From Microcella sp. (GTDB taxonomy: Bacteria; Actinomycetota; Actinomycetes; Actinomycetales; Microbacteriaceae): a DNA stretch of 64,000 nucleotides. Position numbers and translations under genes: made by a program. The DNA lies in assembly GCF_019739195.1 (NCBI RefSeq), contig NZ_JAHHDS010000003.1, positions 806,001-870,000 on the forward strand. The letters are read 5' to 3'. Below are positions 1-64,000 of the stretch, one piece after another; positions within the stretch are counted from its first letter, which is position 1, and the number at the start of each line of letters is the position of its first letter. The notes beneath the pieces are model-generated. The model had not been told where the DNA came from. It made no database searches and was given only the letters and a program-made list of their open reading frames with translations.

Positions 1-842
1 CCAGCGCGCACGAGTCGCTCGAGCACAGCGGCGGCCTCTGCTTCACCGCTCACGGTCACGAGGGCGCCGAGGTGGTCGGTGCCCGAGGTCGCGATGCCTT
101 CGGCCTCGAGCGCCGCGGCGAGAGCGGCCGGGTCGAGGGCGCGCACACGCCAGTCGCGTGCGGTAGCGCGACTGCGCTCGATGCGCTCGGCACTCGCGGT
201 CGCTCCCTGGTCGAGATACACGGCGGCGTCGGCCATCTCGTCGAGCTCGGCGAGCACGTGGCTCGAGACCACGACGGCGCAGCCCTCGGCTGCCAGTCGA
301 CGCACAAGCACGCGCAGGTCGACGCGCGCTGCCGGGTCGAGGCCCGAGGCGGGCTCGTCGAGCAGCAGCACGCTCGGCCGGTGAACGAGGGCACGCGCGA
401 GGCTCAGGCGCTGCTTCTGGCCGCGGCTCAGCACGCGGGCCGGCTGGTCGGCAAGCGGCTCGAGCCCGACGAGCTCGATGAGCTCGATCGCGCGGGTGCG
501 CGACTCAGCGGGGCTCAGCTCGTAGAGCCGCCCGGTGGTCTCGAGAGCGCCTCGCACGGTGAGCGCGGCCCACGAGCCGAGCACATCGGGCATCCAGCCC
601 ATGACACGGCGCACGGCGCGAGGGTCGGCGACGGGATCATGCCCCGCGATGCGGATCGTGCCGGCATCGGGCTGCAGCAGCGTCGCGAGCATGAGCAGCA
701 GCGTGGTCTTGCCCGATCCGTTCGGCCCGATCAGCGCAGTCACCTGCCCGGCCGCGGCCTCGAAGTCGGCCTGGCGCACAGCGTGCACATCGCCAAACGA
801 GCGGGCCACGCCCTCGACGGCGATGGCGGCAGTGGAGGTCAT
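1..842 (-). CDS. ABC transporter ATP-binding protein (3' end outside window)
   Basis: ATPase subunit that powers a membrane transporter, probably an exporter of the ABC-2 type. Reading leftwards from ATG at 842 (MTSTAAIAVEGVARSFG), the protein shows Walker A GPNGSGKTT, a signature variant LSRGQKQR, Walker B VLLLDEP and the switch histidine in VVVSSHVLAEL, followed by a C-terminal extension typical of CcmA/NatA-like subunits. The frame is still open at base 1, so the C-terminus and the partner permease lie outside the window. It starts 13 bases after mazG on the same strand and may be co-transcribed with it. Substrate unknown. Confidence 0.9.
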   Translation of the reverse strand, partial: MTSTAAIAVEGVARSFGDVHAVRQADFEAAAGQVTALIGPNGSGKTTLLLMLATLLQPDAGTIRIAGHDPVADPRAVRRVMGWMPDVLGSWAALTVRGALETTGRLYELSPAESRTRAIELIELVGLEPLADQPARVLSRGQKQRLSLARALVHRPSVLLLDEPASGLDPAARVDLRVLVRRLAAEGCAVVVSSHVLAELDEMADAAVYLDQGATASAERIERSRATARDWRVRALDPAALAAALEAEGIATSGTDHLGALVTVSGEAEAAAVLERLVRA

Positions 843-855
843 GAGCAAGAGTCAA

Positions 856-1557
856 TCACACCGAGGGGTCGGCAGCTTCGGAGGCACGCACCTTGTTTTC
901 GATCGCGCGCACTGCTGCCCGCAGTGCCCGCTCGGCGTCGAGCCCGCGTCGGCGCCCTTCGGCCGCGATCTCCAGAATCGCCGAGCCCAGGGCCCGCTCG
1001 TCGGCGTAGACCGCACTATCGACGCGCTCGCTCGCCGCGACCTCGATGCCCACTCCCTCGGCTTTGTCGAGCACCTTCTGGGCACGCGACAGCGCCGTGA
1101 GGCCCGCGGGCACGCCGTCGAGCACGCTCGCGCGCTCGGGCTTCTCCTGCCGCTTCCAGGTCTCCCAGTTCTCGGCGACGGCGTCGGCGGTGTCGGCCGT
1201 CACGTCACCGAACACGTGCGGGTGCCGGCCGACCATCTTGGCCGTCGACCGCGCGGCGACGTCATCGATCGTGAACGGATGCTCCGCGCTCGCCGCGGCG
1301 ATGTCTGCGTGGAACAGCACCTGGTAGAGCACGTCGCCCAGCTCTTCGAGCACGTCGTCGGAGGTTCCGTGCTCGATCGCCTCGACGAGCTCGTGCGCCT
1401 CTTCGATCAGGTAGCGCGTGAGGCTTTCGTGCGTCTGCTCGGCATCCCACGCGCAGCCGCCGGGTGCGCGCAAGTGCTCGAGAACGGCGATGAGCTGGTC
1501 GAGGTTCGGGTGCGGCTGCGGTGCGGGAAGCTCAGGGCTTTGCTGGGCGGCGGTCAT
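856..1557 (-). CDS. mazG: MazG family nucleoside triphosphate pyrophosphohydrolase
   Basis: Hydrolyses NTPs or dNTPs to the monophosphate and pyrophosphate, a house-cleaning role in the cytoplasm. 233 residues starting MTAAQQSPELP. The MazG metal-binding signature is clear: EEAHELVEAIE followed by EELGDVLYQVLFHAD. It is close to one MazG domain plus a C-terminal extension, shorter than the E. coli tandem-domain protein, as is usual in actinobacteria. The ATG at 1557 overlaps the stop of the upstream MFS gene by four bases, so the start is set by translational coupling. Confidence 0.92.
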   Translation of the reverse strand: MTAAQQSPELPAPQPHPNLDQLIAVLEHLRAPGGCAWDAEQTHESLTRYLIEEAHELVEAIEHGTSDDVLEELGDVLYQVLFHADIAAASAEHPFTIDDVAARSTAKMVGRHPHVFGDVTADTADAVAENWETWKRQEKPERASVLDGVPAGLTALSRAQKVLDKAEGVGIEVAASERVDSAVYADERALGSAILEIAAEGRRRGLDAERALRAAVRAIENKVRASEAADPSV

Positions 1558-3005
1558 GTGCCCATTGTGCCGCGAACCGTTCGGCGGTCGTCTGGCATCG
1601 CCGTCGCGACGGCCGCGATCACGACCGCGCACAGCAGAGCGCCCACGAAGACCGCCTGAGCGGCCGGGATGATCGCCACCCCGTCGACGGCGGTGCTCGA
1701 CCCCTCGCCCAGCGCTCCCCCGCCGCCCGCCGCCCGGTAGAGCGCGTTGGCGACCGCGCCGAAGATGGCGACGGCGACGGCCTGGCCGACGGCGCGAGCG
1801 AACAGGTTGGTGCCCGTGACGACGCCGCGCTCGCTCCAGACGACGCTCGCCTGAGCTGCGATGAGCGAGGGCGTGGCCACGAGCCCCAGACCGAGACCCG
1901 TGACGAAGCAGGCGATCGCGACGACGGCGACCGAAGGGCTCGAGGCGAACGCCGCGAGAAGCCCCGTGCCGAGCAGCACGAGCACCATGCCGATGAGCAC
2001 CGTGACCCGAAAACCCAGCGTGAGGTAGAGGCGGCCCGAAAGCGAGGCCGAGATCGGCCAGCCGATCGTGAGCGCGGCGAGCGCGAGTCCCGCGACGAGC
2101 GGCGAGACGCCCAACGAGGCTTCGAGCAGCACCGGCACGTACGAGGCGAGGCCGATCAAGATCGCCCCGACCCCCACAGAAACCAGGGTCGTCGTGAGCA
2201 GCAGCCGGCGCGAGAACACCCAGCCGGGCAGAATCGGCTCGGCGGCGCGGCGCTCGACCGCGATGAAGGCGACGAGCAGGGTGCCGCCGAGCCCGAAGGC
2301 CACAGCGCTCTGCCACGAGGCCCACGGCCATGTGACGCCGCCCTGCAGCACTCCGACGAGCAGCAGCCCGAGCGAGGTGGCCAGCAGCAGCGCGCCGACC
2401 ACGTCGACCTTGTGCGGGCGATGCTCGACGGTCTCGTGCAGCGAGCGGATGAGCATCCACCCCGCCAGCAGGCACAGGGGAATGTTGATGAAGAAGATCC
2501 AGCGCCAGGCGTCGAGCTCAGCGAAGATGCCGCCGAGCGTGGGGCCGATGACCGCCGAGGCGGCCCAGACGCTCGCGATGTAGCCCTGCACCTTGGCGCG
2601 CTCCTCGACCGAGTAGATGTCGCCCGCGATCGTCATTGACATCGGGCCGATCGCTCCCGCGCCGATGCCCTGCACAGCCCGGAAGGCAATGAGGGCCGGC
2701 ATGCTCCAGGCCAGGCCGCACAGAATCGAGCCGAGCAAGAAGATGCTGATGCCGATGAGAATGATCGGTTTGCGGCCGACCATGTCGCTGAACTTGGCGA
2801 ACAGCGGCGTCGACACCGCCTGCGCGAGCAGGTAGATCGAGAACAGCCACGGAAAGAGCTCGAACGACCCGAGCTCTTCGACGAGCGTCGGCACCGCCGT
2901 CGCGAGAATGGTGGCGTCGATGGCGACGAGGGCCGTCGTGACCATGATCGCGAGCAGGATGGGGCCGCGCTCGGAGCGCAGGCCCACGGCAGAGGTCGTG
3001 GTCAC
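1554..3005 (-). CDS. MFS transporter, DHA2 (EmrB/QacA-type) family
   Basis: Predicted proton-driven multidrug or small-molecule exporter in the cytoplasmic membrane. 483 residues, almost entirely hydrophobic helices, the length expected for 14-segment DHA2 proteins. The motif-A loop is visible (AKFSDMVGRKP near residue 75) as is the motif-C-like region (AVIGPTLGGIFAE). GTG start at 3005. A -10-like TATCGT lies at 3013-3018, giving a transcript with about one untranslated base. Its 3' end overlaps mazG. Substrate cannot be inferred. Confidence 0.88.
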   Translation of the reverse strand: MTTTSAVGLRSERGPILLAIMVTTALVAIDATILATAVPTLVEELGSFELFPWLFSIYLLAQAVSTPLFAKFSDMVGRKPIILIGISIFLLGSILCGLAWSMPALIAFRAVQGIGAGAIGPMSMTIAGDIYSVEERAKVQGYIASVWAASAVIGPTLGGIFAELDAWRWIFFINIPLCLLAGWMLIRSLHETVEHRPHKVDVVGALLLATSLGLLLVGVLQGGVTWPWASWQSAVAFGLGGTLLVAFIAVERRAAEPILPGWVFSRRLLLTTTLVSVGVGAILIGLASYVPVLLEASLGVSPLVAGLALAALTIGWPISASLSGRLYLTLGFRVTVLIGMVLVLLGTGLLAAFASSPSVAVVAIACFVTGLGLGLVATPSLIAAQASVVWSERGVVTGTNLFARAVGQAVAVAIFGAVANALYRAAGGGGALGEGSSTAVDGVAIIPAAQAVFVGALLCAVVIAAVATAMPDDRRTVRGTMGT

Positions 3006-3023
3006 GTCTGCGACGATAACCCC
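3006..3023. promoter_or_regulatory. Overlapping divergent leaderless promoters
   Basis: Only 18 bases separate the divergent MFS and CPBP genes. On the minus strand TATCGT (3013-3018) sits seven bases before the GTG at 3005; on the plus strand GACGAT (3012-3017) sits six bases before the ATG at 3024. The two hexamers share bases 3013-3017, so both -35 regions must lie inside the opposite coding sequence. No Shine-Dalgarno sequence fits in the gap. Confidence 0.55.
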
Positions 3024-3893
3024 ATGCTCCCGGAACTCGGCTGGATGCCGCGGCTCGCCGCCGCGCTACTCGCGGTCGGGCTCGTCGCGCTCTTCGTCGC
3101 GCGAGCGATTCGCAAAGACCGGCGCGAGTACGCGCGCTTCCGCCGCTACCGCTCGACCGCTCGACGGCAGGCGATGATGCGGCGCTGGCTCGTCGAGTCG
3201 CTCGTGCTCTTCGGCGGCACGGCCGTGCTCGTGCTGCTGCTCACCTTTCCGGTGGTCGCGCCGCTGCTGACCGTGACGCAAGCGCTGCCGGCCGTCGCCT
3301 GGCTGCGGGATGCTCTCGCCGGCGGCCTCGGAATCGGAATGCTCATCGGCGCCGCCCTCGGCCTCGTGGCGCTCACGGCGCTCGGTGCCCGCAGTGCCCG
3401 GCGGGAGGGCGGCATCATCATGGTCGGCGACATCGCCGCGCTGCTGCCGCGCAACCGGCCCGAGCTCGGCTGGGGCGCTGCGCTCTCGGTCAATGCCGGC
3501 ATCGTCGAAGAAGGGCTGTTCCGGCTCGCGCTGCCCGCGCTGCTCGTGATCGTCACGGGTGAGCCGGTCAGCGCGTTCGTGCTCGCGGCGCTCGTCTTCG
3601 GGGCGCTACACGCCTACCAGGGCTGGGTCGGCGTGCTCGCCACCACCGTGGTCGGCCTGCTCTTCACGCTGCTCTACGTCGCGAGCGGCAGCATCCTGCT
3701 CGCCATGCTTGTGCACGCGCTGTTCGACCTGCGCACGCTTGTCGTGATTCCGATGGCGGTCTATCGCGTGCACGAGGTGCCCGGCAGCCTGCGGTTTCCC
3801 AAGCCGCTCGCGATCGCGGTGCCCGCCGTTGAGCCCGCAGTCCAGGTCGACAGCAACTCTGAGAACCCGATTGAGTCACCTAGTCAGACTTGA
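3024..3893 (+). CDS. CPBP family intramembrane metalloprotease
   Basis: Membrane protein of the CAAX-prenyl-protease/bacteriocin-processing (CPBP, ABI) family. 289 residues with about seven hydrophobic segments. The glutamate motif is present as IVEEGLFRLALPAL (near residue 160), followed by ALVFGALHAYQGW and MLVHALFDLRT, which supply the histidines expected in the catalytic site. In bacteria such proteins process small peptides or act in immunity; the substrate here is unknown. The C-terminal tail is polar. The gene is monocistronic, with the toxin-antitoxin promoter beginning at its stop codon. Confidence 0.85.
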   Translation: MLPELGWMPRLAAALLAVGLVALFVARAIRKDRREYARFRRYRSTARRQAMMRRWLVESLVLFGGTAVLVLLLTFPVVAPLLTVTQALPAVAWLRDALAGGLGIGMLIGAALGLVALTALGARSARREGGIIMVGDIAALLPRNRPELGWGAALSVNAGIVEEGLFRLALPALLVIVTGEPVSAFVLAALVFGALHAYQGWVGVLATTVVGLLFTLLYVASGSILLAMLVHALFDLRTLVVIPMAVYRVHEVPGSLRFPKPLAIAVPAVEPAVQVDSNSENPIESPSQT

Positions 3894-3919
3894 CTAGATC
3901 TGAGGGGCTTGCGTACCGT
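3890..3919 (+). promoter_or_regulatory. Promoter of the toxin-antitoxin operon (leaderless)
   Basis: TTGACT at 3890-3895 (-35) is followed after 18 bases by TACCGT at 3914-3919 (-10). Transcription would begin at the A of the ATG at 3926, so the antitoxin mRNA would have no leader. This also argues for ATG 3926 as the start rather than an upstream in-frame codon. Confidence 0.6.
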
Positions 3920-3925
3920 AGGCTC

Positions 3926-4162
3926 ATGGCCGAGACGGTGAACATCTACGACGCGAAGACGCAACTCTCGAAGCTGGTCGCCCGCGCGGAGGCCGGCGAA
4001 CGCATCACGATTGCCCGAAACGGCCGCCCCGTCGCAGAGCTCGGGCCCGCTGGAGGCATCACCGTCAAGCGCGAACCCGGGGTGCTCGCCGGGAAGATCT
4101 GGATCGCCGACGACTTCGACGACTTCACCGAGCAAGACGAGCGCGACTGGTACGGCGAGTGA
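3926..4162 (+). CDS. Type II antitoxin, Phd/YefM family
   Basis: 78-residue DNA-binding antitoxin, beginning MAETVNIYDAKTQLSKLVAR, the standard Phd/YefM N-terminal fold, followed by GERITIARNGRPVAEL. The acidic C-terminus (WIADDFDDFTEQDERDW) is the usual toxin-neutralising tail. It would repress its own promoter together with the toxin and block the PIN active site. Its stop overlaps the toxin's GTG start by four bases, so the two are translationally coupled. Confidence 0.88.
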   Translation: MAETVNIYDAKTQLSKLVARAEAGERITIARNGRPVAELGPAGGITVKREPGVLAGKIWIADDFDDFTEQDERDWYGE

Positions 4163-4533
4163 GGGCGCTACTCGACACCAACACCCTTCTGTGGTGGTTT
4201 CAGGAGCCGAGCCGACTCACCCGCGCACAGTACGACACGCTCGCCGACGAGCGGCACGACATCGCCGTCTCGTCCGTGAGCGTGGCGGAAATCTCGATCA
4301 AGACCTCGATCGGCAAGCTGACCGGCGCCGAGGGCATCACTGAGTGGATCGCCCGGCAGGGCTTCCGTGAGCTGCCGTTCGCGAACCGGCACGCCCTGCC
4401 GCTCGCCGACCTCCCCCTGCACCACCGCGACCCGTTCGATCGCATGCTCGTCGCGCAGTGCATTGCCGACGATCTCGTGCTCATCACGGGCGATCGGCGC
4501 CTGAGCGACTACGCGATCGAAACCATCACCTAG
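4159..4533 (+). CDS. Type II toxin, PIN-domain ribonuclease (VapC-like)
   Basis: 124-residue PIN-domain toxin; family members cleave tRNA or other RNA with a Mg2+ centre. Acidic residues are visible in LLDTNTLLWWF (D6), VSVAEISIKT, HHRDPFDRMLVAQ and LITGDRRL. The LLDTNTLLWW opening is typical of the Sll0205-like PIN group that partners with Phd antitoxins. GTG start at 4159 inside the antitoxin stop. It ends six bases before the convergent mfd stop, with no hairpin between. Confidence 0.88.
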   Translation: MRALLDTNTLLWWFQEPSRLTRAQYDTLADERHDIAVSSVSVAEISIKTSIGKLTGAEGITEWIARQGFRELPFANRHALPLADLPLHHRDPFDRMLVAQCIADDLVLITGDRRLSDYAIETIT

Positions 4534-4538
4534 GCGGT

Positions 4539-7500
4539 TCAGGCCGAGGGGGCTGCGACCGACTCGGTGCCGTAGAGGTTCTGCAGCGTCTGGCCGACCC
4601 AGGTGACGAGATCGTCGTCGCCCGCCGCGCTCGGCATCGGCACCGTCGCCGTGCGCTGCTGCGCGAACCACTTCGACCCCGGATACATGCGCTGCAGGCG
4701 CAGCTGCCGCGAGTCGGGCAGGTCGAGCCCGACGAGCCGCAGGGTCGTGCCCATAACGACGACGTCGCTCAATCCGAGACTCTGAGCCTGGCGGCGCAGG
4801 CGCGACACGGCGATGAGGGTGAGCACCGGCGCGGGCGGGTCGCCGTAGCGGTCGGCGAGCTCGTCGAGCACAGCATCCAGTGCCGTGTCATCGCTCGCCG
4901 GCGCGCTCGCCGTCGACAGCTTCTGGTAGGCCTCGAGACGCAAGCGCTCGCTCTCGATGAAGTCGTCGGGAATGCGCGCATCCACGGGCAGCTCGAGCCG
5001 CAGCTCGGTCTGCTCTTCGACCGCGTCGCCGCGGAACACGCTCACCGCTTCGCCGATCATGCGCAAGTAAAGATCGAAGCCGACGCCCGCGATGTGCCCG
5101 GCCTGCTCGGCGCCGAGCAGGTTGCCCGCTCCGCGAATCTCGAGGTCTTTCAGCGCGATCTGCATGCCGCCGCCGAGGTCACTGTTGGCCGCAATCGTCT
5201 GCAGTCGGTCGTGCGCGGTTTCGGTGAGCGGCTTGAGCTCGTCGTAGAGAAAGTAGGCGTACGCGCGCTCACGGCCACGGCCGACTCGACCACGCAACTG
5301 GTGCAGCTGGCTCAGACCGTACTTATCGGCGCGGTCGATGATGAGCGTGTTCGCGTTGGCGACGTCGAGCCCGGTCTCGATGATCGTCGTCGAGACGAGC
5401 ACGTCGAACTTGCGCTCCCAGAAGTCGACCATGACCTGCTCGAGAAGCGACTCGCTCATCTGGCCGTGGGCGACGGCAATGCGCGCATCCGGAACCAGCT
5501 CGGCCAGGTGGCTCGCGACACGCTGGATGCTCGAGACGCGATTGTGCACATAGAACACCTGCCCCTCGCGCAGCATCTCGCGGTGAATCGCGGCCGCCAC
5601 CTGCTTGTCGCTGTAGGGGCCGACGAAGGTCAGGATCGGGTGGCGGTCTTCGGGCGGCGTCGCAAGCGTCGACATCTCGCGGATGCCCGTCACGGCCATT
5701 TCGAGCGTGCGCGGAATCGGCGTGGCCGACATCGCGAGCACATCGACGTTGAGCTTGAGCTTCTTGAGCGCGTCTTTGTGCTCGACGCCGAACCGCTGCT
5801 CTTCATCGATGATGACGAGTCCGAGATCCTTGAACTGCACGCCCTGGCTCAAGATGCGGTGGGTGCCGATGACGACGTCGACCGTGCCGGCGGCGAGCCC
5901 GTCGAGAGTCTCTGTCGCCTCGCGGTCGCTCTGGAAGCGGCTGAGAGCTCTGAGGTGAACCGGAAAGCCCGCGAAGCGCTCGGCGAAGGTCTCGACGTGT
6001 TGCTTGACGAGCAAGGTCGTCGGCACGATCATCGCCACCTGCTTGCCGCTCTGCACGGCCTTGAAGGCGGCGCGCACCGCGACCTCGGTCTTGCCGTAGC
6101 CGACGTCGCCCGCGAGCAGGCGGTCCATCGGAATCGGCGACTCCATGTCGCGCTTGACCTCGTCGATCGTGGTGAGCTGGTCGGGTGTCTCCGCGAACGG
6201 AAAGGCCTCTTCGAGTTCGCGCTGCCACGGGGTGTCGGGAGCGAAGGCGAAACCCTTGCTCGACATGCGCGCGCTGTAGAGCTTGACGAGCTCGACGGCA
6301 ATGTCGCGCACCGCACGCCGCGCCTTGCCCTTCGCAGCGGCCCAGTCGCTGCCGCCCATCTTGCTGAGCGACGGAGCCTCGCCACCGACATATCGGCTGA
6401 GCAGGTCGAGCTGATCGGTCGGCACGTAGAGCTTGTCGCCCGGGTATCCGCGCTTGCTGGGTGCGTACTCGATGAGGAGAAACTCGCGCTGGCTCTTGAC
6501 TGCATTGCGACCGCCCGTGCTGACCTCGCGCTGCACGAGCTCGAGAAACCGGCCGATGCCGTGCGTGGCGTGCACGACGAAGTCGCCCGCCTTGAGCTGC
6601 AGGGGGTCGACGACGTTGGTGCGACGGCTCGCGAGCTTCTTCGGCTGCCGCGAGTTGTAGCCGATCGACCGGCCGTAGAACTCGGCCTCGCTCAGCAGCC
6701 CGATCTGCAACTCGGGCAGCTCGAAGCCGTGCTCGAGCTGCGCCTGCACGAGGTAGGCAACACCGGAGTCGAGGGTCTCGGGCAGCTCGTCGACGATGCG
6801 CGCCGCGACCTCGTGCTCGCCGAGCACGTCGGCGGCGCGCTCGACGAGGCCGTGGCCGGCGGCCGCGACGATCATCGTCCAGCCCGCGCACACGCGGTCG
6901 ACGACGTGGTCGACTCCTCCGCCGCTGCTGCCTGCGAAGCCGGGAGGCTCGTTCGCGTCGATGCGCACGACCTCGACGTCATCGGCGTCGAACGCGCTGA
7001 TCGTGAACCAGCTGCGATCGCCCGCGGCCTCGCGCAGGCCGTTGACCGTCACGAAGTCGCCACCGTCGAGGTCGATGGGCGCTTCTGCCCCGACCGTCGC
7101 GGCGTGCCAGGCGGCCGTCAAGAACTCGCGGTTGGTCTCGAGCAGGCTCACAGCCCGGCTCGCGACGCGCTCGGGGCTGAGCACGGCGATTGCCGCGCTC
7201 GCCGGCAGGTAGTGGGTGAGCGGCACGAGCCGGTCGACGAGCGCCGGCGCGAGGCTCTCCATGCCCTCGACCGGAATGCCCTCGCTGATCTTGGCGAGCA
7301 GTTGCCCCAGGCTCGGAAACTCGTGCTGCATCTCGCGCGCCCGCTGCCGCACGGCGTCGGTCAGCAGCAACTCGCGTGTCGGCGGCAGCTCGACGACGTC
7401 GACCTCGGTTGGCAGAGACCGCTGGTCAGCAACCGAGAACTCGCGCAGCTGCTCGACCTCGTCGCCGAAGAACTCGACCCGCACCGGATGCTCGGCCACG

Positions 7501-8078
7501 GCCGCGAAGACATCAAGAATGCCGCCGCGCACGGCGAACTCGCCGCGCCGCGTGACCATGTCGACGCGGGTGTAAGCCAGGTCGATGAGCCGAGCGGTGA
7601 CCTGCGCGAGGTCGTAGCCGCGCCCACCCCGCCGCAGCACGACCGGCTCGACCTCGGTGAGCCCCGGCGCCAGGGGCTGCAGTGCAGCCCGCACCGAAGC
7701 GACCACGATGAGGTCGGGCTTGTCGTCACCCGCCGCTTCCCAGTCACGCAGCGCGCGCAACGTACGGATGCGCCTGCCGACGGTCTCGGCACTCGGGCTG
7801 AGCCGCTCGTGCGGCAAGGTCTCCCACGCAGGCAGGTCGAGCACGGTCGCGTGCGGCATGAGCGCCGCGATCGACTGCTGCACGGTCTCGGTCTCGCGCC
7901 CGGTGGCCGTAATGGCGAGCAGGCACTGCGGGCCCGTGCGGGCATCCAGCAGCCCCGCCAGAAGCGGAACGCGGAGGCCTTCGACAACCGAGAAATCGGT
8001 GCTGCGCTGGGCGTGCTCGAGCGCGTTCTGCAGCGTGCGGGCGCGCGACAGGGCCGGGATCAACCGCTCGAGACTCAC
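4539..8078 (-). CDS. mfd: Transcription-repair coupling factor Mfd
   Basis: SF2 translocase that displaces RNA polymerase stalled at DNA lesions and recruits UvrA. About 1,179 residues, full length. The N-terminal UvrB-like module is followed by the RNA-polymerase-interacting region (FVVHATHGIGRFLELV), then the motor with Walker A GDVGYGKTEVAVRA, Walker B DEEQRFGVEHK, motif III SATPIPRTLEMA and the TRG segment (GRVGRGRERAYAYF). I prefer GTG 8078 because TAGACT (8089-8094) lies just upstream; TTG 8087 would add three residues. It is downstream of pth on the same strand. Confidence 0.96.
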   Translation of the reverse strand: MSLERLIPALSRARTLQNALEHAQRSTDFSVVEGLRVPLLAGLLDARTGPQCLLAITATGRETETVQQSIAALMPHATVLDLPAWETLPHERLSPSAETVGRRIRTLRALRDWEAAGDDKPDLIVVASVRAALQPLAPGLTEVEPVVLRRGGRGYDLAQVTARLIDLAYTRVDMVTRRGEFAVRGGILDVFAAVAEHPVRVEFFGDEVEQLREFSVADQRSLPTEVDVVELPPTRELLLTDAVRQRAREMQHEFPSLGQLLAKISEGIPVEGMESLAPALVDRLVPLTHYLPASAAIAVLSPERVASRAVSLLETNREFLTAAWHAATVGAEAPIDLDGGDFVTVNGLREAAGDRSWFTISAFDADDVEVVRIDANEPPGFAGSSGGGVDHVVDRVCAGWTMIVAAAGHGLVERAADVLGEHEVAARIVDELPETLDSGVAYLVQAQLEHGFELPELQIGLLSEAEFYGRSIGYNSRQPKKLASRRTNVVDPLQLKAGDFVVHATHGIGRFLELVQREVSTGGRNAVKSQREFLLIEYAPSKRGYPGDKLYVPTDQLDLLSRYVGGEAPSLSKMGGSDWAAAKGKARRAVRDIAVELVKLYSARMSSKGFAFAPDTPWQRELEEAFPFAETPDQLTTIDEVKRDMESPIPMDRLLAGDVGYGKTEVAVRAAFKAVQSGKQVAMIVPTTLLVKQHVETFAERFAGFPVHLRALSRFQSDREATETLDGLAAGTVDVVIGTHRILSQGVQFKDLGLVIIDEEQRFGVEHKDALKKLKLNVDVLAMSATPIPRTLEMAVTGIREMSTLATPPEDRHPILTFVGPYSDKQVAAAIHREMLREGQVFYVHNRVSSIQRVASHLAELVPDARIAVAHGQMSESLLEQVMVDFWERKFDVLVSTTIIETGLDVANANTLIIDRADKYGLSQLHQLRGRVGRGRERAYAYFLYDELKPLTETAHDRLQTIAANSDLGGGMQIALKDLEIRGAGNLLGAEQAGHIAGVGFDLYLRMIGEAVSVFRGDAVEEQTELRLELPVDARIPDDFIESERLRLEAYQKLSTASAPASDDTALDAVLDELADRYGDPPAPVLTLIAVSRLRRQAQSLGLSDVVVMGTTLRLVGLDLPDSRQLRLQRMYPGSKWFAQQRTATVPMPSAAGDDDLVTWVGQTLQNLYGTESVAAPSA

Positions 8079-8110
8079 GTCGGCCAAGTCTACGCGGCCC
8101 TGCTGAGCGC

Positions 8111-8731
8111 TCAGGCGCGGGGGGCGTGCACCTTCTGCTGCGCCGCGAGCAGGCCCTCGTCGATGATGAGCTCGATCGCGTCGGCCGCGTCGCTCAGCAC
8201 GAAGGGCAGCCGCGCGCGCTCGGGCGACGGGAAGTCGCCGAGCACATAGTCGGCAGCGTCTTGCCTGCCGGGCGGGCGGCCGATGCCGACGCGCACGCGC
8301 GTGAACTCGGGGGTTCCGAGCGCCTTGATGATGTCGCGCACGCCGTTCTGGCCGCCGTGCCCGCCGTCGGCCTTGAGCTTGATGGTCTCGAACGGCAGGT
8401 CGAGGTCGTCGTGCACCACGATGACGCGCTCGGGCGCAATCGAGAAGTACGAGGCCGCGCTCGAGACCGGCCCGCCCGAGGTGTTCATGTAGCTCAGGGG
8501 GCGCGCGAGCACGAGGCGGGGGCCGCCCGGGCGCAACCGCGCTTCGGCGAGCATCGTGGCCGTTCGGTGACGGCTCAGCTTCGCGCCGACTCGGCTCGCG
8601 AGCTCGTCGAGCACCATCGCGCCGACGTTGTGGCGGTTGCCGGCATAGCCGGGCCCGGGGTTGCCGAGCCCGACCACGAGCCAGGCATCAGACGACGAAG
8701 GGGCCGCACTGCGGCGGAACAATCCGACCAC
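8111..8731 (-). CDS. pth: Peptidyl-tRNA hydrolase
   Basis: Releases tRNA from peptidyl-tRNA that drops off ribosomes. 206 residues with the Pth signatures WLVVGLGNPGPGYAGNRHNVG (catalytic His in RHNVG), PLSYMNTSG, VHDDLDLPF (catalytic Asp region) and GGHGGQNGVRDI. GTG start at 8731 with AAGGGG six bases upstream. It lies downstream of rplY, an order common in actinobacteria. A short N-terminal stretch of about 15 residues precedes the core fold. Confidence 0.95.
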   Translation of the reverse strand: MVGLFRRSAAPSSSDAWLVVGLGNPGPGYAGNRHNVGAMVLDELASRVGAKLSRHRTATMLAEARLRPGGPRLVLARPLSYMNTSGGPVSSAASYFSIAPERVIVVHDDLDLPFETIKLKADGGHGGQNGVRDIIKALGTPEFTRVRVGIGRPPGRQDAADYVLGDFPSPERARLPFVLSDAADAIELIIDEGLLAAQQKVHAPRA

Positions 8732-8762
8732 GTGCGACCCCTTCGCTCAGTCTGCAACGCCA

Positions 8763-8781
8763 GCCGGATGCTCGCTCCGGC
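8763..8781 (-). terminator. Short hairpin between rplY and pth
   Basis: GCCGGA (8763-8768) pairs with TCCGGC (8776-8781) around a seven-base loop, just after the rplY stop. No U-run follows, so it may attenuate rather than terminate. Confidence 0.3.
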
Positions 8782-8789
8782 CGCGCGTA

Positions 8790-9440
8790 CTACTCGGCCG
8801 CTTCGGCTTCCTCGTCGGCAGCCTTCTCAGCCGCAGAGTCGGCCGAGGCCTCTGCTGCGGCCTCGTCGACAGCGGCTTCGTCGGCCACGTCGGCGGCCGA
8901 CGCGCGGGGCACCGTGATGTTGATGACGAGCGCCTCGGGGTCGGTGACGAGAGTGGTGCCCGACGGCAGCGTGACGTCGCCGGCGTGAATCTGGGCACCC
9001 TCTTCGAGGCCCTCGACCGAGACGGTGAGCGACTCGGGAATGTGCGTGGCCTCGGCCTCGACCGTGAGCGTGTTGTGGTCGACCATGACCAGCGTGCCGG
9101 GGTACGACTCTCCCTCGACGTGCACGGGCACGTCAACGGTGACCTTCTCGCCCTTGCGCACGACGATGAGGTCGACGTGCTCGATGATCTGGCGCACAGG
9201 GTCTTTCTGCACGTCTTTCACGAGCACGAGCTGCTTGTCGCCCGCGATGTCGAGCGTGACGACCACGTTCGACTTGCGCAGCAGAAGCGCAGTCTCGTGG
9301 CCGGGCAGCGTGACGTGCTGCGGGTCGGTGCCGTGGCCGTAGATCACAGCGGGAATCTTGCCGACAGCGCGCAGCTTGCGCGCCGCGCCCTTGCCGAAGG
9401 CCTCGCGCACGTCGGCGTCGAGCTTGTTGTCGTCAGCCAT
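8790..9440 (-). CDS. rplY: 50S ribosomal protein bL25 (Ctc form)
   Basis: Binds 5S rRNA in the large subunit. 216 residues: an N-terminal L25 domain (about 1-95, REAFGKGAARKLRAVGKIPAVIYG), then the TL5/Ctc beta domain (about 100-190), then an Ala/Glu-rich acidic tail of about 35 residues. This is the long general-stress-protein form, as usual in actinobacteria. AAGGAG lies ten bases before the ATG, a strong ribosome-binding site. Confidence 0.95.
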   Translation of the reverse strand: MADDNKLDADVREAFGKGAARKLRAVGKIPAVIYGHGTDPQHVTLPGHETALLLRKSNVVVTLDIAGDKQLVLVKDVQKDPVRQIIEHVDLIVVRKGEKVTVDVPVHVEGESYPGTLVMVDHNTLTVEAEATHIPESLTVSVEGLEEGAQIHAGDVTLPSGTTLVTDPEALVINITVPRASAADVADEAAVDEAAAEASADSAAEKAADEEAEAAE

Positions 9441-9547
9441 GCTGATTACTCCTTGATCGGTGGGCCCTGAAGCCCGGTCTGATAGTCAACTCGAACGCGT
9501 GAATCGCGTGAGGAAAGACCTGATGCCTTGCCCACCGCGTCGATCAC

Positions 9548-9565
9548 GGAGCGAAAAATCGCTCC
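9548..9565 (-). terminator. Hairpin downstream of gntK
   Basis: A perfect 7-bp stem (GGAGCGA at 9548-9554 with TCGCTCC at 9559-9565) closes a four-base A/T loop 20 bases after the gntK stop and before rplY. It lacks a downstream U-tract; probable factor-assisted or intrinsic terminator. Confidence 0.5.
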
Positions 9566-9584
9566 CTCGCCGAAGTACAGTCGC

Positions 9585-10067
9585 TCAGTCTACCTGAGGC
9601 GCGAGAATCGCGGCGACGGCGGCCGCGAGCTCGTCGATCGACCTCGTCGCGTCGAGCACAACGACCTCTTCGTCGGCGTCGGGATGCTCGAGAGTGGCCA
9701 ATTGCGAATCGAGCAGCCCGGGCGGCATGAAGTGGTCGGTGCGGGCGGCGATGCGGCGTTCGAGCTCACGACGGGGCAGGTTCAGCAGCACGAACTCGGT
9801 GAGCGGCGCGAGCTCGCGTAGTCGGTCGCGGTACGACCGGCGCAGGGCGCTGCAGGCCATGATGCAGGGGCGTTCGTCGCGCAGGACCGCACCCACGGCA
9901 TCCAGCCAGGGGGCCCGGTCGGCGTCGTCGAGCGCTATGCCGGCCGCCATTTTCGCGACGTTCGCCGGTGGATGCTGATCATCAGCGTCGAGGAACGTCA
10001 CGCCGGTCAGTGCGCTCGCGGCGAGCCCGATGGTGGTCTTGCCGGAGGCCGAGACCCCCATGAGCAC
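9585..10067 (-). CDS. gntK: Gluconokinase
   Basis: Phosphorylates D-gluconate to 6-phosphogluconate, feeding the 6-phosphogluconate dehydrogenase encoded close by. About 160 residues: Walker A GVSASGKTT, then FLDADDQHPPANVAKMAAGIALDDADRAPWLDAV (here broken only by family variation), CSALRRSYRDRLRE, and HFMPPGLLDSQLATLE. These are the canonical GntK blocks. Start uncertain: GTG 10067 or ATG 10061; upstream in-frame codons have no start. It follows the monooxygenase gene on the same strand, probably in one transcript. Confidence 0.88.
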   Translation of the reverse strand: MLMGVSASGKTTIGLAASALTGVTFLDADDQHPPANVAKMAAGIALDDADRAPWLDAVGAVLRDERPCIMACSALRRSYRDRLRELAPLTEFVLLNLPRRELERRIAARTDHFMPPGLLDSQLATLEHPDADEEVVVLDATRSIDELAAAVAAILAPQVD

Positions 10068-10099
10068 GACCGACCGCGCGGTCGCGGATCGCGCCCAGT

Positions 10100-10423
10100 T
10101 CAGAGCTCGCCCTTGGCCGGGTCGCCCATGGGCAGCGGAATCAGGCGCGTCACCTCGACGGGCTGAGCGAGGTGCCCGTCGAGCGCGGCAACGAGGGCCA
10201 CCACCGCGGGGCTGCTGCCGTGCGCATCGAGTTCCGCAACGCTTCTCCACTTCTCGATCATCACCAGTCGGCCATCGTCGGCCTCGGTGATGACGTAGAG
10301 CTCGCACCCGGGCTCGTCATGCACGAGCGGAATCGCGACTTCGAGCGCGGCCACCACCGCATCTCGGTGCCCGTCGAGCGGGTGGAACACGGCCACGACA
10401 TTGACGACACCGGTGTTGGTCAT
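10100..10423 (-). CDS. Antibiotic biosynthesis monooxygenase (ABM/YgiN-like) domain protein
   Basis: Small ferredoxin-like alpha+beta-barrel protein of 107 residues. VVAVFHPLDGHRDAVVAALEVAIPLVHDEPGCELYVITEA followed later by EKWRSVAELDAHGSSPAV is the usual ABM pattern (shown here in parts). Members include quinol monooxygenases and heme or small-molecule oxidising enzymes; the substrate is not inferable. TAGCGT lies exactly six bases before the ATG, so it is probably translated from a leaderless mRNA that continues into gntK. Confidence 0.75.
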   Translation of the reverse strand: MTNTGVVNVVAVFHPLDGHRDAVVAALEVAIPLVHDEPGCELYVITEADDGRLVMIEKWRSVAELDAHGSSPAVVALVAALDGHLAQPVEVTRLIPLPMGDPAKGEL

Positions 10424-10429
10424 GCCCCC

Positions 10430-10435
10430 ACGCTA
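10430..10435 (-). promoter_or_regulatory. -10 box of leaderless ABM-gntK transcript
   Basis: TAGCGT, then GGGGGC, then the ATG at 10423: spacing exactly six. Confidence 0.5.
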
Positions 10436-10466
10436 CCGGCGACGACGGTGGTCGGCCACGGGGGTT

Positions 10467-10472
10467 TAGGCT
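10467..10472 (+). promoter_or_regulatory. Candidate -10 box of gnd
   Basis: TAGGCT about 70 bases before the gnd start, in the divergent region shared with the ABM gene. No clear -35. Confidence 0.35.
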
Positions 10473-10541
10473 GAAACCCGGTGTTGCCACCACCCCGCCG
10501 ACCGAGGCGCCGAGCGCCCCCACGTGATCTCAGGAGCACCC

Positions 10542-12002
10542 GTGACCAGCACCGCACCAGCACCCACTGCCAACATCGGAGTCGTCGGCCTCGCCGTCAT
10601 GGGCTCGAACCTCGCCCGCAACCTCGCGAGCCGCGAGGGCAACACTGTGGCGGTCTACAACCGCACATGGGAGAAGACCGAGACTCTGCTCGCCGAGCAT
10701 CCTGAAGCGGGCTTCGTGCCGGCCACCGACTACAAGGAGTTCGCGGCCGCGCTGCAGAAGCCGCGCACCGCACTCATCATGGTCAAGGCCGGCCGCGGCA
10801 CCGACGCCGTCATCGACGAGCTTGTGCAGGTCTTCGAGCCCGGCGACATCATCGTCGACGGCGGCAACGCGCTCTTCACCGACACCATCCGCCGCGAGAA
10901 GGCCGTGCGCGAGACGGGCATCAACTTTGTCGGCGCTGGCATCTCGGGCGGTGAGGAGGGCGCCCTGCTCGGCCCCTCGATCATGCCCGGCGGCTCGGCA
11001 GAGGCCTGGGTCACCCTCAAGCCGATTCTCGAGTCGATCGCCGCGGTCGCCGAGGGCGAGCCCTGCGTCACGCACGTCGGCACCGACGGTGCTGGGCACT
11101 TCGTCAAAATGATCCACAACGGCATCGAGTACGCCGACATGCAGCTCATCGCCGAGGCCTACGACCTGCTACGTCGCGTCGGCGGGCTTTCACCCGCCGA
11201 GATCGCCGACGTGTTCGCCGAGTGGAACACCGGTGAGCTCGAGAGCTACCTCATCGAGATCACCGCCGAGGTGCTGCGCCAGGTGGATGCGACGACCGGC
11301 CAGCCGCTCGTCGACGTCATTCTCGACCAGGCCGGTGCCAAGGGCACCGGCGCGTGGACAGTGCAGACCGCGCTCGACCTCGGCGTTCCCGTGTCGGGCA
11401 TCGCCGAAGCCGTGTTCGCCCGTTCGCTTTCGTCGAAGCCCGCCCAGCGCGCTGCTGCGCAGGCGTTGCCCGGCGGGGCCGAGAACTGGACGGTGTCAGA
11501 CCGTGATGCCTTCATCGAAGACGTGCGCCGCGCACTCTACGCCTCGAAGATCATTGCCTACAGCCAAGGCTTCGACGCGATCGTCGCGGGCGCTGAAGAG
11601 TTCGGCTGGGAGATCAAGAAGGGCGAGATCGCGAAGATCTGGCGCGCGGGCTGCATCATTCGCGCGCGCTTCTTGAACCGCATCACCGAGGCCTACGCCG
11701 CTGACCCCGCGCTTGTCGCACTCGTCACGGCGCCGTACTTCGCCGACGCCGTCTCGGGCTCGCTGCCCTCGTGGCGCCGCATCGTCGCCGGAGCCGCGCT
11801 CGCAGGTATTCCGACCCCCGCATTCGCCTCGTCGCTCTCGTACTTCGACGGGCTGCGCGCCGACCGCCTGCCCGCCGCCCTCATCCAGGGCCAGCGAGAC
11901 TTCTTCGGCGCCCACACCTATAAGCGCATCGACCGCGAGGGCACGTTCCACACCGACTGGAGCGGCGACCGCACCGAGAGTGTGGCCGAAGACACCCACT
12001 GA
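10542..12002 (+). CDS. gnd: 6-phosphogluconate dehydrogenase (decarboxylating)
   Basis: Oxidises 6-phosphogluconate to ribulose 5-phosphate and CO2 with NADP+, in the pentose phosphate pathway. 486 residues, normal length. The N-terminal Rossmann motif GVVGLAVMGSNLARNLASRG-type is followed by VDGGNALFTDT, ISGGEEGALLGPSIMPGG and the catalytic KMIHNGIEYADMQL (Lys and His). AGGAG six bases before GTG 10542 identifies the start over an upstream GTG. Next to the divergently oriented gluconokinase, it forms a gluconate utilisation pair. Confidence 0.96.
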   Translation: MTSTAPAPTANIGVVGLAVMGSNLARNLASREGNTVAVYNRTWEKTETLLAEHPEAGFVPATDYKEFAAALQKPRTALIMVKAGRGTDAVIDELVQVFEPGDIIVDGGNALFTDTIRREKAVRETGINFVGAGISGGEEGALLGPSIMPGGSAEAWVTLKPILESIAAVAEGEPCVTHVGTDGAGHFVKMIHNGIEYADMQLIAEAYDLLRRVGGLSPAEIADVFAEWNTGELESYLIEITAEVLRQVDATTGQPLVDVILDQAGAKGTGAWTVQTALDLGVPVSGIAEAVFARSLSSKPAQRAAAQALPGGAENWTVSDRDAFIEDVRRALYASKIIAYSQGFDAIVAGAEEFGWEIKKGEIAKIWRAGCIIRARFLNRITEAYAADPALVALVTAPYFADAVSGSLPSWRRIVAGAALAGIPTPAFASSLSYFDGLRADRLPAALIQGQRDFFGAHTYKRIDREGTFHTDWSGDRTESVAEDTH

Positions 12003-12050
12003 GCTTTCGGTCGTGCCGCCGCGCGGCGTCGTCTCACCTGCAACACGGCG

Positions 12051-12084
12051 GGTGCCCGGAGTTCCACCACAGACTCCGGGCACC
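12051..12084 (+). terminator. Terminator hairpin of gnd
   Basis: A perfect 12-bp stem, GGTGCCCGGAGT (12051-12062) with ACTCCGGGCACC (12073-12084), ten-base loop, 48 bases after the gnd stop. The downstream bases are not U-rich. It marks the end of the core block before the catabolic region. Confidence 0.7.
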
Positions 12085-12166
12085 CTCTGACGCGGCACCG
12101 TGCAGAAGTCGGAGTCGGCGGGCCGACTATGCCGACATGACCCCTACCCCATTTGGACACCATCAG

Positions 12167-12180
12167 ATATCCTATAGGCT
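12167..12180 (+). promoter_or_regulatory. Cluster operator/promoter site A
   Basis: ATATCCTATAGGCT, with the self-complementary core CCTATAGG at 12171-12178. TAGGCT doubles as a -10 box and would start the mRNA near 12187. Shares the TATAGG core with sites D, E, G and H. Confidence 0.6.
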
Positions 12181-12209
12181 TTGTTGCTCTGATGAAAGGC
12201 GTGTCGACG

Positions 12210-13166
12210 ATGACCGCTCCCGAACCCCGCTATGACCCAGAATTGCTGGCACTCCTGATCGCGTCGGGGGACGCCCGGGAGTCGTTCACGCCTGAGGCGA
12301 TCTTGACTCGACGCGCCGAGTGGATGCCCGCGCCGATCGACGATGTGCTCGCCGGTCGCCCGATCGAGCACGAGGAGCGCACGATAGCGGGATACGAAGG
12401 TGCGGACATCACCGTCTCCATCCTCCGGTCCACCCAAGACGACGCGCCTGGGCCAGGTTTCCTCCATGTCCACAGCGGCGGGATGATGATCGGCACGCGA
12501 TTCTCGGGCATCGAGCAACTAGTCGATTGGGTGGAACTGTTTGGCGGAACCTGCGTCACCGTTGAGTACCGGCTCGCACCGGAGCATCAAGATCCCGTTC
12601 CGATCGAAGACAGCTATGCGGCGCTGCTGTACACCGCCGAGAACGCCAGCCAGCTCGGCATCGACCCGCACCGGCTCGTCGTGGCGGGCATGAGCGCCGG
12701 AGGAGGACTCGCAGCGGGGCTCGTTTTGCTCGCCCGCGACCGCAACGGCCCACCCCTGGCCGGCCAGATGCTGATGTGCCCCATGCTCGACGAACGCAAC
12801 GACACCGAATCGAGCCACCAGTTCTCGCATCTCGGCCTGTGGGATCGCGAGAGCAACGACACCGGGTGGAACGCGCTGCTGGGCGATCGCCGGCACACCG
12901 ATCAGGTCAGCATCTACGCGTCACCTGCGCTCGCGCCAGATCTCTCGGGCCTGCCACCAGCTTTCGTTGACGTCGGCTCGATGGAAGTCTTCCGCGACGA
13001 AGACATCGAGTACGCCCGGCGCATCGCCGCGGTCGGCGGCGATGTCGAGCTGCACGTGTGGCCGGGCGCTTTCCACGGCTTCGACTTCGCCTTTCCGCAG
13101 GCAACTCTCTCTCGCCGCGCGCTCGTGGCCCGCCGCGAGTGGCTAGCGCGCATCCTCGAGGCCTGA
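12210..13166 (+). CDS. Alpha/beta hydrolase, HSL-type (abhydrolase_3)
   Basis: Putative carboxylesterase or lactonase of 318 residues. The oxyanion loop is HSGGMMIG (usual HGGG), the nucleophile elbow is GMSAGGG, and the acid and base lie in VGSMEVFRDED and WPGAFHGFDF. Start: GAAAGG lies ten bases before ATG 12210; ATG 12192 is an alternative adding six residues. The site A operator ties it to the catabolic cluster, where it might remove acyl groups or open a lactone; this is inference. Convergent with the MFS gene. Confidence 0.8.
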   Translation: MTAPEPRYDPELLALLIASGDARESFTPEAILTRRAEWMPAPIDDVLAGRPIEHEERTIAGYEGADITVSILRSTQDDAPGPGFLHVHSGGMMIGTRFSGIEQLVDWVELFGGTCVTVEYRLAPEHQDPVPIEDSYAALLYTAENASQLGIDPHRLVVAGMSAGGGLAAGLVLLARDRNGPPLAGQMLMCPMLDERNDTESSHQFSHLGLWDRESNDTGWNALLGDRRHTDQVSIYASPALAPDLSGLPPAFVDVGSMEVFRDEDIEYARRIAAVGGDVELHVWPGAFHGFDFAFPQATLSRRALVARREWLARILEA

Positions 13167-13189
13167 GGCCACCCGGCTCGCTCCGCACC

Positions 13190-14512
13190 CTATTCCGGCT
13201 CGCGGACCACGCTGCCGAGCGCCGACCGACCCTTGCCCAGCCGAAACGTGGTCACCAGACTCGACCGTCGACCCACAATCACCCCAATCACGATCGCGGC
13301 GACGAGAGGAATCGCGCCCGAGAGCATGAGCGCCGCCTGTGGCCCCAGACCATCAGAAAGCGCGCCCAAGAGAGGCCCTCCCAGCGCCTGGCCGCCCGCC
13401 ACGACTGAGACGTAGAGCGAGACGATACGACCTCGCACCATCGGATTACATGACAGCTGAACGAGCGAGTCGGAAACAACCTCGTAGACCAACCGAAGAC
13501 AGCCGACGGCGACCAAGAGGGTGATGAAAACGACCGTGGACAACCCAAAACCCGACAGCATCTGAAGAAGGGCAAACATCGCTGCCGTCATGATCACCGT
13601 GCGCAGGCGGAGGGAACGCACGCGAGTTGACACCAGGGCTCCGATGAGAGCACCGAGGGCGAGCATCGAGGTGTAGAGACCGAAGCCCGCAGCTCCCGAC
13701 TCATAGACGTTCTTGGCCATACCGCTGAGGGTGACCCCAACAGGCAGCGCGAATACCGCGAAGAATGCGATCAACACGAGCGGCCAGAAGATCGTTGGCT
13801 TCGAGCGCGCGTACCGCACTGTCTCGAAGAATTGGGGCCGGGTAAACGCGACGGCCGGTATCACGCGCAACTCGCCCACCCGCAGTAGCGCGACAGTCGC
13901 CGCGACACCGGCGCAGGCCATCGAGTAGACGACGATCGACCATCCGGTGCCGGCGTTCGCGATGATGACCCCACTGATCAGCGGCCCCAGAACACCACCG
14001 AGCCAGAAAACAATGGCGTACACGCTGATTGCATTCTGCAGGTTCGCTGGCGAAACCATTTCGCTGAGAAGCACCACGCGAGCAGGAATCTCGACGGTGT
14101 ACATGACCCCAATGACAAACGCAATCACCACGATGTGCCAGAGTTCGACGACTCCCGCGAGGGTGATCACCGCGAGCACGGTCGTGAGCATCGCGAATAC
14201 CCCGTAGATCAGCGCGACCGTCACACGGCGTGGAAAGCGATCGGCGATCATGGCCCCATACGGCCCGAGCACAATTATCGGCGCCCACTGCACGAACACG
14301 AGAAGGCCCACCGCCGACACGTTGCCGGTGATCTCGAGCGCGAGCCAGTCGACCGCGATGCGAAACATCCACGCGGCCGTATGCAACATGAAGTGGGCGA
14401 TCTGGAACCGCCGGAAGTTGCGATGAGACAGCGAAAGAAAGGAGTCTCTCAAGCGCCTGGGCCCTCTGAAAATCGGAATGGGCGCCGTCTGCGCGTCGTC
14501 GAGCGTCGACAC
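13190..14512 (-). CDS. MFS transporter (DHA3/enterobactin-exporter-like)
   Basis: About 440 residues and 12 hydrophobic segments: WMFRIAVDWLALEITGNVSAVGLLVFVQWAPIIVLGPYGAMIADRFPRR is spread over the first two helices and the motif-A loop (ADRFPRR). The family is commonly annotated as an exporter, yet the gene sits inside a sugar-acid cluster and may instead export or import an oligosaccharide or acid. GTG 14512 is nine bases from AAGGAG; GTG 14518 is too close to it. Divergent from the 14621 gene across site B, which may control both. Confidence 0.8.
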   Translation of the reverse strand: MSTLDDAQTAPIPIFRGPRRLRDSFLSLSHRNFRRFQIAHFMLHTAAWMFRIAVDWLALEITGNVSAVGLLVFVQWAPIIVLGPYGAMIADRFPRRVTVALIYGVFAMLTTVLAVITLAGVVELWHIVVIAFVIGVMYTVEIPARVVLLSEMVSPANLQNAISVYAIVFWLGGVLGPLISGVIIANAGTGWSIVVYSMACAGVAATVALLRVGELRVIPAVAFTRPQFFETVRYARSKPTIFWPLVLIAFFAVFALPVGVTLSGMAKNVYESGAAGFGLYTSMLALGALIGALVSTRVRSLRLRTVIMTAAMFALLQMLSGFGLSTVVFITLLVAVGCLRLVYEVVSDSLVQLSCNPMVRGRIVSLYVSVVAGGQALGGPLLGALSDGLGPQAALMLSGAIPLVAAIVIGVIVGRRSSLVTTFRLGKGRSALGSVVREPE

Positions 14513-14570
14513 GACCACGTACTCCTTCTCATGACTCGCGCACGAGGTCGCAGACCGGCACTGGCGCTGT

Positions 14571-14588
14571 TCCTATATCATATAGACT
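14571..14588. promoter_or_regulatory. Cluster operator/promoter site B
   Basis: CTATATCATATAG (14573-14585) is a perfect palindrome about the central C. TAGACT (14583-14588) is a plus-strand -10 box and TATGAT (14578-14583 reversed) a possible minus-strand one, so a bound regulator could block both the 14621 gene and the MFS gene. Confidence 0.65.
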
Positions 14589-14620
14589 TCTTCTCGCCAC
14601 GGGAACAATGGAGTACACCG

Positions 14621-16564
14621 ATGCCGAATCAGCCTTCCGACCCGCGCCCCCAGCTCTCGCTCACCGAGGCGGTCACTGTTCCGTCGTGGGCAATTCAGGA
14701 GCGGGAATTGATGGCGCGCCTCGAGGTCGCCGCCCGCGAGTTCGTCGCCCGCTACACCCGCGACGACGGCACCCTCATCTGGCGCGAAGAATGGCCGGGA
14801 ATGGACGGGTCGGACGACCCGTATGAAGCCTTCATGTATCTCGCGCTGTTTTACAGCATCGGGGGCAGCGACGAGGTCTACGAGATGGCGCGTCGGCTCT
14901 GGGATTCGATCACCTGGCAGTGGACACAGTATGGCCAGATCGATCGCGAGTTCGACCGATACTACGACTGGATGCACCACGGGGAAGCCAATCTCTTTCA
15001 CTACTTCTTCGGCTTCACGCGCCCCGACTCGGTCGTCGAACGACAAAGGGCCCGACGGTTTGCTGGCATGTACGACGGCTCCGACCCCATCGCCGATAAC
15101 TACGACCCCGAGCTTCATCTGATCAAGGCACCACAGGCCGGAAGCGCAGGCCCACGATTCGTCGTCACGGCGGAAGACCTCTCGACTCACCGCGGAGTGC
15201 TCGACGACTACCCGGCGCCGTTCGAAGACATGGTCACGAGCCCGTACGAGCTGGGAACGTGCAACTGGAGCGATGACCGCGTCTTCGCGGAAGTGATCGA
15301 ATTGATGAACCAGCGCACTACGCGCGGCGATGTTCCCCTGAACCTCAATGCGACCGGGCAGTTCACGCACGCCTATCTGTACTCGGGCGAGGAGGATCTC
15401 AAGACCTGGGTGCTCGAATACGTCGCCACCTGGCAGGCCCGAGCCGATGCCAATGGTGGCCTGCTGCCTGACAACGTCGGGCTGTCGGGCGCCGTCGGCG
15501 AATACAACGATGGCAAGTGGTGGGGCGGGCACTACGGTTGGCGCTGGCCACACGGCTGGCTCACCATCATCGAGCCGACCCTGAACGCCTCGCTCAATGC
15601 CTACTTGCTGACCCGCGGCGACGAGCAGGCCGTGCGGCTCGTGCGTCAGCAAATCGACACTCACTTCGCTCTCGGGCACAACGAGGGTGACGGCTGGTTC
15701 GTGCCACACAAGCGGCTCGACAGCGGCTGGGCAGATTACCGACCGGCCAATCCTTTCCATGCGATTCACCTATGGGCCCGCACGATGGCCGACGACGACC
15801 GCGAACGGGTCGAGCGCGTGCCGCGCACCACCGATTGGACGGAAGTGATCGTGCCGCGTCGTCCGTTCTCGACGAAGCACTTCAATGCGAACACCCTTGC
15901 CTGGTACGAGTATTCGCAGGGGCGCAATCCCGGCTACCCAGACCGGCTTCTGGCCGCGAACAATGAGCTCATCGACCAGCAGCTTCGACGCATGCGGTCG
16001 AGCGAGGGCGACCCGCGCAGGTGGGGCGAGGTGATCCACATTGACGGTCACACCGACACGGTCAGCATGCAGACCCATGGCTACGCCATCCACGCCTGGC
16101 AAGAGTTCTGCCCCGTGTACTTCGAGTCACTCATCCAACTCATGTGGGGCGCCCCCATGCATATCTCGCACGGCGGCCTGCAGCACGCCACGGTGCGGTA
16201 CTACGACGCCGATGAGCAGCGCCCCGGACTGCCGCCAGGAGTGGCAGCCCTGGTGCACGGGGTGAGCTCCAAGAGCACCACGATCGAGCTCGTGAATACC
16301 GAGAGTGAGCACGGCCGCACGGTGGTCATTCAGGCGGGCACTTTTGGGGAACACCGCTTCACGACTGCTGAGATCAGTCGCGCTGACGGCTCAGCCAGTG
16401 AGCCGCTGAGCGTCGACTCGGAGTGGCTCGATGTCCACCTTGCCCCGGGAGCCGGCGCAACGCTGGTGATCGGAATGGACCGGTACGCCAACGACCCGAG
16501 CTACCAGACGCCGTGGTCTCGTCGCGAGAACTGGGATCCCGTCATCCGGCCCCGGCAGCAGTAG
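14621..16564 (+). CDS. Unrecognised 647-residue putative carbohydrate-active enzyme
   Basis: I do not recognise the family. No signal peptide, so probably cytoplasmic. The first about 500 residues are helix-rich with conserved-looking aromatic/charged blocks: DWMHHGEANLFHYFFGF, KWWGGHYGWRWPHGW, and HIDGHTDTVSMQTHGYAIHAW. This resembles an (alpha/alpha) toroid of glycosidases and polysaccharide lyases. The last about 110 residues look like a beta-sandwich (TTIELVNTE ... LVIGMDRYAND). GGAG precedes ATG 14621 by seven bases. Operator B and neighbours suggest it releases monomers or an acid sugar from an imported oligosaccharide. Function inferred only from context and overall build. Confidence 0.6.
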   Translation: MPNQPSDPRPQLSLTEAVTVPSWAIQERELMARLEVAAREFVARYTRDDGTLIWREEWPGMDGSDDPYEAFMYLALFYSIGGSDEVYEMARRLWDSITWQWTQYGQIDREFDRYYDWMHHGEANLFHYFFGFTRPDSVVERQRARRFAGMYDGSDPIADNYDPELHLIKAPQAGSAGPRFVVTAEDLSTHRGVLDDYPAPFEDMVTSPYELGTCNWSDDRVFAEVIELMNQRTTRGDVPLNLNATGQFTHAYLYSGEEDLKTWVLEYVATWQARADANGGLLPDNVGLSGAVGEYNDGKWWGGHYGWRWPHGWLTIIEPTLNASLNAYLLTRGDEQAVRLVRQQIDTHFALGHNEGDGWFVPHKRLDSGWADYRPANPFHAIHLWARTMADDDRERVERVPRTTDWTEVIVPRRPFSTKHFNANTLAWYEYSQGRNPGYPDRLLAANNELIDQQLRRMRSSEGDPRRWGEVIHIDGHTDTVSMQTHGYAIHAWQEFCPVYFESLIQLMWGAPMHISHGGLQHATVRYYDADEQRPGLPPGVAALVHGVSSKSTTIELVNTESEHGRTVVIQAGTFGEHRFTTAEISRADGSASEPLSVDSEWLDVHLAPGAGATLVIGMDRYANDPSYQTPWSRRENWDPVIRPRQQ

Positions 16565-16637
16565 CAGCTGGCGGCGCATCAGGGAGTGGTGAAGGTGTCG
16601 GCAGCTGCCTGACCCGTGGCGGTCGCAGAGGGTTCGT

Positions 16638-17423
16638 CTAGGGCCCCAGCCGGAACCCTCCGTCGATGGCGATCGTCGCTCCTGTCACCCACCTCGCGTT
16701 GTCGGTGACGAGCATCACGACACCGGCGGCGATGTCGTCGGGACTCGCGAGCGATCCGCGTTCCCGCGCGTCATCCAGCACGGCTCGTGCCGCCTTCTCA
16801 CCACCGGCGAAGTCGACGGTCCAGCGCTCGAGACTCGGACTCGCGGTGCCACCGGGCATGAGCGTATTGACCCGCACGCCTCGGTCACGCAGCTCGAGCG
16901 CAAGGTTCAGCGCCGCGTGGTTGAGGGCGGCCTTGCTGGTGTCGTAGACGATGTTCTTGCGATTGGCGATGAGCGCATTGGTCGAACTGATCATCACGAC
17001 ACAACCGCTCGAGGCCACCAGGTCGTCGACCGCCTCCTGCACGAGAAACACGGGCGCCAGTAGATTGACCGACAACGCATCCCTCCATGCCTTCTCGGTG
17101 CCTGCCTCGAGCGGCTCATGAAGCACCATCGCGGCGTTGCATACGATGATGTCGATGCGGCCCCATCGGTCGCGAGCACGCGTCAGGATGGCCTGGGCGG
17201 CACCCTGAGGTTCACGCAGGTCCGCCCGCATGTACTCGGCCTCCCCGCCTTCACGTCGAACACGACGCAATGCCTCGGTCACGACATCGGAGTCGTCAGG
17301 GTCGAGACCGTGGAGCAGAACGTTGCTGCCCTCGCGTGCCAGCGCGACTGCCGTCGCGAGCCCGATTCCCGTCGTGGATCCTGTGACGATCGCGCAACGA
17401 GATGCCTCTTGATCACCCCGCAC
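16638..17423 (-). CDS. SDR family oxidoreductase
   Basis: NAD(P)-dependent dehydrogenase of 261 residues. Cofactor motif TGSTTGIG, CNAA motif as VCNAAMVLHEP, catalytic Ser in MISSTN and YxxxK as YDTSKAALNHAA. The C-terminus GATIAIDGGFRLGP is typical of classical SDRs. AGGAGG four bases before GTG 17423 sets the start. It follows the ABC permease genes by 88 bases on the same strand and is probably the last gene of that operon. Substrate likely a sugar or sugar acid (inference). Confidence 0.88.
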   Translation of the reverse strand: MRGDQEASRCAIVTGSTTGIGLATAVALAREGSNVLLHGLDPDDSDVVTEALRRVRREGGEAEYMRADLREPQGAAQAILTRARDRWGRIDIIVCNAAMVLHEPLEAGTEKAWRDALSVNLLAPVFLVQEAVDDLVASSGCVVMISSTNALIANRKNIVYDTSKAALNHAALNLALELRDRGVRVNTLMPGGTASPSLERWTVDFAGGEKAARAVLDDARERGSLASPDDIAAGVVMLVTDNARWVTGATIAIDGGFRLGP

Positions 17424-17511
17424 AGTGCCTCCTCACGCCGATCTCCCGCGTCGACTCCATCACCGAAGGTACTGAGTCGCGCGGCGCCGAGAAGTGGGCG
17501 CGCATGGCGCC

Positions 17512-18459
17512 TTAACTCTTGACCGCGCCGGCCAACACTCCCCGTACCAGCAACCTCGACGAGACCAGGAAGACAATCAGAATCGGGATGGCCACGACAA
17601 GACCGGCGAGGGCGATTTCCGGCCGGCCAATGACGCTCTGCTGAGCACCGTTCCCCGGGTTCAGCGCCGGTGTCGAGCTGAACAAGATTCCCAACCCGAC
17701 CGGCAATGTGTAGTTGGCGGCAGACCCGAGCAGCACATACGGAAGGAAGTAGTTCACCCACGCTGCGCTGAAGCTGAAGAACGCGAGCATCCCCAGAAGA
17801 CCCTTCGAGAGCGGCAACGCGATCAAGAAGAAGGTCTTGTACTCCCCCGCGCCGTCAACACGGGCCGCCTCGAAGACCTCGTGGGGAATCGACGTTGAGA
17901 AGTAGATGTAGGCAAGAAACACCCCGAACGGATAGAACGAGCTCGTCAAAATGACAGCGGTTGATGTGTCATACAACCCGGCTTGCACGATCTGAATGTA
18001 CAACGGGATGACCAGAGCGACTGGCGGAACGATCGTCGCGACCAGAGTTGTGATGAGCAGAGTTCTCTTGAACGGCAAGGCGGTGACTGCGAGCGCATAG
18101 CCCGCCAACAGTGCGGTGGCGCAGGCGATGCCGACGATGGCCGCCGTGTACAGAACCGAGTTCAGCAACCACTGAGTGATGATGCCGTCCTGGAAGGTTT
18201 GCAAGTTCTGCCACGCAATGACGTAGTTCTCAAAGCTGCCGAAGCTGAATGGCGGGTCATTGTTCAGTTGAGGAGCAGTCTTCGACGGGGCAATGATCAG
18301 CCAGATCATCGGGATGATGCTGGCGAGGGCGAACGCGATCATCGTCACCCAGACGACGACGCGACCAGCATTTCCTCTCGGCGTTCGCTTGTTGAGATTG
18401 TGGTGGACGATCTTCGGAGGCCCCACGCGAGCTTCGTTGACAGCGGTACTCGTCGTCAT
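17512..18459 (-). CDS. ABC sugar transporter permease (MalG/UgpE-like)
   Basis: Second inner-membrane subunit of a CUT1 carbohydrate importer. 315 residues, six predicted helices after a 35-residue cytoplasmic N-terminus. The EAA loop is visible as EVFEAARVDGAGEYKTFFLIALPLSK in two adjacent parts. ATG 18459 overlaps the preceding permease stop by four bases. Partners: the permease at 18456-19352 and lipoprotein at 19422-20714. No ATPase gene is linked. Confidence 0.93.
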   Translation of the reverse strand: MTTSTAVNEARVGPPKIVHHNLNKRTPRGNAGRVVVWVTMIAFALASIIPMIWLIIAPSKTAPQLNNDPPFSFGSFENYVIAWQNLQTFQDGIITQWLLNSVLYTAAIVGIACATALLAGYALAVTALPFKRTLLITTLVATIVPPVALVIPLYIQIVQAGLYDTSTAVILTSSFYPFGVFLAYIYFSTSIPHEVFEAARVDGAGEYKTFFLIALPLSKGLLGMLAFFSFSAAWVNYFLPYVLLGSAANYTLPVGLGILFSSTPALNPGNGAQQSVIGRPEIALAGLVVAIPILIVFLVSSRLLVRGVLAGAVKS

Positions 18460-19352
18460 TTGCGTTTTACTCCAATTCCATCAAAGAAGTCGGTTCGGAA
18501 GATCACGAAGACAGCGGCGATCACGCAGACCACCAGCAGCATGAGCGACAGTGCAGCAGCGCCCCCCAGGTTGTTTTGCTGGAACGCAAACGTGTAGGCG
18601 AGCTGGTTCAGCGACCAGTTCGCCGCTAGGCCCGGGTAAACCGATGCCGAGATGAGCTGTGGCTCGACGAAGACCTGGAGGCCCGCAGCAAAGACCAGGA
18701 TTCCCATGTACACGAGGTACTTCTTGATCAACGGCAACTTGATTTGCCACGCGATTTGCACTGCGTTGGCACCGTCAATTCGAGCTGCCTCGAGAATGTC
18801 ATCGGGGATCGACTGGAGCGAGCCGTACTGCACGACAATCCAGTTGCCCGCGCCGGTGAAGAAGGCCATGAGAACGAAAATCCATCCGAGATTCTGAGCT
18901 TGCCAGATCTGCGTGCCCTGAGTGATTCCGAGAGCTGCCAGCGCATCTTGGTACGGGCTCAGCGTCGGCTCCAGAAGGAAGTACCAGACCAGAACCGCAG
19001 TGGCTCCTGTCAACGAGGCAGGAACAAGGTAGGTGAGGCGCAACGGCAGATTCCATCGCCCTTGCACGGTATCGAGAAGCAATGACATTAGCGCGACCAC
19101 GATGAGCATCGCCGGCACGTACATCGCCAGGAAGATCCCCACGTTGATCAGCGCTGGCAGAAAACGGAAATCTTGCAACACCACCAAGTAGTTGAGGGGC
19201 CCACCACCTGGATTGAGAATGGACGGTTCGAAAGACGTGATCGCCGCGACGACGATCGGCCACACACCGAATGCCAGAAGGAGCGCTAGGTACGGCGTGA
19301 ACATAACGAGCCCCGCGATGAGGCTCTGGCGACTGCTACGTGATCGCGACAC
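18456..19352 (-). CDS. ABC sugar transporter permease (MalF/UgpA-like)
   Basis: First membrane subunit of the CUT1 importer, 298 residues with six helices (LIAGLVMFTPYLALLLAFGVWPI is the first, followed by the periplasmic loop). The EAA loop reads DDILEAARIDGANAVQ, then WQIKLPLIKKY. GTG 19352 with GAGGAG six bases upstream. Separated from the binding-protein gene by an intercistronic hairpin. Confidence 0.93.
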   Translation of the reverse strand: MSRSRSSRQSLIAGLVMFTPYLALLLAFGVWPIVVAAITSFEPSILNPGGGPLNYLVVLQDFRFLPALINVGIFLAMYVPAMLIVVALMSLLLDTVQGRWNLPLRLTYLVPASLTGATAVLVWYFLLEPTLSPYQDALAALGITQGTQIWQAQNLGWIFVLMAFFTGAGNWIVVQYGSLQSIPDDILEAARIDGANAVQIAWQIKLPLIKKYLVYMGILVFAAGLQVFVEPQLISASVYPGLAANWSLNQLAYTFAFQQNNLGGAAALSLMLLVVCVIAAVFVIFRTDFFDGIGVKRK

Positions 19353-19377
19353 TGCGACTCCTCTTCACTCAAGATGA

Positions 19378-19415
19378 GGGTTGGGTGCCGGAGCGCAAAC
19401 TCCGACACCCAACCC
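19378..19415 (-). terminator. Intercistronic stem-loop between binding-protein and permease genes
   Basis: GGGTTGGGTGCCGGAG (19378-19393) pairs with CTCCGACACCCAACCC (19400-19415) with one mismatch and a six-base loop, immediately after the binding-protein stop. Such hairpins usually protect the upstream message or lower read-through, giving more binding protein than permease. Confidence 0.7.
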
Positions 19416-19421
19416 CAATGA

Positions 19422-20714
19422 CTACTCGGTTTCGACTTGGTACCCGGAACCCGGCGCAAGATTCTGCAACGAGACGGCGAAGTCGTTCAACGCCTGTTCC
19501 AGCGAACCGCCACCGTTGATCGTCGCTTGAAGCGTCGAACCGATCTGCGCCACGAAGGCGAATCGCACGGGTCGGTCAACCTGCGAGATCTTGTTCGCGC
19601 CAGCAGCCATGGCCGGGTAGGGGTTCGAGGCGTAGTACGGGTCAGCCGAAATGCGGGCTTCCCACAACTGGTTCGCCGGGCCGTAGGCCGGGAACGTTGG
19701 GGTCGTCTCGAGCTGAGCCATGACGTCAGACGTCGTCATCCACACGGCAGCATCGGCAGCGAGCTGCGGGTAGAGCGAGTGAGACGAGACCGTGAAGACT
19801 CCACCGCCCCAGGCGCCAGACCGGTCGTCGTCACCGCTGCCCCATGCGGGCATGTTCGCGGCAGCGATCTGGCCTGCGGGCACGCCCCACGACTCTGCGG
19901 GCCGGATGACGAAGTCACCGAACCACGACGGGCCGATCGTCATGGCAACTTTGTTCTGCTGTGCGACGTCAGCGATGAATCCGGCGTCGAAGCTCGAGCG
20001 GCTGTCGACCACTCCTGCGTCGAGCAGCGGCTGCATCAGCTCCGCGACTCGAGTGCACTTCGGGTCGTTCGGGGCAATCCTGACGACGTTCGGCGCCGTG
20101 ACGTCAGCAAGCGGGCATTCACTCGACTGCAAGAATCCAGCGTAGTAGCCCTGGTCACCGACGGCTCCAGCAACGTAACCGGTGCCCTCAAGCTGAAGGG
20201 CCGTGGCAGCAAACTCGTCCATGGTCGTCGGTACCGTCAGCCCGAGCTCGTCGAAGATCACGGTGTTGTACCACAGCACCGTGTTCGCGAGGTCGTTCTT
20301 CAGGCAGTAATACGTGCCATCAAACAGGCAGTCGCTGTTGCCCTCGCCGAAGCCATCAAAGATTTCTTGAGAGACCACGTCGGTGAGGTCAGCGGCGAAT
20401 CCGTTGCTCGGGTCGAGGAACAGGGCAGTGTCAGCTGCAGTGCCGAAGATGATGTCTGGCCAGCCACTGCCGGCACGGTTAGCCAACGTGATCTTCGTCT
20501 GGGCGTCAGCCTGGGCGATCACCTCGATCGTGATGTCGATCTCGTCGGCCATGAGCTCTTGGTACGCCTCGGCCTGCGGAACACGCGGAGTGTCCACCCA
20601 GAAAAGAAGGGAGGGCTTGGCGTCCGGGTCAACCGCGGGCGCCGCGTTGGTGCATCCCGTGAGGCTTATGGTCACCGCCGCTACCGCGACGATCGCCAGC
20701 GATAGTCGTTTCAT
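19422..20714 (-). CDS. ABC sugar transporter substrate-binding lipoprotein (CUT1)
   Basis: 430-residue lipoprotein that captures a carbohydrate outside the membrane. Signal: MKRLSLAIVAVAAVTISLTGC, with lipobox LTGC (Cys about residue 21). The mature part has the family-1 solute-binding pattern (WPDIIFGTAAD, LWYNTVIFDELGLTVPTTMDEF). Two cysteine pairs (NSDCLFDGTYYC; SSECPL...DPKC) may form disulphides. AAGGA precedes the ATG. Operator C lies upstream. The substrate is not certain; the cluster suggests a fucose- or deoxysugar-containing saccharide. Confidence 0.92.
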   Translation of the reverse strand: MKRLSLAIVAVAAVTISLTGCTNAAPAVDPDAKPSLLFWVDTPRVPQAEAYQELMADEIDITIEVIAQADAQTKITLANRAGSGWPDIIFGTAADTALFLDPSNGFAADLTDVVSQEIFDGFGEGNSDCLFDGTYYCLKNDLANTVLWYNTVIFDELGLTVPTTMDEFAATALQLEGTGYVAGAVGDQGYYAGFLQSSECPLADVTAPNVVRIAPNDPKCTRVAELMQPLLDAGVVDSRSSFDAGFIADVAQQNKVAMTIGPSWFGDFVIRPAESWGVPAGQIAAANMPAWGSGDDDRSGAWGGGVFTVSSHSLYPQLAADAAVWMTTSDVMAQLETTPTFPAYGPANQLWEARISADPYYASNPYPAMAAGANKISQVDRPVRFAFVAQIGSTLQATINGGGSLEQALNDFAVSLQNLAPGSGYQVETE

Positions 20715-20803
20715 TGGTGCTTCCTTTCCTGCCGTGACGGAACGAAAGAAAGAAAGCTTCTTCGCTCCAGGGTTGAAAACGATGCTACATGTTCTTGGCA
20801 GAA

Positions 20804-20827
20804 TCGTATAGCATATTTCCTATAACG
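20804..20827. promoter_or_regulatory. Cluster operator/promoter site C
   Basis: Between the divergent binding-protein and SDR genes. Contains GTATAGCATAT (20806-20816) and a second half-type element TTTCCTATAA (20816-20825). Read on the minus strand it includes TATAGGA and TATACGAT, the latter a possible -10 box of the importer operon. Confidence 0.55.
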
Positions 20828-20908
20828 GCCCGCGGGGAGTCGGAGACCAGAGTTGGTCACCCGCACTTTTCAGGTTTTGTCACTCGACGGAAAGCACACG
20901 GTGCACTG

Positions 20909-21658
20909 ATGTCTGATCTCAGCGGCCTCACGGCTGTCATCACCGGGGCCGGTTCAGGTATCGGCCTGGCCACGGCAAGAAGTCTGACCGCCGCGGGCGC
21001 GCGGGTCTTCGGACTCGACCTGGATCCCGGTGAGATGCAGGGGGTCGCCGAGTGGATTTCGTGTGACATCGGATCTACAGAGCACGTCTCGACGGCCTTC
21101 GCCACTCTGTCGAACACCCTGACATCGCTCGACATCCTGGTGAACAACGCTGGCATTGGCGCGGTGGGCACTGTTGAAGACAGTTCTGACGATGAGTGGA
21201 TGCGCGTGCTCAACGTCAACGTCGTCGGCATCGCGCGTGTGACGAGAGCTGCGCTCCCGTTGCTGAGGGCTAGCAACGTAGCCTCGATTGTCAACACCTG
21301 CTCAATAGCAGCGACCGTCGGACTCCCCCAACGAGCGGTGTATTCCGCGAGCAAAGGCGCTGTGCAATCGCTGACCCTGGCCATGGCAGCCGACCACATG
21401 GTCGACGGAATTCGAGTCAATTGTGTCAACCCCGGCACCGCCGGCACTCCCTGGGTGGCGCGGCTGCTCGACCTTGCACATGATCCGATTGCCGAGCGCA
21501 ACGCTCTCGAACAGCGACAACCGAATGGTCGTCTCGTCACTCCCGAAGAGGTCGCCAACGCGATTCGTTTTCTCGCAAGCCCTGATCAGCGTTCCATCAC
21601 CGCGACGGTGCTCGCTGTGGACGGCGGTATGGACGGGTTGCGCGTGCGACCGCGCTAG
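20909..21658 (+). CDS. SDR dehydrogenase, probable 2-keto-3-deoxy-L-fuconate dehydrogenase
   Basis: 249-residue short-chain dehydrogenase. Motifs: TGAGSGIGLATA, LVNNAGIGAVG, Ser in VNTCSIAATVG, and YSASKGAVQSLTLAMA. The unusual VNCVNPGTAGTPWVARLL substrate loop and lengths fit the 2-keto-3-deoxyfuconate 4-dehydrogenase group, which makes 2,4-diketo-3-deoxy-L-fuconate. The functional call is inference from context: the next pathway enzyme (FAH hydrolase) and FucD are nearby. ATG 20909 chosen by homology of the N-terminus; the ribosome-binding site is weak. Confidence 0.78.
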   Translation: MSDLSGLTAVITGAGSGIGLATARSLTAAGARVFGLDLDPGEMQGVAEWISCDIGSTEHVSTAFATLSNTLTSLDILVNNAGIGAVGTVEDSSDDEWMRVLNVNVVGIARVTRAALPLLRASNVASIVNTCSIAATVGLPQRAVYSASKGAVQSLTLAMAADHMVDGIRVNCVNPGTAGTPWVARLLDLAHDPIAERNALEQRQPNGRLVTPEEVANAIRFLASPDQRSITATVLAVDGGMDGLRVRPR

Positions 21659-21763
21659 GGCGGCGACACCCTCAGTCGGAGGAGTTCTCTTATGTGCAGT
21701 CAGATGCTTCCGTATTGTCGGGATCACACGACACGTTGTGAATAGTGGAGAGGAAAGCCCACC

Positions 21764-22375
21764 GTGGAGTTTGCAGTACCAGGCACACCCCTCACACTCG
21801 CCCGCACCGGTCCGGCCGGCGGCGGTGAACCGCGAGTCAGCGGCGATCACGTGGTACTCACAGCCGCCGCACGATCAGATTTGTTCCTTGATCCTGACGA
21901 CTCATCATCACCTGCACCTGACGCCGAGCGCTTCATGGCGCAGGTTGCGGGCGACTTCGTTTTCGGCGGGCACGTCACTGCCCAATTCACCGCTCCGTAC
22001 GACTCCGGAGTGCTCCTGGTGATGATCGACGAGGCCAACTGGTTCAAGGTGTGCAGCGAACGTGATCCGCATGGCACGCCAAGGGTAGTGACGGTCGTGA
22101 CCCGCAACGGGCGTTCCGATGACGCAAACGCCTGGGAGGTTGCCCCCAGCGGCACTCACCTTCGCGTCGCTCGGCGAGGGGCCACAGCGGCGTTGCATGC
22201 TTCAGACGACGGGGCGCGGTGGCATCTCCTGCGGTACTTCGATCCCGGATTCGCAGCACCCAGCGTGGAGATCGGAATTCTTGCTCAGTCGCCCGCTGGC
22301 GACGGCACAACCGCAACGTTCAGCGACATGTTCTTCCGCAACGAGACGCTCGAGAACGTGCGCGACGGAAGCTAA
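21764..22375 (+). CDS. DUF1349 domain protein
   Basis: 203-residue protein of the DUF1349 family, a concanavalin-like beta-sandwich. MIDEANWFKVCSERDPHGTPRVVTVVTRNGRSDD (in two parts) and a late beta-strand GARWHLLRYFDPGF followed by VEIGILAQSPAGDG are characteristic. No signal peptide. Such proteins are found beside sugar catabolic genes; activity unknown. GTG 21764 with GAGAGGAAAG upstream. It follows the SDR gene in the same direction, likely co-transcribed, and ends five bases before the convergent enolase-family gene. Confidence 0.8.
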   Translation: MEFAVPGTPLTLARTGPAGGGEPRVSGDHVVLTAAARSDLFLDPDDSSSPAPDAERFMAQVAGDFVFGGHVTAQFTAPYDSGVLLVMIDEANWFKVCSERDPHGTPRVVTVVTRNGRSDDANAWEVAPSGTHLRVARRGATAALHASDDGARWHLLRYFDPGFAAPSVEIGILAQSPAGDGTTATFSDMFFRNETLENVRDGS

Positions 22376-22380
22376 CTGCC

Positions 22381-23493
22381 TCAAGGCTCCCCGCTCACCT
22401 TTGCCGCCGTCGCTCCAAAGGGCTCCAATGCTGCGGGTACACCCGACTCGGCCCACTGCTGTTCCCACCCGATACCCGGCGACGTCGTCGCGGCCACCAT
22501 GCCTCGTTCGTCGACCTCCACTGGCCGCGCCACCGGGTTTGCATCAACGAGCGCCTCGTAGTAGGTCGTGTTCGAAATTGCCAGCACCAGGTGCCGAGCG
22601 ACGAGTCCACCGCCATGGACCTCGGCCCGAATCTGAAACGAGTCGGCCAGGTGAGCGATCCGCATCGCCCCAGTAACGCCACCACGGAGCCCGGAACTGG
22701 TGCGCACGACATCAGCGCATCCACTCGCGATGAAGTCGGCAGTCGTCATGTGCGCGCCTTCTGCGACCTCGCACACCATGAGCGGCACATCGACTCGCTC
22801 ACCCAGACGTTGGTACGACGTGATGCTGAACTCCTTCATCGGCTCCTCATACCAGAGGTAGTCTGCCTCTCCGAGGGCTCTGCCAAGATATATGGCGTCG
22901 AGCAGGTCGAACCCCGCGGAACCGTCGTACATGAGAGGCACGTTCGGGCCAACACGATCGCGAAGGGCGAGGCAGAGCTCAGCATCTCGCCGCGCGTCGC
23001 CCCACGCATGCAGCTTGATGGCGGGGAACCCGAGCTCGAGACACTGGTCTGCGACATCGAGGTACTCGTCGATCGACGAGTATGTGACAGTCGATGCGTA
23101 GGCATGGATTTCTGTGCGGAAGGTTCCCAACAGCTGGTGCAACGGCATGCCGGCCGCTTTCGCTCCAATATCCCAGATTGCCGTGTCGATGATCCCGAAG
23201 ATGCCGACCGGAAAGCGGTCAATCCGGTCGATCTCCCACAGCCGATGCCACAGGTATTCGCGCTGCAAGGGATCGCGTCCGATCAACTCGGCGCGCATGC
23301 GTCGATCGACGACATCGGCGATCTGAACGCCTCGGAGGGCAAAGCTATATCCCGTAATTCCAGCATCGGTGCTGAGCACCAGCCAAGCGCCCTGCGCCTC
23401 CGGTTCTGAACCCGGAAGCCCCCGACGCCACACGAAGGGAGGGTCGTAGGCGGGAACGGTGATGGGGATGACGTTCACGGCAGTGATGATCAT
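22381..23493 (-). CDS. Enolase-superfamily (mandelate racemase type) protein, KxH variant, altered dyad
   Basis: 370-residue enzyme that would abstract an alpha-proton from an acid sugar (dehydratase or racemase). Barrel residues: K160-x-H162 (AIKLHAW), metal ligands D190 (MYDGS), E216 (WYEEP), E242 (VCEVAEG) and general acid/base H293 (EVHGGG). The aspartate that normally pairs with the histidine is replaced by Ser at about 266 (VRTSSGLRGG). GAAGGAT six bases before ATG 23493. Divergent from the FAH gene across site D. Closest in layout to the 36415-37551 protein. Confidence 0.85.
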   Translation of the reverse strand: MIITAVNVIPITVPAYDPPFVWRRGLPGSEPEAQGAWLVLSTDAGITGYSFALRGVQIADVVDRRMRAELIGRDPLQREYLWHRLWEIDRIDRFPVGIFGIIDTAIWDIGAKAAGMPLHQLLGTFRTEIHAYASTVTYSSIDEYLDVADQCLELGFPAIKLHAWGDARRDAELCLALRDRVGPNVPLMYDGSAGFDLLDAIYLGRALGEADYLWYEEPMKEFSITSYQRLGERVDVPLMVCEVAEGAHMTTADFIASGCADVVRTSSGLRGGVTGAMRIAHLADSFQIRAEVHGGGLVARHLVLAISNTTYYEALVDANPVARPVEVDERGMVAATTSPGIGWEQQWAESGVPAALEPFGATAAKVSGEP

Positions 23494-23567
23494 GGCGATC
23501 CTTCAGCGAAGAGGTGAGCGAACGCCCGCTGCGCGACGGTGGCCCGCGCCGCAGTACGCATGATCAA

Positions 23568-23585
23568 CAATGATATAGGATATTG
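23568..23585. promoter_or_regulatory. Cluster operator/promoter site D
   Basis: CAATGATATAGGATATTG, an imperfect palindrome. TAGGAT (23576-23581) is a plus-strand -10 box for the FAH gene; the reverse strand offers TATCAT for the enolase gene. Confidence 0.65.
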
Positions 23586-23640
23586 GGGTGGTGTGCGCGC
23601 GGCGGATCGCTTGGCTCACCCTCAGGACGAAAGGCACCCC

Positions 23641-24528
23641 ATGCAACTCATGCGCCTCGGCCCAGCGGGCCACGAGAAGCCCGTCGTGCGCGTCGACGAG
23701 ACCTCGTACGTTGACGTCTCAGACTTCGTGCCCGACTTCGATGAGGCCTTCTTCGGCTCGTCCGGCAGAGGGGGCGGGATGCTCCGTCTCGAGCAGCTCG
23801 TCGCTGAGCGCATCGCGGCCGGCAGCGTGCATCCTTTCGTCGGGGCAGACGGTGTCGCTCAGCGGGTCGGCGCGCCGATCGCCCGTCCGCACCAGATTCT
23901 CTGCATCGGGCTGAACTACTCAGACCACGCAGCCGAGTCGGGCATGCCCGTGCCCGACGAGCCGATCCTCTTCACGAAGAGCCCCAACACTCTCGTCGGG
24001 CCGCACGACGACGTCATCATGCCGCGCGGAGCGACGAAGCTCGACTGGGAGGTCGAGCTCGGCATCGTCATCGGCGCGCGCACCAGCTACCTCGACAGCC
24101 CCGAGCAGGCGCGCGTCCACATCGCCGGCTACGTCGTCGTCAACGATGTGAGCGAGCGGGCGTTCCAGATCGAGCGCGGCGGGCAGTGGGCGAAGGGCAA
24201 GTCGGCCGAGACCTTCAACCCCGCCGGACCATGGCTCGCGACGGCCGACGAGCTCGACGACGTGATGGCACTGGGCATGTGGCTCGACGTCAACGGCCAA
24301 CGCCGTCAGACGGGCTCGACCTCGACGATGATCTTCGATCCGTTCGTGATCGTGCACTACCTGAGCCAGTTCCTCGTGCTCGAGCCGGGCGACCTCATCA
24401 ACACCGGCACCCCTCCGGGCGTCGGCCTCGGCATGACGCCGCCGACCTATCTTCAGGTGGGTGACGTCATGGCGCTCGGCATCGACGGGCTCGGCGAGCA
24501 GCGGCAGACGGTCATCGCGCCACGCTGA
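23641..24528 (+). CDS. FAH-family hydrolase, probable 2,4-diketo-3-deoxy-L-fuconate hydrolase
   Basis: 295-residue fumarylacetoacetase-family enzyme. Metal site E-x-E within LDWEVELGIVIG plus D in VNDVSERAFQ; the substrate loop has GKSAETFNPAGPW; the end has GDLINTGTPPGVGLG. Members cleave beta-diketo acids; here pyruvate plus L-lactate from diketodeoxyfuconate is the best fit, given FucD, fucose dehydrogenase-like AKR and lactonase in the cluster. GAAAGG lies seven bases before ATG 23641. Confidence 0.85.
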   Translation: MQLMRLGPAGHEKPVVRVDETSYVDVSDFVPDFDEAFFGSSGRGGGMLRLEQLVAERIAAGSVHPFVGADGVAQRVGAPIARPHQILCIGLNYSDHAAESGMPVPDEPILFTKSPNTLVGPHDDVIMPRGATKLDWEVELGIVIGARTSYLDSPEQARVHIAGYVVVNDVSERAFQIERGGQWAKGKSAETFNPAGPWLATADELDDVMALGMWLDVNGQRRQTGSTSTMIFDPFVIVHYLSQFLVLEPGDLINTGTPPGVGLGMTPPTYLQVGDVMALGIDGLGEQRQTVIAPR

Positions 24529-24546
24529 CTCGGGCTGGGCATGTCG

Positions 24547-25572
24547 TCACAGGACGGGCCGACTGGTCGTCGACTCCCGCACGATCAAGACGGGAGCCTC
24601 GCCGACGACGCTATGCACGGTCTCTGACGTCCGCGATTCGGCCACGAGCTCGACAGCGGCCGCGCCTAACTGCCGAAGGGGCATACGAACGGTGGTCAGG
24701 GGGGGCCAGATGGAATCCGCGTACCAGACGTCGTGCAAAGCAACGAGCGACATGTCGTCCGGAACGCGGAGCGGGCTGCGATGAACCTCAGCAAGCACGC
24801 CCAAGGCGGCATTGAGATTAGCCACCACCAAAGCAGTCGGCAGGTTCGGCAAAGACAACAGCTTGGTTGCGGCTACACGGCCTTGCTGACCGCTGTACCC
24901 ACATGCGGTTACCCATCCCGCCGGTGACGACTCCCCCGGCACCGAAAGCTTGTGGGCACGAAGGCTCTCGATGAACGCGTTCCGACGGCGTGTACCGGTC
25001 GCGCTCGAATCGACACCCCCGATGAACCCAATATCTCGGTGTCCCAGGTCAACGAGGTGATCAACAGCGGTGCGCACACCCGCAGCATCGTTCAGCACGA
25101 TCGTGTTGAGCGGCCCGTGATCGACTGAGTTGATCACCACGATCGGTATCGGAAGGAGCGCGAGCGCGTCGATGAGATCAGGGGGCGAACCGTCTGGAAT
25201 CTGAAGAATGAGGCCATCAACCCGGCCCTCTCCCACGACGCGTGTCATCCATTCGGAGTCAGCGTTCACCTCTTCTGCGCGAGCGAGTACGACAGTCAAC
25301 CCCCGCTCGGTTGCGGCCTCAGTCGCCCCCGCCGTCAGTTCAGCGAAGACCGCGGAGGTGACGTCGGGAACAACCACGGCAACCGCCCTCGAACGGGCCG
25401 TGCGCAACGATCTACCCGCATGACTGGGCACGTACTTGAGCTCGCGCACCGCGTCGACGACGCGAGCACGCGTGTCATCGGCGACGCGCAGACGCGGATC
25501 GCCAGACAACACGCGGGACACGGTGGCGGGTGAAACGCGCGCACGGACAGCAACATCTCGAATGTTGGCCAT
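24547..25572 (-). CDS. LacI family transcriptional regulator
   Basis: 341-residue repressor. HTH at residues 3-25 (IRDVAVRARVSPATVSRVLSGD), hinge, then a periplasmic-binding-protein-like sensor (VDGLILQIPDGS, HLVDLGHRDIGFIGG). ATG 25572 is the standard LacI N-terminus; a GTG at 25626 overlapping the upstream stop would add 18 residues without homology. It is the last gene of the operon beginning at 30922 and may act on an internal or distant promoter. Effector probably a sugar (family knowledge). Confidence 0.92.
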   Translation of the reverse strand: MANIRDVAVRARVSPATVSRVLSGDPRLRVADDTRARVVDAVRELKYVPSHAGRSLRTARSRAVAVVVPDVTSAVFAELTAGATEAATERGLTVVLARAEEVNADSEWMTRVVGEGRVDGLILQIPDGSPPDLIDALALLPIPIVVINSVDHGPLNTIVLNDAAGVRTAVDHLVDLGHRDIGFIGGVDSSATGTRRRNAFIESLRAHKLSVPGESSPAGWVTACGYSGQQGRVAATKLLSLPNLPTALVVANLNAALGVLAEVHRSPLRVPDDMSLVALHDVWYADSIWPPLTTVRMPLRQLGAAAVELVAESRTSETVHSVVGEAPVLIVRESTTSRPVL

Positions 25573-25622
25573 GCCGCCTCGCCCTCCCGTCGAGCCCGTC
25601 CCCACCCAGGGGCCGTGAGCGA

Positions 25623-26705
25623 TCACGCAGTGAAGTCGACGACGCGATTCTCGTTCATCGAGGTGTACAACGCATCGACGAGTGCAACGGTCTTGACATT
25701 ATCGATCGCGCTCGTGCGAGGAGTCGACCCCGTCGCGATGGCATCACACACTGAACCGATGGTGCCGATGAACGCATCGGGGATCCACCGCTGAGTGACG
25801 GGATACGGCACCCATCCATCGGTAGGAATCGTTCGGCTCATGATCTCCAGCGTGTCGGGGCGGCCGTCGGGATAGTCGTAGAGCAACCCAATCGTTCCAC
25901 GAATCGCGCCTTCGACGCCGTCCATGCGAAACTCCGCCGTGTTGTCGCCACCACGATTCACGTGGTTGGCATGCACGAGTGCCGACGCACCGCTGGCGAA
26001 ACGATAGGTGCTGACCGTTCGTGTCTCACCGACCGGATACTGACCCGGCGTCCGGCCGCCGACGGCGTACACCGACGACGGTTCACCCATGAACCAGCGC
26101 ACGACGTCGTGGTAGTGGATCGAGTGCACCATGATCTCGAGGCGCTCCATGGGCTGGGCCCATTCCCACAGTTCCCAGGGCGTCGCGAGGTTCACGGTGA
26201 TGGAGAACGAGGTGATGTCGCCGATCCATCCGAGTTCGACCATGCGGTGCGCCGCGGCGATTCCTTCGTCGTACCGCATTTGCTGGTTCACCACCGCCAC
26301 TAGCCCGGCGTCAGCCGCGAGGTGCGCCAGTTCTGAAGCGGTTTCAGGATCGGTCGCGAAGGGCTTCTGGGCGAGTATGTGTTTTCCCGCCGCTACCGCT
26401 GCCCGAAAGATGGGCGGCTGCGCAGCGACCGGCACCGCAATGTCGACGACATCGACCGCAGGGTCTGCGAGCAACTCGTCCACCGTCTCGTACACGCGGG
26501 GAATGCCGAACGCCTGTGCCACTCGACGAGCACGTTCGAGATCTAGATCGGTAATGCCCACTACGGTCACTCCGGCGCGAGCGTAGGCCGGCAGATGCGC
26601 GCCTTCGACAATGCCTCCCGCGCCGACGATCGCGACCGGTCGCTGGTGCTCTGGTGCGATCTGAAGGCGGCAGTGCTCAGAGACATCCTGGAACAGATCG
26701 ATCAT
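25623..26705 (-). CDS. Gfo/Idh/MocA family NAD(P)-dependent oxidoreductase
   Basis: 360 residues. Rossmann motif [18 protein letters not shown] (residues about 23-40), then the EKP-like motif as LAQKPFATD and a C-terminal substrate domain with the [14 protein letters not shown] helix carrying catalytic His. Family members oxidise sugars, inositols or sugar acids. Two changes are notable: the motif is QKP instead of EKP, which retains the catalytic Lys. ATG 26705 overlaps the MaoC-1 stop by four bases. Confidence 0.88.
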
Positions 26706-27235
26706 GATCCCGCGGCTCCGTCGAGACCCGCCCGCGCGGCATTCGCATCGCGATACTTCACAGTCTGAAGGTGCTCGCAGTAGAGAACTAGTTCTTCATC
26801 GTCGGCGCGAAACACCTCGTACGACACCGTGAAGAGCCCCATCGTTTCGTACTTGGGAGTCTTGTTGAGCAGGGTGCGCATTGTATAGATGGTGTCGCCA
26901 ATGAAGACGGGCTTGATAAACCGCAGGCGGTCGTAGCCGTAGCTGAAAGTGTTCACATTGTTGTGGGCCATGAGACCCATGCCGTAGCTGAAGACCATGG
27001 CGCCTGGAACGATGCGCTTGCCGAAGACGCCGTGCTCGCGTGCCCAGATGTCGTCGGCGACATAGGGGTGCATGTCAAGGAGCAGCCCGTTGAATACCAT
27101 CATCTCCCCCTCGGAGATGGTGCGTCTGATGGACCGGTCGACCTCACCGACCTCGTAGTCTTCGTAGAGCTTTTCGTCCTGGTTCCAGGCCTTGATCGCA
27201 TTGCGGGCAATCGGGTCGGTGTTGGGGTTCTTCAT
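26702..27235 (-). CDS. MaoC-like hot-dog protein, catalytic His replaced
   Basis: 177 residues of the MaoC dehydratase fold ([26 protein letters not shown], then [20 protein letters not shown]). In canonical hydratases the active loop is GD-xNP-xH-xD; here the loop reads [10 protein letters not shown], so the catalytic His position holds Val. It may be a non-catalytic partner of the second MaoC protein (29304-29771) or use another chemistry. GAAAGG eight bases before ATG 27235. Four bases separate it from the CoA-transferase gene. Confidence 0.8.
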
Positions 27236-27239
27236 CACG

Positions 27240-28424
27240 TCAACCTTTCTCGAAGAATTCGCGTCGAATACTGTCGTTGTGCTCGCCGATTCGCGGAGCA
27301 CCCTTCTCGTGAGTGAGGGGTGCCCCGTCGAAACGAACGGGCGCCCGCGTTGTCTGAATCTCAACGTCTCCCGACCCGTCGGCAGCCTGACGATGCACGG
27401 CCTGCATCATGTTCAGCGCAGCGAACCCTTCGTGCTCGACCAATTGCGGCAGTGTCAATACCGGGGCGCACCAGACATCTGCTTCGTCAAGAATGCTGAG
27501 CCAGTGATCGGTCGACCGGGTAGCCAAGCGATCGGCCAGAGCACGGGTGATGGCGGTCTGCTCGGTCCACCACGTCTCTGGGTCGATGTACTGCGCGAGA
27601 GAGTCGAGGCCGATCAGGCGTCCCAAATCAGGTACTGACGTCATCGCGAGCGCCAGATACCCATCAGCAGTGGGGTAGGTGCCATACGGAGCTTGCAGGA
27701 ACGCGTGAGCGGTGTTGCGCGTTCCACGCTTCACCGTCACCGACGGGTCAGTCAGGTGCGCGCTCAGCAGCTCAAACTGCAAGTCGAGCATCGACTCGAG
27801 CAGGCTCGTCTCGACCCGTCCGCCAACTCCGGTGCGCTCGCGCCGCAGGAGTGCGGCCGTCACTCCGTGAGCCGTGTGGATAGACGTCACGATGTCAGCG
27901 ATCGCGATGCCGACCGGAATCGGCGGATCGTCAGAACTGCCATTGAGCCAGGGCAGGCCCGAAATGGACTGCGCCAGCAGATCTTGTCCTGGTCGATCCT
28001 TCAACGGACCCGACGCCCCGTATCCGCTCACACTCGCATAAACGATGCCCGGGTTGATGGCGCGAACGTCGTCGTAGCCGAGGCCCAGTCGTTCCATGAT
28101 TCCGGGGCGGAAGTTCTGGATGATCACGTCGGCGTGAGCGATTAGCTCTCGAACCTCGGCAAGGTCGTCGGTGTCTTTCAGATTCGCCGCAAAGCTCTCT
28201 TTGTTGCGGTTGGTAATGTGGAAGGACAGCGTGTCGCCGTCTTCCACGACACCTGCGAACGCCAGCGAGCGGCCGATGTCGCCGCCCTGAGGGCGCTCGA
28301 TCTTTATGACGCGCGCGCCCAGGTCGCCGAGACGCATGGCTGCCATCGGCCCCGCAAGAAACTGGCTGAAGTCGAGGATGAGAATGCCCTCGAGGGGCAG
28401 GGGAAGCTCTGGTGCGTCGGTCAC
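27240..28424 (-). CDS. CaiB/BaiF (class III) CoA-transferase
   Basis: 394 residues. Opens [35 protein letters not shown] (in consecutive parts), then [12 protein letters not shown] and [13 protein letters not shown] with the catalytic Asp at about 148; C-terminal half has [12 protein letters not shown]. Transfers CoA between a CoA thioester and a free carboxylic acid. AAGGA lies eight bases before GTG 28424. In an operon with a lactonase and two MaoC proteins, it probably activates an acid made from a sugar; substrate unknown. Confidence 0.9.
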
Positions 28425-28447
28425 GATCGATCCTTGCTGTCGGCAGT

Positions 28448-29302
28448 TCAGAGCGCGTACACGCGGCGGGCGGTGCGGAAGAGAATGTCGTCTTGCTCGT
28501 CGACCGACAGGGTCGAGATGACCTCCCGCTGAGCACGCCACACCCCGACGAAATCACCCGCCAGAATCGAGACAGGCCAGTCGCTGCCGAGCATGACGCG
28601 CGAGGCGCCGAAGTTGTCGACGACGTGGTCGACATAGCGTTGCCAGTCGGCAGAGGCCCACGTCGGCTTCGACGCCGTGTTCAGGCCGGAGAGCTTGACG
28701 ACCACGTTGGGGCGATCGGCTGCAGCGGCAATCAAAGACGCCCACGGCTCCCAGCCTTCGGAGGCGATTGGGGGCTTCGCCATGTGGTCAAGCACGACGG
28801 TCAACTCAGGGTGTCGGTCAGCCACGGCCGCGACCGTTTCGAGGTGTTCGTCGAGCACGCTCACCATGTCGAGCGCCAAGCCTCGGGGCGCGAGCAACCC
28901 CAGGGTGCGATTCACGGTCTCACCGAGGATCCACCGTGGGTCGGCGTAGGTGTGGGTCAGGCAGCGAACGCCCTTGACGTAGGGCGACGCGGCGTACAGG
29001 TCGAGTGCCGACCGTGCTTCGTCGTGGCGGTCGAGGGGCGCCCAGGCGACCACCCCGAGAACCGTTGGGGTCGAGGCGGCAACACTGAGCATGTAGAACG
29101 TGTCTTCGTAGGTGTCCGCTGCTTGAACCAGCACGGTTCCTGTCACCCCCGCTTCCACGATTTCTGCAGCGACGCGTTCAGGGCCGAAGTCGTCGAACAG
29201 CGGGCCGTACTCCGGAACGATCCAGTCATAGGCGCGCTCCGACATCATCCACAGGTGTTGGTGGGTGTCGATCATCTCGATGGGTGAGTGCAGTGCGGTC
29301 AT
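28448..29302 (-). CDS. Amidohydrolase_2 / COG3618 sugar lactonase (L-fuconolactonase-like)
   Basis: 284 residues of the TIM-barrel metal-dependent lactonase group. Metal motif DTHQHLW at residues 12-18, then VKGVRCLTHTYAD, VVLDHMAKPP, VVVKLSGLNT and the terminal Asp in MLGSDWPVS. Family members open L-fucono-, L-rhamnono- or galactono-lactone. GGAG seven bases before ATG 29302. Supplies the lactone step missing between the aldo-keto reductase and FucD. Confidence 0.87.
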   Translation of the reverse strand: MTALHSPIEMIDTHQHLWMMSERAYDWIVPEYGPLFDDFGPERVAAEIVEAGVTGTVLVQAADTYEDTFYMLSVAASTPTVLGVVAWAPLDRHDEARSALDLYAASPYVKGVRCLTHTYADPRWILGETVNRTLGLLAPRGLALDMVSVLDEHLETVAAVADRHPELTVVLDHMAKPPIASEGWEPWASLIAAAADRPNVVVKLSGLNTASKPTWASADWQRYVDHVVDNFGASRVMLGSDWPVSILAGDFVGVWRAQREVISTLSVDEQDDILFRTARRVYAL

Positions 29303-29303
29303 G

Positions 29304-29771
29304 TCAGTGCTCCATCTCTGAGTTCGGTGCGGTCGATCGGCGTCGGTTGACGACGTAGATCTTGGTCAGTGCCAGCACTGTCTCGTTGTGCTGATTGGTG
29401 ACCTCGACGCGCTCAAACGCCATGCCGAAGCGTTCAGGCTGTCGAGGGTGATCGCTGAGTTCTACGAGCTCGGCGGTCGCGCGGATGGTGTCTCCGATGA
29501 AGACCGGCTTGATGAATCTCACGCGGTCATAGCCGTAGCTCATGGCGTCTTCGTTGATCTCGCCGGCGAGCATCCCGATCGCCATGGAGAGGACCAAGGT
29601 TCCGTGAGCCATGCGCTGGCCGAAGGGCTGGGTGGCACAGAACTCTGCATCCATGTGGTGCGGGTAGAAGTCTCCGGTCTGCCCAGCGTGAGCGACGATG
29701 TCTGCCTCGGTCACGGTTCGTCCGTAGCTATGGCGCACGTCGCCGAGCTGGTAGTCCTCGAATACGGTCAT
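29304..29771 (-). CDS. MaoC family enoyl-CoA hydratase/dehydratase
   Basis: 155-residue hot-dog protein with an intact R-hydratase loop: [17 protein letters not shown] (Asp and His kept), then [11 protein letters not shown]. The later segment [17 protein letters not shown] is nearly shared with the His-less MaoC at 26702-27235, so the two are paralogues and could form a heterodimer. ATG 29771 overlaps the preceding stop by four bases. Presumed to hydrate or dehydrate the CoA ester produced by the CaiB protein. Confidence 0.87.
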
Positions 29772-30922
29772 ACGATGGGCTCCTTCAGGTGCTTCTCTGC
29801 CAGGGATTCGAGGATGTCGAGTGTGCCGGGGGTGAATCGCCGTGAGGTGAGCGCGTCGTGCACCACATGCGAGATGGCCAGCTGCAGGTCGGGCCACCCC
29901 AGAACGCGTGGGCGTACCCACGCACGCTCGAGGGTGCGAAGAGTATTGCGAAAGAAGTTGGCCGTCTCGGCGTTGCGCGCCTCACTTCGCCAGGCACGCA
30001 GGTTTCCTGGCTGTCCGCCGCCGGCCGTGTAAGGGCCGCTCTGCAACTCCGCCCCCGCGAGCGCGAGCGCAACAGCAACAGCAAGCTGGGGGCGCGTTGT
30101 CGCGGAAGAGACGGCGATACCCGCCCCCCCGAGCTCTGAGCCTGATGCATGCCCATCGAACGACGGAACGTCGTCATACGCCAGGCGATGAGGGCGAAAG
30201 CCGGGGCGTGAGTAGTTGGTATAGCCGAAGAGAGCGACAGCCGTCGAGTGGCCGTCGGTGGTGGCAAGCACCTCGGCGACGTCGATCGGGTTCGCGTCAG
30301 CACACCATGCCGGAACGCGCTCAGCGAGTCGAATCATGAAGTCGAGCACGGCAGCGGCGGCGTCTCGGTCGATCATGACGTGCGGCTGCGCCAGCGGGTG
30401 CCCCTTCTGCGCCAAGAGCGTGGCGAACGTGCTGAAAGCATCCACTGGCTTGTACGGCCAGAGCACACTGTGTTTAGGGAGGGCGATGACATCGCTCCAG
30501 TAGACGGGTGCACCGTCGCACCGATCCGATCGAAAGGCTGACACCTGCGCTGCGGCATCGATAGCGAGCGCCCACTGATGGCCGCGGTATCCGTAAGAAT
30601 CATGCGACGCTCCGACGCTCTCTCGCGCCAGTTGATCAAGCACCGCTGAATCGACATGCTCGTCGAGCGCCAAGAGAGCCCCCGCGTTGACTGCGTCGGG
30701 CACGTGGGGGTGGTCGATGATCAACAGGTCGAATTCCGCGGCGAAATCGGCAATGTGTTGGTCTCCAAACGCGAGAAGCGACCGCGCTTCCCACGTCACA
30801 GTCGCGCCGAGGTGTGCCGCAATATGGTCATCGGCCGCGCGCAGGCCGTCGACCCCGCGCGGGTGATCCCAGGTCATTCCGGAGAGCTCAATCTCAGGAT
30901 GCATCGTGGACCTCGTCGTCAT
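29768..30922 (-). CDS. Solute-binding-protein homologue without signal peptide
   Basis: 384 residues with the fold pattern of family-1 extracellular solute-binding proteins ([43 protein letters not shown] in parts, [22 protein letters not shown]). The N-terminus [13 protein letters not shown] is polar and has no signal sequence or lipobox, and the first gene of a cytoplasmic CoA/MaoC operon follows directly, so it is probably cytosolic. It could bind or convert a small molecule. Leaderless: TAGGAT-GAATCC-ATG, the -10 being operator E. Confidence 0.75.
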
Positions 30923-30925
30923 GGA

Positions 30926-30940
30926 TTCATCCTATATGAA
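30926..30940 (-). promoter_or_regulatory. Cluster operator/promoter site E (leaderless)
   Basis: TTCATCCTATATGAA, inverted arms TTCAT/ATGAA. On the minus strand TAGGAT (30929-30934) is exactly six bases before the ATG at 30922, so the -10 box lies within the palindrome and the mRNA starts at the A of ATG. Confidence 0.65.
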
Positions 30941-31067
30941 AACGATTTACCACACCACACGCGGCATCTCGACTGTCCCGTCATCGCGATTGCCCGTGAA
31001 ACTCGGCTGCCCCAGCGGACGAGCTGCCCAGCGCGCCGAGTGCGGGCGTGTGCCGACGCGCCAATAC

Positions 31068-31087
31068 AATAGGCAATAGGGAATAGG
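31068..31087 (+). repeat. Three tandem AATAGG units upstream of the GntR gene (site F)
   Basis: AATAGG at 31068-31073, 31075-31080 and 31082-31087, period seven bases, 53 bases before the GntR start. They contain the ATAGG half-core of the cluster operators; probable autoregulatory site. Confidence 0.5.
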
Positions 31088-31139
31088 CGTCTCGACCCGA
31101 AGCGCCACCGTTGGCGTTGCCAGCAGATCTGAGGAGAGC

Positions 31140-31913
31140 ATGAACACTCAGTCATCGATTCGGCGAGCGTCAGCCGGGCGGCCTTCACGCTCTGTTCTCT
31201 CTGATGAAACGCACGACGCGATTCGCGAAATGCTTCTGAATCACACCATTGCGCCTGGTGAGCACATCAACATTGATGCGCTTTCTCGTGAGCTCGAGGT
31301 CTCTCAGACCCCTGTTCGAGAGGCTCTCGCACGGTTGGAGTCAGACGATCTCGTCGTGAAACAGCCCTTGCGCGGTTACACGGCCACCGAACTCCTCACC
31401 GTCACGCAACTCGACGACCTCTTTCAGTTTCGACTGCTGATCGAGCCATGGTCTGCAGAGAAGGCGGCGACGCAGTCCGACCACCACGGACACGAGGAAC
31501 TGAGGGCAGAACTCGAGCGCGGCGCGGCCGTAGGTGCCCTCGATATGGAGCGCGCCTACGCCGCGATGTCTGAACATGACGCCCGCTTTCACGAGCTCAT
31601 CGCGCGACTATCGGGGAGCGAGTTCGTGCGTGATGCTTTCGTTCGCACGCACTGTCACCTGCATCTCTTCCGACTCTATCAAGCCGGTCAGGCTCAACTA
31701 GAGGCAGCAGGGAAGGACTCCGCATTCGTCGACACCCTGTTCAGCCTGTACTACCAGCCGACATCGGGGTTCCTCGCGTTCCGTGAGCATGAAGGCATCG
31801 CCCAGGCAGTGCTCGCTGGCGACGCCGCCAGTGCGCGCACTCGCATGCACGACCACATTCAGTCATCGCGGGAACGGTTTGCCCCCGCGATGACAGTCCT
31901 CAACGGCCACTAG
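31140..31913 (+). CDS. GntR family regulator with FCD domain
   Basis: 257 residues. Winged helix at about 22-90 (INIDALSRELEVSQTPVREALARLESDDLV in two parts), then an all-helical FCD ligand domain with its metal residues in EHDARFHELI, VRTHCHLHLF and FREHEGIAQAV. FCD regulators sense organic acids, typically sugar acids, and bind short palindromes. Its central place among acid-sugar genes makes it the leading candidate for the TATAGGAT regulon. GAGGAG precedes ATG 31140. Confidence 0.92.
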   Translation: MNTQSSIRRASAGRPSRSVLSDETHDAIREMLLNHTIAPGEHINIDALSRELEVSQTPVREALARLESDDLVVKQPLRGYTATELLTVTQLDDLFQFRLLIEPWSAEKAATQSDHHGHEELRAELERGAAVGALDMERAYAAMSEHDARFHELIARLSGSEFVRDAFVRTHCHLHLFRLYQAGQAQLEAAGKDSAFVDTLFSLYYQPTSGFLAFREHEGIAQAVLAGDAASARTRMHDHIQSSRERFAPAMTVLNGH

Positions 31914-31916
31914 CGC

Positions 31917-32915
31917 TCACGGCGTAGGCGCATCGGCTCTCAGCAGCCCAGCCTCGACGAGTTCAGCCCACACGGCGGCAGGAACGGGAGTGTCGAACAG
32001 CGCGTCGTTGCGCTCAACCTGCGCGCGCGAACGCGCCCCCAGGCACACCGTCGGTACCGCGGCATGGCCTAGAGCAAACTGCACGGCGACTTGTGGCAGC
32101 GTCGCACCGTGGTGCTCGCAAATGTCAGCGATGCGGGTAGCTCGAGCAACCAGCGAGTCGGGTGCGGTTGCATAGTCGAAATGCGATGTGGGGTCGGGAC
32201 GATCGCGAGCGAGAAGGCCCGAGTTGAAGACACCCGCGGCGACGACCGACACGTTATGAGCGAGAGCCGCAGGCAATAGATCATCGAGCGCGCTCTGATC
32301 AAGCAACGTATACCGACCCGCCAACATGACAACATCTACGTCGCTGTTGATGACGAAATTGGCCAGCATCGTCGACTGATTCATTCCGGCGCCATACGAA
32401 CGAATGACACCTTGGCTACGCAGTTCGTCAAGCGCAGGAAGAGCACCGTCGAGAACGGACTCGTAATAGTCGTCAGGATCGTGAACGTAGACGAGATCGA
32501 TGCGGTCGAGCCCTAGCCGGGTCAAGGACGCCTCGATCGAGCGCAGCACCCCATCACGCGAGTAGTCGTACACGCGCACGTGATCGCGCGGAACGTCGAA
32601 GCCGTTGTCGATATCTCGATCGTCTGCGCCGTTATGAGTTGGCTGAAGCAGCCGGCCGACCTTCGTCGAGATGATGACCTCATCACGAGACCAGCCTCGC
32701 ACCGCTTCCCCCAGCCGACGTTCTGAAAGTCCCAGCCCGTAATGAGGGGCAGTATCGAAGTAGCGAACATCAGACTGCCAAGCCGCATCGAGCGCGTCCG
32801 CCGCTGTCGCGTCATCGATGGCTCGAAAGAGATTCCCGATCACCGCCGCACCGAATGCGTGCCGGCCCACTGCCAGGCCCCCTCGGCCGAGGGGGGAACG
32901 TTCAGTGCGATTCAT
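31917..32915 (-). CDS. Aldo-keto reductase, D-threo-aldose 1-dehydrogenase (L-fucose dehydrogenase) type
   Basis: 332 residues. Catalytic Asp/Tyr in YFDTAPHYGLGLSERRLG, Lys in ISTKVGR, His in LVYVHDPDD. The segment YDYSRDGVLRSIEASLTRLGLD is typical of the D-threo-aldose/L-fucose dehydrogenases, which oxidise L-fucose to L-fuconolactone with NAD(P)+. Last gene of the operon running from 35743; convergent with the GntR gene three bases away. Confidence 0.85.
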   Translation of the reverse strand: MNRTERSPLGRGGLAVGRHAFGAAVIGNLFRAIDDATAADALDAAWQSDVRYFDTAPHYGLGLSERRLGEAVRGWSRDEVIISTKVGRLLQPTHNGADDRDIDNGFDVPRDHVRVYDYSRDGVLRSIEASLTRLGLDRIDLVYVHDPDDYYESVLDGALPALDELRSQGVIRSYGAGMNQSTMLANFVINSDVDVVMLAGRYTLLDQSALDDLLPAALAHNVSVVAAGVFNSGLLARDRPDPTSHFDYATAPDSLVARATRIADICEHHGATLPQVAVQFALGHAAVPTVCLGARSRAQVERNDALFDTPVPAAVWAELVEAGLLRADAPTP

Positions 32916-32960
32916 GGGCGCTCCTCAGTAGAGCCATGGTGGGAGACATCGCGATGCCGC

Positions 32961-34058
32961 TTAGGCCACGCGAAGGTTGTCGATGGCATCGAGGTTCCAG
33001 TCAATGCCGAGGCCGAGCGAGGTCGGCGCCTGCGCCCGCCCATCGACGATGCTGATCTCGCCCGTCGTCACTCGCCGCAGCTGGGGAATGTGCTCGAGGT
33101 ACAGTGCGTTCGGGATCGCACATACGAGCGGCAGGTGTAGCTCCATCAAGAAGTGCGGGGCGACCTTCACGCTGTATGCCTCGGCAAGGTGCGCCACCTT
33201 AAGCCACGGGGTGATACCGCCAATGCGGGCCACATCGACCTGAATGATCGACGCGGCACCGCGGTGCAAGTACTCGCGAAAATGACCTATCGAGTACATG
33301 CTTTCGCCCACCGCCACCGGAATCGACGTGGCGTTGGCGAGTCGCTCGTGACCCGCAATGTCGTCGGCAGGGAGGGGCTCTTCGAACCAGAACAGGTCGA
33401 GTGGCTCGAACAAGTGCGCCCGACGAATGGCGTCGGCGGCGGTCAGTGACTGGTTGGCATCTACCATCAGATCGAAGCCGTGACCGACCGCCTCGCGCAC
33501 CGCACTCAGGCGCGCGAGATCGTCATGCGGGTTGGGCAGGCCGACCTTGACCTTCGCGCCCAGCAGACCCCGCTCCTGGGTTGCGCGCGCCTGGGTGACG
33601 AGCTCGTCAGGGCTCAGGTGCAACCACCCACCCTCAGTGTCGTAGACCGGAATCGACGACGATGAGCCCCCGGCGAGCATCCAGAGCGGTACGCCAGAGC
33701 GCCGCGAACGGCCGTCCCAGACCGCGGTATCGATCGCAGCGAGGGCAAGCGACGTGATCGCACCGACCGTGGTCGCGCGCGTCGAGTTGAAGGCGGCATA
33801 CCAGACCGCCTCGGGGCGCTCGGCGTCGGCACCGAGAACCGCCTCGAGCATGCCACCACGCAGCATCTCGAGGACCGCGCGGCCGCCGGTTCCGATCGTG
33901 TAGCTGTAGCCGAGGGCGGTCATGCCGTCGGCGGTCTCGAGCCGCACATAGATGGTCTCTTGCTTGAGGAAGGCCTGCACCGCGTCTGTGCGCACCGTCT
34001 CGACAGGAATGTCGCTGAGCCAAGCCTCGGCCGCGACGATGGTGGTGGGGCTGGTCAT
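32961..34058 (-). CDS. Mandelate racemase-type enolase-superfamily enzyme (KxK)
   Basis: 365 residues with the full catalytic set at the mandelate racemase spacing: K169-x-K171 (GAKVKVG), D200 (VDANQ), E226 (WFEEP), E252 (VGES), D275 (VDVARIGG) and H302 (APHFLME). This architecture occurs in mandelate racemase and L-talarate/galactarate dehydratase. Substrate not assigned. ATG 34058 overlaps the fucD stop by four bases. Confidence 0.88.
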
Positions 34059-35377
34059 GAGGCTCCTCGTGCGGCAGGGTTCGCAGCCCACTCTGGGCCG
34101 TCGGGAAAGCGAAAGCGGTCACGCGACGCGGCGTGCATCTGCATGCCGGATCCCGGTTGTTCGGGGGCACGGTACCGGCCCCCCTCGACGCGGGTGGGCT
34201 CGACAAAGTGCTCATGCAGATGATCGACATACTCGATCATTCGGCCCTCCATCGAGCCCGAGACCGCAATGTAGTCAAACATCGAGAGGTGCTGCACTGC
34301 CTCGCAGAGCCCCACGCCACCGGCGTGCGGGCAGACAGGCACACCGAATTTGGCGGCCAACAACAAAATGGCGATGTTCTCGTTGACCCCGGCGACGCGC
34401 ACGCTGTCGATCTGCAGCACGCCGATCGCACGCGCCTGCAGCAACTGCTTGAACAGCACCCGGTTGGCGCCGTGCTCGCCCGTGGCAACGCGGATCGGCG
34501 CGATCGCGCGAGCGATTGTCGCGTGGCCGAGCACGTCGTCGGGACTGGTGGGCTCTTCGATCCAGGCGGGGGCGAAGGGGGCAAGCTGCTGGATCCAGGC
34601 GATCGCGGCGGGGACATCCCACCGCTGGTTGGCATCAATGGCAATCGGGTAGTCGGGGCCGCACACCTCGCGCGCGATGCGCAAGCGCCGAATGTCATCG
34701 TCAAGGTCGGCGCCGACCTTGAGCTTGATCTGGGGAAAGCCGGCGTCGAGCGCCTCGCGGCACAGCCGTGCGAGCTTCTCGTCGTCGTAGCCGAGCCAGC
34801 CAGGCGAGGTGGTGTAGGCGGGGTATCCCGCAGCCAGCAAGGTCTGCTCGCGCTCAGCGCGCGTGGCGACCTGAGCCGTCAGAATGCGGACGGCGTCGTC
34901 GCGGCTGAGCTCGTCAGATATGTAGCGGTAGTCGACGAGGTCGGCGATCTCGTCGGGCATCATCCGCGAGAGCATCTGCCAGAGAGGCAGACCGGCCCGC
35001 TTGGCCTTGAGATCCCACAGCGCGTTGACGGCGGCGCCGATCGCCATGTGCATGACGCCTTTCTCCGGGCCGAGCCACCGTAACTGCGAGTCATGCACGA
35101 GCCAGCGCCACGTAGCCCCCATGTCGTCGAGCAAGGCCTCGACGTCATGCCCCAGAAGGTGACCTCTCAACGCGTCGATCGCGGCCGCCTGAACATCGTT
35201 GCCGCGACCGATCGTGAAGACAAAAGCGTGGCCGTCGTGGCCGTCAGCTGCATCAGTACCGAGTACAAGGTAGGCCGCCGAGTAGTCGGGGTCGGCGTTC
35301 ATCGCGTCTGACCCGTCAAGACTCGTCGAGGTGGGAAACCGAATGTCGCTCGTGGTGACGGCGGTGATGGTGCTCAC
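34055..35377 (-). CDS. fucD: L-fuconate dehydratase
   Basis: Dehydrates L-fuconate to 2-keto-3-deoxy-L-fuconate. 440 residues, the family length. Family-specific segments: [34 protein letters not shown] and [13 protein letters not shown]. Catalytic residues K218-x-K220 (QIKLK), D248, E274, E301 and H351 (CPHAGG) fall at the positions I recall for Xanthomonas FucD. The other oxidative fucose enzymes nearby support the call. Second gene after rhaM in its operon. Confidence 0.93.
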
Positions 35378-35419
35378 GGTGAATAGTCTCCGTTCAGGGG
35401 CAGGGCGTTACCCGGCAGG

Positions 35420-35743
35420 TCAGTCGTGGTGGAACACTTCGGGCAGGTCTTTCCACCACTCACCCTCGGCGCGGTCATCAACCGGCACTTGCATGGGCTT
35501 GCAGATCGCCCACCACCGCTGCGTCTCGGCATCGTCGGCCATGGCTGCCATGTCGGCGTCAAAATCGTCGCCGACGTACTCGAAGTAGGAGAAGAGCAGA
35601 TCACCATGACGGTAGATCGAGTAATTGCGAATGCCGCTCTGAGTAATGCGTTCGAGAACTGTCGGCCAGGCGTTGGCGTGCAGGTCTTCGTACTCGGCGC
35701 GGTTCTCGGGCTTGAGACCGATGACAGAGGCAATGCGCTTCAA
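35420..35743 (-). CDS. L-rhamnose/L-fucose mutarotase (RhaM/YiiL family)
   Basis: 107 residues: MKRIASVIGLKPENRAEYEDLHANAWPTVLE begins with the YiiL pattern, including the conserved His; IRNYSIYRHGDLLFSYFEYVG and the Trp-Trp motif QRWWAICKPMQ follow. Interconverts anomers so the dehydrogenase gets the right form. TTG start at 35743, six bases after GGGAG. First gene of the operon rhaM-fucD-enolase-AKR under site G. Confidence 0.9.
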   Translation of the reverse strand: MKRIASVIGLKPENRAEYEDLHANAWPTVLERITQSGIRNYSIYRHGDLLFSYFEYVGDDFDADMAAMADDAETQRWWAICKPMQVPVDDRAEGEWWKDLPEVFHHD

Positions 35744-35756
35744 GGCAACTCCCTTT

Positions 35757-35766
35757 TCCTATAGGA
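35757..35766 (-). promoter_or_regulatory. Cluster operator/promoter site G
   Basis: TCCTATAGGA, a perfect 10-bp palindrome 13 bases upstream of the rhaM start, also with TATAGGA on the minus (coding) strand. Confidence 0.6.
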
Positions 35767-35773
35767 CATACGA

Positions 35774-36418
35774 TCAGAGGATACGATACCGCTCCCACAC
35801 CTCGCGCAGGGTTGCTCCGGCGACGAGATCAGTGAGAACGCTCGTCTCTGACGACATGCGCGCGCGCGCCACCGTGAGCACCTGATCGGCGACGGCGGCC
35901 GGGATGACGACCACCCCGTCATCGTCGGCAGCGACCAGATCGCCCGGCGCTATCTCGACCCCGCCGATCTCCACGTTCTGTTGCACGGCGGTCACGCGCA
36001 TCCGCCCCCTGTAGTCGATCGGACGGTGCGAGCGTGCGAACGCCGCGAAGCCGAGGGGGATGATCTTGTCACTGTCGCGCAGATTGCCGTCGGTGACCAT
36101 TCCGACGGCGCCTCGGCCGAGGGCGGCCGCCGAAAACAACTCGCCCCAGAAAGCTGAGGCGTTGCTCTCACCCGTGGCGATCACCACAACCTCGCCGGGC
36201 TCGATCGAGTCGATGAAGTCAATCGCATCGTCATAGGGCTTCGCGGGGTCGACGTCATCGGTCGGTTCGAACCGCACCGTGCGGGCCGGGCCCAGAATAC
36301 GGCTGCCGGGAATAGCACACGGCAGGCGCTCAGCAAGCACTCGGTGGCGCTCGCCGACAGCGTCGAGCGAGTCAGACAGGTTGGCCGTGGTGGGAAGAAG
36401 CTCGGGCAAGTGGGTCAC
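35774..36418 (-). CDS. RraA-like / HMG-aldolase family protein
   Basis: 214 residues of the RraA/4-hydroxy-4-methyl-2-oxoglutarate aldolase fold. The metal/substrate motif G-x-x-x-DG-x-x-RD is seen as GMVTDGNLRDSDKI, and GDLVAADDDGVVVIP is the usual second signature. Members cleave 2-oxo acids to pyruvate; here it may act on a deoxy-keto acid from one of the dehydratases (inference). ATG 36418 overlaps the upstream enolase stop by four bases. Confidence 0.88.
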   Translation of the reverse strand: MTHLPELLPTTANLSDSLDAVGERHRVLAERLPCAIPGSRILGPARTVRFEPTDDVDPAKPYDDAIDFIDSIEPGEVVVIATGESNASAFWGELFSAAALGRGAVGMVTDGNLRDSDKIIPLGFAAFARSHRPIDYRGRMRVTAVQQNVEIGGVEIAPGDLVAADDDGVVVIPAAVADQVLTVARARMSSETSVLTDLVAGATLREVWERYRIL

Positions 36419-37551
36419 TGTGATCCTTTCGGGGACGATTCGGATGAGTACGACAGCACCTCAACCGTGGCCGCATCAATCGCGTCCCAGTCAAAGACCG
36501 CACCGACGCCCGGTGCCGTCGGCGGGTAGACGAATCCATCCCGAATATCAAGCGGCTCAGCGAGACCGAAAGCGTAGGTGTCCAGGGGGTACAGCACTTC
36601 GAAGTAGGTGGTGTTCGGGATGCCCAGTGCGCAGTGCAGATTCGCGAGCTCGAGCGGGTGGTAGATCGTCGTGTGCAATTCGCAGGGCACTCCGTGCGCT
36701 TCGGCCAGGCGAGCAACCTCAAGGGTCGAGGTGATACCCCCACGCCATGACACATCAGCCCGCACAATGTCGAGGGCGCCCGAAGTGATGTAGGGGGCGG
36801 TCAATAACGCCCCACCCGCGATCGACTCGGCACCGGCAATCGGAATCTCGAGCTCGCGCGACAACTGCACCAGAGACTCCATGTCGTAGTCATCGAGCGG
36901 CTCTTCGAACCAGAGGTACCCAAGCTTCTCGAGCTCGCGCCCGACCCTCACAGCCTCGGCGAGCGTGTGCGTCGCGACGGGGTCAGCCATGAGAGGGAAG
37001 TCGGGCCCTACTTCGTCGCGCACCGCGCGGTACACCTCAAGGTCGAGCGAAGCGGGGCCGGGCGGATGAATCTTGTAGGCCGTAAAGCCGTCGTTCCGCA
37101 CGCTGCGCACCTCGGTGACGTAGTCGTCGACGGTCGAGAGAAACATCGAACTGGCGTAGACCGGCAGGCGATCATGAGCGGTGCCGATCAGCCGGTGCAC
37201 GGGCAGACCGGCGACCTTGCCGGCGATATCCCAACAGGCGACGTCGAAGGGACCGTACGCGTAGATCGGCGACAGGTTCCACCGTCGATCGAAGAATCGA
37301 AACTCGCGCAGGTTGAGCTCGTGCGCCAGCGGGTCACGGCCCATGAAGAACGGTGCTACCTGCGCGAAAGCGCGAGCGGTGGTGCGCGAGTCGAGGCCCC
37401 CAAACCCGAACGACGTGCCGCGCACGCCTTCGTCGGTCGTCAGCGTGATCACCACCACGTCGGGCACGCTCTGGCCGTCGAGAGACGACCGCTCGCGCGA
37501 CGAACTGTCATCGACGCGACAGGCGCGGATCTCAACATCAACGATGCGCAC
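36415..37551 (-). CDS. Enolase-superfamily acid-sugar dehydratase/racemase (KxH)
   Basis: 378 residues. K160-x-H162 (YKIHPPG), D190 (MADPV), E216 (WFEEP), E242 (AES), D266 (VRADVSWRGG) and H293 (CELHTT). Same numbering as the 22381-23493 protein but with the dyad Asp intact. Lies between two other catabolic genes in the operon starting at 38757. Substrate unknown; an acid sugar by family. Confidence 0.87.
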   Translation of the reverse strand: MRIVDVEIRACRVDDSSSRERSSLDGQSVPDVVVITLTTDEGVRGTSFGFGGLDSRTTARAFAQVAPFFMGRDPLAHELNLREFRFFDRRWNLSPIYAYGPFDVACWDIAGKVAGLPVHRLIGTAHDRLPVYASSMFLSTVDDYVTEVRSVRNDGFTAYKIHPPGPASLDLEVYRAVRDEVGPDFPLMADPVATHTLAEAVRVGRELEKLGYLWFEEPLDDYDMESLVQLSRELEIPIAGAESIAGGALLTAPYITSGALDIVRADVSWRGGITSTLEVARLAEAHGVPCELHTTIYHPLELANLHCALGIPNTTYFEVLYPLDTYAFGLAEPLDIRDGFVYPPTAPGVGAVFDWDAIDAATVEVLSYSSESSPKGSQ

Positions 37552-37593
37552 AGCAGACCTCCTTGTCTGTCAACATTGGTGGTTGGCGCTTGC

Positions 37594-38757
37594 TCAGGCC
37601 CGAATGACGTGCCCACCGGTGGGCACGAACGGAAACTGCTTCTCGATCGCGGGAGTCACGCGCAGGCCGAGCCCGGGGGCCGTGGGAGCGACCAGCGTGC
37701 TCCCCTCGCGGCGTAGCGGCTCGACGAGCAAGCTCTCGCGCAGCGGATTGGGCAGCGTGCAGTATTCGAACAGTTCGACCTCGGGCCGCGCCAGGACCGT
37801 GTGCAGGTTGGCCATGAGAGTCACGCCGCTGCCCCACACGTGGGGCACCGTCGCGACACCATGCGAGGCGGCGAGCGCAGCGATGCGGCCGAACACTGAT
37901 GGCCCGCCGACGAAAGTGGCATCGGGCTGAGCTATGTCAACTCCGCCCGCCTCGATGAGCACGCGGAAGTCTTCGAAGGTGCCGTGCGACTCGACCCCCG
38001 AGACAGGCACCGCGAGAGCATCCCGCACCGCCGCATAAGCGGCCGGGTCGGTGGCGTGCGCCGGCTCTTCGAACCAGCGGGCGCCCGCGTCTGCCACGAC
38101 GCGACCCACGCGAATCGCATCATCGAGAGACCACGGGCGACCTGCACAGCCCTGAACCGCGTCGAGCACGAACCTGCCCGTGCCCGACAACCGCGGAATG
38201 ATTTCCTCGACCAGCCGAATGGTAGTGCCAGGATCGCGCATCGCCCGAAACTTCACGGTATCGAACCCCGCATCTCGCTGCGCGTTGGCCCAGTTCAGCA
38301 CCTCATCGAAAGTGTCACCAAGCCCGCCACTGGCATAGATCTCGATCGAACGACGCTGCAGTCCGCCCAGCAGCTCGTAGGCCGGAACCCCCTCGCGCAC
38401 TCCCACAGCGTCCAGGCAGGCGAGTTCGATCGCGCCGGCAACGCCGCTGGCGATGCCCCCGCGCGACCAGAAGGCGGTCATGGCCCGCAGGTGGTCAGCC
38501 ACGTCAAGGGGATGCTCGAACAGGTTCTCGAGCAGAAAGGAGCGGTAGGCATCCACCAGACCGGGAACCGCGAGCGCCGCCATGATGCCGGCGCCGGCCT
38601 CTCCGACCCCGCGCGTGCCATCACTGAGTGTGACTTCGACCAGCGCGGCATCCCAGGAACGGATCATGCCTCCGACCCAGCGCAACTCCTCTCCAGGGGC
38701 GTACGGCGCCGACAGCAGTATGGGTCGAATGGCCGTCACGACAAGGGAGGAGTCCAT
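37594..38757 (-). CDS. Enolase-superfamily protein, KxR variant
   Basis: 387 residues. Barrel motifs K169-x-R171 (TVKFRAM), D199 (VLDAVQG), E230 (WFEEP), E256 (GVESHG), D279 (QPDATFVGG) and H306 (VPHVWGSG). The K-x-R pattern differs from its four cluster siblings, suggesting a distinct substrate. Leaderless: TAGGAT-AAGTGC-ATG, where the -10 is operator H. First gene of the operon with 36415-37551 and the RraA-like gene. Confidence 0.87.
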   Translation of the reverse strand: MDSSLVVTAIRPILLSAPYAPGEELRWVGGMIRSWDAALVEVTLSDGTRGVGEAGAGIMAALAVPGLVDAYRSFLLENLFEHPLDVADHLRAMTAFWSRGGIASGVAGAIELACLDAVGVREGVPAYELLGGLQRRSIEIYASGGLGDTFDEVLNWANAQRDAGFDTVKFRAMRDPGTTIRLVEEIIPRLSGTGRFVLDAVQGCAGRPWSLDDAIRVGRVVADAGARWFEEPAHATDPAAYAAVRDALAVPVSGVESHGTFEDFRVLIEAGGVDIAQPDATFVGGPSVFGRIAALAASHGVATVPHVWGSGVTLMANLHTVLARPEVELFEYCTLPNPLRESLLVEPLRREGSTLVAPTAPGLGLRVTPAIEKQFPFVPTGGHVIRA

Positions 38758-38762
38758 GCACT

Positions 38763-38779
38763 TATCCTATACGATATAG
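38763..38779 (-). promoter_or_regulatory. Cluster operator/promoter site H (leaderless)
   Basis: TATCCTATACGATATAG, inverted CTATA/TATAG arms. On the minus strand TAGGAT (38764-38769) is exactly six bases before the ATG at 38757, the same layout as site E. Confidence 0.65.
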
Positions 38780-38829
38780 TCGATAAAGTCGCGATTGCCG
38801 CGAGACCTCATCAGACAGAACGTCGACCC

Positions 38830-40713
38830 TCAGCGCTTGTAGCGGGCTGAGACCACGCGGTCGGAGGCCGAGACGCGGCCGAGGAACGGCGGCGTGACGA
38901 GCAGAAGCACGGGAGCCGCGAGACCCACGAGCACGGCGCCGGTCGTTGTCGTGATGATCGAGACGGTGAGCAGAGCTGCTCCGAACTCGGGCGGCAAGGC
39001 CGTGCTCGCGGCGGTGAACAGCACGACCGTAGCGGCGAGCACGTGGGCGGCATAGCCGAGGGCCGCCGTCGAGGCCGCCGAGACGGCGACGGTCGTGCGG
39101 GGTGAGATAAGCATCCACGCCACGGCCAGAACGATCGCCTGCACGAGGGCGCCGATCGCCCAGGCAGGCGTCGTCCACCAGGCGATGGTCGACTGCGTCT
39201 GGCCCAGCACGGCGGCTCCGAGAGTTGCGGGCATCCCCTGCAGCGCCCAGGTCGCCAGGCCCGAGAGCCCCGCCCAGGCGAGCACGCGCGGCCAGCGTAG
39301 CGAGAGCGTCGAGCGCATCGCCGGCCGCGGGCGCGGGTCGACGGGCGCGGCCGCCTCAGACTGCCAGACGGGCTCGTCGCTGCCGAGCAAGCGCGGAGGT
39401 TGCAGTGTCTCGAGAGCGAGCTCGCTCACCTCGAGCGGCGAATCGAGCACGTCGACCGTGCCCCAGACGGTGTCGAGAGGTCGCGTCGGCAGCTCGCCGA
39501 GCGGCGTGACCGGAAACGGCCCGCCGCCCCACGCCGTGCGCCAGTTCTCGAGCTCGAGCGCGGTGCGGGCGAGCGAGAGTCGGCTCGCCGAGGCCTGCCC
39601 GGTGCGGCGAGACGTCGCGATGCCGCGCAGGGCAGCGGCCGCCGCGATCCAGCCGGTCGCGTGATCGAGCGCCTGAACCGGCAACGGGAGAGGCACGGGA
39701 TGCTGCGCCGCAGTTTCGCGCATGGCGCGGTCTGCGATGCCGGCCGACATCTGCACGAGACTGTCGAAGCCGCGTCGCCCGGCCCACGGGCCGGTGTAGC
39801 CGTAGGCGTTCACCTGCACCTCGACGAGCCCGGGGCGTACGGCCTGCCGGGTGCCCTCGTCGAGCCCGATCGAGTCAAGGGCTCCTGGCCGGTAGCCGTG
39901 CACGAGCACGTCGGCCTCGGCGAGCAGAGCCAGCAGCTCTGATCGACCCTCGACACTGTGCGCATCGAGTCGGGCGCAGCGCTTGCCGAGGGTCATGTCG
40001 GGCTCGAGCGCCGACTCGTGCCATTCGGGCGGGTCGATGCGCAGCACGTCGGCGCCGAGCATCGCGAGCACGCGGGTGGCGACGGGGCCGGCGAGCACGC
40101 GCGTGAGGTCGAGCACCTTCACGCCCGCGAGCGGCCGGCCCTCGAGGCCGAGCGGCATGGCGCGCCCCTCTGAGCCGGGGCGAACATCCACCAACGGCTC
40201 GGCGGCAACGGCGACGCCCTGTGGGTGCCGCGACCAGGCACCCGCTGTGCGCATGGCGGCAGCTGCACCCCCGGCGAACACGACCTCCGACTCGAGGTCA
40301 TCGGCGCGCCAGTCGGTGACGGCGGCCTCGACATCGGCGCGCGTCGCGGTCTCGTCGAGCCCGAGCACCGTGAGTGCGGCGGCGCGGTGGGCGGGCACGT
40401 TCGTGTGCAGACGAATCCACCCGTCGCCCGTCGCGTAGTCGCCCGCGAGGGCCTCCCACGGCGAAGCGACCGGAGTTCGCGGTCGCACCGCCGTCGAGAA
40501 CCAACCGTCGACGAGCGGCGTGCTGACCTCGGCCTGCGCGTCGGTGCCCACGAGATCGGCGAGGGCGAGTGCCGTGGCACCCACCGCCGCCGCCGCGAAC
40601 TGGCTCACCGGGTACGAGCCGCCCAGGCTGCGCGGGCCGACGATCGCGAGGTCGCCGTCGAGCCCGAGCTGCTGGGCAAGCACGTGGGTGCCGGGTCGTG
40701 GCGCGATGATCAC
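38830..40713 (-). CDS. CaiB-like CoA-transferase fused to a C-terminal membrane domain
   Basis: 627 residues. Residues 1-190 form a degenerate CaiB-like region; about 195-450 contain the CaiB core (LAGVKVLDLTRVLAGPVATRVLAMLGADVLRIDPPE in consecutive parts; catalytic Asp in RRGFDSLVQMSAG). After a Pro-rich linker, residues about 475-615 form about four hydrophobic helices of unknown family. The frame is continuous. TACTCT-GAACGC-GTG marks a leaderless start at 40713. It lacks the cluster operator and is probably core genome, unlike the CaiB gene at 27240. Confidence 0.78.
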   Translation of the reverse strand: MIIAPRPGTHVLAQQLGLDGDLAIVGPRSLGGSYPVSQFAAAAVGATALALADLVGTDAQAEVSTPLVDGWFSTAVRPRTPVASPWEALAGDYATGDGWIRLHTNVPAHRAAALTVLGLDETATRADVEAAVTDWRADDLESEVVFAGGAAAAMRTAGAWSRHPQGVAVAAEPLVDVRPGSEGRAMPLGLEGRPLAGVKVLDLTRVLAGPVATRVLAMLGADVLRIDPPEWHESALEPDMTLGKRCARLDAHSVEGRSELLALLAEADVLVHGYRPGALDSIGLDEGTRQAVRPGLVEVQVNAYGYTGPWAGRRGFDSLVQMSAGIADRAMRETAAQHPVPLPLPVQALDHATGWIAAAAALRGIATSRRTGQASASRLSLARTALELENWRTAWGGGPFPVTPLGELPTRPLDTVWGTVDVLDSPLEVSELALETLQPPRLLGSDEPVWQSEAAAPVDPRPRPAMRSTLSLRWPRVLAWAGLSGLATWALQGMPATLGAAVLGQTQSTIAWWTTPAWAIGALVQAIVLAVAWMLISPRTTVAVSAASTAALGYAAHVLAATVVLFTAASTALPPEFGAALLTVSIITTTTGAVLVGLAAPVLLLVTPPFLGRVSASDRVVSARYKR

Positions 40714-40755
40714 GCGTTCAGAGTATCGATGGCAGGCGGTGGCAGACTGGGGGCG

Positions 40756-41112
40756 ATGAGCGACGACGATCCGCGCGAGCTACTCGAGTACGAGTCGGGC
40801 GACGGCACCCCGAGCTGGGAGCGCCGTCGGCGCGTCATGCGCTGGATCGCCCTTATCGCGCTCGTCGGCATGCTCGTGCCCACCGTCGTCGGCACCTATG
40901 TGACCGCGCGCTCGACGGCCGAGCGCTCGTGCCGCCTTGCCGTCGACTTCTACGCGGATGAGCGCACGCCGTCGCGCGTCGCGTTCGAATTCCTCTCCCC
41001 CGACGCCCTGGGCTGGACCTGCTACGCCGAGCTCTCGAGCGGCGACGTGCTCGTCGCGGTGCTCGGGCTGATCCCCGGCCAGCCCCGCCTCGTCTCGCGC
41101 GTCGGCGTCTGA
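40756..41112 (+). CDS. Small single-helix membrane protein, unknown
   Basis: 118 residues: acidic N-terminus, basic stop WERRRRVMR, one helix (WIALIALVGMLVPTVVGTYVTA), then an outward domain with two cysteines (ERSCRLAV, GWTCYAEL) that could pair. Family not recognised. ATG 40756, divergent from the CoA-transferase fusion with a 42-base gap. About 220 bases without a gene follow, in which I see only a short T-run near 41132. Confidence 0.7.
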   Translation: MSDDDPRELLEYESGDGTPSWERRRRVMRWIALIALVGMLVPTVVGTYVTARSTAERSCRLAVDFYADERTPSRVAFEFLSPDALGWTCYAELSSGDVLVAVLGLIPGQPRLVSRVGV

Positions 41113-41336
41113 CGCTCTGGCGCGCGGCACTTTTTCTTGCGAGACTGAGGGTGTTCCGCGCATGCGAACGGCGCTCCGAGGCTCTCTCAGGGCGGCGTGA
41201 CCCGTCGAGGAGCGGTGGTTGCTTTCATCGCTTCCGGTCACCTCATTCGCTTCTCTGACCGCGTGGAGCCGATGATCCTGCGCGCCCGAGACCTCTCGGC
41301 GAGCATCCGTCATCGTCGACGAACCGTGAGGACATC

Positions 41337-42698
41337 ATGATCAGCATCGATCGCACCCGCCTGGCCGAGCTCACCGAGCGCGAGCAGCAGGCCTTCATCG
41401 CCGCCCGCCCGAAGTCGCAGGCCGCCTACGCCAACGCCGAGCACCTGTTCGGCCGCGTGCCCATGACGTGGATGAACAAGAAGTCGGGCGCCTTTCCGAT
41501 CTACCTCGACCGCGCGCAGGGTAACCGCGTGTGGGATATCGACGGGCACGAGTACATCGACTTCGCGCTCGGCGACACCGGCTCGATGGCCGGCCACTCA
41601 AACCCCGCCGTCGTCGAGGCGATCACCCGCCGCGTCGGCGAGCTCGGTGGCCTCGTGACGATGCTGCCGACGGAAGACGCCGAATGGGTCGGCGCCGAGC
41701 TGTCGCGCCGCTTCACGATGGACCGCTGGAGCTTCTCGCTGACGGCGACGGATGCGAATCGCTGGGCGATTCGACTCGTGCGCGCGATCACCGGAAAACC
41801 GAAGATCGTCTTCCACTCGTACTGCTACCACGGATCGGTCGACGAGTCGCTCGTCGTCGTCGGGCCCGACGGCGAGAGCATGTCGCGCCCCGGCAACGTC
41901 GGCGCCCCCGTCGACGTGACCGAGACGTCGCGCGCCGCCGAGTACAACGACCTGCCGGGCCTCGAGCGGGCGCTCGCGCACGGCGATGTGGCCGCGGTGC
42001 TCATCGAGCCCGCGCTCACCAACATCGGCATCGTGCTGCCCGAGCCCGGCTACCTCGAGGGCGTGCGCGCACTGACCCGCCAGTACGACGCGCTGCTCAT
42101 CATCGACGAGACGCACACCTTCTCGGCCGGGCCCGGCGGCATGACGAGGGCCTACAACCTCGAGCCCGACCTCGTGGTGATTGGCAAGTCGATCGGCGGG
42201 GGCATCCCGACCGGGGCCTACGGCCTCTCAGACGAGTTTGCCGAGCGCGCGCTCGCCCGCACCGACCTCGACCTGGTCGACATGGGCGGCGTCGGTGGCA
42301 CGCTCGCGGGCAACCCGCTCTCGGTCGCGGCGATGCGCGCAACCCTCGAGCATGTGCTCACCGACGAGGCCTTCGCGCACATGATCGACACGGCCACGTA
42401 CTTCACCGACGGCGTCAACGAGCTGTTCGACCGCTATGACCTGCCGTGGGCGATCAACCAGCTCGGCGCGCGCGCCGAGTACCGCTTCGCGCGGCCGTAC
42501 CCGATCAACGGCACGCTCGCGGCTGAAGCGGCCGACGGCGAGCTCGAAGACTTCTTGCACCTCTACCTCGTGAACCGCGGCATCATGCTCACGCCGTTCC
42601 ACAACATGGCGCTCATGGCCCCCATGACGAGTCGGTCAGATGTGGATGCTCACCACGAGCACTTCGAGGCGGCGATCAGAGAGCTGCTCTCGTTGTAA
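41337..42698 (+). CDS. Class III aminotransferase (PLP-dependent)
   Basis: 453 residues of the acetylornithine/GABA/glutamate-semialdehyde aminotransferase fold. DIDGHEYIDFALGDTGSMAGHSNPAV, YHGSVDESL, LIIDETHTFSAGPGG (PLP Asp in IDETH) and VIGKSIGGGIPTGAYG, whose Lys binds PLP. The lack of a close-fitting neighbour leaves the substrate open. GTGAGGA upstream of ATG 41337. Two hairpins follow. Confidence 0.88.
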   Translation: MISIDRTRLAELTEREQQAFIAARPKSQAAYANAEHLFGRVPMTWMNKKSGAFPIYLDRAQGNRVWDIDGHEYIDFALGDTGSMAGHSNPAVVEAITRRVGELGGLVTMLPTEDAEWVGAELSRRFTMDRWSFSLTATDANRWAIRLVRAITGKPKIVFHSYCYHGSVDESLVVVGPDGESMSRPGNVGAPVDVTETSRAAEYNDLPGLERALAHGDVAAVLIEPALTNIGIVLPEPGYLEGVRALTRQYDALLIIDETHTFSAGPGGMTRAYNLEPDLVVIGKSIGGGIPTGAYGLSDEFAERALARTDLDLVDMGGVGGTLAGNPLSVAAMRATLEHVLTDEAFAHMIDTATYFTDGVNELFDRYDLPWAINQLGARAEYRFARPYPINGTLAAEAADGELEDFLHLYLVNRGIMLTPFHNMALMAPMTSRSDVDAHHEHFEAAIRELLSL

Positions 42699-42721
42699 CC
42701 GATGGCCGAGACGGCCATCGG
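42699..42721 (+). terminator. Terminator hairpin 1 of the aminotransferase gene
   Basis: CCGATGGCC and GGCCATCGG form a 9-bp stem with a five-base loop beginning one base after the stop codon. Confidence 0.65.
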
Positions 42722-42734
42722 CGCTGGCGTCGCG

Positions 42735-42758
42735 GCGACGGCGAGAAATCGCCGTCGC
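42735..42758. terminator. Bidirectional hairpin 2 with GAAA tetraloop
   Basis: GCGACGGCGA and TCGCCGTCGC form a perfect 10-bp stem around GAAA (plus strand), 14 bases after hairpin 1. It also abuts the stop of the convergent small gene, so it can serve both. Confidence 0.7.
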
Positions 42759-42759
42759 T

Positions 42760-42918
42760 CTAGGCTCCAGCTCGCTTGCGCGAGAACCAGCCCCACGCGC
42801 TCGTGGCGAGGAACAGCACGATGCCGACGACGGCGAGCCAGAACAGGCCTTCGATGACAAAGCCGAGGATCGACAGCACGATCCAGATGACGATGAGAGC
42901 AATGATGAAACCAGTCAT
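42760..42918 (-). CDS. 52-residue hydrophobic membrane protein
   Basis: A short frame from ATG 42918 to TAG 42760. Two hydrophobic helices (FIIALIVIWIVLSILGFVIE and LFWLAVVGIVLFLATSAWGW) end in a basic tail FSRKRAGA, so the inner-membrane orientation is plausible. Resembles small actinobacterial 'hydrophobic proteins' of about 50 residues. TAGCGT sits seven bases before the ATG. Function unknown; convergent with the aminotransferase. Confidence 0.7.
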   Translation of the reverse strand: MTGFIIALIVIWIVLSILGFVIEGLFWLAVVGIVLFLATSAWGWFSRKRAGA

Positions 42919-43013
42919 GCGCTCGACGCTATGGTGCTGAGCGGTACTCGTGAACCCCCTTGACAGTGCTCGTGAAGGGTGATCACGCGGCGCCGTCGAA
43001 CGGAGCGCCGGGT

Positions 43014-43991
43014 CTACGCGGCGCCGTCGAACATTGACGTGACCGAGCCGTCATCGAACACCTCGTGAATCGCGCGCGCGATGAGCGGCGCGATCGACAG
43101 CACCGTGAGGCGGTCCCACCGCTTCTCGTCGGGAACCGGCAGGGTGTCGGTGACGACCACCTGGTCGACCGCTGCATCTTGCAGAATGTCGAAAGCTGGG
43201 TCGCTGAAGACAGCGTGGGTGGCGGCGACGACGACGCGCAGCGCGCCATTCTTCTTGAGCGCCTCGGCGGCCTTGACGATCGTGCGGCCGGTGTCGATCA
43301 TGTCGTCGACGAGCAGGCAGACGCGGCCCTCGACCTCTCCGACGATCTCGTGCACCGTGACCTGGTTGTGCACCATAGGGTCGCGGCGCTTGTGGATGAT
43401 GGCGAGCGGGGCCCCGAGCTTCTGACTCCAGATGTCGGCAACGCGCACGCGGCCCATGTCGGGCGAGACGACCGTGAGAGTCGCGGGGTCGAGCTGCTTC
43501 TGAAAGTGCTCGAGCAGCACGGGCATCGCGAACAGGTGATCGACGGGGCCGTCGAAGAAGCCCTGAATCTGGGCGGCGTGCAGGTCGACGCTCATGATGC
43601 GGTCGGCGCCCGCCGCCTTGTAGAGGTCGGCGACGAGCCGAGCCGAGATGGGCTCGCGACCGCGTCCCTTCTTGTCTTGGCGGGCGTAGGGGTAGAAGGG
43701 AGCGACCACGGTGATGCGCTTGGCAGAAGCGCGCTTGAGAGCATCCACCATGATCAGTTGTTCCATGAGCGCCTCGTTGATGGGCGCCGCGTGCGACTGC
43801 AGCACGAAGGCATCGCAGCCGCGCACGCTCTCGTCGTAGCGCGCGTAGATCTCGCCGTTGGCGAAGGTGCGCGCATCAGTGTGCACGATCTCGGTCTGCA
43901 GGTATTCGGCGATCTGCTCGGCGAGAACAGGATGCGATCGCCCGGTCACGATGACGAGGCGCTTCTGGCCGGTGATCTTGATGCTGGCCAC
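43014..43991 (-). CDS. prs: Ribose-phosphate pyrophosphokinase (PRPP synthase)
   Basis: Makes PRPP from ribose 5-phosphate and ATP for nucleotide, histidine and NAD synthesis. 325 residues: FANGEIYARYDESVRGCDAFVLQSH, YPYARQDKKGRGREPISARLVADL, the flexible-loop and PRPP-binding motif VCLLVDDMIDTGRTIVKAA (given in parts). GTG 43991. It lies downstream of glmU with 47 bases between, the standard glmU-prs pair. Confidence 0.97.
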   Translation of the reverse strand: MASIKITGQKRLVIVTGRSHPVLAEQIAEYLQTEIVHTDARTFANGEIYARYDESVRGCDAFVLQSHAAPINEALMEQLIMVDALKRASAKRITVVAPFYPYARQDKKGRGREPISARLVADLYKAAGADRIMSVDLHAAQIQGFFDGPVDHLFAMPVLLEHFQKQLDPATLTVVSPDMGRVRVADIWSQKLGAPLAIIHKRRDPMVHNQVTVHEIVGEVEGRVCLLVDDMIDTGRTIVKAAEALKKNGALRVVVAATHAVFSDPAFDILQDAAVDQVVVTDTLPVPDEKRWDRLTVLSIAPLIARAIHEVFDDGSVTSMFDGAA

Positions 43992-44038
43992 GAGGTTCTC
44001 GCCTTCTGCCGCCGAGGCGACGCTGGTGTGCTGGTCGG

Positions 44039-45481
44039 CTACGCGGAGTCGGGCTCGGTGATGTCGGATGCCGCCGCCGCCTCGGCCGCCGCTGTTCCCG
44101 GCCGGTTCGCCGCCACCCAGCGTTCGACGTTCCGCTGGGGTGCCACGTTCACGGCCAGGGCGCCGGCCGGAACATCCTTGCGGACGACCGTTCCCGCTCC
44201 CGTGTACGCTCCGTCACCAATCCTAACGGGGGCCACGAACACGTTGTGCGAGCCCGTGCGGGCGTGCGCGCCGACCTCGGTGCGGTGCTTGTTCACGCCG
44301 TCGTAGTTGGCCGTGATCGTGCCGGCCCCGATGTTCGTGCCCTCGCCGACCGTCGTGTCGCCGATGTACGACAGGTGCGGCACTTTGGCGCCACGGCCCA
44401 GTGTCGAGTTCTTCGTCTCGACGAACGTACCGACCTTGCCCTTCTCGCCGATCACCGTGCCGGGGCGCAAGTAGGCGAACGGGCCGACGGATGCGCCTGC
44501 GCCGATCACGGCCAGCGTGCCGTCGGTGCGGCTCACGCGAGCTTCCGTGCCGACTTCGCAATCGGTCAACGTCGTGTCGGGGCCGACGACGGCGCCGCTC
44601 GCGATCGCGGTGGCACCCTTCAGCTGCGTGCCCGGCAGAATCTCGACGTCTTCTTCGAGTGTCACTGTGCGGTCGATCCACACGCTCGCGGGGTCGCTGA
44701 TCGTCACGCCGGCGAGCTGCCAGCCGCGCACGATCATGGCGTTGAGCCGCAGCGCCGCATCACTGAGCTGCACGCGGTCGTTGACACCGGCGACGAGCCA
44801 GCTCTGGCCGGCGGGCAGGGCAGCAACCGGCTGACCGTCGGCGTGCAGCAGCCCGATGACGTCGGTGAGGTACTTCTCTTGCGCGGCATTGTCGGTCGAG
44901 ACGAGAGCGAGCTTCTCGCGCAGCGGACCCGTGCGAAAGACGTAGGTGCCCGAGTTGACCTCGGTGAGTGCACGCTCGTCGTCTGTGGCATCTTTCTGCT
45001 CGACAATGCGGTCGAGACCGCCGGCCGGGTCGCGCACGATGCGGCCGTAGCCCGTGGCGTCGTCGAGCACCGCGCTCAGCACCGTCGCAGCGGCCTCGGC
45101 ACCGCGATGCCGCGCGAGCAGCGAGGCGAGGGTCGCCGCATCGAGAAGCGGCACGTCGCCCGAGACCACGAGCACGTCGCCGTCGAAGTCGGCAGGCAGT
45201 GCGGCGAGCGCCGCCTCGACTGCGCGACCGGTGCCGGGCACCTCGTCTTGATCGGCGATGATCGCGTGAGCATCCAGTTCAGAGATCGCAGCCGCGACGC
45301 GGTCACGCTCGTGCCGCACGACCGTCACGAGGTGGGCCGGCTCGAGGGCGCGCGCGGTCGCGAGCACGTGACCGATGAGCGGGATGCCCGCGAGCCCATG
45401 CAGCACCTTGGGGGTCTGCGACTTCATGCGGGTGCCTTGCCCGGCGGCGAGTACGACGATGGCCAGGCGCGAGTCAGTCAT
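44039..45481 (-). CDS. glmU: Bifunctional GlmU: GlcN-1-P acetyltransferase / GlcNAc-1-P uridyltransferase
   Basis: 480 residues. Uridyltransferase half (AIVVLAAGQGTRMKS, Mg-site Asp in VVSGDVPLLD, EVNSGTYVF) and left-handed beta-helix acetyltransferase half (FVETKNSTLGRGAKVPHLSYIGD, TANYDGVNKHRT with catalytic His). Makes UDP-GlcNAc for peptidoglycan. ATG 45481 overlaps the upstream SRPBCC stop by four bases. An Ala-rich tail ends the protein. Confidence 0.97.
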   Translation of the reverse strand: MTDSRLAIVVLAAGQGTRMKSQTPKVLHGLAGIPLIGHVLATARALEPAHLVTVVRHERDRVAAAISELDAHAIIADQDEVPGTGRAVEAALAALPADFDGDVLVVSGDVPLLDAATLASLLARHRGAEAAATVLSAVLDDATGYGRIVRDPAGGLDRIVEQKDATDDERALTEVNSGTYVFRTGPLREKLALVSTDNAAQEKYLTDVIGLLHADGQPVAALPAGQSWLVAGVNDRVQLSDAALRLNAMIVRGWQLAGVTISDPASVWIDRTVTLEEDVEILPGTQLKGATAIASGAVVGPDTTLTDCEVGTEARVSRTDGTLAVIGAGASVGPFAYLRPGTVIGEKGKVGTFVETKNSTLGRGAKVPHLSYIGDTTVGEGTNIGAGTITANYDGVNKHRTEVGAHARTGSHNVFVAPVRIGDGAYTGAGTVVRKDVPAGALAVNVAPQRNVERWVAANRPGTAAAEAAAASDITEPDSA

Positions 45482-45828
45482 TCCACTATCTTCTCGCACA
45501 GCGCGGCGAGCCGGCGCAGGTCGGCGGCGACAGCGTCGGCGTCGGCGCGCCACTGATCGTCGGTCATGCCGGGCTGGCGTACGAGCGTGAAGACGATCTC
45601 GCTGCCGGTGCCGCGCGGTTCGACGCGCAGTCGCACCGGCACGACGCTGCCGTCGGGCAGGGTCACTTCGTGGTCGAGAATGCCGCGCTCGACGTCGATC
45701 GAGAACTCGACCTGCGCATTGCTCGACAGGCCGCTCGCCCACTCGGGCATGCGCTCGAGGTCGGCCGCGACGGCCATGACCTGCGCGACCGTGAGGTCGA
45801 CGCGCTGGCGGATGTCTCGCGAGAACAT
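45478..45828 (-). CDS. SRPBCC (START-like) family protein
   Basis: 116 residues: MFSRDIRQRVDLTVAQVMAVAADLERMPEWASGL begins with the polyketide-cyclase/SRPBCC pattern (substrate-binding helix-grip), then the GTGSEIVFTLVRQPGMTDDQW strand-helix ending. Binds a hydrophobic ligand in known members; role here unknown. Starts four bases after the sdaA stop and overlaps glmU, so the three are probably one operon. Confidence 0.75.
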   Translation of the reverse strand: MFSRDIRQRVDLTVAQVMAVAADLERMPEWASGLSSNAQVEFSIDVERGILDHEVTLPDGSVVPVRLRVEPRGTGSEIVFTLVRQPGMTDDQWRADADAVAADLRRLAALCEKIVE

Positions 45829-45832
45829 GTGC

Positions 45833-47242
<1,410 letters not shown>

Positions 47243-47453
47243 GGCGGCTCCTTGTCGCGCGGGCCGTGCCTCGGATCATCGAGTGCGGCGCCGCGGGTCT
47301 CAGACCGACTGCTTGTGCCGGTTGCGGCGCTTGCGGTCGGTCGGCGGCGTGCTGGCACCCGGGTGCGGGCGCCGTCGAACCGCTGCAGCCATTCTGGCGC
47401 AGGTCGTTCGCGGCCGCACGATCTGCGCGGTGCGCGTCGGCGCGGCGAACGCG

Positions 47454-47867
47454 TTAGGAGGCCCAGGGGTCGTGAAGAACGAGATCTGCGTCAGCGAAGT
47501 CGCGGGTGTTGCGAGTCGCCAGATCGTGCCCGCCAGCGAGACAGATGGCGGCAATCATGGTGTCTTCCGCACTGACAATCCGACCCTCTTGCTCGCGAGC
47601 GGCACGCAGCCGGGCAGCAACAGCAGCGGCGTCGAGATCGAAAGCGAGAACGCGGTCGGCGGCGACCTCGATGAGCCTGTCGATCGCCATCTTCAGTGCA
47701 TCCCGCCTGCGACCGCGGGGCAATCTCAAGGCTCCGTACTGCAGCTCGGCAACGGTGATGGCAGTGATGGCGGACTTGTCAGCGTGAGCCGAAAGCCACG
47801 CAAGCACGCGCTCGTCCGGATCTGACCGCAGGGGCTCAGAGAGAACATTCGTATCAAGAACGATCAC
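47454..47867 (-). CDS. Type II toxin, PIN-domain ribonuclease (FitB/VapC-like)
   Basis: 137 residues: MIVLDTNVLSEPLRS (D5), ITVAELQYGALRLP (E about 41), RIVSAEDTMIAAICLAGG (D about 101) and LATRNTRDFADA, the acidic Mg2+ site of FitB-type PIN toxins. ATG overlaps the antitoxin stop by four bases. Second PIN module in the window; its antitoxin is of a different family from the first. Confidence 0.9.
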   Translation of the reverse strand: MIVLDTNVLSEPLRSDPDERVLAWLSAHADKSAITAITVAELQYGALRLPRGRRRDALKMAIDRLIEVAADRVLAFDLDAAAVAARLRAAREQEGRIVSAEDTMIAAICLAGGHDLATRNTRDFADADLVLHDPWAS

Positions 47868-48091
47868 GAGAGATCAACGGGACGAGCCGCAGTGCGCTCC
47901 GGAACGATGAATGTGCCGCGCAGAGGTTCGGTGGCGGTCAGCCACTCGCCGACGAAATCGGCGCGCGGCGTGACAACTTCCTCAAGGATCGAACGCACTT
48001 CAGCCTCCATGGATCGGTTGTGCGCCGCAGCGCGCTCCTTGAGCGAACGACGAACGGACTCAGGCAGGTTGCGAATCGTCAATGTCGCCAT
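47864..48091 (-). CDS. Antitoxin, ribbon-helix-helix (FitA/VapB-like)
   Basis: 75 residues: MATLTIRNLPESVRRSLKERAAAHNRSMEAEVRSILEEVV (in parts) is the Arc/MetJ-type ribbon-helix-helix of FitA antitoxins; the rest binds the toxin. GGAGG lies five bases before ATG 48091; a GTG at 48097 is too near. Would repress its own operon. Confidence 0.9.
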   Translation of the reverse strand: MATLTIRNLPESVRRSLKERAAAHNRSMEAEVRSILEEVVTPRADFVGEWLTATEPLRGTFIVPERTAARPVDLS

Positions 48092-48102
48092 GCGCACCTC
48101 CC

Positions 48103-48117
48103 GCTAGCAATGCTAGC
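48103..48117 (-). promoter_or_regulatory. Operator of the FitAB-like module
   Basis: Two GCTAGC palindromes (48103-48108, 48112-48117), nine bases centre to centre, just upstream of the ribosome-binding site. Spacing suits two ribbon-helix-helix dimers. Confidence 0.55.
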
Positions 48118-48370
48118 ATTTTGCACGCTGTCGCGCGACGATGTGACTTTCGGCGGTGCGGACTTGCCGTCGACGATTCGCCAGCACCATGCCACGGATC
48201 GTCAAGATAAGCGTCAACCATCAACAGTGCCGTGCACGGGGGCTGGGAGGATCGCGGTGCCGGAGCGGCGAGGCGTTGGCGGCGAGCTTCACCTTGTGGC
48301 GAGCAACTCCCACGCGCGGAGCGTCCGGTGTCGACGCCCACTCTTCGCTTGACACGAGCTCCTGTCACGC

Positions 48371-48398
48371 GCGGAGCGGCGCTGTGGCGCCGCTCCGC
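48371..48398 (-). terminator. Terminator overlapping the 3' end of tRNA-Gln
   Basis: A perfect 12-bp stem (GCGGAGCGGCGC/GCGCCGCTCCGC) with a 4-base loop. Its 5' arm includes the last six transcribed tRNA bases (48398-48393), so the acceptor strand takes part in the hairpin. Confidence 0.65.
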
Positions 48399-48464
48399 CC
48401 CCAGGATTCGAACCTGGACCTAACAGCTCCAAAGGCTGTCGTGCTGCCGTTACACCAAGGCGGA
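48393..48464 (-). tRNA. tRNA-Gln (anticodon TTG)
   Basis: 72 bases without encoded CCA. Acceptor stem TCCGCCT/GGGCGGA, anticodon stem ACAGC/GCTGT with loop CTTTGGA (anticodon TTG, positions 34-36), T-arm CCAGG-TTCGAAT-CCTGG. The discriminator base is G. The 270 bases between this gene and the FitA-like gene (48120-48392) hold nothing else I can support. Confidence 0.92.
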
Positions 48465-48600
48465 TCACGCGAAACGCGCGCGTCTAGTCTGCCAGAGCGT
48501 GGGCAGCGCCAGACCAGCGCAGGGGTGGGATGCTCGCCGCGAGCTTGAGCGCAGCATCCACTCGTCCGACCGCGAGCGCGCCGCCCGCGATAATGAAGAG

Positions 48601-49098
48601 ATGACCGCCCGCGACGAAGTCGACCGCATCGTCGAGGCGTGGCGCCGCGAACGGCCCGAGCTCGACGTCGAGCCGCTGCAAGTGCTCTCGCGCGTCAGCC
48701 GGCTCGCGCGACACCTCGACCTCGCGCGCAAGCGGGCGTTCACCGCCTCGGGCCTCGAGCCGTGGGAGTTCGACGTGCTCTCGGCATTGCGCCGCGCGGG
48801 CGATCCCTACGAGCTGAGCCCGAAAGCGCTGCTGCAGCAGACGCTCGTCTCGAGCGGCACCATGACGAACCGCATCGACAGGCTCACGACCCGCGGGCTC
48901 GTCGAGCGGCACACCGCCCCGCATGACGGTCGCGGCATTCTCGTGCGCATGACCGCTGAAGGGCGCGAGCGCGTCGATCGCGCGATGGACGAACTGATGG
49001 TGGGCGAGGCCACCCTGCTTCGGCACTTGAGCCGCGCCGAGCAAGAGCGACTCGCCGGCTTGCTGCGCACGCTCGGCGCCGACTTCGACGACGCCTGA
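48601..49098 (+). CDS. MarR family transcriptional regulator
   Basis: 165 residues, dimeric winged helix. HTH core EFDVLSALRRAGDPYELSPKALLQQTLVSSGTMTNRIDRLTTRGLVERH (residues about 60-105, given in parts) and wing DGRGILVRMTAEGR. Start ATG 48601, with GATAAT six bases before it and GAAGAG in between; leaderless or SD start. No obvious linked target, so its regulon is not clear; a small-phenolic-sensing role is common in the family. Confidence 0.9.
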   Translation: MTARDEVDRIVEAWRRERPELDVEPLQVLSRVSRLARHLDLARKRAFTASGLEPWEFDVLSALRRAGDPYELSPKALLQQTLVSSGTMTNRIDRLTTRGLVERHTAPHDGRGILVRMTAEGRERVDRAMDELMVGEATLLRHLSRAEQERLAGLLRTLGADFDDA

Positions 49099-49104
49099 CC
49101 AGAG

Positions 49105-49500
49105 CTAGAGCAACGGCAGCACGAACGACAGCACCACGGCGATCGCGCCGACGGCGGTGAGAATGCCACCGGTCGTCAGCAGCACGCGGCCGTCGTGCGC
49201 GGGGTCATCGAGACGCAGCGACTCGGGGCGCGAGGGGTGCACCCAGATCGTGCGGGCATCCCCCACCGCCGGCACGCGGCCGTCGAGGTGCTCGGTGCTC
49301 TCGTGCAGCGCTCCACCCTCGCCAAACCAGCGAAGGGTCGCATAGTCGCCTGTCACGGCCGTGACGACGGCCTTGACCGAGGCGTAGCGGTTCGACCATG
49401 CGCGGCGCCCGAGCCCCGCGATGAGCAGCACGATGCCGATCGGCAGCGCCACCCACGAGATCGCCTCGGCCGCGGTGGCGATGGCGTCGAGGGGATTCAC
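49105..49500 (-). CDS. DUF3592-like membrane protein
   Basis: 131 residues: helix (ISWVALPIGIVLLIAGLG), an outer domain with the DUF3592 pattern (VKAVVTAVTGDYATLRWFGEGG, TIWVHPSRPESLRLDD), and a C-terminal helix (LTAVGAIAVVLSFVLPLL). Unknown role. GTG 49500 has TACGAT exactly six bases upstream, a leaderless start. Convergent with MarR. Confidence 0.7.
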   Translation of the reverse strand: MNPLDAIATAAEAISWVALPIGIVLLIAGLGRRAWSNRYASVKAVVTAVTGDYATLRWFGEGGALHESTEHLDGRVPAVGDARTIWVHPSRPESLRLDDPAHDGRVLLTTGGILTAVGAIAVVLSFVLPLL

Positions 49501-49553
49501 CCCTTCATCGTAGGTCTCGGTGCGACCCGCGGGCCGCCCGGTACCATCGGCGC

Positions 49554-49988
49554 ATGGCGTTCTGGAAGAAGTCGCAGGCGGTCGACGAGAGTCTGCCGAA
49601 ACACGATCGCGGCTCAGGCTCGTTCGACGACTACGTCGGCGTGCTCGAGCCCAAGAACAAGAACGTCACGATCAGGCTGGCCGGCAGCGACGCCCACCAA
49701 GCCGAACTGGCCACACTCGCCGCCGAGCCGGAAGATTCACTCACGACCGCGACGCCCGCGCGCTCGGTCACTGACGAGGGAGTGGATGCTCCCATCGAGG
49801 TTCGCATCTTCGCGAGTCGTCGAGTGAGCGGCGTCGTCGGCACGGTGCCGCGCGGCCTCGAGAGCGCCTACGACGAAGCCGTACGGCGGCTCGACGGTCG
49901 AGGTGACAAACCGCGCATTCCCGTCAAGGTCGTCGCGACCAATAAGCACGGCTACCGAGTCGACCTGCTCATCGGCCTGACCAAGTAA
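49554..49988 (+). CDS. Hypothetical protein, 144 residues
   Basis: Begins MAFWKKSQAVDESLPKHDRGSGSFDDYVG. Middle and C-terminal parts look like two small alpha/beta repeats (VRIFASRRVSGVVGTVPRGL, VKVVATNKHGYRVDLLIGL). No signal or helix, family not recognised. TACCAT-CGGCGC-ATG makes a leaderless start. Ends one base before the convergent SulP stop. Confidence 0.7.
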   Translation: MAFWKKSQAVDESLPKHDRGSGSFDDYVGVLEPKNKNVTIRLAGSDAHQAELATLAAEPEDSLTTATPARSVTDEGVDAPIEVRIFASRRVSGVVGTVPRGLESAYDEAVRRLDGRGDKPRIPVKVVATNKHGYRVDLLIGLTK

Positions 49989-49989
49989 C

Positions 49990-51498
49990 TCAGTGCCCCT
50001 CGCCCATGTGCCCCGCGAGGCGCGTGTGCAGCGCATGCGACTCGGCGTTCATGTCGACGATCTCGACGGCAATGCCGAAGCGCTCGTATTTCGTGACGAT
50101 CGCGTCGAGGGCGGCCACGGTCGAGGCATCCCAGATGTGCGATTGCGAGAGATCGATAACGACCGAGGCCGGGTCTTCGCGGTAGCGAAACTGCGTCGTC
50201 AGGTCGTTGCTCGACGCGAAGAACAGCTCGCCGTCGACCCGGTAGAGCGCATACGTGCTGCCGTCGGGCGCATCGAGCACGGTGCGGTCGACGGCCGCGA
50301 AGTGCGCCACTCGGCGGGCGAAGAGAATCATGGCCACGATGACGCCGAGGGTCACGCCGATGGCCAGGTTGTGCGTCCAGACCACGGCGATTACGGTGGC
50401 GACCATGACCGTCGTCTCGCTCTTGGGCATGCGGCGAAGCGTGTTGAGGCGAATCGAGTGCCAGTCGAAGGTCGCGACCGAGACCATGATCATCACGGCC
50501 ACCAGAGCGGCCATCGGAATGATCGCCACGAGGTCGCCGAGCAGCAGCACGAGGGCGAGCACGAAGACGCCGGCGAAGAACGTCGAGATGCGCGTGCGCG
50601 CCCCCGAGACCTTGACGTTGATCATCGTCTGGCCGATCATCGCGCAGCCGCCCATACCCCCGAAGAATCCGCTTAGGATGTTCGCCGCGCCCTGCCCGTA
50701 GGCCTCACGCGTCTTGCCCGAGGGCGTGTCGGTGATGTCGTCGACGAGCTTCGCGGTCAGCAGCGACTCGAGAATGCCGACGACGGCCATGGCGATCGAG
50801 AACGGCAGGATGATGCCGAGCGTCTCCAATGTGAGCGGAACATCCGGCCACAGAAGCGACGGAAGGCTCTCAGGCAACTCGCCCTGGTCGCCCACGTTCG
50901 GCACGGTGATCGCGAGCACGACGACGAGCACCGTCACGACGATGACCGACACGAGCGGTGCGGGCACGACGGTGGTGAGGCGCGGCATGCCGATCAGAAT
51001 CACGAGGCCGAGAACGACGAGAGGGTAGACCTCCCACGGCACGCCGAAGAGGTAGGGCAACTGCGCGGTGAAGATCAGAATCGCGAGCGAGTTGACGAAG
51101 CCGACCATGACCGAGCGTGGAATGAACCGCATGATCTTCGCGACGCCCGCTGCGGCCATGATGAGCTGGATGACGCCGCCGAGAATCACGGTCGCGATGA
51201 AGTAGTCGGTGCCGTACTCGCGAGCGACGGGCGCGATGACAAGTGCGATGGCTCCCGTCGCCGCCGTGATCATCGCGGCGCGACCGCCGAGGAACGCGAT
51301 CGCGACGGCCATGATGAACGACGAGAAGAGGCCGAGTCGCGGGTCGACGCCCGCGATGATCGAGAACGAGATCGCTTCAGGAATCAGGGCGATCGCGACG
51401 ACGAGGCCCGCGAGCACCTCACGCGTCAGAAGTCGGGGCGAGCGCAAGGCGGTGATCGTGCGCGAGTCGCTCCAGGGAATGGTGGGGAGAAAAGCCAT
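49990..51498 (-). CDS. SulP family anion transporter with STAS domain
   Basis: 502 residues: ten or more helices with the SulP signature (VAIALIPEAISFSIIAGVDPRLGL near residue 35) and a C-terminal STAS domain from about 400 (VVIDLSQSHIWDASTVAALDAI). Family members move sulfate, bicarbonate or other anions with Na+ or H+; the anion is not inferable. GGGAG upstream of ATG 51498. The 260 bases upstream (51499-51757) have no gene; a minus-strand TACAGT near 51670 is a possible -10. Confidence 0.9.
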   Translation of the reverse strand: MAFLPTIPWSDSRTITALRSPRLLTREVLAGLVVAIALIPEAISFSIIAGVDPRLGLFSSFIMAVAIAFLGGRAAMITAATGAIALVIAPVAREYGTDYFIATVILGGVIQLIMAAAGVAKIMRFIPRSVMVGFVNSLAILIFTAQLPYLFGVPWEVYPLVVLGLVILIGMPRLTTVVPAPLVSVIVVTVLVVVLAITVPNVGDQGELPESLPSLLWPDVPLTLETLGIILPFSIAMAVVGILESLLTAKLVDDITDTPSGKTREAYGQGAANILSGFFGGMGGCAMIGQTMINVKVSGARTRISTFFAGVFVLALVLLLGDLVAIIPMAALVAVMIMVSVATFDWHSIRLNTLRRMPKSETTVMVATVIAVVWTHNLAIGVTLGVIVAMILFARRVAHFAAVDRTVLDAPDGSTYALYRVDGELFFASSNDLTTQFRYREDPASVVIDLSQSHIWDASTVAALDAIVTKYERFGIAVEIVDMNAESHALHTRLAGHMGEGH

Positions 51499-51757
51499 GG
51501 CAATGGCTCCCTTCGAACAGGGGCCATGAGGCCAGACGAGACAGGATGGTGCGCATCGTTACGCAGCAGGCAGTCCTGCGAGTTCGGCGGCGGCTGCGGC
51601 GCGCAGGCACAAGCAGCGTCCAGATCGAACGAGGGGTGAGAAGTCGGCGCAGACTGCGGCGCCGCTCTCCACTGTACACGGCGACACATTCTGCGCCGCG
51701 GTCCGGCTCAGCCGAGCGCGGGCGCCGCCAGCGGCCGCGACAGACAGCAACTAGGAG

Positions 51758-53578
<1,821 letters not shown>

Positions 53579-53631
53579 CCATCGAGACTAGGGCGCGGCG
53601 CCTGTGCACCAAGACCAGGCAGAATAGACGG

Positions 53632-54258
53632 ATGCCCTCCGACGCCCTCTCGCCCGAGCCCGCGCCCGACGCAGACACGTCTGCCGACTTCGACGCCGAA
53701 ACGTCGGCAGATGCCACGCAGCCGACGCGGCCCATCGGGCGCGTGCTGCCCTTCACGCTGCTGTGGGCGGCCGGCATCATCATCATCGACCAGGCCACGA
53801 AGTACTGGGCCGAGGCGACGCTCGTGCCCTACGAGGGCGTGCCGGTCATCGGTGAGTGGATTCAGTGGCGGCTCGTCTACAACCCGGGCGCCGCGTTCGG
53901 CATCGGCGGTGACTTCACGTGGGTGCTCACCCTCATCGCTGCGATCGCGGTCGTGGGCATCTCAGTCTTCGTCGCGCGCATCTCGAGCGTGCGGTGGGCC
54001 CTCGCGGCCGGAGCGCTGCTCGGCGGAGCGATCAGCCACCTCGGCGACCGGCTGTTTCGTGAGCCGGGCTTCGCCCGCGGCGAGATCGTCGACTTCATCG
54101 ACTACTTCGGCATCTTCGTGGGCAACGTGGCCGACATCGCCCTCGTCGGTGGTGCGATCGCGATCGTGCTGCTGAGCCTGATCGGCGTCAGCTCGCGATC
54201 ACCCGAGCGCCGTGAACCGGACCCGTCGCCCGCAGCACCGTCAACCGAGACGCACTGA
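53632..54258 (+). CDS. lspA: Lipoprotein signal peptidase (signal peptidase II)
   Basis: Removes signal peptides from prolipoproteins, such as the lipoproteins encoded here. 208 residues, four helices after a 35-residue acidic N-terminal extension. Active-site motifs [24 protein letters not shown] (first Asp) and [20 protein letters not shown] (second Asp). A polar C-terminal tail of about 25 residues lies in the 71 bases overlapping the ispE 3' end. Confidence 0.94.
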
Positions 54259-55123
54259 GCGCGACCTGCAGTTCGAGGGCCGCGGTCTGATCGGCGGCGA
54301 GAAACGCCACCGTCGGTCCTGATCCCGAGACGAGGCCCGCGAGCGCACCCTGCAGCTCGCCGGTCTCGAGCGTCTTGGCGAGCTCGGGTGCGAGGTGCAG
54401 CGCAGGAGCTTGCAGATCGTTGTACAGGTACTCGGCCAGCTGATGCGGGTCGCCCGCGCGCAGCGCCTGCAGCACTTCGATGTCGACGGCGGGCTGCTCG
54501 GGGGCCGGAGCGATGTCGCTCGCGTGCCGCTCACGGTGCCGGTCGAGCTCGGCATAGACCTCGGGCGTGCTGAGGCCGATGTCGGCGAGGGCGAGCACCC
54601 AGTGGAAGGTGCCTTGCGCGAGAGCGGGCGAGAGCCGGTCGCCGCGACCCGTGCCCACGGCGGTGCCGCCCATGAGTGCGAACGGCACATCGGCACCGAG
54701 CTGGGCCCCGAGCTCGTGCAGCTCGTCGCGGCTCAGGCCCGTGCCCCACAAGTGGTCGCACGCCACGAGCGTGGCGGCGGCGTCGGCCGAGCCGCCACCC
54801 ATGCCGCCCGCAATGGGCACGTGCTTCTCGATCTCAAGCGCGACGCCCCCGCGATAGTCGGCCGTGCGCGCGAGCAGACGGGCGGCCTTGATCGCGAGGT
54901 TCGAGCCGTCGGTCGCGAGACCGCTGCAGTCGATCGGGCCGGTGAAACTGACCGAGAAGTCGTCGGCGGGTCGGGCATAGACCTCTTCGTAGAGCGAGAT
55001 CGCCTGGTAGGCCGTGGCCACCTCGTGGTAGCCATCGTCGAGCAGCGAGCCGACCTTCATGAAGACGTTGATCTTGCCGGGCGCCCTCGCGTGCACCACC
55101 TCGCTGGTCGCCCCCGTGCTCAT
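54188..55123 (-). CDS. ispE: 4-diphosphocytidyl-2-C-methyl-D-erythritol kinase
   Basis: GHMP kinase step of the non-mevalonate isoprenoid pathway. 311 residues. [41 protein letters not shown] (ATP loop), [19 protein letters not shown], and [26 protein letters not shown] is a leaderless start. Tail-to-tail overlap of 71 bases with lspA. Confidence 0.95.
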
Positions 55124-55164
55124 GGCTCCACCCTATGCTCACTCACGGCTAGCCTGGCCCCACC

Positions 55165-56313
55165 ATGCAGTGCGACTACTTCGACGCCGGGCTCTGCCGC
55201 TCGTGCACGCTCATGGGTCAGCCCTACGCCCAGCAGCTCGCCGCTAAAGAAGCGCGCGTGCGTTCACTGCTAGAGCCCTTCGCGGTCGGCGCGTCGTGGC
55301 TGCCGCCCGTCGCGAGTAGCGAGAGCGGCTTTCGCGCCAAAGCCAAAATGGTCGTCGGAGGCACGGTCGAGCACCCCACCCTCGGCATTCTCGACGGGCA
55401 GGGCCGCGGCGTCGACCTGCGCCACTGCGGCATCATCGACCCGCGCATTCTCGCCGCTTTTCCCGCGCTCATCGCGGCCATCACGCGCATGGGGCTCGAA
55501 CCCTACGACGTTCCGGCCCGCCAGGGCGAGCTGAAGCACCTCATCGTGACGGTCGCGGCGAGCGGCGACCTCATGATGCGGTTCGTGGTGCGCAGCGAGG
55601 CGTCGGTGGCGAGCATCCGTTCTCACCTGACCTGGCTGACGGATGCTGTGCCGCAGCTCGTCGTGGTGACCGCCAATATTCACCCCGAGCACAAGGCCGT
55701 GCTCGAAGGTGAGGTCGAGCACGTGCTGACCACGGAGTCGATGCTGCGTATGCGGGTCGGCAACGTCGACCTGCTCGTGCGGCCCCAGAGCTTCGTGCAG
55801 ACCAACACCGCCATCGCAGGTGCGCTCTACCGGCAGGCGGCGCAGTGGCTGGATGAACTCGGAGCGCAATCGGTGTGGGATCTGTATTGCGGCGTCGGCG
55901 GGTTCGCCCTGCACACCGCGCGGTCGGGTCGCTCTGTGGTGGGCGTCGAATTGTCAGCCGATGCCGTCGCGAGTGCCGAACTGGCGCGCGATGCACTGTT
56001 CGCTGAGCCGAGCGAACGGCAGAGCATCCGCTTCATCGCCGCCGATGCGACCGCCTTCGCCCTCGGCTCGACCGCCGATGCGGTGCCCGACGTGGTGATC
56101 GTCAACCCTCCCCGGCGAGGGCTCGGCACTCCGCTCGCCGAGTGGCTGCAGACCAGCGGGCCGCGGCACGTGATCTACAGCAGCTGCAACCCCGAGTCGC
56201 TCGCGCGCGACCTCGCAGCGATGCCCGGGTACACCGTGACCCGGGCGCGCGTGCTCGACATGTTCCCGCAGTCCACCCACCTCGAGGCGATCACGCTGCT
56301 CGAGCGCGTCTGA
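55165..56313 (+). CDS. rlmC: 23S rRNA (uracil-C5)-methyltransferase RlmC-like
   Basis: SAM-dependent methyltransferase of 382 residues. An N-terminal iron-sulfur motif CDYFDAGLCRSCTLM carries cysteines, then SQN-like FVQTNTAIAGALYRQA, SAM-binding VWDLYCGVGGFALH and the catalytic VIVNPPRRGLG and IYSSCNPESLARDL (nucleophile Cys). The small N-terminal domain without TRAM favours RlmC over RlmD. TAGCCT lies nine bases before the ATG. Confidence 0.9.
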   Translation: MQCDYFDAGLCRSCTLMGQPYAQQLAAKEARVRSLLEPFAVGASWLPPVASSESGFRAKAKMVVGGTVEHPTLGILDGQGRGVDLRHCGIIDPRILAAFPALIAAITRMGLEPYDVPARQGELKHLIVTVAASGDLMMRFVVRSEASVASIRSHLTWLTDAVPQLVVVTANIHPEHKAVLEGEVEHVLTTESMLRMRVGNVDLLVRPQSFVQTNTAIAGALYRQAAQWLDELGAQSVWDLYCGVGGFALHTARSGRSVVGVELSADAVASAELARDALFAEPSERQSIRFIAADATAFALGSTADAVPDVVIVNPPRRGLGTPLAEWLQTSGPRHVIYSSCNPESLARDLAAMPGYTVTRARVLDMFPQSTHLEAITLLERV

Positions 56314-56319
56314 CGGCGT

Positions 56320-57327
56320 TCAGTCGGGCGTGAGCACACTGCGCGACTGCGCGGTGACACTCGGCACCACGAGGCGGTAGATGCCCATGCCGATGATCTC
56401 GACGGCCATTCCGAGCACGATGACGACGGCCACGAGCGCGAAGCCGTCGGGGAACGCCAGGGCGATCGGCAGCACGAGCAGCCCGTTGCGCGCTCCCCCG
56501 CTGAAGGTCAGCGAGCGCACGCTCGAGATCGCGAGCCCGAAGGCAGTGGCGACGAGAATGCCGATGGGGGCCATGACGATGAGATAGACGCCGAACAGCG
56601 GAGCGACGGCCTCGAGCAACTCAAGCCGGTCGGTCGCTCGAGGGATCATGGCGGCGGCGACGAGGCCAGCCGCGAGAGCCGTGGCGGGCGCCGTCAGCGT
56701 CGAGCCGCGCCGCAGTGCTGACGCGAGCCGCGGAGCGCGCACACCCGCGAGTTGCAGCCCGGTCACCACCAGAGCTGGCGCGATGATGCCGATGAGCAGG
56801 GCGAGCGGCAGGCGCGATCCGTCGAGGCTGAGAAAATTCTCGCCCGCCGTGAACAGCAGCATGAAGCCGGGCACGGTGATCGCCTGCAGCACGAGCAGCA
56901 CGGGCGCGACGCTCAGCAGAGTCTCGACGGCCCCGCCCGCGCGGCGCACGAACGCCGCGACGAGCCCGACCCCGGGTGCGAGCAGCATGAGCAGCAGCCC
57001 CGCCTGCAGGTCGGGGTCGCGAAACACGATGCGACTCAGCACATAGACGAGCAGCGGCGAGATGACGACATTGAGCAGCAGCACCGCGACGAGAAAGCGC
57101 CGGTCGAGCACGGCCCGGCCGAATGACGCGAGCGGAACATCGAGCAACGTGATGCCGATCGCGACGGCGACGACGCCGAGCACTACAGCATCGGGCACCC
57201 CAGCGGCCGCCGGCACGAGCGCGCCGACGAGACTGCCGAGGCCGATGCCCGCGAGCACGATGACGATCGTCGCGGCGGGCGTCAGCCTGCGCGGTGCGAT
57301 CGCAGAAGCACCGGATGCTGCGCTCAC
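56320..57327 (-). CDS. Bile acid:sodium symporter (BASS) family transporter
   Basis: 335 residues, about ten hydrophobic helices in two repeats. GVVAVAIGITLLDVPLASFG and VFRDPDLQAGLLLMLLAPGVGLVAAFVRRAGG match BASS/Acr3-like sodium symporters; the discontinuous helix motifs are seen as LAPG and GARNGLLVLP. Substrate could be an organic anion or pantoate. GTG 57327 overlaps the rsmA stop by four bases. Confidence 0.8.
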   Translation of the reverse strand: MSAASGASAIAPRRLTPAATIVIVLAGIGLGSLVGALVPAAAGVPDAVVLGVVAVAIGITLLDVPLASFGRAVLDRRFLVAVLLLNVVISPLLVYVLSRIVFRDPDLQAGLLLMLLAPGVGLVAAFVRRAGGAVETLLSVAPVLLVLQAITVPGFMLLFTAGENFLSLDGSRLPLALLIGIIAPALVVTGLQLAGVRAPRLASALRRGSTLTAPATALAAGLVAAAMIPRATDRLELLEAVAPLFGVYLIVMAPIGILVATAFGLAISSVRSLTFSGGARNGLLVLPIALAFPDGFALVAVVIVLGMAVEIIGMGIYRLVVPSVTAQSRSVLTPD

Positions 57328-58175
57328 GCCGGCGCGGCCCGAGCAAGCCGCAGAAACTCTGGCAACCCGAGCATCTCGCCCCGCGCGGTGGGGTCGAGGC
57401 CGGCGGCCTCGAGTGCGGCGGTAGCGGCGGCTGACGAGCCGAACAGCTCGCTCAACGCCTGCCGCAGCATCTTGCGGCGTTGCCCGAACGCGGCGTCGAC
57501 GAGCTCGCCGACCCGCACGCGCTCGGCCTCGGTGCCCGGCACCGGCCCGCGCGTCATGCCGACGAGCACCGAATCGACGTTTGGCACCGGCCAGAACACC
57601 TGCCGGCTGACGACACCCTCGACCCGCCACGCGCCGTACCAGGCGGCTTTGATCGACGGGCCGCCGTAGACCTTCGAGCCGGGAGGGGCGGCCAGACGGT
57701 GGCCCACCTCGGCCTGCACCATGACGAGCACGCGACGGATGCCCGGCTCGAGGCCGAGCAGGTGCAGCAGCACGGGCACCGAGATGTTGTAGGGCAGGTT
57801 GGCGACGAGCGCGGTCGGGCGCTGGCCGCCCGGGGCGTCGGGCGCAGCCGGGATGCGCAGCGCATCTGCGGTGACCACGCCCAGCTCGGCCTCGGGCTGC
57901 AGCTCGCCGACCGTGAGGGGCAGCTGGGCCGCGAGGCGAGCATCCACTTCGATCGCGACGACCGGATGCCCCGCCTCGAGAATTCCGAGCGTCAACGACC
58001 CCAGCCCCGGGCCGACCTCGAGCACGGGCTCACCGGGTTCGAGGGCAGCGGTCGCGACGATGCGCCGCACCGTGTTGGCGTCGTGCACGAAGTTCTGGCC
58101 GAGCTTCTTGGTGGGGGTCACGTCGAGCAGTGCGGCGAGGTCGCGCACCTCGGCGGGGCCGAGCAGGCCGCTCAC
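57324..58175 (-). CDS. rsmA: 16S rRNA (adenine1518/1519-N6)-dimethyltransferase
   Basis: Dimethylates two adenines at the end of 16S rRNA. About 283 residues: PTKKLGQNFVHDANTVRRIV, EVGPGLGSLTLGILEAG (SAM), LVANLPYNISVPVLLHLL (catalytic NLPY), then the C-terminal domain. Mutants in this gene give kasugamycin resistance (family knowledge). GTG 58175 is the best start; ATG 58195 is out of frame. Ten-odd bases separate it from tatD. Confidence 0.94.
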   Translation of the reverse strand: MSGLLGPAEVRDLAALLDVTPTKKLGQNFVHDANTVRRIVATAALEPGEPVLEVGPGLGSLTLGILEAGHPVVAIEVDARLAAQLPLTVGELQPEAELGVVTADALRIPAAPDAPGGQRPTALVANLPYNISVPVLLHLLGLEPGIRRVLVMVQAEVGHRLAAPPGSKVYGGPSIKAAWYGAWRVEGVVSRQVFWPVPNVDSVLVGMTRGPVPGTEAERVRVGELVDAAFGQRRKMLRQALSELFGSSAAATAALEAAGLDPTARGEMLGLPEFLRLARAAPA

Positions 58176-58191
58176 GCGACGCTCGGTGCGC

Positions 58192-59232
58192 TCATGTGCG
58201 CTCGCCCGGGTAATGCTCCGGCAGTTCTCCACCGAGGTCGCCGAGCTCGTCGGGGTTGCCCGGCACCTCCTGCGCAGCCCACGGGTCACCGGGTGCCACG
58301 ACCGGATTCGCATCCCACGAGCCGTAGACGAGTTCGGTGTTCGAGCTCAGCTGCGCCGAGAGCATCGACACGTCGGTGCCGAGGTGGTCGGCGATCGCGC
58401 GCACCGTGAACGGCAGCAAGTAGGGGCCGTTCGGCCGGCCGCGGTAGGGGTGGGGGGTCAAGAATGGTGCGTCGGTCTCGACGAGCAGTAGCGCGCGCGG
58501 CAGCACGTCGAGGGCGTCACGCAGATTGCGGGCGTTCTTGAACGTCACTGTGCCGGCGAAGCTCGCGTACCAGCCGCGCTCGGCGCAGACGCTCGCGAGC
58601 TCGACGTCGCCGCTGAAGCAGTGGAAGACGACCTTGTCGGGCGCACCCACACGCAGCAGGGTCGCCACGATGTCGTCGTGCGCGTCGCGGTCGTGAATCT
58701 GCAGGGCCAGCCCGTGCTTCTTGGCGATCTCGATGTGGGCTTCGAAGGCGGCGAGCTGGGCGTCGCGTCCGTTGCCGGGCTTCGTGCGGTAGTAGTCGAG
58801 GCCGGTCTCGCCGATGGCGACGACGCGCGGCTGCGCGGCGAGCTCGTCGATGACCCCCAGCGCAGCATCCAGTTCGCCCGACGCGGCCAGGTCAGGAACC
58901 TCATTGGGGTGGATGGCGACCGCGGCCAGCACCCGGGGCTCGCGCTCCGCGACGGCGGCCGACCAGCGACTCGTGAGCACGTCGGTGCCGACCTGCACGA
59001 CGCCGCGCACTCCGACGGCCGAAGCGCGGTCGAGGTGCTCGCGGTAGTGCATGGGGTTCTCACCGTCGGCGATCTCGAGGTGCGTGTGGTTGTCGTAGAC
59101 GGGCACCACGAGCGCTTCGGGGCTCGGCGGATAGCTCAGATCACGGTCGGTGCCTTCCATGATCGCGCGGGCGCGCACATGTGGATCAAGCACAGCCGGG
59201 TCGATCTGTTTCGGGTCGAGCGCGTCGCTCAC
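58192..59232 (-). CDS. tatD: TatD family metal-dependent hydrolase
   Basis: 346-residue TIM barrel. Metal ligands in VYDNHTHLEIADGE, IGETGLDYYRTK, LQIHDRDAHDD and VVFHCFSGD, with TDAPFLTPHPYRGRPN near the end. Members act as DNA exonucleases or D-amino-acyl-tRNA hydrolases. The 45-residue N-terminal extension and about 35-residue C-terminal extension are longer than the core domain. GGAGG seven bases before GTG 59232. Confidence 0.93.
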   Translation of the reverse strand: MSDALDPKQIDPAVLDPHVRARAIMEGTDRDLSYPPSPEALVVPVYDNHTHLEIADGENPMHYREHLDRASAVGVRGVVQVGTDVLTSRWSAAVAEREPRVLAAVAIHPNEVPDLAASGELDAALGVIDELAAQPRVVAIGETGLDYYRTKPGNGRDAQLAAFEAHIEIAKKHGLALQIHDRDAHDDIVATLLRVGAPDKVVFHCFSGDVELASVCAERGWYASFAGTVTFKNARNLRDALDVLPRALLLVETDAPFLTPHPYRGRPNGPYLLPFTVRAIADHLGTDVSMLSAQLSSNTELVYGSWDANPVVAPGDPWAAQEVPGNPDELGDLGGELPEHYPGERT

Positions 59233-59303
59233 GGTATCGCCTCCAGCTACGACCGTACCGCGTTCGCCTGGGCGGGGCCGGGGCTTGACGCGGCGGAAGA
59301 GGG

Positions 59304-60878
59304 CTACTCGGTCTCGATGCGCGGGAAGAGCGCCTCGAGCGGCTGTGTCTGCGTGCCGGCGGGCAGTTGGCCCCATTGGCCCGCGGTCGGGATGCTCTGG
59401 TCGAGCAGCGCGCCGAGCGCACCCTCGGCTCCGAGGGCGACCCACAGCTTCTGGGCGGCCTTCGGTGTGACGGGCGAAAGCAGCACGGCGAGCGCCCGCA
59501 GCCCCTCGGCCGCGGTGTACAAGATCGTGTGAAGTCGAGCCGTCTGCGCCTCGTCCTTCGCGACCTTCCACGGTTCCTGCAGCGTGATGTAGCCGTTGAG
59601 CTCGTCGACGATCGTCCAGACCGCGGAGATCGCGTCGTGGATGGCGAAAGTGTCGATGGCGCGCTGGGCGGCGACCACAGCATCCGCCACGGTCTTCTGA
59701 ATGCCCCGCTCAGCATCGGTCACGTCGGTCGCCGCGGGCACGACGCCGTCGCAGTACTTGCCGACCATCGCGATGACGCGCGAGGCGAGGTTGCCGAAGC
59801 CGTTGGCGAGCTCGGCCTGGTAGCGGGCCGACAGGTCTTCCCAGCTGAACGAGCCGTCTTGACCGAAGTTGATGGCGCTCATGAAGTAGTAGCGGAAGGC
59901 GTCGCTGCCGAACACGTCGGTGATCTGGTGCGGCGCGATGCCCGTGAGCTTCGACTTCGACATCTTCTCGCCGCCGACGAGCAGCCAGCCGTGGCCGAAG
60001 ACGCGCGCGGGCGGCTGGAGGCCCGCGGCCATGAGCATGGCGGGCCAGATGACGGCGTGGAAGCGGGCGATGTCTTTGCCGACGAGCTGCACGGCTGGCC
60101 AGCGGCGCTCGAAGTTCGCGTCGTCGTCGCCCCAGCCGATGGCACTGATGTAGTTCAGCAAGGCGTCGAACCACACATAGGTGACGTGGGTGTCGTCCCA
60201 CGGAATGCGCACGCCCCAGTCGAAGCTCTGCCGCGAGATCGACAGATCGTCGAGGCCGCGCTTCACGAACGACACGATCTCGTTGCGCAGGCTGTTCGGC
60301 TGGATGAAGTCGGGCTGCGACTCGTAGAGGTCGAGCAGGCGCTGCTGAAACTCGCTCATGCGGAAGAAGTAGTTCTTCTCCTTGAGCACTTCGATCGGCC
60401 GACCGTGAATGGAGCAGACCTGCTGGCCCTCGAACTCGCCCGCGCCGGCAACGAGGTCGTCAGGCTGCTTGTACTCTTCGCAGCCGACGCAGTAGTAGCC
60501 TTCGTACTCGCCGTCGTAGATGAACCCGTCATCGTAGAGCTTCTGCAGAAAGCGCTGCACGACCTTCTCGTGCCGCGCCTCGGTGGTGCGGATGAAGTCG
60601 TCATTCGCGATATCGATCGTCTTCAGCAGAGGCACCCACGCCGAGTCGACGAGCCTGTCTGCCCACTCCTGCGGTGTGACGCCGTTCGCGACGGCGGTGC
60701 GCAGAATCTTCTGGCCGTGCTCGTCGGTTCCGGTGAGCGACCAGGTGTCGATGCCCGACTGGCGGTGCCAGCGCGCGAGCACGTCGGCGGCGACCTCGGT
60801 GTACGCGTGCCCGATGTGCGGCACGTCGTTGACGTAGAAGATCGGCGTCGCGATATAGAAGCTGTCACCGGCGGCCAT
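59304..60878 (-). CDS. metG: Methionyl-tRNA synthetase
   Basis: 524 residues. YIATPIFYVNDVPHIGHAYTEVAADVLARWHR carries HIGH, GWLLVGGEKMSKSKLT carries KMSKS, and CVGCEEYKQ with VCSIHGRP forms a reduced zinc finger. The C-terminal tRNA anticodon domain is present; no C-terminal dimer domain. ATG 60878 has TAGACT eight bases upstream, leaving a two-base leader; TTG 60887 would add three residues. Upstream of tatD on the same strand. Confidence 0.96.
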   Translation of the reverse strand: MAAGDSFYIATPIFYVNDVPHIGHAYTEVAADVLARWHRQSGIDTWSLTGTDEHGQKILRTAVANGVTPQEWADRLVDSAWVPLLKTIDIANDDFIRTTEARHEKVVQRFLQKLYDDGFIYDGEYEGYYCVGCEEYKQPDDLVAGAGEFEGQQVCSIHGRPIEVLKEKNYFFRMSEFQQRLLDLYESQPDFIQPNSLRNEIVSFVKRGLDDLSISRQSFDWGVRIPWDDTHVTYVWFDALLNYISAIGWGDDDANFERRWPAVQLVGKDIARFHAVIWPAMLMAAGLQPPARVFGHGWLLVGGEKMSKSKLTGIAPHQITDVFGSDAFRYYFMSAINFGQDGSFSWEDLSARYQAELANGFGNLASRVIAMVGKYCDGVVPAATDVTDAERGIQKTVADAVVAAQRAIDTFAIHDAISAVWTIVDELNGYITLQEPWKVAKDEAQTARLHTILYTAAEGLRALAVLLSPVTPKAAQKLWVALGAEGALGALLDQSIPTAGQWGQLPAGTQTQPLEALFPRIETE

Positions 60879-60932
60879 GATGCTCAAGTCTACGGGCGCG
60901 CGTGGCTGTGTTTCGCGCTACCCTTGACCCTC

Positions 60933-61490
60933 GTGAGGATCACTAGAATCTTCGCCGGGGGGCTCGTCGGGGCGACGATCGCAGTCGCCCTCACCGGGTG
61001 TGTCGGCGCACCGGCCGTGCAGGTGTACGGCGACCTCACCGAGCTCTGTTTCGCGACCGCGACGACCCCTGACACGTCGAGCGAGGGGTACATCGCCTAT
61101 GTCGGCGTCACCGTGGTGAACACCTCTCCGCGCGACGTGATTCTGCGCGAGGCGCGCCCGATCGAACTCATCAACGCTGTGATCAGCGAGATCTCGATCG
61201 TGCCGACGCCGTCGCCTTTCACCTCGTTCGGCTTCGCTCCGGGTGGCCGCTTGAGCGTCGAGCAGAGACCGCTCTACAACGACCGGGTGCCGATCGATGG
61301 CGTCACGATCGACGGTGGTGGCTCGGCAGAGCTCGTCATCGAGCTTCGCGCCCGCGACTTCACCGACTATGCCGGCATCGAGGGCATGCGCGTCAAGTAC
61401 GACGACGGCTGGTTCTCGGCGACGAGCGTGGCCGACACGACCGTCGGCTTCGTACCGCCGTGGTCGCACTGCGGCGCCACAGGGCACTGA
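60933..61490 (+). CDS. Secreted lipoprotein, unknown
   Basis: 185 residues. Signal MRITRIFAGGLVGATIAVAL followed by lipobox LTGC at about residue 23; mature domain is a beta-rich fold (VGVTVVNTSPRDVILREARP, ELVIELRARDFTDYAGIEGM). GTG 60933; TACCCT ends eight bases upstream, giving a two-base leader. Divergent from metG and followed by a second, similar-sized lipoprotein on the same strand. Function unknown. Confidence 0.78.
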   Translation: MRITRIFAGGLVGATIAVALTGCVGAPAVQVYGDLTELCFATATTPDTSSEGYIAYVGVTVVNTSPRDVILREARPIELINAVISEISIVPTPSPFTSFGFAPGGRLSVEQRPLYNDRVPIDGVTIDGGGSAELVIELRARDFTDYAGIEGMRVKYDDGWFSATSVADTTVGFVPPWSHCGATGH

Positions 61491-61534
61491 TCGCTCATCG
61501 TTCGAGGGACCTTTCGCGTAGCGTGCTCAGCGTG

Positions 61535-61996
61535 ATGCATCCTCTCTCGCGCCGCCTCCTGATCATGGCCACACTCGCGCTCGTCGTGCCGCTCGCCGCC
61601 TGCAGCGGCGGGCCCGGTGATTCCGGTCTCGACGGATGCCTCGCTGCCGACCGGGGCACGATCGCGATCGGCGTCACGAACACAGCGGGCGAGGCTCTGT
61701 CGGTCAGCGCGATCGAGCTCGCCGACGGTTCGACCGTCGACGTTGTCGACCGCTTCTTCGCGGCTGACGAGGCCGCGCGCGAGACCTCGGTCGACTTCAG
61801 CACCGGCGGCCGCGACGCGTTCAGCGGCGTCGACCTCGATCGCTCGCTCATCGAGCCCGGCGAAGCGGCGTTCGTCGGCATCGAAGTCGAGCGCGTCACG
61901 GCCGCGGAAGGCGTCGTCACCGGCCTGCGCGTCACCGCCGACGGCACCGAGCGCGCCGTGCCCGTCACCCTCGTGCTGCGCGAAAGCTGCGACTGA
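61535..61996 (+). CDS. Secreted lipoprotein, unknown
   Basis: 153 residues. Signal MHPLSRRLLIMATLALVVPL then lipobox LAAC at about residue 23; mature part has short beta strands (AIGVTNTAGEALSVSAIELADG, VVTGLRVTADGTERAV). GTG 61532 is an alternative start with TAGCGT seven bases before it. Shares the beta-rich layout of the preceding lipoprotein (VTNT-A versus VVNTSP motif), so they may be distant paralogues. Confidence 0.75.
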   Translation: MHPLSRRLLIMATLALVVPLAACSGGPGDSGLDGCLAADRGTIAIGVTNTAGEALSVSAIELADGSTVDVVDRFFAADEAARETSVDFSTGGRDAFSGVDLDRSLIEPGEAAFVGIEVERVTAAEGVVTGLRVTADGTERAVPVTLVLRESCD

Positions 61997-62009
61997 GTAC
62001 GTCGGCCGG

Positions 62010-62828
62010 CTAGGTCGCTCGACGAGCAGCGAGCGCCGCCTCGTAGAGCTCGCGCTTGCCGAGCCCCGTCGCGGCGGCGACCTCGGCAGCGGCATCCTTC
62101 AGGCGCTCTCCCGTCTCGACGCGCGACGCGACCTCGGCGAGCGCGCTCGGCAGGTCGCCCGACCGCGCGGGCGCGCCCTCGATGACGAGCACGATCTCGC
62201 CGCGAGCGCCGTCGGCGAACTGCTCGGCGAGCTCGGCGAGAGTGCCCCGAGCGACCTCTTCGAACTTCTTCGTGAGCTCGCGGCACACGGCGGCTCGACG
62301 GTCCGGCCCCATGGCGTCGCGCGCATCGGCGAGCGCCGCGGCGATGCGGTGCGGAGCCTCGAAGACCACGATCGTGCGCGGCTCGGCCGCGAGCGCCCGC
62401 AGTGCGGCCGCCCGGCCTTTCCGCGGCAGGAAGCCCTCGAACACGAAGCGGTCGGTCGGCAGCCCGCTCAGCACGAGAGCCGTGAGCACGGCGCTCGGCC
62501 CGGGCAGGGCAGTGACGGTGACTCCGGCGGCGATCGCCGTCTCGACGAGCACGAAGCCCGGGTCGCTGATGCCCGGCATGCCCGCGTCGGTGAGCACGAG
62601 CACGTCGGTCTCGCGGGCGAGCTCGACGAGCTCGGCCGACTTCTCGCGCTCGTTGTGCTCGTGCAGGGGCAGCAATTGCGGGCGATTTTCCACCCCTAGC
62701 GCGCGCATGAGGTGCACGGCGGTGCGGGTGTCTTCGGCGACGACGACCGTCGCCGACTGCAGCGCCTCGACCAGCCGCCGGCTCGCGTCGCCGAGATTGC
62801 CGATGGGCGTCGCCGCGAGCAGAATCAT
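62010..62828 (-). CDS. rsmI: 16S rRNA (cytidine1402-2'-O)-methyltransferase
   Basis: Tetrapyrrole-methylase-fold enzyme, 272 residues: LLAATPIGNLGDASRRLVEAL, VVVAEDTRTAVHLMRAL, LTDAGMPGISDPG, ALPGPSAVLTALVLSGLPTDRFVFEGFLPRK and a C-terminal domain. All RsmI blocks are kept. GGGAGG eight bases before ATG 62828. Convergent with the second lipoprotein gene. Confidence 0.95.
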   Translation of the reverse strand: MILLAATPIGNLGDASRRLVEALQSATVVVAEDTRTAVHLMRALGVENRPQLLPLHEHNEREKSAELVELARETDVLVLTDAGMPGISDPGFVLVETAIAAGVTVTALPGPSAVLTALVLSGLPTDRFVFEGFLPRKGRAAALRALAAEPRTIVVFEAPHRIAAALADARDAMGPDRRAAVCRELTKKFEEVARGTLAELAEQFADGARGEIVLVIEGAPARSGDLPSALAEVASRVETGERLKDAAAEVAAATGLGKRELYEAALAARRAT

Positions 62829-62957
62829 GCGCCCATCCTCCCACCGGGCGCGACCGTCCGCCCCGGCCAGGGTTTGCCGGGCCGGTGACCACACCGCGGT
62901 TGGGCAGGAGGCGCGCCTTCCCCACGACTTGCCGTCCCCTCGGGGTCACGCCTCAGA

Positions 62958-63018
62958 GACTTCAACGGATGCGGAAGAACATGAAGCAGATTCGGACAGT
63001 TCCGCATCCGTTGAAGTC
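62958..63018. repeat. Perfect 19-bp inverted repeat, 23-base spacer
   Basis: GACTTCAACGGATGCGGAA at 62958-62976 and its exact reverse complement at 63000-63018, between rsmI and pmt (248-base intergenic). The transcript would form a long hairpin on either strand. No U-run follows it. I see no second copy in the window. Confidence 0.75.
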
Positions 63019-63064
63019 ACCGGAGGCGTACAGGTCGGTCATGTCACGTCGCACCGCGCACGGA

Positions 63065-63070
63065 TACGAT
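63065..63070 (+). promoter_or_regulatory. -10 box of leaderless pmt transcript
   Basis: TACGAT, then GAGCGA, then the ATG at 63077: spacing exactly six. Confidence 0.5.
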
Positions 63071-63076
63071 GAGCGA

Positions 63077-64000
63077 ATGACGGGGGCACAGTCGACGGGG
63101 GCCCACTCGCGCGACCAGCACCCTGCTCATTCGACCGGAATGCACGCGGCCGCGACCGCAGCACCCTCGTCGCAGACGCTCGAGCGGAGACGGCGCGTGC
63201 TGCAGGTCGCCGTGCCCGCGGCCGTGCTCGGCGTCGCAGCGGCGACGCGGCTCATCGGCCTCGAGCAGCCGGGCGAGCTCGTCTTCGACGAGACCTACTA
63301 CGTGAAAGACGCCGAGTCGCTGCGGCAGCTCGGCTACGAGGGGCGCTGGCCCGACGGCGCGAACGATCTGTGGGCCGCGGGCACTCCCGGCAGCCCGAGC
63401 CCACTTGCGTCATTCGTCGTACACCCGCCGCTCGGTAAGTGGGTCATTGCGCTCGGGCTCGCGCTGCTCGGCCCCGAAAACCCCGCAGCCTGGCGCCTCG
63501 GCACGGCACTGATGGGCATCGCCCTCGTCGGGCTCGTCATGCTGCTCGCGCACCTTCTGCTCGGGCGCCTCGTGCTCACGGGCCTCGCGGGTCTGCTCAT
63601 CGCCGTCGACGGCAACGCGATCGTCATGAGCCGCGTCGCACTGCTCGACGGCGTGCTCGCGCTGCTCATCGTGCTCGCCGTCATCTTCATCGTGCTCGAT
63701 CGACGGGATGCCCACCGCCAGCTCACCGCCTGGCTCGAGCGGCGTCGCTCGAGCGACCCGCCGCGCACGACCGACTGGGGGCCCGCGCTGTGGGGTCGCC
63801 CCTGGCTGCTCGCCGCTGGGCTCGCGTTCGGGCTCGCCACGGGCGTCAAGTGGAACGCCCTCTACCTGCTCGCCGCCTTCGCCGTACTAACCGTCGCCGC
63901 CGACGCCGTCGACCGTCGCCGCGCCGGGGTCGCCCTGTGGGCGAGCGGCACCCTGCTGCGGCAGGCTCCGATCTCGTTCGTGCTCACGATCCCCGCTGCT
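63077..64000 (+). CDS. Protein O-mannosyltransferase, GT39 (3' end outside window)
   Basis: Membrane enzyme that uses polyprenyl-phosphomannose to mannosylate exported proteins. After about 40 N-terminal residues, the acidic loop motif FDETYYVKDAES, then HPPLGKWVIALG, MSRVALLDG and ATGVKWNALYLL are classic PMT blocks. The frame is open at base 64,000. Only the first about 308 residues are visible. Confidence 0.92.
   Translation, partial: MTGAQSTGAHSRDQHPAHSTGMHAAATAAPSSQTLERRRRVLQVAVPAAVLGVAAATRLIGLEQPGELVFDETYYVKDAESLRQLGYEGRWPDGANDLWAAGTPGSPSPLASFVVHPPLGKWVIALGLALLGPENPAAWRLGTALMGIALVGLVMLLAHLLLGRLVLTGLAGLLIAVDGNAIVMSRVALLDGVLALLIVLAVIFIVLDRRDAHRQLTAWLERRRSSDPPRTTDWGPALWGRPWLLAAGLAFGLATGVKWNALYLLAAFAVLTVAADAVDRRRAGVALWASGTLLRQAPISFVLTIPAA

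Follow-up and report, generated by a model that had tools for sequence, protein, structure and literature searches.

Palindromes with a 2-nt spacer are described for several GntR regulators of the FadR (FCD) subfamily, including GntR, UxuR and MdcY (PMC4494728). The regulator and sites described here have the same general build, with a wHTH plus an FCD domain and a short palindrome with an AT centre; extra half-sites close to palindromes have been reported in the family (PMC4494728). As in the Xanthomonas-type non-phosphorylative L-fucose loci with FucR sites (PMC5507952), L-fuconate dehydratase, COG0179 (FAH), COG1028 (SDR), a transporter and regulator sites occur in one locus. The exact 12-mer palindrome was not found in the literature text searched (RegPrecise and most subscription papers lie outside its scope). 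Searching for CCTATAGG together with GntR led to an oligonucleotide in PMC3187754, TCCTATAGGA gave, by title, nothing on bacterial regulation, and fucose, Planktophila and fuconate together gave no match.

A probable sugar-acid gene cluster with a recurrent palindrome

The window, meaning the whole 64,000-nucleotide stretch of Microcella sp. DNA analyzed, contains seven promoter regions (A, B, C, D, E, G and H) with copies of the 12-bp palindrome ATCCTATAGGAT. Each copy has 1 to 3 mismatches, and TATA is the centre of all seven. We think it likely that about 24 genes here form a local regulon under one internally encoded FCD-type GntR, with the palindrome as operator and repression relieved by a sugar acid. 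The genes concerned are as follows; targets and multigene runs are predicted.

12192..13166, plus strand: alpha/beta hydrolase (Abhydrolase_3, Pfam 7.7e-53), target of A
14621..16564, plus strand: 647-aa protein, no significant family match and no solved relative, target of B
16638..20714, minus strand: SBP, two ABC permeases and SDR (Pfam), likely uptake operon, target of C
20909..21658, plus strand: SDR dehydrogenase (Pfam adh_short_C2; NCBIfam SDR matches all below cut-offs), target of C
21764..22375, plus strand: DUF1349 protein (Pfam 3.6e-36), after the SDR gene
22381..23493, minus strand: ENO1, enolase superfamily (Pfam MR_MLE_C 3.7e-38), target of D
23641..24528, plus strand: FAH-family hydrolase (NCBIfam NF053535, 325.5 bits, cut-off 500), target of D
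24547..30922, minus strand: run from E, comprising a 384-aa protein, MaoC, L-fuconolactonase-like amidohydrolase, CoA-transferase III, MaoC, Gfo/Idh/MocA and LacI (Pfam)
31140..31913, plus strand: GntR, FCD subfamily (Pfam), proposed regulator, helix NIDALSRELEVSQTPVREA
31917..35743, minus strand: run from G, comprising rhaM-type mutarotase, L-fuconate dehydratase, ENO2 and aldo/keto reductase
35420-35743, minus strand: the rhaM-type mutarotase (rhaM 5e-32)
34055-35377, minus strand: the L-fuconate dehydratase (1yey 5e-174)
35774..38757, minus strand: run from H, comprising ENO5, ENO4 (enolase superfamily) and an RraA-like protein (Pfam)

A non-phosphorylative route for L-fucose or another sugar acid is likely, because a clear L-fuconate dehydratase is joined in the predicted regulon by enzymes resembling lactonases and hydrolases and by a rhaM-type mutarotase. 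The dehydratase match to 1yey spans residues 1-417 of the 420 in the query, from which the first 20 codons of the ORF were omitted. The amidohydrolase of run E matches FuconLaconase NF052480 (5.8e-44, 150.8 bits, cut-off 400) and 4dlf (1.6e-21), and the FAH hydrolase is related, below the NF053535 cut-off, to 2,4-didehydro-3-deoxy-L-rhamnonate hydrolase. The aldo/keto reductase and two SDR genes are candidates for both dehydrogenase steps of the fucose route, with substrates left unassigned by profile matches.

It is quite possible, if somewhat short of probable, that the regulon is real and its main substrate is something other than L-fucose, with several aldonates or uronates used and the five enolase-superfamily enzymes acting on different sugar acids. 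When three of the enolase-superfamily proteins were set against solved structures, only one was clearly an L-fuconate dehydratase; the remaining members match talarate/galactarate or unassigned enzymes, below cut-offs, and to our knowledge CoA-transferase and MaoC genes are not part of the known fucose route. The lactonase-like, FAH hydrolase, SDR and mutarotase genes, however, suit that route.

Distribution and position of the sites

Scanning of the 2.88-Mb genome placed all six positions within 2 mismatches of ATCCTATAGGAT inside the 27-kb cluster, together with all five matches to WTNNTATANNAW and six of the nine to TNNTATANNA. The match list of the 2-mismatch scan, like that of the scan of six family genomes described below, was cut off at a rank lower than the sites of interest. 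Full-dyad places are confined to the cluster or lie mostly within it, rather than being as common as ordinary -10 boxes, and the half-site CCTATA by itself is unremarkable (10 in the cluster out of 52 genome-wide). TATAGG occurs 10 times in the window (1.60 expected) and TATAGGAT with at most 1 mismatch 13 times (4.03 expected), and none of 100 shuffles had as many of either. The 12-mer at up to 3 mismatches (9 in the window, 4.53 expected, 5 of 100 shuffles with as many) is not significant alone. The exact palindrome is missing from the window and from the organism's own genome; it turned up later in relatives. The first-pass annotation reported no site in the flanking core genes. TATAGG does occur once there, in the 6-phosphogluconate dehydrogenase gene (11917), and the remainder of the palindrome is indeed absent.

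A position weight matrix (PWM) was built from 63 distinct sites in loci of GntR relatives. Trained on these alone, it ranked the cluster dyads as the top eight places of the window, with scores from 26.5 to 11.8 and the next place at 3.4; the ranking is partly circular, because the training sites were picked within 1 mismatch of the window-symmetrised consensus. Random-sequence expectations for matrix scores and for relatives' loci came from a first-order Markov model, with no exact shuffling. Together with the confinement of full dyads genome-wide, the ranking bears out the original observation of one sequence element common to promoters of the catabolic region.

Site A, 12169..12180: ATCCTATAGGCT, before the alpha/beta-hydrolase gene, PWM 24.9
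Site B, 14570..14588: TTCCTATATCAT overlapped by ATCATATAGACT at a shift of 7 bp, in front of the 647-aa gene, with an MFS gene divergent, PWM 15.0 and 11.8
Site C, 20803..20814: ATCGTATAGCAT, between the SBP/ABC operon and the divergent SDR gene, PWM 16.3
Site D, 23570..23581: ATGATATAGGAT, between the FAH-type hydrolase gene and the divergent enolase-superfamily gene, PWM 16.6
Site E, 30929..30940: ATCCTATATGAA, lying 6 nt upstream of an ATG of the 384-aa gene, head of a seven-gene run, PWM 18.6
Tandem (CAATAGG)3, 31067..31088: before gntR, PWM 3.4, at background and unsupported as an operator
Site G, 35756..35767: TTCCTATAGGAC, before the mutarotase / L-fuconate dehydratase run, PWM 19.5
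Site H, 38764..38775: ATCCTATACGAT, lying 6 nt upstream of the ATG of an enolase-superfamily gene, PWM 26.5, the best in the window

Eight promoters had been proposed, of which the seven lettered ones stand. The eighth candidate, the tandem CAATAGG set, was rejected as an operator since its score falls within the random-sequence range. The triple array is absent from the gntR upstream stretches of five relatives (L017, L018, L019, L112, L113), although one ATAGG word lies close to gntR in each of L018 and L019. Site B, first described as an odd palindrome, does contain dyads, and is really two of them in overlapping registers 7 bp apart (14570-14581 and 14577-14588), both above background. Among secondary dyads in the window, B alone has this property: the half-site CCTATA 14 bp beyond site C is background (second dyad PWM -4.4), and the second dyad at H (PWM -5.3) is not above it. 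Secondary matches in relatives are few and spread over scattered offsets, the commonest being 10 (5 cases), so we do not claim cooperative pairs.

Most sites are conserved before orthologous genes, in counts that include many closely related loci and exclude genes near locus ends. With up to 2 mismatches allowed, a site precedes 21 of 34 ENO4 orthologues (site H; reversed control 3/34), 20 of 36 ENO2 and 27 of 75 GntR orthologues (reversed controls 0 and 0). For the 647-aa gene (site B), 7 of its 10 orthologues have one (reversed control 0). Site A has counterparts in 2 of the 13 loci counted (L017 and L018), and for site G they precede 1 of 11 mutarotase orthologues (L019) and 3 of 29 ENO3 orthologues. 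At site D, the orthologue count for the FAH gene is too low, since its query included sequence ahead of the likely start. In L017, L018 and L019 the FAH match has sites upstream, at 18-63 bp, and on the ENO1 side a site precedes 1 of 18 orthologues versus 3 of 18 for the control. Two of the seven, C and E, are not kept: a site precedes none of 33 SDR2 orthologues and 2 of 17 SBP orthologues (control 3/17) for C, and none of six orthologues of the 384-aa gene for E.

We propose that a GntR dimer binds the palindrome, copies of which would lie on or beside core promoters. The right half, TAGGAT, is a possible actinobacterial -10 box; in sites E and H, 6 nt separate it from an ATG, an arrangement like that of a leaderless transcript. 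Bound GntR would block RNA polymerase, because the copies appear to overlap or adjoin core promoters, and binding of a pathway intermediate, probably L-fuconate or another sugar acid, by the FCD domain would release it. Among the relatives' sites, 55 of 63 lie less than 30 nt from a possible start codon, versus 418 of 1260 random places; the gntR start is 199 nt from site E, on the opposite side. Activation instead of repression at some or all sites is unlikely in our judgement: certain FCD regulators do activate, for example CitO (PMC6608401), but the sites are mostly less than 30 nt from possible start codons, which is a repressor position.

Association of the palindrome with GntR in relatives

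The same palindrome occurs beside gntR or orthologous targets in Pontimonas, Aquiluna, Planktophila-like bacteria, Kribbella and others. We examined the best 80 of 107 loci of GntR relatives, with flanks of up to 10 kb. These best 80 of 107 contain 91 sites with at most 2 mismatches versus 17.2 expected; at least one site is present in 67 of the 80 and the exact palindrome in 41, and 13 are without a site. In Kribbella-type loci (L058, L059, L061-L079) the exact palindrome lies upstream of gntR in 21 of 21. In the six family genomes with the closest GntRs, 2-mismatch sites also occur outside the gntR region. Sites lie near gntR in G104, G129, G063, G028 and G054, and there are none on the gntR contig of G130.

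The reverse search, run on 150 family genomes, recovered 16 exact sites spread over 15 of them, and the reversed-pattern control gave none in all 150. Thirteen lie within 4.4 kb of an FCD GntR of the same type; of the other three, one is beside a variant GntR, one before an ENO2 orthologue and one unexplained. At 4 of the 13 places an Arg-bearing GntR also occurs within 4.4 kb, and in L259 and L262 it is the nearer one, at 0.7 kb. Same-type GntRs in family genomes that were not selected by motif had a site within 600 bp in only 3 of 30 cases, the flanks being short. Across the phylum there is no enrichment of the exact palindrome, which occurs in 7 of 246 genomes versus 9 of 246 for the reversed pattern. 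Of its seven loci, L246 has a same-type GntR beside it, and in the other six no GntR lies within 1.5 kb.

Searches from GntR to motif and from motif to GntR agree, which supports the GntR assignment both ways. The FCD-type GntR at 31140, which the first-pass annotation had favoured, is much the best candidate regulator. A role of the LacI-family protein at 24547 in binding the sites, or in sharing their control, seems very unlikely to us. Its gene is inside the cluster, as the final gene of the run from E, but LacI operators usually have a central CG, whereas the centre here is TATA. Furthermore, only three LacI matches (E<=1e-10) were found in the best 80 of 107 relatives' loci with flanks of up to 10 kb, and two of these, 31 and 32% identical, are no orthologues. 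Equally improbable is that the sites are ordinary TAGGAT-like -10 promoter boxes and no operators, since, although TAGGAT fits the -10 form TANNNT and the sites are close to start codons, a 12-bp palindrome is not expected of a -10 box, TATAGGAT occurs only 4 times in 2.88 Mb with all four in the cluster, and the full palindrome is exact beside GntR relatives in distant genera.

The GntR protein and its recognition helix

The protein has a GntR winged-helix domain at its N end (PF00392, 1.4e-12, 47.5 bits, cut-off 27) and a C-terminal FCD domain (PF07729, 1.7e-14, 54.7 bits, cut-off 24.3). As to a metal site in the FCD domain, an Asp/His stretch and a late His align with 3fms/3sxy, the remaining His falling beyond the alignment. 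In the recognition helix, Gln replaces the Arg that contacts G in FadR/AraR. This loss is not unique, because the solved relative 3fms has Phe there, and the clade has Gln, Pro or another residue. At the second contact position the clade mostly has Asp, and Arg is the commonest residue otherwise. Among 12 GntRs scored in the organism's own genome (14 GntR matches), only the cluster GntR has Asp46 without Arg56.

None of 88 GntRs with Arg in the recognition helix has such a site within 600 bp. The residue-table counts, 48/124 and 0/88, exclude loci fetched for the motif (L096-L110); removal of gapped and duplicate proteins reduced the table from 225 to 217 rows, and the Arg-type set came mainly from the best-scoring FCD matches of 40 genomes (at least 30 loci, plus 60 stretches). 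In a tree of 189 rows, from which short, duplicate and motif-selected rows and most of those from Kribbella were left out, the motif carriers fall to one side of a single branch (96 rows, SH-aLRT 95 by a quick method). Several origins of the helix change had been considered as proof of a code, an idea dropped in view of this topology. Since the carriers share one branch side, common descent confounds residue with operator. We give about equal weight for and against the proposal that a clade of Actinomycetota FCD GntRs changed its DNA code, losing the helix Arg, mostly gaining Asp at the second contact position and shifting the operator to CC-TATA-GG.

Comparison with known systems

The analysis offers a candidate operator with its putative regulator and a list of predicted targets, in a group to which freshwater actinobacteria such as Planktophila belong, and places two conserved family-less proteins (647 aa and 384 aa) in a putative sugar-acid regulon. 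By tying a recognition-helix change to an operator change in a large regulator family, it makes the FCD protein-DNA code testable. An Asp-C contact at the second contact position has been proposed from statistics (PMC4494728); if our reading is true, the clade with Asp there would be a natural test of it.

Compared with the Xanthomonas-type L-fucose loci (PMC5507952), which belong to other phyla, the cluster has additional enolase-superfamily, CoA-transferase and MaoC genes. The regulator differs from FadR/AraR in having Gln for the G-contacting Arg, and in the operator, TCC-TATA-GGA, C and C stand in place of the K and G of the FadR-subfamily consensus TKGT/ACMA. NanR and BioR are likewise FadR-subfamily GntRs that break the GT/AC rule, although their sites, direct repeats of TGGTATAW and TTATMKATAA, respectively, are unlike CC-TATA-GG (PMC4494728). 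Since such exceptions are known (PMC4494728), the missing TKGT/ACMA boxes mark a variant within the FCD subfamily rather than exclusion from it.

A palindrome in the catabolic cluster

The promoter sites A, B, C, D, E, G and H of the cluster yield the symmetrised consensus ATCCTATAGGAT. This exact word is absent from the organism's own genome (2,880,602 bases in 4 contigs searched), and the six places that match it within two mismatches all lie inside the cluster. The same is true of all five genomic copies of WTNNTATANNAW, all four of TATAGGAT and six of the nine of TNNTATANNA. Because only 10 of 52 genomic copies of the half-site CCTATA fall there, the region is marked by the full dyad and not by its half. 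Within the window, TATAGG occurs 10 times (1.60 expected) and TATAGGAT-like words 13 times (4.03 expected), counts reached in 0 of 100 shuffles in either case. Matches to the 12-mer with up to three mismatches number 9 (4.53 expected; 5 of 100 shuffles reach this count), which alone is not significant.

A symmetric matrix was built without the window, using 63 distinct sites within one mismatch from the loci of 80 GntR relatives (the best 80 of 107). Its eight top window places were H (26.5), A (24.9), G (19.5), E (18.6), D (16.6), C (16.3), B (15.0) and a second dyad of B that overlaps the first (11.8); a first-order Markov model supplied 20 random windows, whose best scores ranged from 1.2 to 11.6. 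The first-pass annotation had proposed eight promoters sharing a TATAGGAT operator. Ranked against the random windows, seven of these are supported; the eighth element, the tandem ATAGG set before the gntR gene, is not, as it came ninth with 3.4, within the random range.

Genes under the sites

About 24 genes, on both strands, lie downstream of the seven sites.

Gene content of the cluster, with coordinates or match scores where noted
SBP/ABC transporter
Two SDR genes
DUF1349 protein
FAH-family hydrolase, relative of 2,4-didehydro-3-deoxy-L-rhamnonate hydrolase (NCBIfam 325.5 bits, below cut-off)
L-fuconolactonase-like amidohydrolase (150.8 bits, below cut-off)
rhaM-type mutarotase (Pfam 5e-32; NCBIfam 48.2 bits, below cut-off)
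L-fuconate dehydratase (1yey, 5e-174)
Aldo/keto reductase, RraA-like protein and alpha/beta hydrolase
Gfo/Idh/MocA protein and LacI
26702-29921, CoA-transferase III and two MaoC genes, in a putative sugar operon
22381-38757, five enolase-superfamily genes within 16 kb, one clearly assigned (the L-fuconate dehydratase) and four further

These genes are consistent with a non-phosphorylative L-fucose route to which further sugar-acid branches are added, the substrate and operon limits being deduced. No significant Pfam or NCBIfam family was found for the 647-aa protein that follows site B (14621-16564) or the 384-aa protein that heads the run from E (29768-30922); both occur near the GntR in relatives, the 647-aa gene also with the operator. 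Reading frame unk119, which overlies the mutarotase, is no gene of its own. The sole RNA gene found in the window is a tRNA-Gln (TTG) at 48392-48464 on the minus strand.

Association of the palindrome with FCD-type GntR regulators

The 80 relatives' loci hold 91 sites within two mismatches, against 17.2 expected; 67 have at least one site, 41 have an exact site and 13 have none. In Kribbella-type loci an exact palindrome precedes gntR in 21 of 21, 134-206 nt ahead of the matched part. Planktophila-like loci carry it directly downstream of gntR, ahead of the orthologue of enolase-superfamily gene ENO4, and eight of nine Lentzea loci ahead of the ENO2 orthologue, ~9 kb from gntR. In the close relatives L017-L019, sites precede orthologues of the A hydrolase, the B 647-aa gene, the D FAH gene, the G mutarotase and ENO4 of the H run. 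Site C is not conserved (0/33 orthologues of its SDR gene, SDR2; 2/17 for the SBP gene versus 3/17 in the control), nor is site E (0/6 orthologues of the 384-aa gene); for ENO1, 1/18 orthologues have a site, versus 3/18 in the control.

Searching in reverse, we identified 16 exact palindromes in 15 of 150 family genomes; the reversed control pattern was found in 0 of 150. Thirteen of the palindromes have an FCD GntR with Asp46 and no Arg56 (window GntR numbering) no more than 4.4 kb away, one adjoins a variant GntR (Glu, Ser), and one stands ahead of an ENO2 orthologue with no GntR in the surrounding 9.8 kb. The last, an exact ATCCTATAGGAT at L260, is unexplained: no GntR or relative of window genes was found in the 8.7 kb around it. 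An Arg-type GntR is also present within 4.4 kb at 4 of the 13 places. At two of these four, L259 and L262, the exact palindrome has the Arg-type GntR (helix SRPTIRRA) at 0.7 kb, with the Asp/Pro-type FCD GntR farther away.

Whole-genome searches covered six family genomes that carry the closest GntRs. Each genome has 8 to 25 sites within two mismatches, compared with 1 to 4 when the word is reversed; among the matches listed, these spread beyond the gntR region. Also among the matches listed, all three one-mismatch sites of G104 are on the gntR contig, G129, G063, G028 and G054 have sites within ~7 kb of a same-type GntR, and G130 has none on its gntR contig. Phylum-wide, 7 of 246 genomes have the exact word and 9 the reversed one, hence no enrichment; the association is a property of the clade, not of the phylum.

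The FCD-type GntR encoded at 31140 had been named as the best candidate regulator, and the association, found both forward and in reverse, points to the same protein. Control of the cluster by this one GntR through the palindrome is our main explanation and a probable one, made slightly less so by the Arg-type GntRs near four reverse-search sites and the mixed six-genome result. That the cluster's LacI-family protein binds the sites instead, or shares in their control, is very improbable.

Recognition helix

According to PMC4494728, a recognition-helix Arg makes the contact to G in FadR and AraR; at HTH position 28 the paper infers Arg-G contacts, with Asp-C for the rarer Asp. The window GntR reads NIDALSRELEVSQTPVREA, with Gln at the expected Arg place. 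Its Asp presumably occupies HTH position 28, placed by eye through that paper's FadR numbering and the FadR sequence. Aligned to 3fms, the window Asp is opposite Arg and the Gln opposite Phe, so GntRs outside this clade can lack the helix Arg as well.

Among 217 GntRs, with loci fetched for the motif left out and the two sets sampled differently, a site within one mismatch inside 600 bp accompanies 48 of 124 without the Arg versus 0 of 88 with it. By sample, the former comprise 44 of 80 from relatives' loci and 4 of 44 from family genomes. In a tree of 189 rows made by a quick method, all motif carriers fall to the same side of a single branch (96 rows, SH-aLRT 95), so the residue change and the operator change share one history and are inseparable here.

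Of the 12 GntRs scored in the own genome, only the window GntR combines Asp46 with absence of Arg56; two further ones (L176, L179) also lack the Arg. Outside the window, TTGTATAACA, similar in sequence to the usual GT/AC operator, occurs at C3:1376639-1376648. Some 58 bp beyond it begins the matched HTH of a different GntR (C3:1376707), one with the helix Arg, a contrast to the window system within one genome.

Proposed mode of action

In relatives, 55 of 63 sites have a possible start codon less than 30 nt away, versus 418 of 1260 random places. At E and H, ATG starts stand 6 nt past TAGGAT, other in-frame starts being possible. The -10 box consensus is TANNNT, and TAGGAT may serve as the -10 of a leaderless transcript at both. 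A GntR dimer on the site would block RNA polymerase and would come off once its FCD domain has bound a sugar acid. From site position and protein family, repression and such an effector are most likely.

Comparison with known systems

By both domains, the window protein is an FCD GntR. The operator consensus of the FadR subfamily, TKGT/ACMA according to PMC4494728, differs from the CC-TATA-GG of the window sites. No report of CC-TATA-GG as an operator was found in the literature searched. In departing from the subfamily consensus, the predicted operator has known precedents in NanR and BioR.
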